From positions 2,361,789 to 2,425,788 of the forward strand of contig JAJEKV010000074.1 in NCBI GenBank assembly GCA_021234155.1: a DNA stretch of 64,000 bases, given 5' to 3'. Under the pieces are notes generated by a model. It saw only the letters and a program-made list of their open reading frames with translations, ran no database searches and was not told the DNA's origin. Position 1 is the stretch's first letter; each line of letters begins with the position of its first letter. This DNA is from Isoetes taiwanensis. Lineage: Eukaryota; Streptophyta; Lycopodiopsida; Isoetales; Isoetaceae. Positions 1 through 64,000 of the stretch are shown piece by piece. The translations under genes were made by a program, and so were the position numbers.

Positions 1-88
1 ACACTTATCTTCATGAAGTGGTTTACCTGACATGCGTTAAGAGATTGAAGGAAGTCATGGCGCAATGTCACATTCTACCAAACATCCC

Positions 89-1464
89 TTTTTTTTTGTT
101 GAAGAACGTGTTTTACTTCATATTATACACTCAAAATATTACAAAGTACTTCCAGAAGTAAGAAATGTCCCTGAAGCATCAATCACTTTTAGATGATCAC
201 TCCATATTGGAATTTTAATACGATCAGGCCAATTGGAGATCTGAAAGCAATTATACAACTTCTTACGAATTTCTTGAAGCACCACCTGAGAAGAAATACG
301 CTTATCATAAAAGACCTTTCTTCGCCTTCGCTTCCATACACTCATATTAGCCAAGACTTTGTCATGTGAAATGCAATCCTTTTAGAAGCAGTCCACTGAT
401 TTGGATAAATACCCAAAAGAAAGTGCTGACTATCCAAAGATACTCCAAAAAGAGAATGCAGCCAGGACCTAAGACTACTCACCGCGCACACAAATATAAC
501 AAAGGTCCAATGTTTCAATGCACCGGCCACACATTGGGCAAAGTGGGCTTACTCCCGGCTTAAAGCGATGAACCATCTCATTAACTCTCAAAGAGCGATG
601 AATCACCTGCCAAAGTAGAACATTTACCTTTGGAGGATTATATTTAGACCAAATAAGGTTCCAGATGGAGTGCCATTGAGAAGGCAAAGTCTGTAAGTGC
701 CATTTTCGAGAAGGTGATAAAGTATTTGAGGAGGTAAGCAATCTGTAGCATGAACTTACTAGCTTCTTGCCTTCTTTAATACCTTGAACAAAGTTCCAGC
801 ATCTCTTGTTACCCACCTTCTTAATTAGAGGAAGAGCACTTGCTACATAAGCCCATATACTGATATCTTTATCCAACAACCCATATGTCTCCTGAAACCA
901 TTGCCAAGGAGCAATGTCAATACCAAAATACCACTGTTCAATAGAAATAATACCTGCTCTCCTCCACCTCGCTTGGGAATGTGCATGCATAAATTCTACA
1001 ACTGGGTGTAGTTGTCCATGAGTATATAAAGGCAACCACAAAAAGGGGGAAGATGCCTGGAGACAAGCTTCCCAATCAAATGTAATCACCTGCTGGACTA
1101 CCTTCCAGGCCCGAAGCAAGCCTTTCAGTACAGGAGAGGCATGTGAAGAAGCTTTCAATGGACATAACAATGCCCAAGGGAGCTCAATTCTCACACCTCG
1201 CTTATGAAAAACCATACACTTCTTTACTGATTGTTTAAGTAACTTCATACCTGGTGATGCACAATCATCTTTCAACAAACTGAACAATAGCTTAGAAGCT
1301 AAGACCTTACCCTGTAAAGAAAGATCCAACACACCAAGTCCTCCTTGTTGTTTAAACAACATACATTTCTTCCATGCCACCTTCACAGTGCCTCCTTGAT
1401 CGGTACACCAGACAAAATCTCTTACAATCTTTTTTATCTCTGCAAACTTAGAAGCTGGAGCCAA
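89..1464 (-). mobile_element. 5'-truncated LINE remnant (zf-RVT type), LINE-A
   Basis: This is the C-terminal part of a non-LTR retrotransposon polyprotein read on the minus strand. The longest open stretch (475-1464, 329 residues) begins inside the reverse transcriptase connection region (FVWCTDQGGTVKVAWKKC, then GGLGVLDLSLQGKVLASKLL). It ends in a zinc-binding zf-RVT domain (WSKYNPPKVNVLLWQVIHRS, then CPMCGRC). The frame then breaks, and the rest continues in other frames down to about position 140, including VWKRRRRKVFYDKR. A run of nine T at about 90-98 on the plus strand is the likely poly(A) tail. No catalytic RT core is present, so the copy is 5' truncated and dead. The call rests on the zf-RVT layout typical of plant LINEs; the subfamily is not resolved. 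Confidence 0.8.
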
Positions 1465-2311
1465 TAGAAAGATCTCTTACATCCTTTTTAATAATGTCGA
1501 TAGAAAGATTTGCCCTATGTGTAGTTTGTAGAGGGATTAGTAAGATATAATGCCTTTTTTGTATGTAAAAGTATCATTTCCTTCTTGCAGGAATAAAGCT
1601 TTTTTTTTTAAATCATTTTCCAAAGCAAAGTCCGTCTCATATGTACTTTGCAATAGTGGCCTCTTATACAAGTTTGCACAAGAACTAAATTGCACATACG
1701 CAATACATGTAATATGCCCACATTAACTAAATACAAAATTCATACCCTTACAACCTAGCTTAAAGTTTTACATAACAAACATCATTGGTAATCTTTACCC
1801 ATATTTAAAGCTACACACATATACACCCTTGCTAAACTCCACTCTATATCAACCTTTAGTTATATGTGAAATCTTAGCCATAATTTTGCGTACGACCAAC
1901 AAACAAATTAAACAGACACTTCTTTGAGTATTGTAGCTAAAGCCCGTCCATAGGACATTATTGCAAAAATCATAACAAACAAATTTGCAAGGCATGAATG
2001 GTATTCATATTTTCTTATACGTAATGTAGCAAGTCATAGTGGCATGATGTTAAAACAACTATCCATCCATCCATCCATCTTTCTATCCATCTATTTCAAA
2101 TCACCAGTCCATCCAGCTAAATGCTTCGCATTAACTTATATTTGTACCTATGTCCAACAATGCCAGGCATCTGTTACTAGTTTTACTTAATATTATAAAG
2201 GTTGGTTGTTATATGTTGTGTTGGTTGTGCATACAAATATTCTTCAAAAACAAGTAATCGACTTTGTATTGGGATAAAGAAAATGGGGTCATATTGTAGG
2301 TCAACTATATG
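1465..2311. other. intergenic stretch, no gene seen
   Basis: No coding region or recognisable element was seen in this AT-rich stretch. A short (ATCC)n microsatellite lies at 2061-2080, with degenerate copies of the same unit to about 2115. Confidence 0.5.
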
Positions 2312-5050
2312 TTTTTTTTTTTTTTTGAAGCTTTTTAATCATTAATTATGGAAATTAAGTACAAAAAAGGTGATGTGCATGACTAGAGATATCAGTTACA
2401 TCAACCTAAAATTTTGTAGGCTTAATAGAAAACCTATAAATAGTCTACAAGCAAGGGTAGAACAATCCAGTAGCATAAAAGCCTATAAAAATATATTCAA
2501 TGGTCATGTATTTCAGAGACCATTGAAAATATAAGGTCTTAAAACCAGACTTCAAGGCAGAAATCTTCAGAGCGTCAAATTCCAGCCGAGTTGTTGTTGC
2601 TGATAGAAAACTTTAGGACATCCTCTCTGATTAAGCCGAATCCCTTTGCAGAGATACTAAGAGCCAAACATCTGCCAAGAAACTGAGCATAAAAGCAGAT
2701 AGGGAATTAGAAGTTATAGGATTCAATGTAGTGGAAATGATCTCGAAACTAAGGGTTTAGGATTGGAATGAAATGCTTCCTCCAATCCACAATTTCAATC
2801 GACCTGTTTGAATTGCATGTGGAATATAAGTGGATCATAGTGCCATAGCAATCTGCTCTCTCCATGTGGTATAATAGCACTCTCTATAAATTCAAATTGT
2901 TTATCTGTCATATCATTGTTGTTTGCATTCATAAACCACCACAGGACATACATAAGCTGTGTTTCTCTGCAAAATTCTTTTTCCCAAGCTACTTCCCTTT
3001 CAAGGATTTCGTGTAGCTCTTGCATGAGCTTCCCCTTGACATGCCCTTCCCAAAAACTGTAATCACATTCAGACTGCACCTGATTCTGTATCTGACTTTG
3101 AGTTGATAGTGGTTGACCTATATACTTGGAGGCTTCTATGTCATCGAATTGTAGATCCAGCTTATGTTTGCAATTCCATAGATAATCTAGCATCAACAGA
3201 ATCATTGTTAGTAAGCTCATCATGACAATTAAGTTTAAAGAAATTATGAAAGCCAAAAAAATGTTCAAGTGTATCCCACTGTTGATCAAATTGAGCACCT
3301 TCATATTTGTTTTTGTGAGCAGTGGCTGCAAGTTCAAGATCATAAATAATCTGCAACTTTATCCAAAACACAACAAGATTGTGACCACCATACAAACATC
3401 TATTTCGTTCTTCCAAATATTCCATAATGCCGTGAAACAAATGGTATTTAAGAAAGCACTATTCTAGAATGGGACTCGCAAGAAACCAACAAACCGCCCG
3501 ACTACCAGAGAACTTCCTTACAAACTAGGATCGAGGACGAAGGTCACAGGACGAGGCCAACGGCCGGTAAAGGATAGCATGAAAGATACGCCAAATTGGC
3601 TAACCCAGGCAGGAAGAAGCCCCTCCCCTGCCTGGAAACAATTCAAAGAGAATAAGGTACTGCTGAGAGAAGAGGAAGCGCCGATGAGACGTGGATGCAG
3701 AAACGCGCCTGAAATAGCGAACTCCCAACCAAGACGGGCATGCGCCGCCCGCATGCATGCATGACATGCATGCTCGTCCCATTCTAGAATGGCGATCCGA
3801 TGTCTCGGATCGATGCGATTATTCATGATGATGAAATCAATAATTCTGATAGACCTCTGAATATTAAAATGCACTTCAAACCAGTTCCAGAAAGTGTTTA
3901 ATTTAGGGCAGAGAAAGATATGCTCCATGGATTCCTGTTCACTGCAATTAAGAGGACAAAGAGGAATGCTAAATTATTTGACGGAATATCATTTATTTTA
4001 GCCTGGTGTCTGCTAATTGTTTGCAAGTTTGGGACACTCTTATTAGCAATCAACCTATTAAATAAGTAACTTTTGAGGAAGAATAACTTTTGGTGTCTTC
4101 TTCTTCTTCTTCCAAACATTTTTTAATAACTTAGCTTCTTCCTGTTTAGAGATATTCCAATAAATGGATGCTTTAGATGGCAAATTCGAATTATTCAAGA
4201 AATCATGTATATTTGAGACTTTATAGATTTTTTTGTCTCTGAATGACCAGTCAATTCCACAAGTACCGTTACCATCCAAATTAGTAGTAACCACCTTGCC
4301 AATAATATGCTTAAATAGTAGCCTATTGGAATTTGTACCCTTAATTTTAGTCCTGAGCCTAGTCCATGATATCCATCTTCCATTTGACCATAGATCTCCA
4401 AGCTTATAAACATTATGTCAAACCATTTCTTATAATTTTGGGGTGATTTATGGCTAAAGGGATATTATCTCTTCTAGAAAGATGAGGATTCCAAAAAATA
4501 TTCATGTCATGATGGCCATGATTTAAATTATTATGAGAAAAAGCTTTAGAGACTTTATTCCATGCAATAATTAAATTCCTCATCAGAGGGGAGTATTAGT
4601 AGCAGGCTTAATATCGTAAAAGAAGAAGAAGGCAGCTGATGGGCAATTGAAGGATGACCTTTAATAATGCTTTTGTTTAGCCAATATTGAAAAAACTCAG
4701 TGGCAGGATTAATTTCCCTGCCAGAGCATAGGCTTGAAGAAGCAAATTTTACATCCAAGACCACCTATACATTTCTTTATGGTAATAGATCCCCAATTGA
4801 TCATATGATTCTTACCCCATATAAAATTTCTAATAATTCTCTCAATTTGCTGATATATGCATTTAGAGGCAAGAGTTTTGGTGGATAAGAATTAACTGGA
4901 TCAGAAGATCGCCTTGCTGGGATGGAGGAAGTCGCATAAAATTGTGCAAGAAAATGAGAGATTCTGTGTTTAGGGCTTTTGGAATATTCGACATTTTTTT
5001 GGCCATTTTCTAGAATAAAGAGCAGGTGAAAGCAACAAATCAAGGTTCAG
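2312..5050 (-). mobile_element. decayed LINE (zf-RVT type), LINE-B, split by copy A
   Basis: A second minus-strand LINE remnant in several frames. From its 5' side it shows the RT connection region (PLNAYISKLRELLEILYGV near 4810-4880), then frames with KFASSSLCSGREINPATEF (about 4700-4760). A zf-RVT-like segment follows (MEHIFLCPKLNTFWNWFEV, about 3870-3928). After a 357-bp insertion (copy A) the same protein resumes with a W-x-x-W-K-x-R-N motif (MEYLEERNRCLYGGHNLV) near 3370-3440 and runs on, with a frameshift near 3200, to a stop at 2795. A run of 15 T at 2312-2326 is the likely poly(A) tail. The element is inactive. Its value is that it gives the empty-site sequence for copy A. Confidence 0.7.
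3461..3820 (+). mobile_element. hairpin-ended TIR element, copy A (short type)
   Basis: Non-coding element of about 357 bp. Its left end is ATTCTAGAATGGGAC followed by TCGCA. Its right end carries the inverted form (ATGCTCGTCCCATTCTAGAA), then a hairpin at 3793-3812 (CGATCCGATGTCTCGGATCG, 8-bp stem, 4-nt loop) and ATGCG. The body shares a tail of about 190 bp with copies B-E and its internal part with the short copies B and E. It interrupts LINE-B: removing it restores a readable LINE frame (MNN|SAF). ATT occurs at both edges, so a 3-bp duplication is possible but cannot be separated from the element end. No PBS, poly(A) or ORF of its own is present. Confidence 0.75.
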
Positions 5051-7416
5051 GGGAAAGAATAGAATAGAATAGACAAGCAGAGGGAGAATAAACTAATTAA
5101 AAGTCGACTAAAAATGGAGGGAAATCAAATCAATGACATTAATTTGGAGAAATGAACCTAGAGAATTAAAACTGCCTCTGATAGCCAAATTAGCAGCCCA
5201 CTCCATTCAATTCACCTGGAAATAATTCATTGTACACCTTAACAAGGATTTTTGCATCTGAATTATGGCTAAGCACCTGAAAGATCCATGCGACTGCAAT
5301 ATTTTTGTTACCAACAAATTCTTCTAACCAGACTTCTACTATCTCGGTTTCAAATTCCACACAATTGGGAACAAACGTGTATTCTTGATGGAATAAAGAC
5401 ACTGGAAAAATTTAATTGATAATCAAATTTATTCAAAGATCAAAGCAATTTCCTTGTTAAAAACCATAGGTGAATCTTGAATTTTCTTCACAATCGTAAA
5501 TATTTTGCACTCCATTCAATTCTGGCTATGTCGAGAAAGCAATGAGAGCTAGCCTTCTACAAGGCTAGCAGGATTTTCCCTCGAGAATTCCTTCAGTTCC
5601 TACCAGAGAAGGGCGTTCTCCCCTGTGTTTTTGCCAAGAAAGAGTGAGTAACTGAAATAACAGAATTTTCAAGAAAAATGGCACTCATTTTTAGGCGCAC
5701 CCCTACTGCATACCGCCCACCAGCATATAACTTATGTTTCAGAAAGATTTGATGATGAAATGTTGATATACTTATGTTAATGGCTCTATTGGATATATAA
5801 AACATGTATACGATGCTTTGTTCATACACAAACTCCAGCAAGGCTTCTCTAAGTTACACAGTTCTAGTAGGAGGCCACAATTGCCTTGAAAACTGAAGCA
5901 ACAATGTGTTCAAAAGCTTGTTCTTGTGGATCTCGCCTACAAGTTCGTTGGAAACATTGAATTGACTTCATTTTATACTTTGAATTGTCATTGCCACTGC
6001 CACTAAATATTAAAGCTGCTAATTTATTGTTAAAAATTAATTGAGTCTGAGAACCTCATTTCTACAAGGTTAGACGGAATGTTGGCTTAGCAAATTGTGT
6101 TGTATATAAAGGTAGCGACCATTTTTTTCACAAAGTCTAATGAAATTTCGCCATTGTTATTGTTGAAAGGTAAGTCCAAAGTTGTAACATGGGACCAATT
6201 TTCCAATTCAATTCAATTCAATTCTCTTATAGCTTGATGAGCCATTCACGAACATGATCTGTTAACTTCTTGTTACGAGGAAACACAAATGAGATGTGTT
6301 TGGCAAGGGCCTCTGTCTTATTGTCATTTAGATTCAATTCCTGAATAAATTCAATTCCTGAAATTAATCATATCGTCTAGTAAGGAAATATTTTTTTTTG
6401 TGCTTGGAGAGGGAAAATATTAGAAATGCTTATAGTGAGCGCTAGTGTCCGCCTTTTGTCACTTAGCAACAGAGGTGTGACATTTTTCCAACGTGAAGCA
6501 TTTCTTTGGAAGTCATCAAGGAATCCTGAAACACTACATCTTGACTTATCTAGCAAGTTGGCAATGCCTTTAAAAGAAGATGATATGTAGAGCCGTAGAT
6601 TCACAAACATGATCGTGTTCTTGAACTCTAGATTGGCAATGCCTGCATCGGTGCTTTTATTGGCTCCCCATTATGGGTCAATTCCAATGGGGTATTAGAC
6701 TTGTGGACTTGGCTTCTATTTTGCAAGTCGAATAACCAAACCAAGGTCTTAGACTCGTAGATTCGCTTGAGTATTGTGTAAGTCAAATACCCCAAAGAAT
6801 ATTTTACAAGTCAAATACGTCAAGTAGAATTGCGAAAGAAGTGCCCACGCAAGGGAGCTCAAAACCCAACAGACTAGCCATCTGCGGTAAGCACTACAAA
6901 AAAAATGACTGTTGTTATGGTATTCGACTTATAAAATAGACAAGCAGGGTCGGCTCCCAGTTAGTGGGAATCCAACCCCGAAAGGGGCCAATATTTCGCC
7001 CGGACTAGCATAGGTATAATCCTCAATGTACAATTGCGATATCCTTCCCATGTCTTATGATGGTAAAGTTGTTTGCTTAGTTTACATTGTTTTGGATAAT
7101 GTTTTTTATAACGTTAGGTGTTGATTCATTTCTGCCCTTCGAAATGATGAGAGCTCAAACCTCTAAATAAAATGCTTTTGGAACATGTAAATTTATGTAA
7201 ATTTGCAATAATGTTATAGCCCGCAAAATAAATTGGTGCTAGCTTGTTAAAAGACTGAATTCTCAATGATCGCATGATGTTGCTGCATAAATTCAGTTAA
7301 AAGATGGGACAAAAAAAAACATTATTCAAAAAAAAAACATTAACTTTGTTTTCAGCCAGTACATCCAGGGGTTAATATGCATCGTCTAGTGATGACAGGT
7401 GCAATTTGCCATTGCA
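5051..7416. other. non-coding stretch with a small foldback
   Basis: No supported gene; the open frames here are short and look random. A foldback lies at about 6688-6794: TGGGGTATTAGACTTGT on the left pairs with a GTGTAAGTCAAATACCCCA-type sequence on the right. Further GTATTYGACTT-like motifs extend to about 6920. This may be a MITE, but no target duplication was recognised. Confidence 0.35.
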
Positions 7417-9519
7417 CTACTGCTTACATGGCGCCAATGGGCGGCCACATAAACCAGGGTTTCCCTCAAAGCTAGAAGCATCAAGACCCCGATTTGCTAA
7501 TGCCATTGGAATTTGACCTGATAACTTGTTGTTGGATAAATTAAGAAAACGTAAATGCATATCTGCAAGACCAGCAGGAATGCCACCACTCAGTAAATTG
7601 TTTTGCAGATAAAGTGCTCCAAGCTTGGCATTCTTAACAAACTCTGGCGGAATTTTACCACTGATGTTGTTGAAAGATAGGTCCAATATTGGCCATGAGG
7701 AAGTTCTACCAATGTTAAAATCCTGCATTTGTAGCGTAGCAAGCCACTGTGGAATGCCACCCCTTAGTCTGCAGTGACTAAGTGTAAGATTTCCCAACCT
7801 TGGGAGTGTAGCAAGGCCCTGTATCTTCTGAAAGCTGAGATTATTGTTGTCCAGGTCTAATTGTTGCAGATCAGTGAAGTTGCTCATATGATCTGGTAAC
7901 CCCGTAATTTTGTTATTGTTCATTCTAACTTCCACTAGAGAAAATGGAAGAACTCCATCCTTAATATCACCTTCTAACATGTTAGAGGCAAAGAAAAGGC
8001 GTTGAAGGCCTTTGAGACTCTTGAGGCCTCCCAATTTGTCTAATGTTATGGAGTTACTCTCCAGATAAAGTATTCCCAACTTGTGCAAACTACTCAGATT
8101 AGTTTCAAACCCAGTTATGCTGTTCTGGCTTAGCTCTAAAATATAGATACTTGAAGGAAATATGTTTGGGATATTCCCAGTGAGACCACAATTGGAAAGC
8201 ACTAGGTAAAATAAAGATGGAAGTGTTGCTACCCCTGCAATGCTATCAAAACTGAGCTTATTACTGTAGAGTGAGAGATATGACAGGCTAGTAAAATGGC
8301 TAATGTTTGATGGCAGATGAGTAATTTGATTATTGCCCAAGCTAATGGACCAGAGATTAGGCAGCCCAGATGACGGAATTGTGCCAGTCAATTTCAAATT
8401 TCCAGAAAGATCAAGCTGAGTAAGGTTGTGCAAAGACCCTAATGCTTCAGGAATATCACCACTCAAATGATTATCTGAAAGAGCTAAGTATTGGAGATTA
8501 GAAAGCTTACCCAAGGATGCAGGTATGGATCCAGAGAGGCTTGTGTTTGTAATCCTAAGTTGTAATAGACTATAGAGGCTGCCAATGGTCTCAGGGAGAT
8601 TTCCAGATATGAATGTCGAGGATATATCCAAAAACTTTAGACTGGAGAGGCCACCAATGGTGCTTGGAATGTTGCCAGATATGCATGTGTTGTCTAGATC
8701 CAAATATTGTAGGTTCGACAAACGGCCAACTGATGAAGGTATTGATCCCCAGATCTTAGTATACTGTAAGTCGATCTGTTGCAGGTTATACAGATTTCCT
8801 AGCCATCCAATTGATCCACCAAGTTGGGCATTGTACTGGAGGTGAAGTTCCTCTAAGGCCTGCAAGTTACCGAATGATGCAGGAATTGTGCCACGCAGAT
8901 TGCAATTTCCCAAGTCCAACTTCTTAAGCTTCTTGAGATTGCCAAATGAAACAGGAATTTCTCCCTCAATCAAACGATTATTTGGTAGGTACAAAGAACG
9001 GAGCTCTGACAGACCACCAAGGAATGAAGCAAAACCCCCTTGGAGCTGGGATCCAGAGATCCGGAGGTCCTCCAACTTGAACAAATGACCAAGACTTTCA
9101 GGAATGCTGCCATTGATATTATATGCAGCTGTAAAATCTAGCACACGAAGTTCAGACAGAAATCCTAAAGAGCTTGGAAGCGGACCTGATACTCCAGTGG
9201 ACGCCATATTCAAAATTTTTAGATGGGATAGCCTGCCTATGGAATGGGACAGGGTTCCTAATCCAAGCCAGTTCTGCCCAAAGTCTAAACTTACAATGTG
9301 ACCACTGTTTTCACAGGTTACACCAAACCATCTGCAACAATTTGATGTATTCCAGGTTTGAAAGGCTCCATAAGGGTCAGGAAAACGTGCCTTCATCTCC
9401 AGAAGAGCATTTCTTTCGGAGAGAAAACAGTGTGGGTAAGTGCGTGCCTCCAAGCCAACAACAAGCAAGAAAAATGCAAGATAGATACAGAGCAGGGAGC
9501 GGTTGTAAATCGATGCCAT
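7417..9519 (-). CDS. secreted leucine-rich-repeat protein (LRR-RLP-like, no TM or kinase)
   Basis: A single open frame of 700 residues. It opens with a hydrophobic signal peptide (about residues 1-25, LLCIYLAFFLLVVGLEA). An LRR N-terminal cap follows (about 31-68) with the paired-cysteine signature CCRWFGVTC. About two dozen plant-type LRRs (LxxLxxLxLxxNxLSGxIP) fill roughly residues 75-670. The protein ends in NPGLCGRPLAPCKQ, the cap seen before the membrane segment of plant LRR receptors, but a TAG stop follows at once. There is therefore no transmembrane helix or kinase, and the product is probably apoplastic. Such proteins act in ligand binding or defence and development signalling; no specific ligand can be inferred. 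The ATG at 9519 is chosen because the signal peptide starts there. A consensus splice donor lies upstream at 9609-9610. Confidence 0.88.
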   Translation of the reverse strand: MASIYNRSLLCIYLAFFLLVVGLEARTYPHCFLSERNALLEMKARFPDPYGAFQTWNTSNCCRWFGVTCENSGHIVSLDFGQNWLGLGTLSHSIGRLSHLKILNMASTGVSGPLPSSLGFLSELRVLDFTAAYNINGSIPESLGHLFKLEDLRISGSQLQGGFASFLGGLSELRSLYLPNNRLIEGEIPVSFGNLKKLKKLDLGNCNLRGTIPASFGNLQALEELHLQYNAQLGGSIGWLGNLYNLQQIDLQYTKIWGSIPSSVGRLSNLQYLDLDNTCISGNIPSTIGGLSSLKFLDISSTFISGNLPETIGSLYSLLQLRITNTSLSGSIPASLGKLSNLQYLALSDNHLSGDIPEALGSLHNLTQLDLSGNLKLTGTIPSSGLPNLWSISLGNNQITHLPSNISHFTSLSYLSLYSNKLSFDSIAGVATLPSLFYLVLSNCGLTGNIPNIFPSSIYILELSQNSITGFETNLSSLHKLGILYLESNSITLDKLGGLKSLKGLQRLFFASNMLEGDIKDGVLPFSLVEVRMNNNKITGLPDHMSNFTDLQQLDLDNNNLSFQKIQGLATLPRLGNLTLSHCRLRGGIPQWLATLQMQDFNIGRTSSWPILDLSFNNISGKIPPEFVKNAKLGALYLQNNLLSGGIPAGLADMHLRFLNLSNNKLSGQIPMALANRGLDASSFEGNPGLCGRPLAPCKQ

Positions 9520-9720
9520 TTTGATGCATAAAGGATTGAAAGATGTTAATGTGGAAGAGAAGAAGGGGGTTAAAATATGGAGGAAAGGAGGAAAGAGCAG
9601 GCATACTTACCTTGGCTATGGCGGCAGCCGACGGACGCCCTTGGAGCCCTTCTTCTGTTTGCATCGTTTTTGAGGTTTTGGCCGCCTTCAAAAACCTTAG
9701 GTACAAACAATACTACGAAA
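9520..9720 (-). promoter_or_regulatory. 5' leader of the LRR gene with a consensus splice donor
   Basis: Read on the minus strand, this segment contains CCAAG|GTAAGTATGCC with the donor GT at 9609-9610, then a pyrimidine-rich stretch leading to the ATG at 9519. No AG acceptor is seen between the donor and that ATG. The donor may therefore be unused, or a spliced form may start in a further-upstream exon and skip the signal-peptide codons. The open frame continues upstream to about 9706 in another reading frame. Confidence 0.3.
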
Positions 9721-11489
9721 AATGCCCACTAGAAAATTCTATCTAAACAAGTGGGTTGTCCTGAAATGAGAAAATGAAAAAATAGAGTTGTATTTTTTAA
9801 TAGAGCTGTAATCTATGTTTTCAAAGTCAATAAATTGGACGTGTAATTGTTTAGTGAAGGATTGACATCGTTAAAAAGGTGTTGCAACTTTTGAAATATT
9901 TGAAAGTTGGTCAAGAATTGATGACTGTGTTAGAAGAAATGCATAACAAAAGCATAGTTTCAGATGGAATCAAATGAACTAAATGTTGCGATAAGCCCTT
10001 ATTAAAGTTGGAATGCATACCATATATCGTTACATGCGATTTCTTATATATTTGAAATGGATTTCACACGTCGCACGCACAATATAATCCCTCAAAAAAT
10101 GAATGTTGTTAAAGCTTTAAATAGATAATATCGAAGTTAAAATACAACTACTAAATCGATATACATTAGAAGTCACATGTGCAACAACTGTGCATTCACA
10201 AACAATGGTGTGGAAGTATGTGCAAGTGTATATTCCGAGCTAAAACACTTGAAGTTCACCTCCATCATGGTGTTTGCAAATGTGTAGCTTCGGCACGTAG
10301 ATGGGGTGCACCCTGGACTACCATAGTCATCGGATTCGTCGATCCTACGACCCAGATCGTATGTTTAAATTGTTAGCACCTCGCTTATGATTGAGGCGCC
10401 TATGATGAAATATGAAATACGATTTCGCCCAAGGTTTTGAGGGAATATCGAACCTCTATACGACTTTGCCTAAGATTTTAGAATATGAAATACGGGGGCT
10501 CGAACCTCTACCAAAATAACTTAATGTCCTAATAATATTACTTTAACCAATATACCCAGAGAGCTAATGTCGTTAATTTTTACCTTGAATCTATATTTCT
10601 TTTTATAACAATTAGGGATATATGGTCTATGGTTTCAGGAATTGTTATTTTTTACATCCAACATATTTCCTTTAGAATGAGCCAAAAATTTATATTATAA
10701 ATGTATTTCATTTGCAGTCTAAAGAAAACTAATAATGGATGCCCGGCATTGCCGGTCTTTCACATGTAGTCTTAAATACGTTAACCATACATTGAATGGA
10801 AGCAGATGCCAATAGAAAATCATATGAACTGCGGCATTGCCAAGGAGTATGAGCATAAAATATATGTGTAATATTCCTTTCTAACATTCCTAAGTTCCAT
10901 TATGCATGCTCAACAATATATAATTAGATTTGAGGTAAGTAGAAAGCATAGAATTTGTAGGTGGTCATAGCTAAAAAGTGTGCACGGTAGCAATTCAAGG
11001 GCAACATTATTGCAATGAAGGACCTTCTCTATTATCCAACCACCTGATGGAGTGCCAAATAATGTCGTCATGTTGGAATGATGACTAGAAGCTTAATGAT
11101 ATGCATAGCCAAAAGTCCTTAAAACATCATGTGAAGCTATGATGATAAGTGTATGCCCATTTGATTGCATTGTAGAAGTGTGCATTCATGAAGTGCGTAC
11201 ATGTGAGTCACTGACTTGGTTGTAAAGGTAGATGACACGTGTTACTATCAGGCTGGAAAAGTATGTGAATGCATGTCTCGTTATGTCCAAAGGATGATTT
11301 TTGTAGTATTGAACTACAATTTGGAATTGGTAATTATTATTAATTGACTACATGACATTTACCAAATTGAGGTAGTCATATCATATTTTGTTGAGATGCA
11401 TGATTGCAGTGGAAGTTCTCATACTAGAAACAATGTTTGTTGATAATGTCGATAGAAAAGTGCAAATTCCATTAGTCTCTCTCTCCCCT
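9721..11489. other. intergenic stretch with one SINE-like unit
   Basis: No gene was supported. A minus-strand copy of the SINE-like repeat found at 26748-26980 lies at about 10481-10565. Its reversed B-box (GGGGGCTCGAACC) is at 10495-10507 and the matching GGTTAAA region is near 10545-10555. Confidence 0.4.
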
Positions 11490-11560
11490 TCTTTTTTCGG
11501 TTGAAGGATGTACTTTTATTAAATCCCCAAAAATATATAAACCTACATTGAATCGTTATG
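11490..11560 (-). mobile_element. LINE 3'-end-like sequence
   Basis: A poly-T run, then GGTTGAAGGATGTACTTTTA and an AT-rich stretch, closely resembles the 3' ends of LINE-A (about 90-150) and LINE-B (about 2312-2370) in the same orientation. It suggests a third minus-strand LINE tail whose body to the right is too decayed to read. Confidence 0.35.
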
Positions 11561-13680
11561 TCATGTAAAACACCTACATCTCAACATGAGAGTGCAAGAG
11601 AAACCACGTAGCATATCTACTTCCTACTATTCAAAGTTGCGCAACGAAAGTATTCTATAATTGGTTGCCTAGGTCATGATCCTCCATTGATGCTATTTGC
11701 TTCCCAAGCTCAGATCTTAATATGTTCAAGATCCCCGATGGGTGAACAAACTGTTGAGAGAGAACCATTAATCTCCTTTTCCATAAAACCCACAGCAACC
11801 ATATGCCTTATAGATATGAACTGCTTGCTTTTTCCGTGCCTTACAAATATGAAAAATTCTATAAGTCTTTCGTTTCACAACAGAAGACAATTTTTGACTC
11901 AAAAGCATAATTTTCAATTGCTTTGATCAGTATCACTTGTTGCTATGCTATAATGTATGCAATCGACATGCTTTAACCCTATCATGTCAAATCAAAAGCA
12001 TTCCATAAGCATCCCATATATAATTGCCATGTTTTATGTCACTGTTTTGATAGTAGCGTTATAATGTTGGGAGAATAGCACAACATCAATCTTGTTAATT
12101 TGGGATTTTCCGGTATGGTGGAAAATGTTTTTGGATTTTTTTTTTTTAATTGATTTCCTAAGATTTCGTGGGTTTTCGGCGCCGGAAAATATTTCCGTCC
12201 TTCCAAAAATCGGGACAAGTTTTTATGGTATCATTTTGAAGGGCTTTTTGGTTTCGTGGGCAGTCTCTCATCCGCCTTGCTCCACGATTGGAAACTGCAA
12301 TGGTGTCGAATGATCCTATATCCATGCGATTTTAAGCACCGCTACATAGATTGTAGCCGACGATTCTCTCAGAGAGACCGATTTTAAAATTTTAATCACC
12401 GCCGTATGTAAGAAGACGCCTAAGGAAAAAATTTCTAGCAATCGTTCGGATCATCTGCCGGAGAGCTTGCTAAAGAGAATCCGTGCCACGATTTCTCAAG
12501 CCATGCAGGGATCAGTTCAGGGATCAGTTGATCAAAATTGGCTGAAGATGTGAAGCATTTAGGGTTTATGCTTTTTCTGAAGGTTGATTTGATTTTGTTA
12601 TATGCTTGCCAAGATTTCCCATTATCTGTCCGTGATGGTAGACATGCCATTGTAATTTTTGCTAGGCCCATATGTATTCTGATCGTTTTCTAATTCTTTT
12701 TGCAGAGCGGAGTGATAAGAGCACACGCATTTTATAGAGATCGTTTGCAAGACAAGCTGCTGGTAATTTAAGAGGTATAGATAGTCCTCTTGGTGATTTT
12801 CACTTATAGTCTCTAGATTACAATCTAGAATGTTACTAGATGCACTACATATAGAGGATTGTTCTAGACTTTCATGTTTAAATAATACTAGCTTGCTCTC
12901 CTTTGTGCTTTCACAAGAAGACCAAAATTTTCCATGCATGCACTACACTTAATTGCAAGGATAGATCCAATTGATGGTACTCTACTTCGTTTGGAGAAGT
13001 TCATTTGGGAAAAAAAAATGTGCAGTTAAGGAAAGTTTGAATTTTTGTGCAGATAGCAGGCTTCTGATCAATCTCTATTGTTGTGAAGCTGAATGTGCAG
13101 ATAGTAGGCTCCTCCGAATTGATCTCTGCATTTGTGAATTTAACATATTCACTTTTTAACTTATTTCTATTCATGGATGCACATCATTGACGCTTTTTTT
13201 ACTGTTGTGTTATGTTTTGCAAAGGCATCCTCCCATCTACAACCACTAAGCTTACACAAGGCAGCCTATTTTCTTTATTCCAGAGTATCTGGAGTTTAGC
13301 TGTGTAAGAGCAAGAATTAGCAATGGCACCATGGCTTTTCATTAAAAGGTCAGTGTTCTTAATTCCTTTTGATGATATTTTCTTCTAAGTGCTTGCTAGT
13401 TACATCAATCTAGCATATATGGTACTTGACGTTGTTATGCCTTGGTCTAGCTTGCTCCAACAACTTTGCATGTCATATCGATGATGTATACACGCGTTTT
13501 GCAAACATTTTATTCATTTTGTTTAGACATTTCAAGCATATTTTCTTTTGTTCTCATATGGGAATGACCTCTCTGATCCTTTGAGATAGGGATTGAGTTT
13601 TTTCCTTTTGAGAGGATGCATAGCATCTCAGCATGCATGCCATCATTCAAGATGTCCTCTTTATCTGAATGAGCAGTTTA
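11561..13680. other. non-coding stretch with weak exon-like signals
   Basis: No confident gene. A short readable segment on the plus strand near 12445-12555 (LPESLLKRIRATISQA) and an ATG with a possible donor at 13323-13352 (ATGGCACCATGGC..AAAAG|GTCAGT) could be exon remnants of a host gene. I cannot connect them into a gene model. Confidence 0.25.
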
Positions 13681-15103
13681 TCTAATATTAACAATGAATG
13701 GATCATTGTATATAAGAAGTGCAATCTATGGATATTTGGATGTGTTTGGCAAATCTCTGTAAGTCTCCTTAGTTTTGTCCCTTGGTTTCCCCTTCTCAAT
13801 GACATGGGACTTTGTCTTTTTCAGAAGGGTTTTGCACAGCTCATTTGGCACTACAAGCAATGTGACTCTAGAGGTAAGAACTTAATTGTTGTCACTTTCT
13901 GAACAGATGTTTAACATAGCGTTGTTTGTCATATCATTTTAACTGCCTACTGCAATTTCTGTGCAAAATATTTTCTGGCGATAAACCACCAGATATACAT
14001 TATAGACCATTAATTATTACATTTTTGAATCTGTACGATAAACTATAGTTAGCATGACGTTGTGGATGAATTTTGTGGGTTGTTTAGGAGTGCACTTCCC
14101 CTACTTGAAGCTTCCAAGCATATCCTTGCCAAATCATTAACATGCACGTAGAGCTAAGTGGGTTGGTTATTGTAAATTCTCCACATTTAACATATGAAGA
14201 TAGCGTGGGTATGCTGGACCAGATTCAACTGGTCTCTACAGCTACTTGACCTGTCAAGGTAAGAGCTAGGTCCAAGCTTTGGAATATCACATCAGATCTA
14301 CAATTTGTAGCTTATTGCATTAGTTTATAAATGTACATCATCACACACAAGCTTCAGTTGGAGCTTCAGAAGCATTATAAAGCCTGAGTTTAAAAGAGGC
14401 ATCTAATATTAACAATGAATGTATCATTGTATATAAGGAGTGCAATCTATGGATATTTGGATGTGTTTGGCTAATCTCTGTAAGTCTACTTAGTTTTGTC
14501 CCTTGGTTTCCCCTTCTCAATGACATGGGACTTTGTCTCTTTCAGAAGGGTTTTGCACAGCTCATTTGGCACTACAAGCAATGCGACTCTAGAGGTAAGA
14601 ACTTAATTGTTGTCACTTTCTGGGTGTTTGTCATATCATTTTAACTGCCTACTGCAATTTCTGTGCAAAATATTTTCTGGCGATACCACCAGATATACAT
14701 TATAGATCATTGACTATTACATTTTTGAATCTGTAGGATAAACTATAGTTTAGCATGATGTTGTGGATGAATTTTGTGGGTTGTTTAGGAGTGTACTTCC
14801 CCTACTTGAAGCTTCCAAGCATATCCTTGCCAAATCATTAACATGCACGTAGAGCTAAGTGGGTTGGTTAGTGAAAATTCTCCACATTTAACATATGTAA
14901 GATTGTGTGGATATGCTGGACCAGATTCAACTGGTCTCTACAGCTACTTGACCTGTCAAGGTAAGAGGTAGGTCCAAGCTTTGGAATATCACATCAGATC
15001 TACAATTTGTAGCTTATTGCATTAGTTTATAAATGTACATCGTCACACACAAGCTTCAATTGGAGCTCCAGAAGCATTATAAAGCCTGAGTTTAAAACAG
15101 GCA
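13681..15103 (+). repeat. tandem segmental duplication (721 + 702 bp) with exon-like pieces
   Basis: Unit 1 (13681-14401) and unit 2 (14402-15103) both begin TCTAATATTAACAATGAATG and end in a CCTGAGTTTAAAA..AGGCA sequence. They differ by scattered substitutions and a short deletion in unit 2 after CACTTTCTG. Each unit holds an exon-like 49-bp segment flanked by TTTCAG and GTAAGA (13825-13873 and 14546-14594), preceded by a possible donor TCTCTGTAAGT. The best joined frame would read SAIYGYLDVFGKSL into RVLHSSFGTTSNVTLE, but I do not recognise the protein. Exon duplication in a host gene or a gene fragment is the simplest reading. Confidence 0.6.
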
Positions 15104-16200
15104 AACTGTCTGCAGCTGAAGATCCTTATTTTACATGGATGATTTTTCTTGCAGATCTAGCAAACCTTCAAGACTTGACTGACTTATTATTTCTTCTTTG
15201 ATAAACTTTTTTTAGCACATGTGTACTACCTTTAGCCTATCCTGCAAAGTGGAAGGACATACCAACTGTGTTGCATCAGACCAACCATCTACTTTGTATG
15301 TGCTAGAAGGGACAGAAAAGAGAAGCGGAAAGGACAAAAGGCCAAAATTCCACAAAGAGAAAGGACAATTTTTACTTTGCTACCTTCTGCTTCATAGAGT
15401 AAGCCAAGGAGCATGCTTAAAGATGTTCCACGTGACTTCTGAATGGTTGACATCATGGATCCATATTAATCATTACTCAAAGCCAGTCAACAAAAGTAGT
15501 TGTAGACTTAAAGGTAGTCAATAAAAGAGTAGTTGTACATATTTTAGTCTTCCAATACTCATGTTTCTAGGTGCAATATTGTTTGCAAAAGTTGGATGTA
15601 TGCTCATTTGCAAAGATTAGCATCTTATGCTTGCTTCACAATTGTTGCTGAGCATAATTGTATGTTTATCCATGCATAAACATCCCTGATGACAATCATT
15701 TTAAATGGTAGTTCGTTTGTATACTGAACAATAACTTCATTTCACAGGAACTGTTCATGGTTGTTCATGTATTTCCAGTTGTACTCTACACAGCTATTGT
15801 ATGGAGATTTCTGAATGCTTTTCAAATTATTTGGGCGCTTCTGGGGAAATTAAGTTCTTACTGTTGTACATGCACTTAGCATGTAGTAAGAGGATGTTGA
15901 CTTTGGGAGCAGCATACGCCCGTGCTAATATTTATCGACACTATTTCTTGAAGTACTAATTTGCATATTATTTGAAATACTATTCATGGAGACCATTCAT
16001 GGATCAATCCATAAGTGTAGACGATATAAATAAAGAGATCAACATAATTTTAGTCAGAAAAGCTAATAACCTGAGACATGCTTGCAGTTCGGCAATGGCT
16101 ATGATATCAACTTTGGGCATGTTTTATATTCAAGTAGAACATGCAGATTGTAAGGCATGTTAGATCTTTTATGCATTGCATTTATAGCATTCTTCAACTT
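15104..16200. other. non-coding stretch
   Basis: A 101-residue open frame (15219-15524) shows no recognisable domain and is probably chance. No repeats or RNA genes were seen. Confidence 0.3.
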
Positions 16201-16567
16201 AGAATCCCATCGATCCGAGACATCGGATCGCCATTCTTGAATGGGACGAGCATGCATGTTTTGCATGCATGCGGGCGGCGCATGCCCGTTCTAGTTGGGA
16301 GTTCGCTATTTTAGGCGCGTTTCTGCTTCGACTTCTCATCGGCGCTTCCTCTTCTCTCTCAGCAGTACCTTATTCTCTTTAAATTGTTTCCAGGCAGGGG
16401 AGGGGCTTCTTCCTGCCTGGTTTGGCCAATTGGCGTTTTTTTCATCTTTGTCCGTTTCTCGCCTTTAGCCTTCATCCTGCGGACCTTCGCCCTCGATCCT
16501 AGTTTGTTAAGGAAGTCCTTTGGTATTCGGGCGGTTTGTTGGTTTTGCGCGAGTCCCATTCTAGAAT
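16201..16567 (-). mobile_element. hairpin-ended TIR element, copy B (short type)
   Basis: Reverse-oriented short copy. On the plus strand it starts AGAATCCCAT, then the hairpin CGATCCGAGACATCGGATCG, then a slightly mutated CCATTCTTGAATGG. It ends GCGAGTCCCATTCTAGAAT. The body matches copies A and E, including a region with several CATGC palindromes and the shared GCGCC-GATGAG-type tail. It abuts copy C in the same orientation, sharing the AGAAT junction. Confidence 0.75.
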
Positions 16568-17225
16568 CCCATCGATCCGAGACATCGGATCGCCATTCTT
16601 GAATGGGACGAGCATGCATGTTTTGCATGCATGCGGGCGGCGCATGCCCGTTCTAGTTGGGAGTTCGCTATTTTAGGCGCAAGCGTTTCGCCGACTTCTC
16701 ATCGGCGCTTCCCTCTTCTCTCAGAAGTACCTTATTCTCTTTGAACCGACCCTCCCCCTTCTTTGTTATTGTATTTTTATCGCAAGTGGCACGCTACAGA
16801 ATCAGCCCTCCGCCACGGGAGGTTTGGTTTGTCTTGTTGTTTTGTTGGTGATGTGCGTGTAGGTTAGCGCGGCGGCATCTGTTTCGACTTTTCCATTCGT
16901 GGGTTTTGGGAGCGATTTTTATGCCTTACGTTTGTCCAAGCCCCTTGCCGAAGGCTTATCACTAGGGTTTTTCCTCGAAAACCCGAAAGGGCGGGGTTTT
17001 TTAATCCCGGTGATAAGCTTTCGGCAGGTACACTAGCCCAGTCTCTATTAGCATTGTATTTTGTTGGGGTCCAAATGATATAATTGGATTTTCCCTTTAT
17101 TTTTTATGGGTAGTTCGCATGTGTGCGGCTACCCACTATCCACCATTGTAGAAAATCTGCTGAGATGAATGAGAAGCAAGTCTAACGGGCGGTTTGTTGG
17201 TTTCATGCGAGTCCCATTCTAGAAT
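16563..17225 (-). mobile_element. hairpin-ended TIR element, copy C (long type)
   Basis: Long copy with the same terminal hairpin and ends as copy B but a different middle. It contains a 16-nt inverted repeat, GCCGAAGGCTTATCAC (16947-16962) with GTGATAAGCTTTCGGC (17010-17025), enclosing a conserved loop rich in AACCCCGCCC and the inner stem GGGTTTTC/GAAAACCC. A second hairpin, TGGGTAG/CTACCCA (17107-17113 with 17129-17135), has an inner CGCA/TGCG stem. No coding capacity is seen. Order and orientation (long then short) match the D+E pair. Confidence 0.75.
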
Positions 17226-17365
17226 TTCGTACTCTTCATATATCCCACGTTTTGGGCTAATTTATAAGTTTGCTTGGCATCTTTCTGCAGACTATAATCA
17301 TGCACAAGTTACCATGTTATAAAGCATTTCACATTTGCTTCTCCTGTCTGAATCCTCTGTTGCAG

Positions 17366-17442
17366 GTTATTTTGAGGTGGGCTATTCTTGGATGTAATAG
17401 GTCCATGTTTCTAACTTTATTAGTTTCTGCTTCATACTTTGG
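17366..17442 (+). other. possible exon remnant next to copy F
   Basis: A 77-bp segment lies between TGTTGCAG and GGGTATGC. It reads as a hydrophobic stretch (MFLTLLVSASYFG). It could be an exon of the same unknown host gene as the duplicated exon-like pieces near 13.8 kb, cut off by copy F 17 bp downstream. No domain is recognised. Confidence 0.2.
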
Positions 17443-17713
17443 GTATGCCTATCTGTGTATTCTGGGAAGGGACTCGCGAGAGACACAAAACCGGCCGATA
17501 GGCTTGTCATTCATCACAGCAGCAGTATACAATGTTTTGAAGAATAGAGAGGGGTAGCCGACCATAGGAACAATATCGGACTACCCCGTAAAAAGAAATG
17601 TGCACAGGCAATATAGAAGGGTAATGGTGACAACTTCTCACCGGGATAAAAAAAACCCCGCCCTTTCGGGTTTTCGAGGAAAACCCTAATGAGAAATGGT
17701 CGCCAACAACCTT

Positions 17714-17879
17714 GAATGTGTTGCCTGGAAAACCGAAGGAGATGGATTGATGGCGAACAGAAATATAGCAGGACCCCAGAAGACGGCAGAATCCCCGAAT
17801 GTGTTGCCCGGAGAGCCGAAAAGGTGGGTTGATGGCGAACACAAATATAGCAGGACCCCAGAAGACCGCGGAAACCTGC
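17714..17879 (+). repeat. two 83-bp tandem repeats inside copy F
   Basis: Two adjacent units start GAATGTGTTGCCTGG and GAATGTGTTGCCCGG (17714 and 17797) and share ATATAGCAGGACCCCAGAAG. They follow directly on the large stem-loop. The open frames across them are chance. Confidence 0.7.
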
Positions 17880-17966
17880 AGCAACTCAAATGAACCCAAA
17901 AAATACCCGTGAATGGTTAGAAAAACTACCATGCATGGCAGGGACAAGGCAAGCCGCACAATAAAA

Positions 17967-18234
17967 TGTTGGAATTTATGATGTTTGTTGTCCATTCTAT
18001 TTTTGGAGATGGCCGTTGGAGCTCCACCGACATAGAGCCCTTTATATGAAGGACTCTTAGATCACTGGATATGCATCTTCTTTCTCTGTTTCCTTGTGTG
18101 CTTCTTCTCATGTGAGCGCTGGATCTTTCACTATGGGCGTGGTCCCGAGCCCTATTCGGGACATGACGATGATACATTGGATTCTGCGTTTGATACACTC
18201 ATTGTAAAGACTGAGGAGCTCAGTATTTTCAACA
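17967..18234 (+). repeat. 5' LTR of the gene-capturing element
   Basis: This LTR is 268 bp long with TGTTG...CAACA ends. It matches the 3' LTR with only a few substitutions (for example GGAATTT versus GAAATTT at the start and GCGTTTGA versus GTGTTTGA near the end), which implies a fairly recent insertion. Confidence 0.9.
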
Positions 18235-18248
18235 GGTTATGGGCCCAC
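18235..18248 (+). promoter_or_regulatory. primer-binding site, half-tRNA initiator-Met type
   Basis: GGTTATGGGCCCAC is the reverse complement of the conserved anticodon stem-loop of plant initiator tRNA-Met (GTGGGCCCATAACC). Drosophila copia and yeast Ty5 are known to prime from an internally cleaved initiator tRNA at this region. The usual plant PBS TGGTATCAGAGC is absent here. Confidence 0.75.
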
Positions 18249-18479
18249 GCATGCTCAAACTCGCTTAAGTCGCTTTGTAGTTTGAGTTCTTGTGCTTTTA
18301 TTTTTTCATGCTGAGGAAGCTTCATGATATTTATCTTGTAGCCATTCTCTCAGGCTTAAAATTGTCACAATTGCTGATGCAAAGACGCACTGTTTAAGAA
18401 CTTGTTTCAAAAGTTTTACCTCTGTTGGAGGAGTTCGCTTTTGATCGTCACCTCTTTTTTAAGGTATCATCCATTGCAG

Positions 18480-18960
18480 TTGACAGATGCCCAGGAAGTG
18501 GAAGACGATGAGGTTGATTCAGGTTCTCATAGAGAAGGAGAAGAAAGAGAGATCAATACTGGCTTCAAGAAGCTGTTGGTGAAGCAGGGCGAGGGCTGGA
18601 TAGTCATGAGAGCGTTGATGAGGTCATAACTCATTATAGTGAAACACCTCTTGATGCAACGAGGTTTGATTCAAGCCGCAAATGTGGACTAACCATTTAT
18701 TTTAAGCTCGGTCAAGGCCTGGTTATAAAAGGATGGGATTATGGAATTGCAACAATGGAGAAACAGGAAAATGAAGTGTTCATCATACCTCTTGAACTTG
18801 CTTTGTGGAGTCTTGTGCCCCTTCAACAATCCCTCCAAATGCTTCTTTGAAGTTTGATGTTGAGGACGTTTTCAATAATGGTGCCTGTGAAGATAAAAGT
18901 GTGAAGGCCAAAAGTTGCAGATGAAGTTGCAGTTAAGTTCTCAGCAAAATTGGTGTACGA
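18480..18960 (+). pseudogene. captured FKBP-type peptidyl-prolyl isomerase fragment
   Basis: The segment reads as an FKBP domain of the multidomain plant FKBP62/ROF type. An acidic leader is followed by KKLLVKQGEGW, a one-base loss near 18598, then VDEVITHYSETPLDATRFDS, LGQGLVIKGWDYGIATM, a second one-base loss near 18805, and finally TIPPNASLKFDVE. A partial second domain follows (VADEVAVKFSAKLVYDPSK). FKBP active-site positions are visible (HY, FD, VIKGW). The stretch runs without introns where plant FKBP62 genes normally have several, so it was probably captured as spliced RNA. The frameshifts mean no working isomerase is made. It lies inside the LTR element at 17967-21207. Confidence 0.85.
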
Positions 18961-19254
18961 CCCTTCAAAATGGAATTGAGTTCTATGTGAAGAACATATT
19001 AAAAGGGGGGGAGAGAGAAGATTGCCTGCAGCAGAAGTCAGAAATGCTCACAAAATGGATGGTTTAAAATCTTTGAAATGTTTTGACAGGATGAAATCTT
19101 GCTACAGGCTATTAGCAAAGAACGTGGTCTGCACGCCATGTTTTTTTGCATATCGTAGGATTTGATCAAGGTACACTATTAGTGATGGATTAGTCAGCTC
19201 TAGAATGTTCTTTTTCCTTTTGGCATATGGAAGTAGGAGTTTCCTGCAGATAAT

Positions 19255-19640
19255 GTGACGTTTGTTAGTAGCCTAAAAGCCCGTGGGTAAAAGCATTGGA
19301 GAGTCCGGCAGGGGCGAAAGGAGTTTGAAAGGGATTTAATTATTGATAATGGTTTGATACAAATGAATGTCAGATGTGGCGCAATTACAGAAGCTTGTAA
19401 TCTCTTTGTTAGGCTCGCAGTCCGAAATTCAACGTCATGGACTTCCCTACTAGCAGGATATGCTGAGCATGGTTCTCAACAGAAATTGCATAGATGTTTT
19501 GAGCAGATGAAACTTGAAGGCATGATTCCAGATATTGCAACATTTTTTTTATATGGTTTGAAAGCTTGTTGCAGCAAATATGCATTTTTAGGTGCAGATC
19601 TCTTGGAGAAGATGAGGATGATATTAGTCAGCCATTAGTC
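19255..19640 (+). pseudogene. captured PPR protein fragment
   Basis: VTFVSSLKARG, then after a stop and decay GLIQMNVRCGAITEACNLF, RNSTSWTSLLAGYAEHG and CFEQMKLEGMIPDIATF. These are the successive motifs of PLS-type pentatricopeptide repeats, a family of organelle RNA-binding proteins. The longest clean frame is 19354-19638. It lies inside the LTR element downstream of the FKBP piece and in the same orientation. A third readable piece at about 19880-20045 (GDITLGKLLNSLKFGNAD) follows; I do not recognise it. Confidence 0.75.
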
Positions 19641-20284
19641 TAGTCCATGATCAAAGATGTAGTGACGTCAATGGTGTAGAGATCTTGCAGCATATATAAG
19701 GAGAATCAAAGGTGTTCTTGATTCATTGCTTGTGTTTTGAATGCCGATTGGGAAATACACGTTGCTCAGTTTGGGGAAGCTCAAAAAAATTTTGGCCCAA
19801 AAACATGTTGTAGCTAGAAAATCCAATATTGACACGGACGGATATGTCAATGATCATGAAGGCAAGTCCGAGCCCATGCCGATAGTGATTCTTCTACTCA
19901 TGGTGATGACAATGATGGCATGGACGGTGATATTACTCTGGGGAAGCTGCTTAACAGCTTGAAATTTGGGAATGCAGACAGCAGGAAGAAAAGAATATCC
20001 CTTGAAATAAATGATGATGAATCACTTGGAATAATGCCATCAAGATGAGCACCGATGTTTTCAGCTTATGCCTCACAAAAGCATTATGCTCCTGTGAATA
20101 GAGATACAATGTGCATGAAGCACATTGATTGGTGGATATACAACAGAGATTTTGTGGCTTTGAGAGGGCAGATCATGTACAGATATATCTGTACATCTGA
20201 TTGAAGATATCTAGATGATTGAAGATATCTAGATGATTGAAGATCAATGCTAATTAGTATGTGACTACGTGATACCTTTTTGGT

Positions 20285-20580
20285 GGCAGTGCCAGGAACG
20301 GCCAGGGGCCAAGCCTGGACTCCTTTTGTTGAATGTTTTTCTAGCATGTGGCTAGAGGATCATTCTTGTACCTGCAGGAGACTTTTTGTTGGCAGTGCCA
20401 GGAACGGCCAGGGGCCAAGCCTGGACTCCTTTTGTTGAATGTTTTTCTAGCATGTGGCTAGAGGATCATTCTTGTACCTGCAGGAGATTTTTTTTTTTTG
20501 GTGGCGGTCCCCAGAACGGCGTAGGGGACCAAGCCCGACTCCTTTTGTTGAATGTTTTTCTAGCATGTGGCTAGAGCATC
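20285..20580 (+). repeat. three tandem units of about 106-112 bp inside the LTR element
   Basis: Units begin at about 20285, 20391 and 20503, each containing a GGCAGTGCCAGGAACGG-like block and ending TTTTCTAGCATGTGGCTAGA. The third is more diverged. A smaller triplicated GATATCTAGATGATTGAA motif precedes them at about 20203-20245. Confidence 0.75.
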
Positions 20581-20939
20581 ATACTTTTTGTATCCGGATC
20601 ATGGTGACAAATTGCTAAGAACGGTAGTGGGGGCAATGTGGTTCCTTATCCATTGCCAAGCTTGACCGCATGTATCTTGTCCGTGCTGAAGATGAAGACC
20701 GGAGGATATTTTTATGATGACAATCATTTCTTTTGTAGGGAGCCTACATTTGGGCAGCCGTTGGAGCCAAATCAGCCTGATGCGAAGGGAGCCTTCTTTA
20801 ATTTTCAGCAACCCTTTAATTTTCAGCATCCCTTTAAGTGGGGGTGTTGGAATTATGATAATTGCACGGGTGTTCAGAGTTAAATCAGCATGATTCAAAG
20901 GGAGCCTTCATTGTATTTCGGCATCCCTTTGAGTGGGGG

Positions 20940-21207
20940 TGTTGAAATTTATGATGTTTGTTGTCCATTCTATTTTTGGAGATGGCCGTTGGAGCTCCAC
21001 CGACATAGAGCCCTTTATATGAAGGACTCTTAGATCACTGGATATGCATCTTCTTTCTCTGTTTCCTTGTGTGATTCTTCTCATGTGAGCGCTGGATCTT
21101 TCACTATGGGCGTGGTCCCGAGCCCTATTCGGGACATGACGATGATACATTGGATTCTGTGTTTGATACACTCATTGTAAAGACTGAGGAGCTCAGTATT
21201 TTCAACA
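20940..21207 (+). repeat. 3' LTR of the gene-capturing element
   Basis: Same length (268 bp) and ends as the 5' LTR at 17967-18234; followed directly by the TAAAA target duplication. Confidence 0.9.
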
Positions 21208-21248
21208 TAAAAAACCTGCAAAGAAGAGCAAATTAGAAACATAAAAAG

Positions 21249-21480
21249 CAGCACCCAAAAAGGTGGAGGAGCATCACCCAGCGGGTGGAAAACAATTATG
21301 CGTCACCCTCAAGGTGGAAAGAAATAGCATCACCCTCAAGGTGGAAATAAATAGCATCACTCTCAAGATGGAAATAAATAGCGTCACCCTCAAGGTGAAA
21401 ATAAATAGCATCACCCTCAAGGTGGAAATAAATAGCATCACCTGAAAAGTGGAGAAAGCATCACCCAACGGGTGGAAAAT
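21249..21480 (+). repeat. 29-bp minisatellite with hairpin units
   Basis: About eight units of the type AAATAGCATCACCCTCAAGG plus TGGAAAT. Each unit can fold as CACC-CTCAA-GGTG. Edge units read CACCC-AGC-GGGTG and CACCC-AAC-GGGTG, so the stem pairing is kept although its sequence changes. It belongs to the right half of copy F, just past the LTR element. The repetitive open frame over it is not a real gene. Confidence 0.75.
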
Positions 21481-22039
21481 AACATATGAAAAAAATGACA
21501 TGATAGTGATGCAAAAACATAATTATAGTAAATGCAAAGTGAACAACAACAAAAGTGCAAGGCCTAAAAACACAAATGAAACAGACGCGTCCCCACTGAG
21601 CAGGGCGGGAAGGGAGGGAAGCTACGAGAAGGAAGGAAGCTGCTGTGAGAAGACGCCGATAACCGAGCCAAAACGGAAATGGCCTAATATAGGCGCTCGT
21701 CCCTTCCCAGAATGGCGATCCGATGGCTCGGATCGATGGGACTGCTTTGTTTTGGCAAACAAACTGATGAAAAGACGAATGCACACAACTCCTTTATCTT
21801 ACTGCACTAAAACAAGTCCTAGGCATCAAGTTGACTTTCTGCCAAAAAATGAAACCCAGGTTTCTCAAACACTGCCCACATGTGGCTAGCACCAGAAAAG
21901 AGAATAATGATATTGGAGCAGTCAAATGCCCAGGAATGATTAGGTTCTGAATTTATAACATGTCAAACTCCTCCTGTATATTTGTAGTGCAACGATTGTA
22001 TCTTCTGTCGAGAAATGATAAAACCTTTAGAGCTTCTTT

Positions 22040-22160
22040 TGAATATGTAGCATAATAACAGGGGGTTATTTTTGTATTTTTGTACGATTTTTCCTAAGGT
22101 TTTCATATGATTTGATGACTGTATTTCGCGAGATGTACTAATGCGTACATCTAGAGTGCG
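22040..22160 (+). repeat. dispersed repeat R1, copy 1
   Basis: Shares with 52778-52893 the blocks ATATGTAGCATAATAACAGG, TTTTTGTACG, AAGGTTTTC and TGTACTAATGCGTACATC. The 3' part folds as GATGTAC-TAATGC-GTACATC and is followed by TAG. That resembles, but does not prove, a Helitron 3' end (hairpin then CTRR). Confidence 0.55.
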
Positions 22161-22260
22161 CATACGGTGACCTTAATTTTCGTGCCACTTTCCAATGGTT
22201 TACCTATGATTTTCTAAACTATCTCAAATCTCGGACATGCATGGCTCTCGAAGTAATGTG

Positions 22261-22690
22261 TTTTAGGGTTCTATGGTTTCGTTTTGTGCCTTTCAAAATT
22301 ACGTTCAAAGAAATGTGTTTTAGGGCAAAATTACATTTATGTTTCTTATGCTTCTGGCAGCATCCGATTTGAGCAGAGCTTAACCGGTTCTAGCATACGA
22401 GCTACCTGAGTGCCCGGTTCCAGCATACGAGCTTGAAGCAGATGGTTCGAAGAAATGTATTTTAGGTCAAAGTTACGTTTATGTTTCTTATGCTTTCGGC
22501 AAAGATCGGATTTGGGCAGAGCTTAACCGGTTCCAAAGATAATGAAGCTACCGAAAGTGCTTGAAGCAGATGCTTGCCAATCCATGAAAGTTTAGGCCAT
22601 GATGGTGAGCTTAACCGGTTCCAGCATACGAGCTACCTGAGTGCTTGAAGCAGATGCTTGCCAATCCATGAAAGTTTAGGCCATGATGGT
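22261..22690 (+). repeat. complex tandem repeat with AACCGGTT motifs
   Basis: Imperfect units contain AAATGTGTTTTAGGG..TTAC, GTTTCTTATGCTT and GAGCTTAACCGGTTC, then CAGCATACGAGCTACCTGAG, CTTGAAGCAGATG and CCATGAAAGTTTAGGCCATG. The last half is repeated twice in full. No gene was seen between here and 23593 apart from short open frames. Confidence 0.6.
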
Positions 22691-23593
22691 GGTGCTGATA
22701 GTGATGACGGTAGTGGACAGTGGACTATCTCTCTCTTCTCCAAAGACCCGCCAGGGACTTCAAGTCATTGATCCCGTGACACTCCTCCTGTTGTAACTTC
22801 GTGTAATCATCGATTAGCATGAATTATATCATCTCTTGTCAGACTGGGTGGCCATTATTTAAGTGCTCTTAGAAAGACCTGCTTATCATGTACCTCATCA
22901 ATATTGGATTTCTCTTACCTAAGATTCTTGGTAGATTGCAATTCTAGAAATTGCACTAATGTTGGGAAACCTGATCTTCCAATTCATGCACTTGTTCTGA
23001 AACTGTTTTCCAGCCTGTTACATGTGCTTGGTGTGAAGATCAGAACATATTTCTTGGTATGCATGTTGTTGCAGCAGAAGAAAAGAACAAAATTCTCACA
23101 GGAAAGGTGTGAACTTGTTGACCCATTATAGATCTTTGGTTTTATTGATCCTCTTGAGGCGTTTCAGGTAAACTAGAATGCTGAATCTTTGGACCTTTAT
23201 TTGCATGTGTTTGCTAATCTTATCTCTTTCTCCCCGAAAACAAATTCGAGAGAACTTAGATCCGCAAAACAATTCTTTGGATGATGGGTTGAGAGGTAGA
23301 AAGCTGTGTTTGAACTGGGTTACAACAAAAATCTCAAACTGTTGTGGGCAGAAACTTAGCGCTATGGCATTTCTCTTCATGTTTACTAGTGACTACAGTC
23401 CATTACATGATCTCTACAAGACCTCTAGCTGTTAAGGCTCAGAAAATGAAGCAGATTCTAAAAGTATAAGATGCAGAATGGACATGTACTTATATCTCCA
23501 AATATTAAGTATTACCTTATTTCTGAGAAAGCAAATACGGAGGGACGTACAGATGTAACTCACTTGGAGGCATGTGAAACATATGTAAATTCT

Positions 23594-25303
23594 ATAAGGT
23601 ATGGAATACAAAAGCTTTTTGACTACAAATTGAGTATAAATATAATGCAGAGTTCTCTAAATATTTAGAAGTTCTAGGTTCTCTAATTTATGCATGGCTA
23701 AGGAAAAGTTTCTGAGCAAGAAATAAAGAAACCAGTAGCATCTAGAATATTTCAGAAATAGATTATAAGGGACAAGTTTATTATGAACAGGAAAAAGGAA
23801 TGGACGTTTTGCTTGCATGGAAGTGGTCTTGCTTTATTTGGTTTGCATGCAATGGCATGTCATGCTTGGTTGATTGTATGTCGAGTAGTGTATTCTACTT
23901 CACTTGTAAATCACGGAGAAAAGAGAATCAACACACAACTATCTCTCTAGTGGACACTTCAGTTTAGCATGACAATTGCTTATGGGATGAACTAGTGTAT
24001 AGTTTCACCATTAAATACCGCATACTGGCCAGAATAAGGCTCCAAATTCTTTGAATTGGCAAGGAATTGAGATTACAAAATGTACTCATAGTTGTTTGCA
24101 ATGGGAATAATTTGTTTGTCTTGATGTTATTGTGCTTTTTAGTAATTAATATTTAGGCCCATAACATTTATCTAAGTTTGCATTAGTTAGGGCCCGAAGG
24201 GCCCAAAATTTTTTTTAATATAACAATTAACACACAACTACCATTAACATTATTAACACAAACCATTGCATTTAACACATTTAAATTAAAATCCCCCTTA
24301 AACCCCCTTTGGTTTGGGTGCATATTCACAGGGGGTTCATTAGAGGGGCGAAGAGCCCCCAAAATATAATTACAATACATGTACAAAATTAACACCATTA
24401 AGTACATTCTCTCAAACCTTATAGTATTTTACAAACCTTAATATACAGTATACAAAAACTTGTACATGTATACCCCACAAACGAGGATCGCTACGTACGG
24501 TCCAGATTTTGGAATAAAGGGCAAATATGCCCATCCGACAGCTCTCGTTGCCCGGAGTAACCCCCCGTGTGAATATGCACCCAAACCAAAGGGGGTTTAA
24601 GGGGGATTTTAATTTAAATGTGTTAAATGCAATGGTTTGTGTTAATAATGTTAATAGTAGTTGTGTGTTAATTGTTATATTAAAAAAAATTTTGGGCCCT
24701 TCGGGCCCTAACTAATGCAAACTTAGATAAATGTTATGGGCCTAAATATTAATTACTAAAACGCACAATAACATCAAGACAAACAAATTATTCCCATTGC
24801 AAACAACTATGAGTACATTTTGTAATCTCAATTCCTTGCCAATTCAAAGAATTTGGAGCCTTATTCTGGCCAGTATGCGGTATTTAATGGTGAAACTATA
24901 CACTAGTTCATCCCATAAGCAATTGTCATGCTAAACTGAAGTGTCCACTAGAGAGATAGTTGTGTGTTGATTCTCTTTTCTCCGTGATTTACAAGTGAAG
25001 TAGAATACACTACTCGACATACAATCAACCAAGCATGCATGCCATTGCATGCAAACCAAATAAAGCAAGACCACTTCCATGCAAGCAAAACGTCCATTCC
25101 TTTTTCCTGTTCATAATAAACTTGTCCCTTATAATCTATTTCTGAAATATTCTAGATGCTACTGGTTTCTTTATTTCTTGCTCAGAAACTTTTCCTTAGC
25201 CATGCATAAATTAGAGAACCTAGAACTTCTAAATATTTAGAGAACTCTGCATTATATTTATACTCAATTTGTAGTCAAAAAGCTTTTGTATTCCATACCT
25301 TAT
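23594..25303. repeat. near-perfect inverted repeat, 737-bp arms, 236-bp spacer
   Basis: The left arm 23594-24330 pairs with the right arm 24567-25303. I found only about three differences (one deletion in a CATGCATGC run and two substitutions), so identity is above 99 percent. The inner arm ends carry GTGAATATGCACCC and runs of C or G, plus the small palindrome GGGCCCTTCGGGCCC. The inner-end sequence recurs alone at 54296-54430. No protein is encoded. Possible origins are inverted insertion of two copies of one element, a foldback transposon, or an assembly artefact. Confidence 0.85.
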
Positions 25304-25446
25304 CATTAGAGCCAAGTGTAAAAGCACCTCAATACTTACTAAATACAAGATGAGCTCCTTATCAACTTATGTATTTCATCATTAGTCATAAGCCTATTAT
25401 TACAAATGCGGATTCATCTAAAGACTACATAATGCTGTTGCATATT

Positions 25447-25849
25447 TGTAATGGCCCCATGGGAGACCGCTCGAGTGGATCTTGGTGTTGCGTTCCCGAG
25501 ACACCGACATAAATGGGTAGAAGCGACTACTCATAAACGTCTAAACGGTTTTGCCCAGTTGGCTAAGGGTATGTCGGTTAGGAACGTTACATTTGGTATC
25601 AGAGCAGGGCTCGAGTTCGAGTCTCCATAGGGGCAAGTATGACTCGGAATACCGTTGGACGGTAGGTCATGACTTGGTTTGTGATGCTCGAGGACGAGCA
25701 TAGTCTAGTGGGTGAGATTGTAATGGGCCCATGGGAGACCGCTCGAGTGGATCTTGGTGTTGCGTTCCCGAGACACCAGCATAAATACTCATAAACGTTT
25801 AGACGGTTTTGCCCAGTTGGCTAAGGGCATGTCGGTTAGGAACGTTACA
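25447..25849 (+). mobile_element. complete TRIM (miniature LTR retrotransposon), 403 bp
   Basis: LTR 1 (25447-25591, 145 bp) and LTR 2 (25719-25849, 131 bp) both start TGTAATGG and end CGTTACA. LTR 2 lacks 14 bp (GGGTAGAAGCGACT-like). The target duplication ATATT is perfect (25442-25446 and 25850-25854). The PBS TGGTATCAGAGC (25594-25605) matches the 3' end of initiator tRNA-Met. A purine-rich AGTGGGTGAGA precedes LTR 2. The 127-bp interior is non-coding, as expected for TRIMs, which move using proteins from autonomous Copia-type or related elements. Confidence 0.93.
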
Positions 25850-25854
25850 ATATT

Positions 25855-26747
25855 TAGTTAGGATAAAGCAGCGTTGGACCAAAGAATATGCAGCTTATTT
25901 GAAATAAAAGAATGGACAATGAGTAATGCAATAAGAAATCAAAAGAACCAAGATATGTAAGTATTTCATTGCTTAATTGTGCAGATGCATCTTCACTTTG
26001 GGGTTCCATCGCTGAAGTTGATGCAATTCTCTTTCATACTCTTTTGAATATCTGTAGTTATCCTTGCTGATAGTCGTGATAATACAGTGAAGTCCTATGG
26101 TCAGATTTCCTGGTGGTTTTCCCTAGCTTTTCTCCAATGCTTTCAAGTATGGAGTTCGCTTCTCATTTTCACAAACATTCATTTTGCAAGCCACATTAAG
26201 GTTGGAACTATTGAACTTAACTTCCTTGTCCTGTATGACATCAATCACGGCATCAGCTATCTCTAGAAGATCTTCTATATTCGATCCTTTTGAAGGTTCT
26301 AGAGGACACTAAAATGGAGGAAAACACATTTGAGAAAGCCGCAATGTCTACACTACCCTTGTCCGATGGGAAACTAAACCCCAGAATTGCCAACTTTTTA
26401 TCACCGCAAACGAAAAGTAATGACTACTTAAAAAACATGTGCATTATGTGCATAAGATGTTCAATAGGACCAGAGAAATAATGATGACACGACCCAAAAC
26501 TAATGCAATGGAGGGTTGTAACCGAATTACGTCAAAGAGGACATTAGAAAAGATCATCCCCAACGTACAGTCAGATATGGTCACATGATGTACTTACATT
26601 TCTATATTAGCATACTAATATGTAGCACAATAACATGAGGTTCCAGGGTATTTAATATGGATGCATAAATCACCATTACTAAGACCATAGAGTATATCCC
26701 TAAAATAATTGAATGGATTATTATTAAAAAAAAAAGGGAGAGAGAGA
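25855..26747. other. non-coding stretch with a possible minus-strand exon remnant
   Basis: On the minus strand a readable segment at about 26110-26290 (NIEDLLEIADAVIDVIQDKE) ends at a stop. It may be a host-gene or transposon exon remnant; I do not recognise it. Confidence 0.25.
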
Positions 26748-26980
26748 ATCAATAGAAACAATAAGCAAATTAGGTTGTTGGTTGCATTGATTAAACTACT
26801 ATGATTAGGATATTAAGTAATTTTGGTAGAGGTTCGAGTCTCCGTATTAAAAATAAATAAATAAATAAAAAACAATCAATAGAAACAATTTAAATTAGGT
26901 TGTTGGTTGCATTGGTTAAACTACTATAATTAGGATATTGAGTAATTTTGGTAGAGGTTCGAGTTTCTGTATTTCATATT
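26748..26980 (+). repeat. two tandem tRNA-derived SINE-like units
   Basis: Each unit has an A-box-like TTGGTTGCATTGRTTAAACTA and, about 35 bp later, a B-box GGTTCGAGTCTCC (26831-26843) or GGTTCGAGTTT (26956-26966). The first ends in an (AAAT)n tail. A diverged inverted copy lies at 10481-10565. The spacing fits an internal Pol III promoter, so a SINE origin is likely. Confidence 0.5.
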
Positions 26981-28019
26981 CTAAAATCTAAAGCAAACTT
27001 GTATTTCATATTTCAAAATCATAGGTGCCCCCAATAAAAGTTTGACCTCAACATTAGAATGGACAGAACCGATGACAAAGGAGTCCAGGGTGCACCCCGT
27101 TTAGAATATGTAGCACCATGCAGAATGTCATGACCAAACAGATTTTCAAACAAAGTGGCCGCTACATCGTTTCAATTAACCTAGTTGTTGTTTACATTCG
27201 AATTAAGTTTAATCTCCTTCATAATGCTAATTGTTTATTCAAGTTGTTAGACATGTTTATTACCTTTGTTAATTGAGCTGAATAACTTCTTATAGGTGAA
27301 TTCACTTTAGCGTACTTGATAAAATCCAGCTTTAGTAAATTGTTTATTCAAGTTGTGAGCCTTGTTAATGTTGTAGGTTTTAATTACTTCTGCAGTTAGG
27401 CTGGATAACTTTTCGCATACCTGTGGAATTGTCTCGTCTTGAGGACAAAATTAGTTCTAACCCTTCATCTAGCTCAGGTCAAGCCATTTAAAGAGCAACT
27501 TATATAGGATGTAATCCCAAAGTGCTTCCAAGCCATTCTTCCGTTGTCTTGAAAACAAATGGGAGCGCCACAAGGTAGGGTACATTCAAGTGCATCTAAT
27601 TTTTAGGATGATCTTGATTTGCAGGACCTCCAACTAATGTAAATCAAGTAAGAGAAATTATTGATTGCATAAGGGCTTCCTGGTAAGAGGGTTATATCAC
27701 AAAATGGGCAGATGGCTACCTATATCAGAAACAACTGCTTATGCAAGACCTTGTTCAAAAAATATAGCTAAGCTATAAAGATTAAAAGAAGCTGTGATTC
27801 ATGTGTATTATCTATCTATCGAAATCAGAGTAACATTGTTTATTCATACTCCAGTGAGAAATAGACCTAGAATATGGAACATTGTTTATAAAGACTACAA
27901 CATATAGCAATGACAAATGGACCTAGCGAGATGATCCAAAAGCAAATTGACTCACTTGATTCCTACAAATAGAATGCACCTGTACCTCAGCAGAAGGCTG
28001 GACTTCTTCAATTTGTATT
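26981..28019. other. intergenic stretch, no gene seen
   Basis: Only short AT-rich open frames are present. Nothing recognised. Confidence 0.4.
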
Positions 28020-28770
28020 TTCACTTTTATTGCAATGCATAGAAAATCAGCATTAAGCCATTGAGCATGTGCCCTAATATTGGGGCTGGTTTATTCGATA
28101 CTTTTATGACAATGCATAGAAAATCGGCATTAAGCTATTGATCATGCGCCCTGATATTGGAGCTAGATTTATTCATAGATTCTAAGTCACCAATATTCCA
28201 TAATGTATAGTTGAATACTTGTTATGAGCTTGCATCGGCACTATTTTAGCAATGCATAGGAAATCAGCATTAAGCCATCGACCATGCACCTTGATAATGA
28301 GGTTGGGTTTATTCATAGCAAGTTAAATGGTTGGTATTCCATATTGCATTCTTGAATCCACCTAAGGAACTTGGGATATTGTGCATGATGTTGCATACTA
28401 TCCACATCGTAGTATGAGCCATCGGGCATATAAAATATACTTGCAATCGGCAATGATTAAAATGATTTACGTTGTCCAATCTATGCATCTAAAAATAATA
28501 GAAGCATAGAGAAATATGCCTGCATCTTCACTTATAGATCTACTAATGAAGAAGCTAGTCCTTGAATCCTACCTAAGGCACTTGGAATATTGTGCATGAC
28601 GTTGCATACTATCCACATCGTAGTATGAGCCATCAGGCATATAAAACATACTTGCAAACTGGCGACAATTAAAATGATTTATGTTGTCCAATCTATACAT
28701 CTAAAGATAATAGAAGCATAGAGGAATATGCTTGCATCTTCACTTCCAGACCTACTAATGATGAAGCTGG
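28020..28770 (+). repeat. tandem repeats of two kinds
   Basis: Three imperfect units around GCAATGCATAGAAAATC and CAGCATTAAGCCATTGA fill 28030-28320 and recur once at 31590-31650. They are followed by two 210-bp units starting CTTGAATCC at 28351 and 28561 that share TATCCACATCGTAGTATGAG. No coding content is evident. Confidence 0.65.
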
Positions 28771-29779
28771 TCTCCAAGAGATTTACCATTTGGCCTTACT
28801 CATGATTAAGCAATGAGATCAAATAAGTTAGTCATTGACCCCGTCGAAATAAAACTTGAGATGCTACTAACTTAAAACATATAGCTAAATCGATTTGAGT
28901 TGATCTAAGACACTACTTTGTGGACTTGGCTAGCATAGCTTTTCTTAAGGTAATTAGTCTTTTCTTGTATCTCTAGGTAGACATAAATATAGATAGCCCA
29001 TAATATCTTCTAAAGATATGTTTGGGAAAGTGTTGAGCCATATGGTATAGATGGAATGAAATGCTTAGAATGTTTTAGGCATATTCATGGTGGCTAGAGT
29101 GAGTGACACTATGTAAAAATTTTCTATAGAGGCTTATTATTAACCCATTGGAAGTATATGAATCATAGTTACGAAAAACAAACACGAAAGTAAAATGACG
29201 AGTCTTTTTTTGAAAACGTAAAAGCGAAAATGCAAAACGAAAACGGCAATAGAATGGCATAGTACTCAAAAGATCTGAGAATAAGATCATTTTACTAGAA
29301 AATGCTATTAAAAAAAAAAAAAAAAAACAACATATAAATCTATTAGAGAACAATACTAAATTGTGAATTATGGGAGACAAGCATGGATACAAACTTAGTG
29401 TATATAATACAAACATGGAATTTGGAATTAAGCATAGAATTGACATGATAGGTAAAATCATTCAATAAATAAATGTATAACGTCATTTGGTTCAAAAATC
29501 AGGCAAAATAGTATGAATGATCAAAGTTATATATGAATGAATCATGCAAAAGAGTAATGTATGAACCAGACAAAGTTCCCTCTATCTATATACCCAATAT
29601 TGAATGTTAAATCAGGCAAAAGGGTATGAATGGTCTGTCAGGCTTTTCCTCTGCCCAAGCTCATTCATGGAACAGATTCGGGGATCTTCAGCAAGCTGGA
29701 TAACAGATTGTTTGAAAGTTTAGAGCAGAGAAAATAGTAGAGTTTGAATTGAAGCTTCCAGAATTGAATGCCAAAATTG
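28771..29779. other. non-coding stretch
   Basis: No gene seen. A run of 17 A lies at about 29310-29326. The 128-residue minus frame (29075-29461) is low-complexity and probably spurious. Confidence 0.35.
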
Positions 29780-30540
29780 CATGTTGAGTTTATGTAATGT
29801 GATGTAATGTATTTATCATGCTCATAAGGGCCTTGAAGAGACTATAGAGCAGTGGAATTTACAATGTTACAATTTTCGATAACAAATTGCGGTGGGATTC
29901 CATTGTTTTCAGAAATTCTCCCAATTTAAATGGTTTTATATCAAGAAGAGAATGGAAACTAGTGGCCGTGACATCAAACTTGCTTCTGATATCGGCATAT
30001 GCGGGGCATTTAGTGAAAGCATGGTCCTCATCTTCGATCACAACTAGGTCATATAGCTGCAGCCTGGACTTCCGAGGGATACCATGCCAATGCCCCATTT
30101 CAATGTTCAGACGATGTGAAGAGGTACATGCCCTGGCAATGACATGTTTCATGGAGCGAGGTATCTGTGCTTGCAGGTAATCCTTTTCCGAGTAGATCAA
30201 CATAGGATTGACCTCAGCTGCATAGTATTCCATTCTAGAGCCTTTGTTGCTCATTCATCAAAAAAATCTTCAAAATCATTTCCACCTGCTTCCATTGATT
30301 TTGGGAGAGACTGGGCCCCCAAATTGGTGCCCCATAAAGGATGACTGTCTGTCGCAGAGTCCTAAACAGTAGCTTTTTGAGCTTCCAATCAGATATAAAT
30401 GCCTTGTGGCACTTTGATAGCATGGCGTACAATGCTGTTTTACCGCTTGTAATTCTTCTACTTATGCATTCCTTCCAATTGTATTTGCAGCAGAAGTTTT
30501 TGCTCAGATATTTGTAATTGCTTGTCATCTTTAGCATGTT
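29780..30540 (-). mobile_element. 5'-truncated LINE remnant, LINE-C
   Basis: Two overlapping minus frames give the end of a LINE reverse transcriptase polyprotein. They show YKYLSKNFCCKYNWKECISR, then LFRTLRQTVILYGAPIWGPS with the typical LYG-x-x-IWGP motif. Then comes a C-terminal zinc-knuckle-like region (EDEDHAFTKCPAYADIRSK). The same layout is found in LINE-D at 60160-61590, so they belong to one family, different from the zf-RVT LINEs. A CATTACATCACATTACAT-type tail to the left is the probable 3' end. The RT catalytic core is absent. Confidence 0.75.
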
Positions 30541-31049
30541 GCCCTGGTCGCTAAAATAGCAGAGTTTAGAGCTTTTAGAATAGCAAAGTTTAAAGCTTCC
30601 AGGAGTTTATAGTAGATTATTTCTGGATCCATTGTTTTAGAAAAAGCATTTCGAGAAAATCCGATACTGAATACTGATGAGCAAGTCGAAGAATAGAGGT
30701 TTGCCATTGCCAAAGAAAAAATAAAGGTTTATCCAGAAAACCCAAGACTGATTGTGAATAGGTCGAACCGAAAACATACCTTTTAGGCTATAATCAGACT
30801 GTTAAATCGAGAGAATCATTGTTTGGAAGCGCGACAGTCCACTTTCGAGTTGTGTTTTCAGGTTTAGTTAGGTCCGGCAAATATAAAAACAGGGGTTAGA
30901 ACTCTCCATACTGAAAATGACCGTTTGTTTCTAAGAAAACAGTTCAAATGCGCCGTTTTTGGTAACACCGTTTTATCGTAGCTCGTTTTCCATTTTCGCA
31001 ACAGCAAGCAAGAAAAAACCATTTTCTATGATCTGAATATATTATAAAA
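30541..31049. other. intergenic stretch, no gene seen
   Basis: Nothing recognised beyond short open frames. Confidence 0.4.
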
Positions 31050-31202
31050 TCACCCATCCATTTGTCGACGGCTGGTTCAATTTCTCATAGCCTTGAGTTG
31101 TCGACCGCAATCACCCATCCATTTGTCGGCCCGTACCGCTTCAATTTCTCATAGCCTTGAGTTGTCGATTTAACGCTTCAATTTCTCATAGCCTTGAGTT
31201 AA
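31050..31202 (+). repeat. short tandem repeat, three units
   Basis: CAATTTCTCATAGCCTTGAG occurs three times. The first two are preceded by ATCACCCATCCATTTGTCG. No gene is associated. Confidence 0.7.
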
Positions 31203-33199
31203 AGTGATGTCTCAATGTTTGAAAGTATCTTCGCTTCAAGACGCCGATAATCGGGTGGAATGAATGATTATAATTAGTCCAAGGGTGAGAAAATTGACAG
31301 ACAAAAATATTGAATATTGCAAGAATTAAACATAACTATAGAGGAAAATGTCAAAAGGGGTAGCTACAGATGCAAATAACCATGATCTGGTAGTAACTGA
31401 TTAGGTTAAAGAGAGATGGTTAGTTTATTCATGGTTAATTTATTCATAGGTGTATGTTTGATAATTTCCATCATAGGGCAAAAGATATATATATACATAG
31501 AATTGAAAGGTAAATCAACTTACTTGGTTCTCGCAAATCGCACGCATCTATAGTTTAGCAAAAGCCTGGACTTCTACAATCTTGCTCCCGCACTTTTATG
31601 GCAATGCATAGAAAATCATCATTAAGCCATTGAACATGCGCCGTGATATTGAAGATGGTTCGTGTAAATGGCACTTCACCTATTTCAGCTACAAAAAAAG
31701 GAGGCCTTGGTGTAGCTCATATATATAAAACATAAAAATATGACGTGGACATGGCTGGCCCAATTTTCAAGCTCAAGTAATCTATTTTTGTCTACATAAG
31801 GAGTCTGTATCCTGAGTTATGATAAAAAAGGCACATGTTCTAGAGGTATGCAAAAACTCTACATGCAATTTTAAAGCTGATGAAAATAATAAAGCTCTTC
31901 AAGACTTGGTTCCTGCAAAGAACATGAAAACTTAACATGGACAAAGGACGGAAGATCGATGCAATTTTCAATCTTAATTAATCTGTTTTTGGTTCCTGCA
32001 AAGAACGTGAGAACTTGACATGGACAAAGGACCAAAGATGGCAAAAATCTCTCATGCAGTTTTCAATCTCAAGCAAACTACTCTTGTATTGGCATAAGGA
32101 GAAACATATGATCTGTATTATGAGTTATGATCAAATAAGCACATGTTTTAGAGGCAGGCAAAAACACTTCATGCAATTATAAAGCTCCAAGAATCTTAAA
32201 GAGTTCTTCCAGCTTCCGGGAATAAGACCATTTGTTATGAGTCTGTCTTAGATGCCAGATATAATGTTATGGCCCAATTAACAAAAGAACTAAAGATGGT
32301 GCATGATGTCTTGCACATTAAGTACTATCTTCACTGAGATAGAAGCAACTAAATATCTTCACTGAATAAGTAGACATATTGTCATAATAGTTAGAAGCTC
32401 AACATATATTCTCGCATAGTGGCAATGGCAAGGAAAATTGGAGGTGGCCAAGACGAACAAAATTCCAGCAAAAGATGACTCAAATCAGGAAGGAAAAAGA
32501 TGCAAGATACTTACTATAGCTCACCACGATAGTCTAGTAGATCCATGAGAAGAACCCTTGGAGCCCGAGGCAGTGAAAAAGGTCTTTTGAATAGCCACGA
32601 ATGATAGTATTGAATTGAATAGTATTGAATTGAATATCCCTGTTGTAGAATTGAATGCGGTTATGATGGATACCTTAAAGCCCGAGGTTATGAAGCCACG
32701 AACTATGGACATGAGAATCTGCAAGGCCATTGTTCTAACCAAATCAAAATAGAGATGGACATGTGATCCCTCCCCCCCCCATTTTTTAATGTAGGATAGC
32801 GGAATTGACGTGCAGATCAAGCTGATGTTTGTCTGGTGCTCCAATGATGCAAAACACGATCTCCTTGGTTCTCAAATGGCAACTTCAAATTAAGAACATG
32901 GTTGAAAAGACTGCCAGAAGATGAAATCCCCACTTCAATTGTGGCATGGCATGCACCTCCTCGCCAGGTGCTATCAGGCCCAAGTAGGAATCATACGAAA
33001 AGATAGGGAACCCAAAATCATATCTAAAAATTGTAAGATTTTCGTAATATCGCAATTTTTTCTCGCATCCTTTTGGAAAACCATACGTTGCCGGAATGAC
33101 GAAGCAAAGGTGCCTCCGGCTAGGCCAAAACCAGAAAAGCCAGAAGCATAGCCCAGTCCTTTGTATTTTTAAAATCCATGTCATAATATTGCCATTCCA
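31203..33199. other. non-coding stretch with an imperfect tandem repeat
   Basis: Two units of about 80 bp at 31913-32080 share TGGACAAAGGAC and CCTGCAAAGAAC. No gene was supported. Several short open frames on both strands lack recognisable domains. Confidence 0.35.
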
Positions 33200-33355
33200 T
33201 TGTGACTTTTCAGGTATTTCAAAATATCTTTGTAATCACATGACATGGCACAATCTAGATCGTCGATCAGGGCAGAAAGATATTCGAAGAATCTCGGCCG
33301 TCGATAGGGGGCGGAGGGATAGACAGACACCACGATTTTATAAATAAGGATATAG
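33200..33355 (-). mobile_element. Helitron-like 5' terminus (candidate)
   Basis: Read on the minus strand from about 33350, the sequence begins TCCTATATCCTTATTTATAA and continues into GTGGTGTCTGTC..CCCTCCG..ATCGACGGCCGAGAT. This resembles 5' ends of plant Helitrons. A related sequence occurs at 62740-62840. No 3' end was located. Confidence 0.3.
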
Positions 33356-33705
33356 GATTACTACATTGGCTCAGAACGGCCCATAAGCCATCTGAGATAG
33401 GTACTTACATCTTTTCTGTTTTATGATTCATAGTTACATGCATCAGCCATTGAATGTTTTATATCTACATGTAATGCTTTTTACGTACTCTATGTTATCT
33501 AAATACGTGATGGTACTATATAAAAGTTTATATTACTATGTGTACCTCAAAAAATATGTAAAACCACAGGGGTGTTCCCTACCTACTATAGTTCACTTCG
33601 TGAACATGTACCTCACCCATAACATCATTTGATTAGTACATATTTGTTCCAACAGAATTACGATTCGGTGAAATCAAGTCAACTCAACAAAAATGGTGAA
33701 GGCAG

Positions 33706-34044
33706 ATGGTATTTAAAGACATTAAGAATATGCAGAAAGAAAAATTCATGCATTGCACTTTCTTTTCAAAGATACTGGACCATATCAGATTTGACAAAAC
33801 CTTCAAGGAATTAATCATAAAGCTTCTGTCTAACGAAGGTCCTTTGATGACTGAGAGTAAGAAATTTTGTTGGAGATTTGTGGACAATCTCAAGAGCAGA
33901 TTATATAAATCCAAGAAAGTGTTTGCTGATTCCAAAGCAATGGACTGTTCCTGTGCTAGCCCTGGCTTCAAAAGCTTCACTGATGATAGTATCGGGCATG
34001 TCAGGACCACCTGCTTACATAATGAAAATGCCATAATTTCTTAG
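33706..34044 (+). CDS. hypothetical open frame, 112 residues
   Basis: A lysine-rich open frame starting ATGGTATTTAAAGAC, with FSKILDHIRFDKTFKELI and a cluster of cysteines (DCSCASPG). No domain, signal peptide or membrane segment is recognised. It has no exon partners I can see and may be a transposon or host exon remnant, or chance. Confidence 0.2.
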   Translation: MVFKDIKNMQKEKFMHCTFFSKILDHIRFDKTFKELIIKLLSNEGPLMTESKKFCWRFVDNLKSRLYKSKKVFADSKAMDCSCASPGFKSFTDDSIGHVRTTCLHNENAIIS

Positions 34045-35093
34045 TAGGAGCCTTCTCAACCAGATATTTGGAGCACAAAAATTCATGTCCTCTCAACTGG
34101 CCTCTCTACATCATGCACAAAAATATGATTCATCCAGATTCCTAACCTAATAACTTCAGAGCTGAAGGTAGCATCCATTCTTCCTGAAGCTTCAGGAAAA
34201 TGACCCCTAGGTGCATCTACCATAATCACATCGCATTTTAGTTTTCTATAAAATACAACTATTCTGGAAGCACTTTCAAAGCAAAATGTAAATGACAAAG
34301 TAAGTCCAGCAAATTTTACCAGAGCAAACATATGAGAAAAAAAGTTGCCAGAATCTAAAAGGATACACGACAACCGATTAAAGAAAAGTCATGGTCGAAA
34401 TATAATCAAAATTTCTCTGCCGAATCAACTTTTCTTTGCCAGGTTTGGCTGGATACATGCTTCCATCTCATCTGTATGCTGGGCCTAGAAGAATCGCCAC
34501 GGAAGATCAAACGACGCCCAAAGGAAAAAGCGCCATTTATCTTCTGCCAAAATACCCTAGTATTTTAAAAAGTGCCGAACATTCCAAAAGAGCATTTTGA
34601 TAATATGAACAACCAAAACACAGCATAATTCCAAACCTATATACCTACAAATGCTTCATAAACTACAAATGACATCAAGAGTTTAGCTGTTTTAAAGTAG
34701 AACTAAAGATAGGAAGTACATTGAGTGCCTATCCTCACTTAATATGCCTAATCTGGCTAATAAATTATTCAGAAAATTAACTTACTTGGTGTCAGGAATT
34801 CCACTAATTATTTACCAACTTCAAACACAACAACAAACTTGAAACGCGGGCAGAACTTTAAGAGTGTGAAATATGCAAAAAGTGGGTACCAGATATGTAC
34901 TACAGCACCAACTCCTAGTGCATAATAAGCATCTACTCTGCTTCCAAATTTGAACCCTCAGATATCCAAAATAACCTAAACCTAGTTCTTTAGTTTTACA
35001 AATGGTCCTGAAACTAAAGCAAAAGACAAAGGCCCTAACTAAACATAATTCGGCTCTGCACATCTTGTTGACCCCTTCTAGCTATGCAAGGAA
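34045..35093. other. intergenic stretch, no gene seen
   Basis: No recognisable coding sequence or repeat. Short minus frames look random. Confidence 0.4.
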
Positions 35094-35560
35094 TGTTAAA
35101 TGATGTCATGTTATTTGGGAGACCTATGAGAAGCAGTGGCAGTAGGTCAAAGTCAAAGTCAAAGTCAAAGTCAAAGTCAAAGTCAAAGTGGCGGGCACCC
35201 CCTCCCCGGGTGTTGCTGGGCTCGCTAGAAACACACAGACACCCCCTGCCCGCCACTTAGGGTTTGCGTTGACCAGTCAAAGTCAAAGTCAACTAGGGCC
35301 GAATTTTAAGGAAGGCAAGTCTATCTACTCCTGATTTTTAGGCAAGTTGAAGAACTTTCTATATGAAGGGGATGAACAATTTGACAAGTGGATGCACCCG
35401 GATTAGAAGGTAAATATGGAGATAAATACTGGAGTAAGGCATAGACAAGGGGCCTTGCAGGTCGAATTAGGAAGGAGGAGATTGTTTAAGCGCCTGATTG
35501 ATCTTGTTGTCAGTGTATTGAGTATCAGTTTATTGAATACATTATTTTCAAATTCTAACA
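35094..35560 (+). repeat. 5' LTR of the Copia element
   Basis: It has seven GTCAAA repeats at 35146-35187, then GCGTTGACC and three more GTCAA units before CTAGGGC. TTGAC, the reverse of GTCAA, is the core of the WRKY-bound W-box, so the LTR could be stress-responsive. A TATA-like or polyadenylation signal is not obvious. Confidence 0.9.
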
Positions 35561-35699
35561 GTGGTATCAGAGCCATGTCAAGCGGGTTTGGGGCGGGGTT
35601 GTTGAACTCTATTGCGGTGTATGAAGGGGACTAGGCTTTGATTTGGAAGGAACAAATCAAAAATGTTCTTGAAAATGAAGGGCTCGGGAATTAGTTCAA

Positions 35700-38600
35700 G
35701 GAACTAGTTCAAGTGGGGGTCTGATCTGTGGTCGCAAGAAGAAGTTCTACCTCCGGAAAGTCCGGGTGAAACTTCAAGAGTCGGGTGAAGTAGACTCAAG
35801 TAAAAGTGGTAAGGATGAAGGTGTTAAACTTCGTGAAGCATATGGTATTTTGACCCGACAAAGTTGGGGCTTCAATTTTTCTTTGAAGATAAGGGGAAAG
35901 TCCCCTAGTGATATTTGGAAGTTCTGCTCAAAAACTATGAGGAAAAAACGTCATCTCAGTTGATGTTCTTGATAAAGCACTTAGGATGCTAAGGGTAAAA
36001 AGAAGGTGATGACTTACCAAAGTTTTTTCTCTAAGTTTGATAACATCGTGGCGGACTTAGAAGGTCTTTGGGGTGTTCTTGTTGAACAGCGAAAAAATTA
36101 TTGCATGTGGCAAGAAGCGGTTGAGGGGAACAAGCGGTTGTCAACTCTTATTAGGAATGTGGCCAAAACGAGAGGCGTGAGAAGAAATGATTGAACGAGT
36201 TTGAACAAAATAAGGTATTGTATGATGATGACATTGAAGATAATGTTGAAGTGTTGTATGCACGGTAAGGGCAAAGCAAAGTTTTCGGGGAAAAAGTGCT
36301 AAAGATAAGAGTGAAATAGGTCCTTGTTTTCATTGCAAAGCAAAAGGGCATTTAAAGATAAGTTGTCCTAAATTGAAAGAGGTTGAGTGCTTTAAGCGTG
36401 GAGAGGAGAGGGTCGCGCAAACAAGTGCTCAAGCAAACAAAATGAATAGAGGCGAGACCAAGTAGAGGAAGAAATTATTCTAGAGGTCGAGGAAGAAATC
36501 GATACACAAAGGTCTGCTGTAAATTTGGTGCAAGATATTGAAGAAGAATCAAGTGAAGAGGATGAAGATCTTCGAGGTAAGTAATTATGACATTTTGGTT
36601 GTTTCAAAGAAAAATCTAATAATGATGATGAAATGTTAATATTAGATAGTGGAGCGAGAAAAATCCGCGGAGCGGTTCAGCCAAATTATTCAAGGAGGAA
36701 AAGAAGGAAGGATTAAGCATATCAAGTTAGGAAATGGGAAGTTGCAAGATGTTCAATGCAGGGGAATGTTAGAATTGTTTGACCTTCAAGGGAAAGCGGT
36801 AAACTTGAAGGATGTTTTGTGTGTACCTTCACTAGTCGAAATTTAATTTACATTTGCCTGCGATTTAGTAGACATGGATTACAATTGTTGTTTTTGACAA
36901 GTATCAATGTAAAGTGCTTTTGAATAATGAGATCAAATTTCTTGGAAGAAGATTTGGTAATTTGTTTGCATTGGATAGTGGTTGTTTGCCCGGTGTTAAT
37001 TTCGTTATGATTCGGATATGGACACTTGGCATCCGAGGTTATGTCATGTTAATCATAGCACCATAGATACTATGATTAAACAAAAATAATCAAAGCAAAA
37101 ATGAAGTTGATGAGCCAAGAATCACGCCTAGGTTGCATGCTAGGAAAACATGCAAGATTGCCTTTAAAAAGGGCAAAGAGAAAAACCAAAGGGGTGTTGG
37201 AGCTAGTGCATACTGGATCTCTGTGGCCCTCTTAATGTTAGAGGAATATCGGGGAAAAGGTATTTCATTACCTTTATTGATGACTTTAGTAGAAAGACAA
37301 CATGCATGTGTCTTAGAACTAAAGATCAAGCCTTTGAGGCTTATAAAATGTTTCTTTGAAGTGGAATTAGAAAGCGAGGAAAAAGGTGAAATGTATTCGA
37401 TCGACCGTGGTGGAGAGTTCATGTCATCCGAGTTTATCAAGTTTTGCAAGGTAAGGGGAATAAAGAGAGGCGGTTTACATGTAGTTTTTTTCTCCACAAA
37501 CTAATGGCATTGCTGAAAGGAAAAATAGGACAATTTTAAATCTTTGTCGAGCTATGATAAAACACACGGGGCTACCCAATTATTTGTGGGAGGAAGGCTG
37601 TCTTAACAGCGGTGAAAGTTGAGAATATGTTACCAAATAGAGCATCGGTGGAATGATCCCAGATGAGCTATGGTCAGGAGTTAAACCAAACTATGAGACG
37701 AGAGTTTTTGGTTGTCTAAGCTTTGTTCATGTACCAAAGCAACAAAGGTTAAAGTTAGATGATCGAGCAAGAATAGCCTTTCTTGTAGGATATGATCAAG
37801 AATCCAAGGCATACCGATTATTTGATCCACAAAGGAAAAAGATTTTGATCGGTAGAGATGTGACGTTTGGCGAATCTCAATCTTATAAAAACATAAAGTT
37901 TTTTCTCCTGTTAATCCTAAAGAAAAGGAAGTTCAGAAATTGAATCTGAACTTTATTGATGATGATGATGAGCGAGGATGCAAACAAACTCTCCTCTCAA
38001 CAAGTTGGTCTTTGAAGACGCTTGAGATAGTGTGGCGGATACTATAGAAAAGGAGGTAACACGACCAAAGGTTTGGTAGAAGAACTGCAACTCGGATCTT
38101 GCAACAAGAGGCTAATGTTGATCATGAAAGATTTGGAAGAGATAACGGTAGAAGTAGGAGAATACAAAGTGAAGCAAAGAGGTGTAAACCTTATTGAAAT
38201 CCTTGCCTTCTTTGGATCTTGAAGTACCAAAATCTTATAGAGAAGCTATAAGTGTAGTTGATGCAAAAAATGGAAAATTGTCATGAATGATGAGCTGGAT
38301 GCATTTAAGAGAACGAGGGGCGTATGAGCTTGTAAACTTACGAAGGTAGACATGCGATTGGGGTGTAAATGGATATTTAAAATCAAGCGAGGAGTACAAC
38401 CTCACTCAATTAAGTATAAAGCTCGATTAGTATACGAGGGGATATACACGAGAAGAAGGGAATTGACTATGAGGAAACTTTTTTCCCCTATAGTAAAAAT
38501 GACAAGTATCGGGGATGTTGTTAGCAGTAGCAAATGCAAAGAATTTTGAGGTACATCATATGGATGTCTCTCTTGCTTTCTTGAATCTTTGACTTGGAGG

Positions 38601-39620
38601 AGGATATCTTTATGATGCAACCTCGGCTTTTGAGCAAGGGAAAGATAAAGTGTGGAAACTTAAAAAAGGTGTATATGAAATTTAGAGGCAGTCCACCAAG
38701 ACAATGGTATATTTGCATGGACTCATATTTAAGGGAACAAGGTTTTATAAAACTAAAGGATGATGGAAATATTTATTTATTTAAGGATGGGAATGAAGTA
38801 TGCTATATTGCATTATATGTGGATGACAATGTGATGGTTAGTAGCAATCTTGATGTGCTACAAAAATGCAAAGACATTCTCAAGAATCGATTTAAAATGA
38901 CAGACTTGGGGCGAACTTAAAAGTTTTAGGAATTGAAGTCTTGAGAGATAGAGACAAACAGGTTCTTACTTTGACACAAGGTGAGAATATTGCGGGCATG
39001 CTCAAAAGATTCAATATGGAAGATTGTAAGGTGGTAAAACTCCCATGGTTCCGGTAACAAACTAACCTTGAATTTGAATGATGACAATTCGAGAAATGGA
39101 AAACATTCCATATCAAGAGTTAGTTGGTCGCTTACTATATTTATCTAGTTTGCACAAGACCCGATATTTCATTTTAAGTCAATATTCTAAGTAGATCTTG
39201 TCATAACTTTGGAAAGAGAACTTTGGCAGGCAAACTAAGAGGGTTCTAAGATATTTGAAAGGAACGTAGATTATGGGATACAATTTAATTCCGATAACAT
39301 GGAGTTGCTATCATACTGTGATTCAGATTGGGGTGGAGACCCGATGAAAGAAAATCAACTTCGGGAATTATTTGCATGCTAGGAGGAGGGCCCATCTCAT
39401 GGAAATCACGAGGAAACAAAAGGCAATACCTTTGTCATCCGCGAGAAGCGAGAATATGCAGTACCGCAACCCTTGCCGCTAAGGAAATAGTATGGAGTGA
39501 AAGGTTGCTACAAGAAATAGGTATAGAGCAAAGAAAACCTTTGAAATTGCTTTACGGCGGTCTGTTGCATAGGAATGACGAAAAATCCAATACAACATGA
39601 AAGGACCAAGCATATCGAAA
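35700..39620 (+). pseudogene. Copia gag-pol, multiply frameshifted
   Basis: Readable islands in order: a CCHC zinc knuckle at 36325-36366 (PCFHCKAKGHLKISC); a protease motif LDSGA near 36640-36660; an integrase zinc-binding motif WHPRLCHVNH (about 37027-37057); the integrase core (FITFIDDFSRK, DRGGEFMS, then GIAERKN near 37510); RT with YVDD at 38816-38827 (CYIALYVDDN); and RNase H (DSDWGG, RKSTSGIICMLGGGPISW, about 39315-39410). Many one-base shifts and stops separate them, so no full polyprotein is made. The breaks are mostly small indels, which also separate the two LTRs, so consensus sequencing error is an alternative to real decay. Confidence 0.9.
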
Positions 39621-39788
39621 TGGAGATGCATTTCATAAAGGGATTTAGTGAAGAAAAGAATCATTGAGCGCAATATGTTCAAACCGAAATGCGGTTGGCG
39701 AGATATTTTGACAAAGGCTTTGTGAGTTAAAATTTAGTAGACCGAGACATATGATGGAGTTGCAAGGAAAAATAACATGAAGGGAAAG

Positions 39789-40248
39789 TGTTAAATGATG
39801 TCATGTTATTTGGGAGACCTATGAGAAGCGTGCAAAGTAGGTCAAAGTCAAAGTCAAAGTCAAAGTCAAAGTCAAAGTGGCGGGCACCCCTACAGGGTGT
39901 TCTTTGGGCTCGCTAGAAACACACGACACCCCCGCCCGCCACTTAGGGTTTGCGCGTTGACCCGATCAAAGTCAAAGTCAACTAGGGCGAATTTTAAGGA
40001 AGGCAAGTCTATCTACTCGATTTTTTTAGGCAAGTTGAAGAACTTTCTATATGAAGGGGATGAACAATTTGACAAGTGGATGCACCCGGATTAGAAGGTA
40101 AATATGGAGATAAATACTGGAGTAAGGCATAGACAAGGGGCCTTGCAGGTCGAATTAGGAAGGAGGAGATTGTTTAAGCGCCTGATTGATCTTGTTGTCA
40201 GTGTATTGAGTATCAGTTTATTGAATACATTATTTTCAAATTCTAACA
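39789..40248 (+). repeat. 3' LTR of the Copia element
   Basis: It has six GTCAAA units at 39841-39876. It differs from the 5' LTR only by clustered indels and changes in its first 250 bp or so; the rest is identical. Confidence 0.9.
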
Positions 40249-40253
40249 AGGAA

Positions 40254-40589
40254 ATGGTATGGTACCAAGCAGAGGAAATGATGGATGAAAAAAATCAAAT
40301 TTCAATCTACCCCAGTAAAACAATGAAAGGTTTGGGATATGGCAAGAAGCACAAAGTTGAAACGTCATCAGCATCAACAAGAATGATATTAGAAGCTAAT
40401 CTGAGATGATTGTGGCAATTGTGGCATGCATGCTTGGGGCCAGCTGCAATCGGATAAGGAGAGTCAATGTGGAATTGATCGAAAATGGTAAGAGATGGTA
40501 TACCAAAAAAATCAAGCGTTTTTTCTCAAGAGCAAGCTGCGAACATAGATATGCCTTCATCCATCTATCTTGTGCTTCATGAAGAACTT
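40254..40589. other. short non-coding flank of the Copia element
   Basis: An open frame runs out of the LTR to 40409 (EEMMDEKNQISIYPS) but resembles nothing I recognise. Confidence 0.25.
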
Positions 40590-41030
40590 GGTCAGCAGAT
40601 AAATGTTAAATCCTTGAAGATACTCCATCGCCACCTTTTTCCGGATAGGCGGACCAACCAAGCCCGACACCAAATGAAAAGCCTGCTGATAGCAAGAAGC
40701 ACCTGCTGGCTAGTTAAGGTCTGGTCGCATAGAGAAAAACAATGCCCGAGAGTCTCAAGTTGCCGCTTACACAATGGGTAAGTTCTAAAATTCGAGGAGC
40801 AAACTTATGGATCGGCACATAAATCCTTAAACATCTATGAAGGATCTGCCACCACAAGGCAGAAACTTTGGGATGAAGCAATTTATCCCAAGCCCATGAC
40901 CACATTTTCCACTGAGGAGGGAAAAGGAAAAAGGCGCCAACCGACTGAAGGGGAACAATGTCAACTTCGACCAGCTACTGATATAAAGAATGCCCAAGCA
41001 ATGACGTATGCGCACCTTAAAAAGGGACTT
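40590..41030 (-). mobile_element. LINE fragment (zf-RVT)
   Basis: Minus-strand frames show KLLHPKVSALWWQILHRCLR and nearby CRAWLVRLSGKRWRW, the zf-RVT and downstream region of a plant LINE similar to LINE-A. It is frame-broken and short. Confidence 0.65.
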
Positions 41031-43511
41031 GCAATAGTTTTAGCTACGAAGCAAGACTAAAATGACGGGCCAAAGAGATTTTTTTAATTATAAATTTAGA
41101 ACGTCTAACTCCCATTCTCAATTCTAAAGTGTTTATATTTTTGATACTCCAAATTTCTTTGAAAGTCATCGATGAAAATGAAGAACAAACCAAGCCAATG
41201 ATGCACCTTAGATATGTGTCCACTTTATCAAAGCTTCAAATGTGTAGCTACGATTTTGAAGTCTAGTATTAACATTGTTATTTAGCATTCATGAATCCTT
41301 TTTAATGTTTTTCTTTGAGAAATAAGCTTGAAGCAAATGGTATTAGAAATATCTGTTCTGTTTGTCATGCCAATCATTGTGCACCATCAAATATACAATT
41401 AGCTACTCTATTATTAGTTATCTATGATTAGGGGAGATTAAGGGATAAGATGGTGCTAATCTTAGTCTGGAGTATTAGAGGAGCCAGAGCCATACACTGG
41501 ACGGTCGGATGGCGTCTAATGTCTTATCACGACAACCAATGGCAACAAAACCACCTATTAACTAGAAAAAATTGACCTCAACCATTGAATGCAGAGGAAT
41601 TCCCATCTCATCTCTTCAATTAGCATAATTCAATAATATTCAATTAACCCACCTCCAAGGGTTTACCCTTTGGGCAACCAAAAAATGCAAGTAAAATATC
41701 TATTTAAATCATAGAGACTTTTTATCCATCCACCGATCCATCCATAGATAGATAGATAGAGACGGATTTAAAAATGCAAATTACTTGTTAACAAATAAAG
41801 ATTGCAATTCAATAGCTTTACGAATGAATGGGTCTAAAAATGCAAATAGATTTGTAGGCAACAAAAAAAGAACGCAACTAAATACATTTTTGAAAGAAGT
41901 CATGCCACCTGGTTACATAGGAAACAACAAAGCTCAATCTTCAAACACATGTTCTCGTGTTGTTCGCTATGTGTTACAGTAATTTGAAACAAAAATGCAA
42001 GACGCTTAATGTGGTTTTTTAAATTAATTGGCAACAAATAAAACAAAAGTTCACACAGCTCAAAATTGAGGGCCATCTATTGTTGTTGCGAACTTCTTTT
42101 TTCTCTTAAAAGACATGCCATTTTCTTCAGCTTAAGTTGTTTTATATGAGCAACTTTTGTCAAGCATTAAAGGCCATTTTACTTTTTCCTTATAAAATGA
42201 ATAGGTCACCATTCAAATTTGGACTCATAAGGAGCACCTAGAGTCTTACTATGTTGATAGGTTGAAAAGACAAAAGTAGTAGGCACCCTTTTGCGTTGGC
42301 CAAGGCCCAAGGTTAGTAGAAACTTTAATGATAAACCACCCCCCATTTGGTCTTCGGTGTTTAGTCAGAGAGGATGAGGATACATTATATCTACTCTATA
42401 ATAATTGGGATAAGTTGATTAAACTACATTATAGTTAGTGGCGAGCCATTCTGCCAGGTCCTTAGTTGCAATGGCCACTTCTAAACCATTACCTCTTTCA
42501 TAACTATAATTATAACAAAAAATACTCTATAAGCTGAAATCTGAACTATCATGCATTTTGTTTTTGTGGAAGTACACATTAATCTAAAGTAAAAGCCAGA
42601 GGAGAGCATTAGCTGACTCAATATCAATAGTACTCCTTTGTAGATCATTACGCTTGGCCTGACAATTTAGGTCCGAGCTAGACGTGACAACATACGTACT
42701 ATATCAGGGGAGAGACAATTACTTACTTAAAATATGTGGGCCTAAATTACTTACTTAAAATATGTGGGCCTATCTGCATGGTTATTTTGTTAAGAATAAT
42801 GTTCCCATTACTAGGATGAGGCCATTACATAGGATACTTGGGCCTATCTGCCTTATTCTTTTGTTAAAGATAATGTTCCTATTACTGGGATACGTGCTTG
42901 CAAGCTTCTTAGGGCGAACCAGTGCCGAACTCATGTAATGTCCAGCACGTGAGCATTTTCCCTCGTTTTAGGTAATTTCATGGACAATTTTTGGCTAAAC
43001 ATTATGGGGTCTGAAGTATAGCAACTCCCGTATCGCAAGTCCCCCATAACATTAGAATTCAAGAGTAATTTCATGCAAACGTCTACAAGATGCATATCCA
43101 TCAAACAATATGGTCTTCATGCTTTTTGGTGCAGCCATGTGGTGCACCAATCCAAGGGGGATTCACTGTGGGCACTATACAATGTGCTTGATTGACTCGT
43201 AGAGGGGTTTTTTCGACCCATTTTCACACGTATATATATGAGTTAGGGGGTTGACCCACGCCTGGCCTCCACGGGCGGCAGGACCTTACCTTACACCCCG
43301 ACAACCGTATATTGCTGGATAATAACATTGAGCAATAAGGTCACCATATTATGGGTGTAAGTTAATTGATCCTGTATTCAGCAACGGAACGAAGGGAAAC
43401 CCGTTATCGGCCGATGGTAGTGCCTGGGTACACCCATACAACCGGATATTGCCGGTCAATTCACTAGACCCAAAAAGCAGGCAACATTGTTGTTGTATAT
43501 AACAACAATAA
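41031..43511. other. non-coding stretch with small repeats
   Basis: No gene is supported. A TAGA microsatellite lies near 41744-41760. ATTACTTACTTAAAATATGT is tandemly doubled near 42718-42770, with a following doubled GGGCCTATCTGC block to 42895. A 9-bp inverted repeat CTTACACCC/GGGTGTAAG spans 43290-43361. Confidence 0.4.
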
Positions 43512-44674
43512 GGCCCTTTTTCCACGGTTGGCTTAAAATACGGCTGTCTTATAATTATAAGACAGCATTTGAGATGCCACGTCATTTTTGTGACATGTCT
43601 TAGAAAAATTAGTTTTCCATGGCTTCATTATAAGAGGTGTTTTATAATATAAGACATGTCGCATAAATTTTCTTTTCCACTACTCAATCTCTCTGTTTGC
43701 ATATTCATCAGAAATAGGCACAATATTTTGCAATTTCACAATTCTTGATGCGTGATAGCTGTTGCAGAGCAAGCATCAAATACATCTTTGTTTATCATAG
43801 CTTCTATCCTTGTCTGTAATGCCTGTTTCAGCAAATATCTTATGACCTACCTTAAATTCAGAATAGCTGTGAGACACATTGGACAGCTTAAGCGTGATAG
43901 ACAATCCAAAACTTCTGAGCGTCTGAAGCAAATCCTCGGCGAAAGAGCGCCCCATTCTGGCATCTGGCATAGGCCCAAGAGTCCGATCACCGAAAATTTA
44001 CCATGAGATCAAATGAGAAACGACACCTTTCTTATGCCCAACAGAAAATTTTCGATTGAAGTTTTCGGAAAATCAATCTCATTTTGTTCAAGCCCAACAG
44101 AAAATCTGAACTACGCAATCCTGATCCTGACCTAAAATAATGTTTTCCGAAAAATGGTTTTTATTGTTTGCCCTTTTTAACTCGAAATTAAACTTTGTGA
44201 ATCACGCAAAACCGAGCATTGTAATACACGGAACTCTTCAAAATCGACTGCTATTTTGGCCGGCTGCCTCAAATTTGACCTGCACCATTGTGTCTTGCTT
44301 CAATTTCAACCACAGCCAAATCGACCTGCAACAAATCAACTTGCAGCAAATTCCACCTGCGATTCCAGTCTAGCCAGCAATTCCATTCTAGTACAGCGAT
44401 TCTAGTCCGGCGATTCCAGTAGGATGCTTCTATTCCTCTTTTTTTTTGCGACATGCTAAAATTTCGGCCTAGAACGGCTGGGATTGGACGTTTCTGATGT
44501 CTTATTTTCTGGCGGGGGATTTCCCCCGGAAGAAAATGGGACTCCAAAGTTGTACGGCATGCATATAAGACATGTCGTAAAACTTTGAGTGGAAAAACTA
44601 ATGTGTCTTATATTCCTACGTGGCCCAATCACATCTTAATAAATTTAAGTCTGGAGTGTCGTGGAAAAAGGGCC
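43512..44674. mobile_element. non-autonomous PIF/Harbinger-like TIR element, 1.16 kb
   Basis: A 15-bp perfect terminal inverted repeat GGCCCTTTTTCCACG (43512-43526) matches CGTGGAAAAAGGGCC (44660-44674). The 3-bp target duplication TAA flanks it (43509-43511 and 44675-44677). TAA duplications and GGSCC-type ends are typical of the PIF/Harbinger superfamily. Subterminal TTAGTTTTCC/GGAAAAACTAA and ATAAGACATGTC motifs are also inverted. No transposase is present. The interior holds a short GCGATTCCAGT-type minisatellite at about 44356-44425 and a possible gene fragment on the minus strand at 43776-43970. Confidence 0.85.
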
Positions 44675-44941
44675 TAAGGTCTATATATACATACACTAGA
44701 AATAACAGACCAAAAAGTAGGCAAGGTGGTTGTTTTATATGCAATGTGGGCATAAGGAATAGGTTGTTTGGCAATGGTATTAAATTGGCGGGGTAAAAGA
44801 ATAAAAGGGCGGGCTAACACGTCGACGAGACCTTTTCTGCGACAGCGATGGGGAGCCTCTTCTTCGTAAGTGCTTTGGTGGTTAGGGCAACCATTCCGGC
44901 GAAGCTGCCCCGAACAGCTCCAAAAATGCGTCTAGATCTTC

Positions 44942-46348
44942 ATGCCGCTTCTTCGATTTCTTCTTCTTATACCGGTTCTTCCTTCTTTCCTTCTCTTTCT
45001 CCAATATGCAAAATTTCGTAAATCTGTAGCATCCATGGCTTCTTTTCCTCACAATGTTGATCTTCCCCCCCGCAAGAAGCCTCGCTTCGTTGATCTTGAA
45101 CTTAGATTAGGCCCCCCCGGCAGTTACTACTCCGATTCTGTTGAAGATGATGAAGAATTGGACGAATTTGAAGAAGTTTCTGATGCTCACGTCGATTTAG
45201 AGGCTGATCCTTGCCTGGCGGGGGAGAATTTATGGAAATATTTGTCTCAGGATGTTGTGGATATGATTCTTGCAAGGATTTCTCAGGAAGAATTGGCCAG
45301 ACTTCGCTGTGTGTCGAAGGATTGGAATTCTTCTGTCCTTTCCGCTGGAATTTCCGCGTTTCGTGGAGAATTGGGGATTTCTGGGCCAGATTGGATCGTC
45401 GTCTTGTTTGACAGTACTCCTAAGCCTAATCAGATGGTGGATTCCGCTTCTTTTGATTATTATAATTGGCTCATAGCATTTACGCCGGAATCAGGCTCAA
45501 ATTCTCGCTTTCGGACCTTTGATTTGGATTTTCTTCCCTCTTGTTCAGGCAAAAAGTTTGCAGAGCAGTTATGTAGCTTTAAGCTGGGGAATTATCGGTT
45601 TAAATCTTCTGCCGGAGGTCTTCTTTGTCTGCAGAATAAGAAGCTGGAACTTGTGATATGTAATCCCTTTTCCAGGGCATATAAAATTTTGCCAAGAAGA
45701 AACATTCAAAGCTTATCTTCAACTGCCATGTTTTACAACAATGCGAGCAAGAATTACACGATCTTTACTTGGAAGGCGCAATTTGTGAGGCTAGTGACGT
45801 ACGACTCTTGCTCAGAAACATCCAAGGTTATAGAAACCAACACGGAAGAGCACAATACGCTCTTAAATTCAAAGAAAATTGTAGCAGTATCATGCACAGG
45901 GTATGTAATTTTTGTTGCTTCTTACAGAGACAGGCGACCCGGAAAGCTTTGCATTTACAATGTGGCAAAATTAAAATGGGACAAATGCATCATAGATTGC
46001 CCAGTTTCAGAGATCGAAGGTGTGGTAAACTGCCAAGAGAGGCTATTTCTGCTGGCAAAAGGAAACGCCAGAAGCAGAAGAACCGTTTGGGAATTGGATC
46101 TGGCAAGCAAAAAGTGGATCGAACACAAAACATTTTGCTGTCCAGGACAAAATGTAAAATGTGCAGCAATTAGGAACCATATCTACATTTTTAGCAGGAT
46201 GGCTAGCAATCTGATTGTTTATGATATTCTGAGCCATACTTGGGTTACAGAGGCATGGCCAGATTATACAGGACCATGTTCTTCCTCCAGGCTTGATCAT
46301 TCACTTGGGGCATCAGTCTTAAGCTGTGAAATTCATTGTTTGCCTTAG
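44942..46348 (+). CDS. F-box protein (F-box plus beta-propeller-like C-terminal region)
   Basis: An intron-less frame of 468 residues, or 437 if translation starts at the second ATG (45035). The latter has the better context (ATCCATGGCT) and begins MASFPHNVDLPPRKKPR, a basic nuclear-signal-like stretch, so I prefer it. An acidic linker is followed by the F-box at about residues 96-140 (LSQDVVDMILARISQEELAR, then LRCVSKDWNSSVLSAG). This box binds SKP1 in SCF ubiquitin ligases. The remaining 320 residues show repeated WELDLASKKW- and VYDILSHTW-type strands, as in plant F-box/kelch-like substrate-binding domains. The substrate is unknown. The gene starts 268 bp after the Harbinger-like element. 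Confidence 0.85.
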   Translation: MPLLRFLLLIPVLPSFLLFLQYAKFRKSVASMASFPHNVDLPPRKKPRFVDLELRLGPPGSYYSDSVEDDEELDEFEEVSDAHVDLEADPCLAGENLWKYLSQDVVDMILARISQEELARLRCVSKDWNSSVLSAGISAFRGELGISGPDWIVVLFDSTPKPNQMVDSASFDYYNWLIAFTPESGSNSRFRTFDLDFLPSCSGKKFAEQLCSFKLGNYRFKSSAGGLLCLQNKKLELVICNPFSRAYKILPRRNIQSLSSTAMFYNNASKNYTIFTWKAQFVRLVTYDSCSETSKVIETNTEEHNTLLNSKKIVAVSCTGYVIFVASYRDRRPGKLCIYNVAKLKWDKCIIDCPVSEIEGVVNCQERLFLLAKGNARSRRTVWELDLASKKWIEHKTFCCPGQNVKCAAIRNHIYIFSRMASNLIVYDILSHTWVTEAWPDYTGPCSSSRLDHSLGASVLSCEIHCLP

Positions 46349-47214
46349 CAATCCGCCATAGCCACCAGTTTCGGATAAGCTTGATCCAATTTGACTGTTG
46401 CTGCTATGGATTTGGGGCTAATTTGGTTTGTAATTCAAAAGAATATGTTGTAAACTTTGAGAAACTTGTAAAAGATTTGGATTTGGATTCTTTGCTTACA
46501 TGAATTGCCACGTTTAGTCCAACTCAGCAGGATCTGGGGGATCTTGGAAAATGCATTTGACCCACAAAAGGCATTCCAAATTTCTAATGTGCGAGTATCA
46601 TTCCATGCCCATCATTTCTAGTTGGTTTCGATAAACCATAATAGTCACATTGGCATCTATTGTAGGGGCGCAAGGGCATCTTCATCTTGAGAGCATAATC
46701 TAATCATATTGGCATTTATCCCTAGGTCTGACGGGCATCTTGATCTAGAACGTGAAAACGTGCACTCATAGAAGTTCCTAGCTCTCCAAGGATTCTTCAA
46801 CATGAAAAAGACAATTACTTAGTTTGTCTTTTCATCAGAAGATGTTACAAAATTGTCCTAATTTGCACTCACATCCCATCTTTATCTATAAAATCACGCC
46901 AATGGTCAAGGTTTGTACTCATGTCTCGTTCACTGCACATTCTTCTTCAAGCTCTTCCATGGCTGGGCTCATATGAAATCAATCTACATCACTCTCTTCA
47001 ATACAAAATAATTAAATTAAAAAAAAAATTAACTCTAAATTATATAAATGGTCGATTGCTCATTGCACATCCTTTTCGACCTCTCCCATGGCTGGGCTCA
47101 TAGAAAATTGCTCTATTTTTCTAAATCATATTAATGGTCGAGATTCGCATTCACAACCTTAGTCGTGGGGAGTTTTCTACCCCCCTTCACAACAACATTG
47201 GAGAGACAAACTCA
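46349..47214. other. 3' flank of the F-box gene, with imperfect repeats
   Basis: Probable 3' UTR to about 46500. Imperfect repeats of CTTCCATGGCTGGGCTCATA and GCACAT..CTT occur at 46899-46975 and 47048-47105. No further gene was seen. Confidence 0.4.
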
Positions 47215-47331
47215 CACAACATGGAAACTGGGACGCTGATTCCGCCTCCGGAATGGAAAGCGGCATGATGATTCCGCTCAGCAGGTAAGGAGCAGGTAAA
47301 TTTGAAGCTGCGACCCAGTTACCATGTTGTG
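47215..47331. repeat. small GC-rich foldback (candidate MITE)
   Basis: CACAACATGG (47215-47224) and CCATGTTGTG (47322-47331) are perfect inverted repeats, and pairing extends inward with a few mismatches (AACTGGGACGC against GCGACCCAGTT). A third copy of AACTGGGTCGCTGATTCC follows at about 47342-47359. No clear target duplication. Confidence 0.5.
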
Positions 47332-48580
47332 GCGGCCTGGAACTGGGTCGCTGATTCCAGGACCCGCTCCCGCCGGTCGCGGGACTCCCTGGAATCCGCT
47401 TCCCAGATTCCATGCCGCCATACAATATAGCGCGTGGAACAACTTCCTTGTTGTAGTTGCATTAATTTAGCACTTGCTAGATATTTTTCTTATTTAGTAT
47501 TTTTCTTTTTTCATGCTTGTTAAGATCTTCGTTGTCAATGTCGCCACTATTGTACCATGTATGTTGTTGTTAGTGTGGTTTTTATTATGATATTTTGACA
47601 TGTTAGTGGGCACACGTTAGTTATCTTTTTGGACTAGTAGAAATGCCAAGTGGATGCATTCGTATACCATAAGGTACCTATGTCACATACGAATTAGTTA
47701 AAATTGCAATGGTTTCTTACTTTTCAAAAGATGACAAACTTTATTCATCAATCCAAATATTATGTCAAGATACAATGCAGAGATAGGACTACAACCCCAG
47801 TGGACAAATACAACTGAGCACAACCGCCTGTTTATGCATAACAATGAATTTGAAGGTAGATTTCCAAAACCAATGTCTTTTTCTATTGATCAAGAGAAGC
47901 ACAATTATGAGCCATAACAATTTTATCCTATGCCCACTGAAGAACAAGTTCATCTATAGTGTCAACACCTCGAATTTTTGAGTGGTGCAAAATGTACATT
48001 TTCTACAACTTTGAAGTAAGGTTTGTATATGATTTTTGTAGATGTATTTGTTTAAAGCTATTGTATATTTGGTCTGAGCTATCTGGTTTCCTTTCTTTTG
48101 TTTATGGTTGCTTTTCTTTGGTTTTTTTAGTTGTGGTTGTTTATTGAAATTTTTTGTTTTGGTGTGTTATGGGACGGGCAACTTCATGAATAATATATAA
48201 ACTATTAGATATAGCATAAATCTCAGGACACATCAAAACAAAAATTTTCAATTTTTATTTTCAATACAATTTTGTTCCTTTTTTTTTCCAAACTCAAAAA
48301 CACAATATCTCCATTTTTTTTTTCACAAAATGGAATTATGGCTATCCACCCTGAAAACGAAGTGCCTAGGCTCCTCCGAAATACAAATCATTGCCATAGC
48401 TAGGAGCTCCAACTCCGGCGCCCTTTTTCTGAGACTGCTGCAAACAACCACCCCAAATGCATGAGGAAGAGATAGATCGTGAACTTTAGCAAAAAAATGT
48501 AGCATGTAGCATATCAATGTTTGTCGATATAAAGGCTTTCCTTTTATTAGCTCCAACGTCCACCTTTATATATACATTCT
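47332..48580. other. intergenic stretch, no gene seen
   Basis: AT-rich; only short open frames without recognisable domains. Confidence 0.4.
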
Positions 48581-49230
48581 ATTCTAGAATGGGACTCGCA
48601 TGAAACCAACAAACCAATAGATAGGCTTCTCATTCATCTCATCAGAGTTTCTACAATGGTGGATAGTGGGTAGCCGCACACATGCGAACTACCCACGAAA
48701 AATAAAGGGAAATCCAATTATATCATTTGGACCCCAAAAAATACAATGCTAACAGATGTTTGGTTGGTGTACCTGCCGAAAGCTTATCACCGGGATTAAA
48801 AAACCCCGCCCTTTTGGGTTTTCGAGGAAGAACCCTAGTGATAAACCTTCGGCAAGGGGCTTAGACAAACGCAAGGCAGAGAAATCGCTCCCAAAAACCC
48901 ACGAATGGAGAAGTCGAAACAGATGTCGCTCGCCAACCTATACCTGCACATCACCAACACCAAAAAAACAAAACAAAACAAACCTCCCAGAGTGGAGGGG
49001 CTGATTACGCGCGTGCCACGCGACAAATATAATAAACAAAGAAGGGGGGGGGAGGGTGGGTTCAAAGAGAAATAGGTACTGCTGAGAGAGAAGAGGAAGC
49101 GCCGATGAGACGTTGATGCAGAAATGCGCCTAAAATAGCGAACTCCCAACCATAACGGGCATGCGCGGCCCGCATGCATGCTCGTCCCATTCTAGAATGG
49201 CGATCCGATGTCTCGGATCGATGGGATTCT
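48581..49230 (+). mobile_element. hairpin-ended TIR element, copy D (long type)
   Basis: The left end is ATTCTAGAATGGGACTCGCA. The right end is the inverted form plus the hairpin CGATCCGATGTCTCGGATCG and ATGGGATTCT. Internally it has the GTGGGTAG/CTACCCAC hairpin at about 48664-48694. The 16-nt stem GCCGAAAGCTTATCAC (48775-48790) pairs with GTGATAAACCTTCGGC (48838-48853) around the conserved AACCCCGCCC loop. It is the counterpart of copy C. It is joined directly to copy E, sharing ATTCT. Confidence 0.78.
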
Positions 49231-49578
49231 AGAATGGAACTCGCATGAAACCAACAAACCACCCGAATACCAAAGGACTTCCTTACAAACTAGGATCGAG
49301 GACGAAGGTCACAGGATGAAGGCTAAAGGCCGGAAAAGGACAGCATGAAAGAAACGCCAAATTGGCCAAACCAAGCAGGAAGAAGCCCCTCCCCTGCCTG
49401 GAAAACAATTCAAAGAGAAATAGGTACTGCTGAGAGAGAAGAGGAAGTGCCGATGAGACGTTGATGCAGAAATGCGCCTAAAATAGCGAACTCCCAACCA
49501 TAACGGGCATGCGCCGCCCGCATGCATGCTCATCCCATTCTAGAATGGCGATCCGATGTCTCGGATCGATGGGATTCT
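49226..49578 (+). mobile_element. hairpin-ended TIR element, copy E (short type)
   Basis: Short copy joined head-to-tail to copy D. It shares about 35 bp of the left end and about 190 bp of the right end with copy D. Between them it has the short-type middle (AACTAGGATCGAGGACGAAG, GAAGAAGCCCCTCCCCTGCC) seen in copies A and B. It ends GATGGGATTCT, so ATTCT flanks the D+E pair on both sides. Confidence 0.78.
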
Positions 49579-51099
49579 TTATGTAAAGGTTCTTTCTTTG
49601 TATTTAAATGGTCCACATTTTTCTAGTGTAGGCTTCACGCCGTAATAATTTCTCCTCAACCACTAGATAATTTAATGGTCCTTAAATAAGGTCCTTAAAA
49701 CCAATGGTCCATAACTAGCAAAAGGCACACCAGAAGGCTTTAACAAGGTTAAATTGGTTAGGCATTTAAACTTAGTATCATTTGGCTTAGTGGTCATTGG
49801 AAAGTGGATTCCATTTTGTGAAGTGGATTTCGTTAATTATAAAAAAGAAAAAAGAAATGTATGTCTTTATTCATATGCAATAGGAGGTCTTAGGCAATAA
49901 GCAATGAAAAGAAATCAAAGTTTATTTTGAATGGCAAAGTAGTGGAATGTTTCTTGTATTCTCCATAACCATCCATGTATGAAATAATAGAAGTTTGTGG
50001 CTTTTATAGTTCAATTAATTAATTATGATTAGTTGTCTTAGTGAGGTATTGTACATGGTAAAAGGTTATTATAGTCAGATATCCTTATTATAGTCAGTTA
50101 TTATAGTCTTATAGATCGTTTGTTGTTTTTATCCTCATTCTGTTGTATGTGATACCTCATGTTGTATGTTGTTAGGCTTATGGGTATTTCTTTTGCTAGG
50201 CCTAGAAAGGATCTTATAGAATCAAATCTTATAAATTACAGAGAGTTTATGCAATTGCGCTTTTGAATTTTAACCCTATTAAATGTAGATCTCTCTAGCA
50301 AAACAATATCGAGAAGATAACGTCTTATACATTATGGAGAAAGGGCAACTTTACTTCCACGTTTGATTGACACATTCCTTATTTGTTTGATAATTTATGG
50401 ATCTGGAAATGATAAACCCTCCAGTTTGATTTTCTCTTGGCCAATTGCAACTATGATTCATCAGCTGAACACAGAGAAATGAAAATTGAAGGATTGATAT
50501 AGTGCTAAAGCATTTCCCAAGTTAATGAAGCAACGTACATTATTACAAGACAACATCCCTAAAGTCCTATATGTACAGACCCTTTTCAGAGTTCTAACTT
50601 TACCTTAATAATCAGAGATCTGGAGTAGCAGAACCAATATTTCAAAAAGGAAGCAAAAGCCCACACGAGGTGGACCTTCTTGGCAGTCTGAAAAGCACGT
50701 CACAATGTAATCTTACCATTTAACTTTACCTGAAAGGAAACAAAGTCTTTCACATACAATGATCGCCAACCTTTAACACGCTTCAACAGTGTGACAAATA
50801 TTCTATGGGAAGCTTCAAATTCTGCTTCTCCCATATTATTTGTATCTGCGGACGTTCGTTTGTTTACAAATATCAAGCCTGATTACAGTGCAACCAGCAA
50901 AAAGGACAAAATGGAAGAGATAAACAAACCAAATATGCACCCTAAATACATCTACATTCTGGTTCCATATCAATTTGACAGCTTTGTGCTGTAAGTACCA
51001 GCTGTAAGAACAACAATAGATTCTATAAAAGGAATATCTAGAATGGGCATTATAAGATTGCTGAGACCATCTTCATGCTAAAAAATCATCCACATGGGA
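49579..51099. other. intergenic stretch, no gene seen
   Basis: No gene, RNA or element recognised. The open frame at 50791-50994 shows no domain. Confidence 0.4.
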
Positions 51100-51264
51100 T
51101 TAGGATGACTCTGCGTCTTTTTCAGAAACTTGGACAGATTCCTCAAGTTTGTGCTTCTCAGTCAATGTTCTCTCTAGGTTTGCTAAAGAGCCCAAGCATC
51201 CAGCAAAGTAGACAGGCATAAAATAGAAAACCTCAGGATGGGTGGTGGCAGCAATAGACCTTTG
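51100..51264 (-). CDS. terminal exon of an unknown protein (partial)
   Basis: On the minus strand a clean 54-codon frame runs to a TAA at 51100-51102. It reads SIAATTHPEVFYFMPVYFAG, then CLGSLANLERTLTEKHKLEE and a charged tail. A hydrophobic aromatic stretch followed by a charged coil suggests the C-terminus of a membrane-associated protein. An in-frame stop lies shortly upstream, so it would have to be a spliced 3' exon, with an acceptor near ATCAAAG at about 51259-51265. Upstream exons were not identified. I do not recognise the family. Confidence 0.4.
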   Translation of the reverse strand, partial: QRSIAATTHPEVFYFMPVYFAGCLGSLANLERTLTEKHKLEESVQVSEKDAESS

Positions 51265-52777
51265 ATAACACAGATTTTCGAGTTAAAACTTTAATGCCAA
51301 CATCTGCGCCAATAACCAACTCATTTCAAATAGATTCGGCTAGTTCAAATCTGACTGCTATATACCACAACAATGGTCCGAATAAACAACAATGCAGAAT
51401 ATACCACAAAACCAATGGCTCACCAGATGACATCTGCAAGACAAGTTGAGGCATCCCCTGATTTTCAGATATTTATATAGAAGCATATTGCCAAAAAGCA
51501 AGGTTTATACACCTCAAAACCAACAGCTGATTACAACACGGTAAAGCATCCAGGCAGTATATTTTCAAGCTGAAAGATTCTTACACTAGAACCAATGGAC
51601 GATTGCAAAACATCTGCAAAACTGACTTAGAAGGCATTATTCTGGAGCTTTAGACGGGATACTTCTAGGATTTTGCCAGAGTAGTGTTACAGAGAAATAA
51701 AAAGAATAGGGTAAAGTACCTTGCAGGCCTGGATTGTTAGACAGATCTTACTATTGACCGGAGTGTCTGCCATATCTATTCACGTCAGCTGGCCCTCTTT
51801 GCTGTGTTTTGCTTGCTAAGCCCCGATCTCATGCAGGAATGGCTGCCAATCCGACCACTCTTGAATGCTTATATCTGTTTCTATACCCCGGACATGAAGC
51901 CAAAAATGCGCGGGAACCTCGAATGAAGCTGGCAGAATTGCCATCGCTGCCCTGAATAGAAAGTGGCTAGGATGAAGGGGACGCTGCCACAACAACATCC
52001 CACCATAGACAAGAAAAAAAAAAAACCCAAATTGACGAACTGCGAAATCCGACTCTATTAGTCTCAAGTCTGGAAAATACTTGAAGATCGGGGCCTTTCA
52101 ACAGCAGGAAAATATGGAAAACAGGCAGACAAAAGTAAGAGAGAAGAACAGGCAAACGAAAGTAAGAAAAAAGAGGAGGCACTGCAGAGACGGATCAGAA
52201 AGGGCTGAAGAATCGTCGGACTTGGCTAGGGCGGTAAAGGGCGAGCCGGTTTTTTTTTTTCTGCAAGCCATGTTTGTACAAGCAGGGAGAGAAAGGGTAG
52301 AGGATCCCATTGAAGCGCCTCCTCCCATCTCACGTTGCTATTTTCTGGGGTCTTTTCTAATTTCCCTGGCCTTAGATTTGTGAAAGTAAAGATCTGATGG
52401 TCCAAAATAAGGCACATCAGAGTTTGATGACATGGAAATTACACGTGGATAGGCTAGAATTTGAGGAAAGGCTGTAGGCCCGGTAGGGCTGGTGTGCTAA
52501 AAACAAGGTGCTGCGCATGGAGGGTTGCCCTCCATGGCCGGAGGGTGAAGTGGCTTAAATCACAGTTCAAAGTAAAAAAGAAAATAGGAAAGTAAATGCA
52601 AATAAGAAACTTATCATGTAGCAATGTTTGGCTTGGCATCGTTGGGCTTGGGTGAGATAGATTGAATAATAAACCCATGTGTATTAGAGGTTTATAAGCA
52701 GGTTTTTGTGTAGAGGTATAAGGATTCACATTTTGCTTCTTAACATTGTCCGTGCACATAACACCGACAAATTGCAA
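51265..52777. other. intergenic stretch or possible introns
   Basis: No recognisable exons. The region could be intron or upstream sequence of the minus-strand gene ending at 51100. Open frames at 51816-52417 are low-complexity and overlap each other on both strands. Confidence 0.3.
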
Positions 52778-52893
52778 TATGTAGCATAATAACAGGGGTT
52801 TTTTTTTGTGTTTTTGTACGCTTTTCACAAAGGTTTTCCTAAGATTTCATGACGTATTCGAATGGATGTACTAATGCGTACATCTAGAGTGCA
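52778..52893 (+). repeat. dispersed repeat R1, copy 2
   Basis: Same blocks as 22040-22160, including ATATGTAGCATAATAACAGG and GATGTAC-TAATGC-GTACATC, followed by TAGAGTGC. Confidence 0.55.
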
Positions 52894-54295
52894 CCATTTC
52901 TTAGTCGTTGATTTAGCTTTTTTTTTTCAATGGTCCAACATCTAAAGGCTCACAATAAAAGCCCTCTTTTTATTTTAGGGCTGAACATGCAAGCCTTGTG
53001 GATATCATTTCAGGGCATTCTTGCAAAAAATTAATGTTCTTGTGCTTTAGTGCAGAGGATGATGCGGCCGGATGCTTGCTTCAGCAGTTTATGCTACATA
53101 TTCACAGTTTCCATGGCATGGTCTGGTGGGTTTCAAGGCAACAGTGTGTTGATACTCTTATTTTCATGTGAGCAAATTTTAAGTACCAAAAAACAAGAAG
53201 ATGAAGAGACCGGAGCTGCATTCCAGCCAGCTTATCAAGAAAATTCCTTATCAGAAATATAAGATTTTAGGGTTCTCCATCGGAGCTCTCTTCTTCTTCC
53301 GGATCTCCAAGAAGTTGGCGGCTAAGAACAATGAGTCCTTGAAAACTTCATTGAATCAATCTATCTAGAGTTTTCAGGATTTGCTAAGCGTGGACGATCA
53401 GGTAATCCTTGGCCCAAATTTGTAAGCCTAAATCTCAGTATTTGTTTTCCCATTCCTAGCTGAAGCAGCTCAGGAGATAGATTCACCTCTGAATGCGAAT
53501 CCCATATCAGATTCTTTAAGCGTTGAGATGGCTCTCGAGAATTTAATTCTGCCACAATTTAGGGCAACACAAAAACTGCAACATTCTTCATTCTATTTCA
53601 ACACACCTCAAACATAGGTCGTGCAGGCAGGGATTTTTCCTAGGAATATGTAAGATAATTTGCTAGATTGAAGGCATGGATAGAAAAAACCATAGCCTGT
53701 TGTAGAATTATGACATGTAAGCAAGATGCTTTGTTTCCTTTCTCATATGATACAAGAATGGCAGATGTGGGTTCCTTGATTACTGTGCATCTTCCATTAT
53801 CTATTTGGCAGATTTTGTTGAAGGCAAACATTTTCAAGCATAGCTGAACGTCATCCTCTTGTTAAAAGTTTTCGATGGTGTTCCTGATGCCATGCTAGCC
53901 AAAGCAATGGCAATTTTGAATCTGAACACTCCACTCAAGCTGAAAACATACATCGTTTGTTCAAAAATTCCTCCTGGTATTTCTTTAGCAACAGACAGTC
54001 CGTTGGTTTGTTTTTGAAAACTCGCAAATATGGCACCTTTTTATGTATCCAGTGTATTCTAATATGTCTACTCATGATAGGCTGTTGCAGTGTTACTTCT
54101 TTACATCCATTGTACTAGCAATCAACCGTGGAGACTCTCTGGAATATCCGTTTAAAAACAAGAGAGAGGCATTGCAAATACACGAAATCTGGTAAGTGCA
54201 AATAATTGATTGTCTATATGGGCACTGGCATTATGTATTATGGCGCTATTGATTCTTATCTACATGTCCTAGGCTCTCTTATATTGATGCTGCCT
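52894..54295. other. intergenic stretch, no gene seen
   Basis: No confident coding region or repeat. Confidence 0.4.
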
Positions 54296-54430
54296 ACGCC
54301 CCCCGTGTGAATATGCACCCAAACCAAAGGGGGTTTAAGGGGGATTTTAATTTAAATGCGTTAGACCCAATGGTTGTGTTAATTAATGTTAATGGTAGTT
54401 ATGTGTTGGTAGTTATGTGTTGGTTGTTTA
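54296..54430 (+). repeat. solo copy of the inner end of the large inverted repeat
   Basis: Matches 24565-24670 (CCCCCCGTGTGAATATGCAC, CCAAAGGGGGTTTAAGG, GGGATTTTAATTTAAATG) with scattered differences, then diverges. It shows that the arm end is a dispersed element end. Confidence 0.7.
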
Positions 54431-57400
54431 AGGGTGACAAATTACTGGAAGAAATAGGGAATTCTTTTTCTCCATAAAATAAAATGTGTTTAATCTCATT
54501 AACGAATAGTTTATTATTCTTTGTTCCCAAATAAATCCCCCATTTTTTCTCCGGAGTTACTTGCCAAATTGCTTCTCTGGACCCAGTACCAGCAAATATA
54601 TACAATAGACTAAAATGCCAGCTGTTAATGTTGTAATGGCTTACACAGTGAACAAATGGGGCACTGCTTATCACAGTGGCAGCAAACCTTAACCTGCAAC
54701 ACAATCAATGCCTTTAGAATATGCAACATAGCATCATCAAATAATTATAGCAATCAAATGATTAAACAACATGCCCTCATAAGAAAATCATTCTTGCACT
54801 AAACTGAAAGCTACCCCTAAGACCAACGTAAAATTTTAGACAAGGACAGACCTACTTGGAATTCTAAAAAAGGAAGGAGGTATAATGCATAGCATAGCCT
54901 TTTAGGACCATTGCATGATTACAGGCGAGTTGGAAAGGTTCTTGAGGTTAGGTTGGGTTGTCTTCATCGGACGTAGCTTAAAAACATCAAGCCTTTTTTT
55001 AATTAGTCCTCATCAATACCCATCATTCCAGAAGTTGATTTATAAGAATAGAATAGAATAGAATAGAATAGAATAAGACAATTTTGGTGCGTTGTAACTT
55101 CTGCCTAGAAAGTCACAACATTGCAATACTATGACCATAGGACAACTTTGGTATGCTGTGTGATTCTCATGTTGATTCATACTTAATTCACAGCCATAAC
55201 CATAGATCAGGCAACAACATGCCTATAGACTTAATTCACAGCCATGTGAATATGCCTCTACTGTTGTTTCATGGTAATAAATAACAAACTATGCTGCCGT
55301 AGCCCCCTTGCTTTTTGGGCCTCGTACTTATAGCTGGCATTGGTAATTCAACTACACGACCATGACCATGACCATGACCATGACCATGACCATGACCATG
55401 ACCATGACCATGACCATGACCATGACCATGACCATGGTCATATGTACAGAAGCAACAGGAAGTTGATTTAGTCACAGCCGAGACTATGAGGCAATATGCC
55501 TCTAATTTATGAATTGTACTATAAAATGAGGTCCCCGCTTTTCTAGTTGACAACTTCATCAAAGTTGTCATTGCTATGCTTGCAAGTACCAACGGTTCAA
55601 ACAAATGGATATCTTCCCTATCCATATCTGTTTATGGCTACTGCCAAAAAACCACAACCTCCTGGAACAAATGTCAATACTTGACAAACAAGAGACTTCA
55701 TGCAGTTATTTTCTTTAACAAGACAAAGAACTGGACCTGATTTTACTGTAAGCACAGAAAACACAACCATCTTCAGTCCATAAAAGTAGACTAACGGATG
55801 TCAGCTTCAAATGTACTACTTTCTCAATGCAACTATTATTTCATCTTTTAAGGTAGGAAAGATTACACATTATGTGGAAAAAGCACCAAACAATGAAAAT
55901 GAGAACTCACCATGGAATGCCTCAATGATATAAAGAGCTACTCCACATGCTAGTTTATCTAGCAAACTTAAAAGTACCATAAACAAAAGCAGAGGCCTGC
56001 AGATTACAACCTACAAGTACGCCCTCCATGCTCCATGCAGTTAGAATTTTCTCAAAGCTTCAACAACCAAGGCCCAGTTGGATGAATCCAGAAGTGAAAA
56101 TAAGTACCAACATTAGGGCATTTCCAAAGGCAATCATAACTGCAATGAAATATATCAAGCCTTGCAGATGGTCAGGCGGATAATATATTGCGGTGCGACA
56201 ATATCCAAAAGTCTTGCACCCCAAAGCGAAGAAAGCTTTGGTCATAGTTTTGCAGCTCCTTCATCAAATCATATAGATCTTGGCATGTGATCTAACTGTT
56301 CATGCATGCAATCAGTGCTTAGTCGACCATATATTCGACAATGCAATTCTTGGTTTTTGAACAACATCGATTCTTCCTGGACATAGAATAGCCAATGGCG
56401 ACCACAATACCGCTGTACAAATTTTGAAGGCCGTATAAACCTCATCTATAGACTATCAAACCACCATACCTTGTAATAATTTCTTGCCTTGCATGGAACT
56501 AGGTACCCCTGTTCGCCGGTTTCGGCACCAAATGGCAGCTCAAAAATAGTGGTTTATCCTTGAGAAAAAGATTGAATCATAGAAAGCGACCACTCTTAAA
56601 AGGCGGGGAGAACTTAAGCTGGATTTTTTGACATAGATCGCAACAATCAAGAAGATAAGACCACGCCCATGCAACCGCAGATAAAACAGATGGCCCAAAT
56701 AGCATTGTATAACATGTATGTGCATCTGACCTTATTGACGAAACAAATCCATTTATTGATGAAACAAACATGATCGCCCGTTCTGCATTTGGCCTTCAAA
56801 TTACCACCAGTTGAACCCGAAGGATTTTTCCTGCAAAAAGATTAAACGCCGTGAGCTAGCACAATATGCAGGAAAATACATCGGATCAAAATCAAATCAT
56901 GTGAGTTAGTTGGCTGATGGAATTCAATGATCATGGCATCCACTATTTACATATCATGCTTCAACATTCTGCAACAAAGAAGCACAGGGTTAGACTAATG
57001 CTACTAACTAGGTAAATCAAAAAGTCTTTTCCTGAGCTGAAAATGCAAGATTTGCATCAGAGAAATTAGCAGATGCAGTTTTAAATCCAAAGAATCCGAT
57101 TATAAGCAACCCAGAATCGGATATTTGTTAATAGTAGAGGCCTGCCTCCAACCATCCCATTTTTCAATACAACTCTAACTGGAGGTTACACACAACAACT
57201 GCAGTACATTATTTTATTCCAGAGAAATACCTGCTAGTCTGGAAGTCTTATTTCGTCTGAAAGACAGGGTCCACAGCCTCAACTCTAACTCCAGTACCAC
57301 TCTGTGGCATGGCAAATACGTCCACAACTCGAACCCCCTTCTATTGTTCTCCTTCGCTAACCTGCATCAGAGCTTTTAACTGAGAGCTCCAATTGCCATG

Positions 57401-57600
57401 GAATTTTGCACAGACCAATTTCGGGCAGAGCAGGCCTCTCCGGTTAGCCAGTTTCAAGAGTGGCTGTCCAACAACGAAAACGACCGAGAGTTTACAGCCA
57501 ATAACGGGTTTTGAGGTTGGTAAAACGGGACGATGCTGACACAGCCGCACCGTTTGGCCGCCTAGGGCTCTGCCCTGGGCCGGCCGTCTATGCTGGTACG
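54431..57600. other. non-coding stretch with microsatellites
   Basis: An (AATAG)n run lies at 55048-55074. A pure (CCATGA)n hexanucleotide array of about 13 units lies at about 55358-55436, which gives a chance His-Gly repeat on the minus strand. No exons were recognised. Confidence 0.4.
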
Positions 57601-58188
57601 CCTTGGGCTGCCCATCGCATCTATGGAAGGTAGCAACAAGAAGGTGCATGCTTCTTCTGCAGATCTTGCGCCGTTTTTTTGCTGGTTTTCTGGATGGAGA
57701 AGGGATTGGCTTAGGGCAAGGATTTTCATTTGTGGCCAGGCGAAGGGACTTCTTCTGCTTTGATTCACAGGCAAGGATCCATGGCTTTCACCCAGGTGAT
57801 CCATATTTAAATCTTTCGAAATATAATCTGGCAGAAAAGTTCTTTTCTTTTTCCCATCTCTTACTGGCAGAAATACACAGAGCAGGTAGATGGAAGCAGC
57901 AGGGTTTGTTTCTTTTTGTAGCCATGGCAGTGTGATTAGTCAGCTTTTGAAAATTATGGCAGAATGTTTTGGTGTTTGATTACAGTTGATAATTTAAGAC
58001 TGGGCTCTAAGAGTAGTCTGGTGGGTTGGGCTTGTTCTAAGCCTAACTAGCTTCAAGATAACTGTTTGAGCCACAGTAACCTTCTGCTATTATCTAGATT
58101 GTTGATTGGTTAGGCTGCTTGGAGGCATGGAATAATTTAAGGGCTAAACTTAGCTATTTGGCGATTTTTTGGCACATTTTAAAAAAAA
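57601..58188. other. possible leader or first-exon region, no gene assigned
   Basis: A 110-residue plus frame (57603-57935) and overlapping minus frames lack recognisable domains. I could not choose a strand. Confidence 0.2.
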
Positions 58189-58730
58189 AATGGCTAAAGT
58201 AAATGGAAAAAATTGGGAAAAAAATAATAATTTTAGCTTAACTTTTTTCGGGACTGCACCAACCCTGGAGCTCTTTAGCCAAACGCTAGAAAGTAAGAGA
58301 GTGAAATTTTGTATTGTTTAGCTAAGCCATAGAAACTTTTAGAATGAATTTCGGGCTAGTTTAGTTATCATCATTCTAGTTTATATGAAATATATGATTA
58401 GTAGTTTAGTTTCTAGTCTAGCATTATAAATTAATTTGAGTCCTAGACTTTGATAGTTAGCATTATTTTAGAATGTTTTCACAAAGAAAATGACTAAAAT
58501 AAGTGGAATATATTGAAAAAAAGTATAGTAATTTGGCTTCATATTTTCTGTTGGCCAGACCATAGACATTTTTGGGATGATATTTGGATTAGTTTAGCTA
58601 AACGCTAGAAAGTATGAGAGGAAAAATATGTACAGTTTAGCTAAACCACAGAAAGTTTTGGGATTCATATCGAGCAAGTTTAGCTAAAGTCATTCTGGCT
58701 AATAAGAAATATGCGATTAGTAATTTATTC
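58189..58730 (+). repeat. imperfect direct repeat, period about 300-320 bp
   Basis: AATGGCTAAAGTAAATGG at 58189 matches AATGACTAAAATAAGTGG at 58489. CCAAACGCTAGAAAGT near 58279 matches CTAAACGCTAGAAAGT near 58598, with the following GTTTAGCTAARCCA. No coding content. Confidence 0.6.
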
Positions 58731-60159
58731 CCTGCTTGGAGGCAGAGAATCAGATTCATAAAAGAAGGTGGCAGCTTCAGGAATAGTGTGGCAGCCTATT
58801 CCATTTATTACTGCTTTCTCTTTAATGTTCTATGTATATATGGGAATTTCCATGTGCCTTTGCAGATGTGGTCAGGTAAATTGGATTAAAAATCTTGAAA
58901 TTCAAGTTTCGGGAGACCTTGGATTTCACTTTCTGATGAAGGGTTATGTAGACTGTTAGTTCTTGAATCTTTGCCCGTATGGAAGCATGATGACCTAGAG
59001 GTTTCTCCAACAATGCACCATCTTTTGGATCATCTTCTAGGGCTGGGCTTGGAGGTCTAGTTGGATTTTAATGGATTTAGAAGCATGGGGAGCTAGGAGC
59101 TTTGCTACCTCTACAATGGGAATGCGTTCTCTTCGGGCATAAGGTTTGGGCAATTGCTTGGCTACATGTCCTTCTTTTTTATTCAGGTTTTGGTCCAATT
59201 TATCCTACTAGTCTGCAAAGGATACTGGGATTTACTACTTGCACTTAATTCAAATCTGGCCAGTAAGGGTAACAGAAGCTGTTGCAGTTGAGTAAGTAAG
59301 TGGAATAGTGGTGGAAATTTATGGAGAAGGTCTTATAGTATTTGGTTCAGCAGAAGAAGGTTGTTCCCTATAGTAAGTTGACCCAAAGAAGATGTTGAAC
59401 AACTCCATGATGAGTACTCTTCTTTTTTCATTTACTGTATATTCTGAGAACAGTTTCTTTCTTTTTCCCTGAATCTTCAGGGTTTTTTTTGTGCTGTAAA
59501 GTTTTATCATATGAATACAAAAACTGCCGTTTCTTCCAAAAAAAAAAAAAGGGGTTTTGAGCAGTCATAGGCATATTCCAAGCATATACTGGCATATACC
59601 TATAATATGCCACAAACCCACATAAACAAGGGTTTGCCCCCTTAGGGGCAACCCAAAAAATAACTTTTGTGATTAAAATTTTTTCTTTCAGCCAAAACTT
59701 TGAAAAAAGCATTCCAACATAATGGAAGATGATGTTATTTTGGTTCAAAGGAGGAAAAAAGCAAGGAAGCACCCGCAACTTTAAAATGCCACATAAACCA
59801 TTAAACAGATTTAAAATATTGAGTACTTGATATTCCATAAACAACTACAACTAAAAGTACAACTTTCTTTTAGCAGTCTTGCCTACACACCCCCCTCCCC
59901 CCCCCCCAAACCCCCAATACAACAATTCTTGGAATTCTAGCCTATCCATTCTTATCTATTGCATAATATTTTCACATCTACGACCTAGAAAATTACAAAA
60001 ATGCTGAAATTTCCTCCGACTTCTCAACTTCATCAGAGCATCAGGATGCAATGTGGCCGGCATGATGCTTGTCCACGAGTGCTTGCTCGGTGCTTAAAGG
60101 CGAAGGAGGACTCAGATAGGTCGGTAAAAAATGCTATAGAGAGCAGATCATGAGGACTT
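58731..60159. other. non-coding stretch
   Basis: No gene is supported. A poly(A) run at about 59538-59550 and a C homopolymer tract at about 59889-59908 are the only simple features. Confidence 0.35.
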
Positions 60160-61590
60160 TTTATTTTGCACAAACAGATCTCGGCCACTTAAGGACCCAA
60201 CCTCCATTCCATGGTGTCAAATAGGCTCGTCACTTCTGGCACATACCGCTTCTAGTATGCAGCAACATTTACATGCTCTGCACAATTTTTGTGAGAACAC
60301 AGGTCTGCATGTTAATCTCCAAAAGACCAAGCTTTTAGTAGTTCAATCTTCTCGTCCCAATGTTCCCACTATGCACTATGATAGCCGAGAAGTTGAAGTT
60401 GTAGATAGCTACAAGTATCTTGGTGTGGAATTCTGTAAGAACACACTTTGGGAACAGTGTATTACCAAGCGGGTGGCTTCTGGATGGAGAGCACTCTATG
60501 CAATGCAAAACAATTGTTTTCGCACAGAAATTCAATGATTGGCCACGGAAAGCCCACTTGTTTCGGGCTTTGGTAGAGCCTGTTTTACTGTATGGTTCTG
60601 AAGTGTGGGGGCCTGCCATTAGTCCTGGTGCTTGGGAGAGCTTGGAGCGGGTGCAAAAGTCTTTTCTCACTTACAGCTTCGGAGTTAAAACAACGGTGCC
60701 CTATGTTATTCTTTTACAAGAGACAGGTTTTTGGCCTCTTCAACATTCTGCCATGAAGCGCCATCTCCACTATATCCGCAAGGTGCACCACATGGATGAT
60801 GTTAGGTATCCTGTTCTTGCACTTGCTATGGCTGAATCTCCTCAGCGTTTGAAACGATGTTGGAAAGAGCATTGCACTACATGGTTTGCCCGTTGGGCTG
60901 TGCAACCAGAGCACTGCCTGATACTTGCTAGTTCTGATCCTGAGCTTTTGCAACAATATCTCAATGGTCGTTTTTCTCAAAAGATATGGGACGCAGTTAC
61001 TTTGGCCCAAGTGAAAACTGGTCATTATATCATGCATACATAAATCCCACCTTGGCAACAGGGCCCCAAGCTTATTTGCTTGCTTCATTGTCCAGGAACA
61101 AGCTTGTAGCTATTGCATCAATTCGCACGGGGTCCCACAGGCTACGGATTGAGACAGGTTGATGGGAGCGGCCGCAATTGCCGCGAGAAGCGAGACTATG
61201 TGCCTGTTGCCAGTTACAGGTTATTGAAGATGAAAGCCATACTCTTCTGCGTTGCCCTGCTTTTGAGATAGTCCAGAATCATTTTTTGACCTTAGCATTC
61301 CATTCCACGCTTCCACAACTTCTCAGAGTACCATCTGTGCATGACTTGGCATTATACATACTTGAGGTTCTAGATAAACGTCTGCAATTACTGAGCCCTC
61401 AGTAGTCATTATCTCCACTTGTCTAGTATCATCATTACTGCAAAAGTTTTTCCCTTGAAATCCTTTCGAGACAGGGGTTTTTTAATCCTAGTAGTAATGA
61501 TTGTACTAGTCCATTGTATGGGTCCCATGACCTATTGGTCTCCGTGGACGTTAAAAAATCTATTCTATTCTATTCTTCTAAGCCAAATTG
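60160..61590 (+). mobile_element. 5'-truncated LINE remnant, LINE-D
   Basis: Frames in series give the C-terminal part of a LINE polyprotein: FCENTGLHVNLQKTKLLVVQ and YKYLGVEFCKNTLWEQCITK (60257-60538); after a frameshift, LFRALVEPVLLYGSEVWGPA and ILLQETGFWPLQHSAMKRHL (to 61043); then a zinc-knuckle-like ARLCACCQLQVIEDESHTLL (61178-61405). The 3' end is a CTATTCTATTCTATTCT run near 61560-61577. Same family as LINE-C. The catalytic YADD region is missing and there is an in-frame stop near 61160. Confidence 0.85.
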
Positions 61591-61930
61591 ATTCAGTGTC
61601 ATTTAATCATGATATTCTTTCATTCACGTCCCTTTCAAATGGGCTTTTTAAGGCGGGGAAGATAGATGACGGAATACAACATTTAAAAACACAACCCTTA
61701 TTCGAGGTATCATGAAAGCAAAAAATTAGATGCTGCAGATACCAAATGATCCCATAGAACAGAGCCGTTCGCTAAAGCTGAAATTCTACCTGTTGTGCAT
61801 TGGCATATTGGAAAATCACAAACAGAGATAAATACCACTGCCTATGCATGTCTACTGCGGAGATGTAGCAAAGGAAGGAAGGAAGGAAGGAAGGTACTTT
61901 CTGTCAAAGGGAGAACTAGTGATCACACTA
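61591..61930. other. short non-coding stretch
   Basis: Contains an (AAGG)n microsatellite at about 61873-61896. Confidence 0.4.
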
Positions 61931-62210
61931 GGAGAAATGGGCTATAGAATGATTTTTTACAAATGATTCCTACGTTAAAAACCACCTTAAAGATGTGCAG
62001 ACACTGTGAGAGCTTGGAAATTGCCGGACTTGTGCTTGAGACAATTTCTAACAAGGATATGATTTCCAGGACCACCATGATTGCCGCTCATACACAGAAT
62101 GACATGTGTAAAAAAGCCATATATTTTCTCCAGCAAAATGTACTCACAAGGAGTGAACCTTGATAGGGTTAAGTTCGTGATATTGTTAGAGGCATGCAAA
62201 GAACCAGAAG
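61931..62210 (+). pseudogene. PPR protein fragment
   Basis: CESLEIAGLVLETISNKDMI, then TTMIAAHTQND in one frame and MYSQGVNLDRVKFVILLEAC in the next (junction near 62140) match consecutive PLS-type PPR motifs. The conserved Trp of SWTTMIAAY is replaced (SRTTMIAAH). It is a short, frameshifted genomic remnant without the N- or C-terminal parts. Confidence 0.65.
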
Positions 62211-62739
62211 TCTATACATGTGAGGTACAATACTCCTATTTCTTGTGGAGGATAGAAGCATAAAAGGGTGGGCAAAAAAAAGTGCCAGTATTTTACATTT
62301 ACAAATTCAAAATATAAGGACACCCCCTCCCCCTCCCCCCCTCCCCCTCAATATTATCCTTGGAAGGAGGTATCATTAATGTTTTAGGGGCAAGAAAATA
62401 TGAGAAATAATTCTGAACTCTCCTCCCGCTCTGTTCGACCTCCCTCCCGCTCGAATCTCCATAGCCAAAAGCTTAACATCCATAATCGACTGTTCGAACC
62501 TCCATAGCCAAGATCAAGACCTCCATAGCCAAAATTCTAATTCTCCGCCAAAAGCTTGCATTTTCAGAAAGCCTGAAGTGCCAGGGAGGAGCTCATCATG
62601 ATGAAGCAGCTTGGAACAAAGACATCTCCAAAGAAATCTCCTCACAACAAACCTGTAAAGCCCATGCCAAGGTCTCCCCCTAGAACTGCAACCCAAAAAC
62701 TTAAGTGTGGGTCTTCTTCAGATCGAGAGGTTGTCTACA
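62211..62739. other. non-coding stretch
   Basis: C-rich runs lie at 62321-62348. No gene was seen. Confidence 0.35.
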
Positions 62740-62850
62740 TCTAATCTAATATAATAAGAAAATAGCGCCCGTATGTCTGTATTCCACGCCCCATCGACGG
62801 TGGAGGATGTGCCACGTGGCTTGATCTCGGCCGTCCGTGGGCCTTGGGCC
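62740..62850 (+). mobile_element. Helitron-like 5' terminus (candidate)
   Basis: TCTAATCTAATATAATAAGA, then TAGCGCCCGTATGTCTGT and GGCTTGATCTCGGCCGTCCG. This resembles plant Helitron 5' ends and the minus-strand sequence at 33200-33355. No 3' end found. Confidence 0.3.
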
Positions 62851-62879
62851 CTCAAAAGCTCCCAAGTTTGGTGGACAAA

Positions 62880-62960
62880 ATTTTTTTGGTTTACCACGGA
62901 CTCGAACCCTGAACATTGCCCCCCAAACCCCCCACCCTTACCACTAGACCAACCAGTCTT
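62880..62960 (-). repeat. tRNA-derived SINE-like unit
   Basis: On the minus strand an A-box-like TGGTTGGTCTAGTGGTAAGG is followed by a B-box GGTTCGAGTCC (62898-62908). The acceptor stem is not conserved, so it is not a tRNA gene. Confidence 0.45.
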
Positions 62961-63049
62961 CTCTTAAAATAATAGGAAGTCCATGCTTAGTTAAGGCTGG
63001 GGCAATGGAAATTCCTTTGGTTAATTAAGAGCCTTGATGTTAAAAGTTT

Positions 63050-63125
63050 TTTGGTTTAGGAAGGATTCGAGCCCTGGGCTGTGGCACCCCAGCCCTGAAT
63101 CTCAACCACTAGGGCAAGGATTAGT
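63050..63125 (-). repeat. tRNA-derived SINE-like unit
   Basis: On the minus strand CCTTGCCCTAGTGGTTGAGA (A-box-like, about 63100-63119) is followed by GGGCTCGAATCC (63063-63074). It lies next to and resembles the unit at 62880-62960, including the flanking TTTTTTGGTTTA. Confidence 0.45.
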
Positions 63126-63199
63126 TCCTTAAAGAACATGATGATTTGAACATTGTTAAAGGTGGGATATGTGCAAGGTTTAAAACATGCACAATCCTA

Positions 63200-63222
63200 G
63201 AACCTTCTAGAATGTTCTAGAA
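63200..63222. promoter_or_regulatory. heat-shock-element motif, five alternating units
   Basis: The sequence GAA-cc-TTC-ta-GAA-tg-TTC-ta-GAA forms five perfect alternating GAA/TTC units at 5-bp spacing, the binding pattern of trimeric HSF. No downstream gene is in the window. Confidence 0.5.
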
Positions 63223-63228
63223 TAAAGC

Positions 63229-63638
63229 TACAGAGAGAATATGGGAGAGAGGGAGGGGGAGAGAGATGGGAGAGAGAGAGGAGAGAGAAGAGAGAAAGGA
63301 GAGAGGGGAATAGAAAAGAGAGAGAAAGATAGAGAGAGAGGGGAGAAATAGAGAGAGAGGAGAGAGATAGGAGAGAGAGAAGGAAAAAAGGGGAGAGAGA
63401 GAAGAGAGAAAGGGGGGAGGGAGAGAGAGAGAGAATAAAACCACCAGAGAGAAGAGGGAAAGACTAAAGAGGGGAGACATGTTCTAAACATAGAGAGGAG
63501 AGAGAAGAAAAGGGAGAGGGAAGAGAGGAGAGAGAAGAGAAAGGGAGCATAAGAGAGAGAGAGAGGAATACAAATAGAGAAAAGATAGCATTCATGTTGA
63601 AAAGAGAGAGAGAGATAGGAGAGAGAGAAGGAAAAAAG

Positions 63639-63680
<42 letters not shown>

Positions 63681-63923
63681 AAGAGAGAGTTTAAAAGGAG
63701 AGAGAAAGTTGAGAGGAGAGAAGAAGAGAAGAGGGAGAGGGGAAAGAGAGAAGAGAGAGAGAGAGACAAAGAGAGAGGAGAGAGAAAGAGAGAAGGGAAG
63801 AGAAAGAGAGGGGAGCAAAGAGGAGAGAGAAGAGAGAGAAGAGAAAGGGAAGAGAGAGGGAGGGAAGGAGAGGACGGAGGGGAGGGGAGAGAGAAAGGAG
63901 AGAGAGAAGGAAGAAAGGGGAGA
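63229..63923 (+). repeat. GA-rich polypurine tract, about 700 bp
   Basis: Almost unbroken AG-dinucleotide and GGAGA-type sequence on the plus strand with a few short interruptions (for example near 63480 and 63590). GA repeats are known binding sites for plant BPC/GAGA-type factors and can form triplex DNA. All long open frames over it (Ser/Leu-rich or Arg/Glu-rich) are artefacts of the composition. Confidence 0.9.
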
Positions 63924-63953
63924 GAATAATCTGAAATGCTCTAAATAGGTATA

Positions 63954-63966
63954 GAAAGTTCTAGAA
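63954..63966. promoter_or_regulatory. heat-shock-element motif, three units
   Basis: GAA-ag-TTC-ta-GAA, three alternating units on the far side of the GA tract. Confidence 0.35.
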
Positions 63967-64000
63967 TTGAAGGTTTGTGCATAACTAAAAAAGGCCTTAT

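Follow-up and report, generated by a model that had tools for sequence, protein, structure and literature searches.

The window, a stretch of 64,000 nucleotides from the genome of Isoetes taiwanensis, contains six copies of a repeat that begins with TTCTAG and ends with GGGA once its ends are aligned together with their flanks. The six left and six right ends noticed in an earlier sequence-only reading are all present: the left 18-mer TTCTAGAATGGGACTCGC, allowing up to three mismatches, has 11 matches in the window, consisting of six left ends and five inverse copies at right ends (shuffled sequences give 0.01), and the right 26-mer CGATCCGATGTCTCGGATCGATGGGA has six matches (shuffled sequences give 0). 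The copy limits of that reading were nearly correct, being off by a few bases from the aligned ends; the leading A of ATTCTAG, which it had counted as part of the element, belongs to the target DNA. Copy A (3462..3818, plus strand; 357 bp), short by alignment, is a solo element flanked by A on the left and T on the right. On the minus strand, the long copy C (16567..17224) and the short copy B (16205..16566) are the upstream and downstream halves of a dimer, C-B; on the plus strand, the long copy D (48582..49226) and the short copy E (49227..49574) are the upstream and downstream halves of a second dimer, D-E; B, C and D were typed by alignment. The two halves of each dimer meet head to tail at the junction GGGA/TTCTAG. 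Copy F (17460..21741, plus strand) represents a second subfamily with the ends TTCTGGGAAGGGAC...GTCCCTTCCCAGAA. Since C-B and D-E are joined head to tail, the window holds four insertions (A, C-B, D-E and F) rather than six separate ones.

Copy F had been read as a long-type member; it reaches a total of approximately 4.3 kb only because an LTR retroelement outside the family has inserted within it (17967..21207, plus strand; 3,241 bp). This nested element is bounded by LTRs of 268 bp at 17967-18234 and 20940-21207, identical at 265 of 268 positions, and by the target site duplication (TSD) TAAAA at 17962-17966 and 21208-21212; after its subtraction, F measures 1,036 bp and contains internal tandem repeats. 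Another F-type element, 5.8 kb in length, lies elsewhere in the genome (C113:541732-547540). Gene capture by F was considered and rejected, since the two gene fragments found there, FKBP (E value 2e-11) and PPR (5e-8), sit between the LTRs of the nested retroelement. As noted in the earlier reading, LTRs and primer sites are absent from the family itself, but F does contain the nested LTR retroelement. For annotators, F is a warning that "long copies" of this kind can be nested retroelements.

The six repeats are part of a large family of small transposons without proteins, with about 3,000 copies. In the 1.66-Gb genome, exact matches to the left end that directly follow an A number at least 2,955 (the reversed control gave 0), and exact matches to the right end at least 1,807; with approximately 3,000 left-end copies genome-wide, the ends are real. 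Each of the 30 loci that were compared lies at a separate genomic site, and the absence of protein and poly(A) from the family, read originally from the window, was borne out. The end architecture can be followed in copy D (plus strand): the left arm of an asymmetric inverted repeat (TTCTAGAATGGGAC) lies at the 5' terminus (48582..48595), its right arm (GTCCCATTCTAGAA) lies 29 nt inside the 3' terminus (49184..49197), and a hairpin, CGATCCGA-TGTC-TCGGATCG (49201..49220), is followed by ATGGGA and the terminus. As single-stranded DNA, the 3' end folds into an 8-bp stem with a 4-nt loop (-12 kcal/mol and z-score -3.6 for D; z-score -2.4 for F). The extra hairpin proposed for the right end does fold beyond the internal inverted repeat, and the terminus lies 6 nt further out. 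No 5' hairpin was found, as folding of the first 59 nt is not more stable than that of shuffled sequences; since HINE elements have been described without a required 5' stem-loop, its absence counts against a strict Helitron2 assignment, but not against the HINE type.

The two ends of the element evolve together. When unselected left and right ends were paired into 35 elements, the arm types agreed in all 35 (30 A/A, 5 F/F). The A and F subfamilies differ at three bases in the left arm and at the three partner bases in the right arm; all three differences are compensated, with complementarity restored each time. The 5' arm is palindromic in one subfamily (TTCTAGAA), whereas in F it has lost its palindromic symmetry, which implies that the feature preserved is the correspondence of the left end to the right one. 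Asymmetric inverted repeats with an internal 3' arm, as first recognized in the window, are thus corroborated by the 35 elements and by co-variation between subfamilies, and the co-varying ends define the DNA that is read by the putative Rep protein.

Alignment of the copies with their flanks also revealed a preference for A^T insertion sites. The base preceding the element is A in all 23 sites examined and in 97.8% of exact left ends genome-wide, against 68 ends preceded by a different base; the right flank is T in 27 of 30 sites and, across the genome, in 94 of the first 100 matches listed (using a search pattern that excluded G), and a pyrimidine, T or C, occupies the second position on the right at 27 of 30 sites. 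The joined flanks of one locus (L030) have at least 40 gapless matches among repeat copies, over all 280 bp at 98-100% identity, representing empty sites; empty sites were likewise found for L070 and L071, and the joined flanks of L016 have a contiguous relative at 83%. Another copy (L021) is inserted within a Copia-like polyprotein, whose reading frame is open only with an exact join. The gapless empty sites and the open frame indicate that no target sequence was duplicated or lost; insertion is exact between A and T, without duplication or deletion. With TT as the first two bases of the element and T or C as the next base of the target, insertion at A^T (TTCTAG...GGGA) is indistinguishable from insertion at AT^T/C (TCTAG...GGGAT). 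The TT target of the Helentron type is not supported by the observed A^T, subject to this one-base ambiguity, and the T^T/C target of Helitron2 would correspond to the second reading. Small size, lack of coding capacity and high copy number would also be compatible with a cut-and-paste MITE, a SINE or a TRIM-like element; yet the empty sites lack a TSD, the inverted repeats are not both terminal (the 3' arm is internal), a poly(A) tail is missing, and there are no direct repeats at the two ends, the sole LTRs being those of the element nested in F. An origin of this kind is therefore highly improbable; an Rfam search of the element returned no match at gathering scores.

The combination of asymmetric inverted repeats, a 3' hairpin, an unduplicated target and no protein supports a non-autonomous family of Helitron2/Helentron type; we consider it likely that this protein-less family was moved by a rolling-circle (HUH/RepHel) mechanism and is structurally Helitron2/Helentron-like (HLE2), and most likely that it works like, and is derived from, an HLE2-type element. 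The original proposal of a non-autonomous Helentron/Helitron2 derivative agrees with the build of the element (asymmetric and co-varying ends, 3' hairpin, no TSD), but the class itself is not supported: the observed target is A^T instead of TT, subject to the one-base ambiguity, the search yielded no RepHel bearing such ends, OTU was represented by one gene only, and no GSPH-type Rep was recovered. RepHel genes are abundant in the genome (150 scored of 1,813 candidates) and fall into five groups among those read, and among this part of the RepHel population none has matching ends. TTCTAG...GGGA ends were absent downstream of group 1 and group 2 RepHels and from the 20-kb neighborhoods of four RepHels (C224, C1018, C1066 and C1107, two of them partly consisting of N); when RepHel neighborhoods were scanned for asymmetric inverted repeats of any sequence, unrelated local repeats alone were recovered. 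The motif QxRGSPHxH of Helentron-type Rep proteins had 0 matches, although the pattern makes this a weak test. DUF6570 occurs at 24 low-copy places, none of which coincides with the listed RepHels, and the right end had no match in viral contigs.

As an alternative, the family could consist of non-autonomous canonical Helitrons (Helitron1) with drifted ends that are mobilized by the canonical RepHels of this genome. The A^T target, the absence of a TSD and the 3' hairpin are shared with canonical Helitrons, and canonical RepHels are abundant, those of groups 2, 3, 4 and 5 having the canonical hairpin and CTAG-T end downstream (none was found downstream of group 1). In contrast to canonical Helitrons with their 5'-TC and CTRR-3' motifs, the Isoetes elements do not start with 5'-TC where the conserved A^T boundary lies, nor do they terminate in CTRR, in thousands of copies of the form TTCTAG...GATGGGA; the hairpin stands 6 nt from the terminus; and the left and right ends are joined by an inverted repeat that is maintained by compensatory change and absent from canonical Helitrons. 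A drifted Helitron1 family is consequently improbable, if less so than a MITE, SINE or TRIM. If the HLE2-like assignment is true, the A^T target together with HLE2-type ends would form a bridge between two classes normally treated as separate.

The main new point is the invariable head-to-tail arrangement of neighboring elements, with a highly uniform long-then-short order and junction. Among 100 unselected left ends, 23 have a neighbor on the same strand within 1.3 kb, and 0 have an opposed one. The upstream member is long (615-709 bp) in 16 of 18 A-type pairs, and the long-then-short order was found in each of the seven unselected pairs for which the right ends of both members are known, and in nearly every locus retrieved. 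Genome-wide, 551 exact junctions were counted; 484 junctions run into the short type with at most three mismatches over 63 bp, and approximately 100 or more of these are identical over this stretch. When all 21 loci are included, sequence variants in one half are associated with those in the other (0 of 3,000 permutations), but this association no longer exceeds chance after removal of the three most diverged dimers, or of seven. Mean divergence from the consensus is 2.1% for the short and 4.6% for the long halves, at loci that had been picked for their likeness to E.

The uniform order and junction suggest that the long+short heterodimer probably spreads as a single transposition unit; since the half-to-half association holds overall and is lost without the diverged loci, movement as a unit is likely, but not proven. 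Alternatively, the pairs could have formed repeatedly, by insertion of a short copy into the A^T site that arises where a long copy ends on its 3' side, without transposition of the unit. The element end GGGA followed by T does recreate the A^T target, and the loss of the half-to-half association after removal of the diverged dimers speaks for such stepwise pairing; on the other hand, the lack of any opposed neighbor beside 23 head-to-tail ones, the consistent long-then-short order, the large set of junction stretches identical over 63 bp, and the association of variants over all loci argue against it, and we regard repeated stepwise pairing as rather unlikely, albeit less remote than a drifted Helitron1.

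The long type and copy F share an internal stem structure (48774..48854 in D, plus strand), with compensatory changes between the two subfamilies. Across seven sequences, six of 15 stem pairs are changed on both sides (shuffle mean 1.4; 0 of 500 shuffles as high), and slid registers of the stem yield only 0 or 1 such double-sided pairs; most of the changes derive from a single comparison, the long type against F, and therefore represent few independent events. Solo short elements exist without this internal stem. A role of the stem in the long unit as an origin of second-strand synthesis is a speculation. As a tentative synthesis that we rate as possible, this plant rolling-circle lineage would have adopted a fixed non-autonomous heterodimer as its main unit, enclosing both a second origin and an intact terminator, with an A^T target, HLE2-type ends, and a long half whose conserved strand structure could serve as a second-strand (single-strand) origin.

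For the transposition of such a unit, we infer rolling-circle chemistry, a partner enzyme and read-through of a terminator. A Rep protein would bind both arms of the inverted repeat and nick at the 5' end before TTCTAG; a helicase would then displace one strand as far as the 3' hairpin and ATGGGA, which mark the end, and this strand, probably circularized, would enter the target between A and T without duplication. About one insertion in three consists of a long and a short copy joined head to tail; here the machinery would start at the left end of the long copy, run past the terminator where the two copies meet, and stop at the right end of the short copy, so that both would spread together as one element. 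Provided that the pair does move as a unit, every one of the hundreds of dimers documents a natural case in which a Rep went past an intact terminator. Termination could then be tested by sequence comparison, and so could end-bypass, the step that underlies the capture of genes by Helitrons.

The kind of element is known from other systems; what is unusual is its pairing, together with its insertion site. Asymmetric subterminal inverted repeats, a 3' palindrome and an unmodified target define HINE/Helentron elements (PMC4067079), and asymmetric inverted repeats, a 3' palindrome and an unmodified target likewise mark Helitron2 (PMC5148889). The non-autonomous Helentrons HINE/DINE-1 share with the Isoetes family subterminal inverted repeats of 12-15 bp that are often palindromic and of which the 3' one is internal, a stem-loop near the 3' end, an unmodified target, high copy number and, in some copies, internal tandem repeats, as in F (PMC4067079). 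They differ in their TT dinucleotide target, compared to A^T(T/C) here, and in variable T runs at the 3' end instead of GATGGGA; moreover, the Isoetes family resides in a land plant, as its PPR, LRR and F-box genes also indicate, where our search gave no Helentron RepHel or endonuclease and only a single OTU gene. The Helitron2 elements FoHeli1/2 of Fusarium oxysporum also have asymmetric inverted repeats, with the 3' repeat 20-50 bp inside the terminus, and no TSD (PMC5148889). They insert between TNAT and T (PMC5148889); this insertion after AT and before T fits the Isoetes family if the one-base ambiguity is read as AT^T, with the element starting in TC. In contrast to the Isoetes family, FoHeli1/2 encode RepHel and end in ATTTT. 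Composite FoHelis formed by self-insertion have been described (PMC5148889), a further similarity; these composites contain duplicated short 5' ends, unlike the fixed unit of two elements with its hundreds of copies, of which we found no description in the literature searched, with its incomplete coverage. Finally, tandem Helitron arrays, known to us through the citations in PMC5148889 for rice, maize and centromeric Helitrons, resemble the Isoetes dimers as rolling-circle elements joined head to tail; as far as these citations extend, they differ from the Isoetes unit, which is a dispersed heterodimer of two types in fixed order.

The long elements and F, the member of the second subfamily, share an internal stem structure (window 48774-48854 in the long element D and 17625-17705 in F); its sequence is unlike between the subfamilies, and the structure is retained through compensatory changes. 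F is split by an LTR retroelement (window 17967-21207) in which no gag or pol was recognisable; fragments of FKBP-type isomerase and PPR genes lie between the LTRs and are candidates for retroelement-borne gene capture. Elsewhere in the assembly, F-type elements with matching ends reach 5.8 kb (C113:541732-547540) and 2.3 kb (C82:111351-113688), and represent either nested insertions or bigger family members.

The family insertions in the window are all located outside two long open frames, which read as an LRR receptor-like protein (window 7417-9606, minus strand) and an F-box protein (window 44936-46348, plus strand). The repeat at the flanks of insertion locus L030, and also of L070 and L071, is very young, with an internal period of 157 bp and at least 40 copies of 98-100% identity.

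A group-3-type RepHel gene (C1083:2428612-2429124) occurs 2.8 kb past the window's right edge. DUF6570 is found alongside Rep domains; in the whole assembly, DUF6570 proteins are low-copy, and their 24 places (for example, C1035:4738985-4739338 and C908:21166044-21166391), none overlapping the listed RepHel or helicase places, possibly mark a second type of Helitron-like element. Within the family itself, the right part of F carries a tandem repeat (window 21260-21470; period ~28 bp, unit AGCATCACCCTCAAGGTGGAAATAAAT) that resembles in kind the internal repeats in non-autonomous Helentrons (HINE elements).
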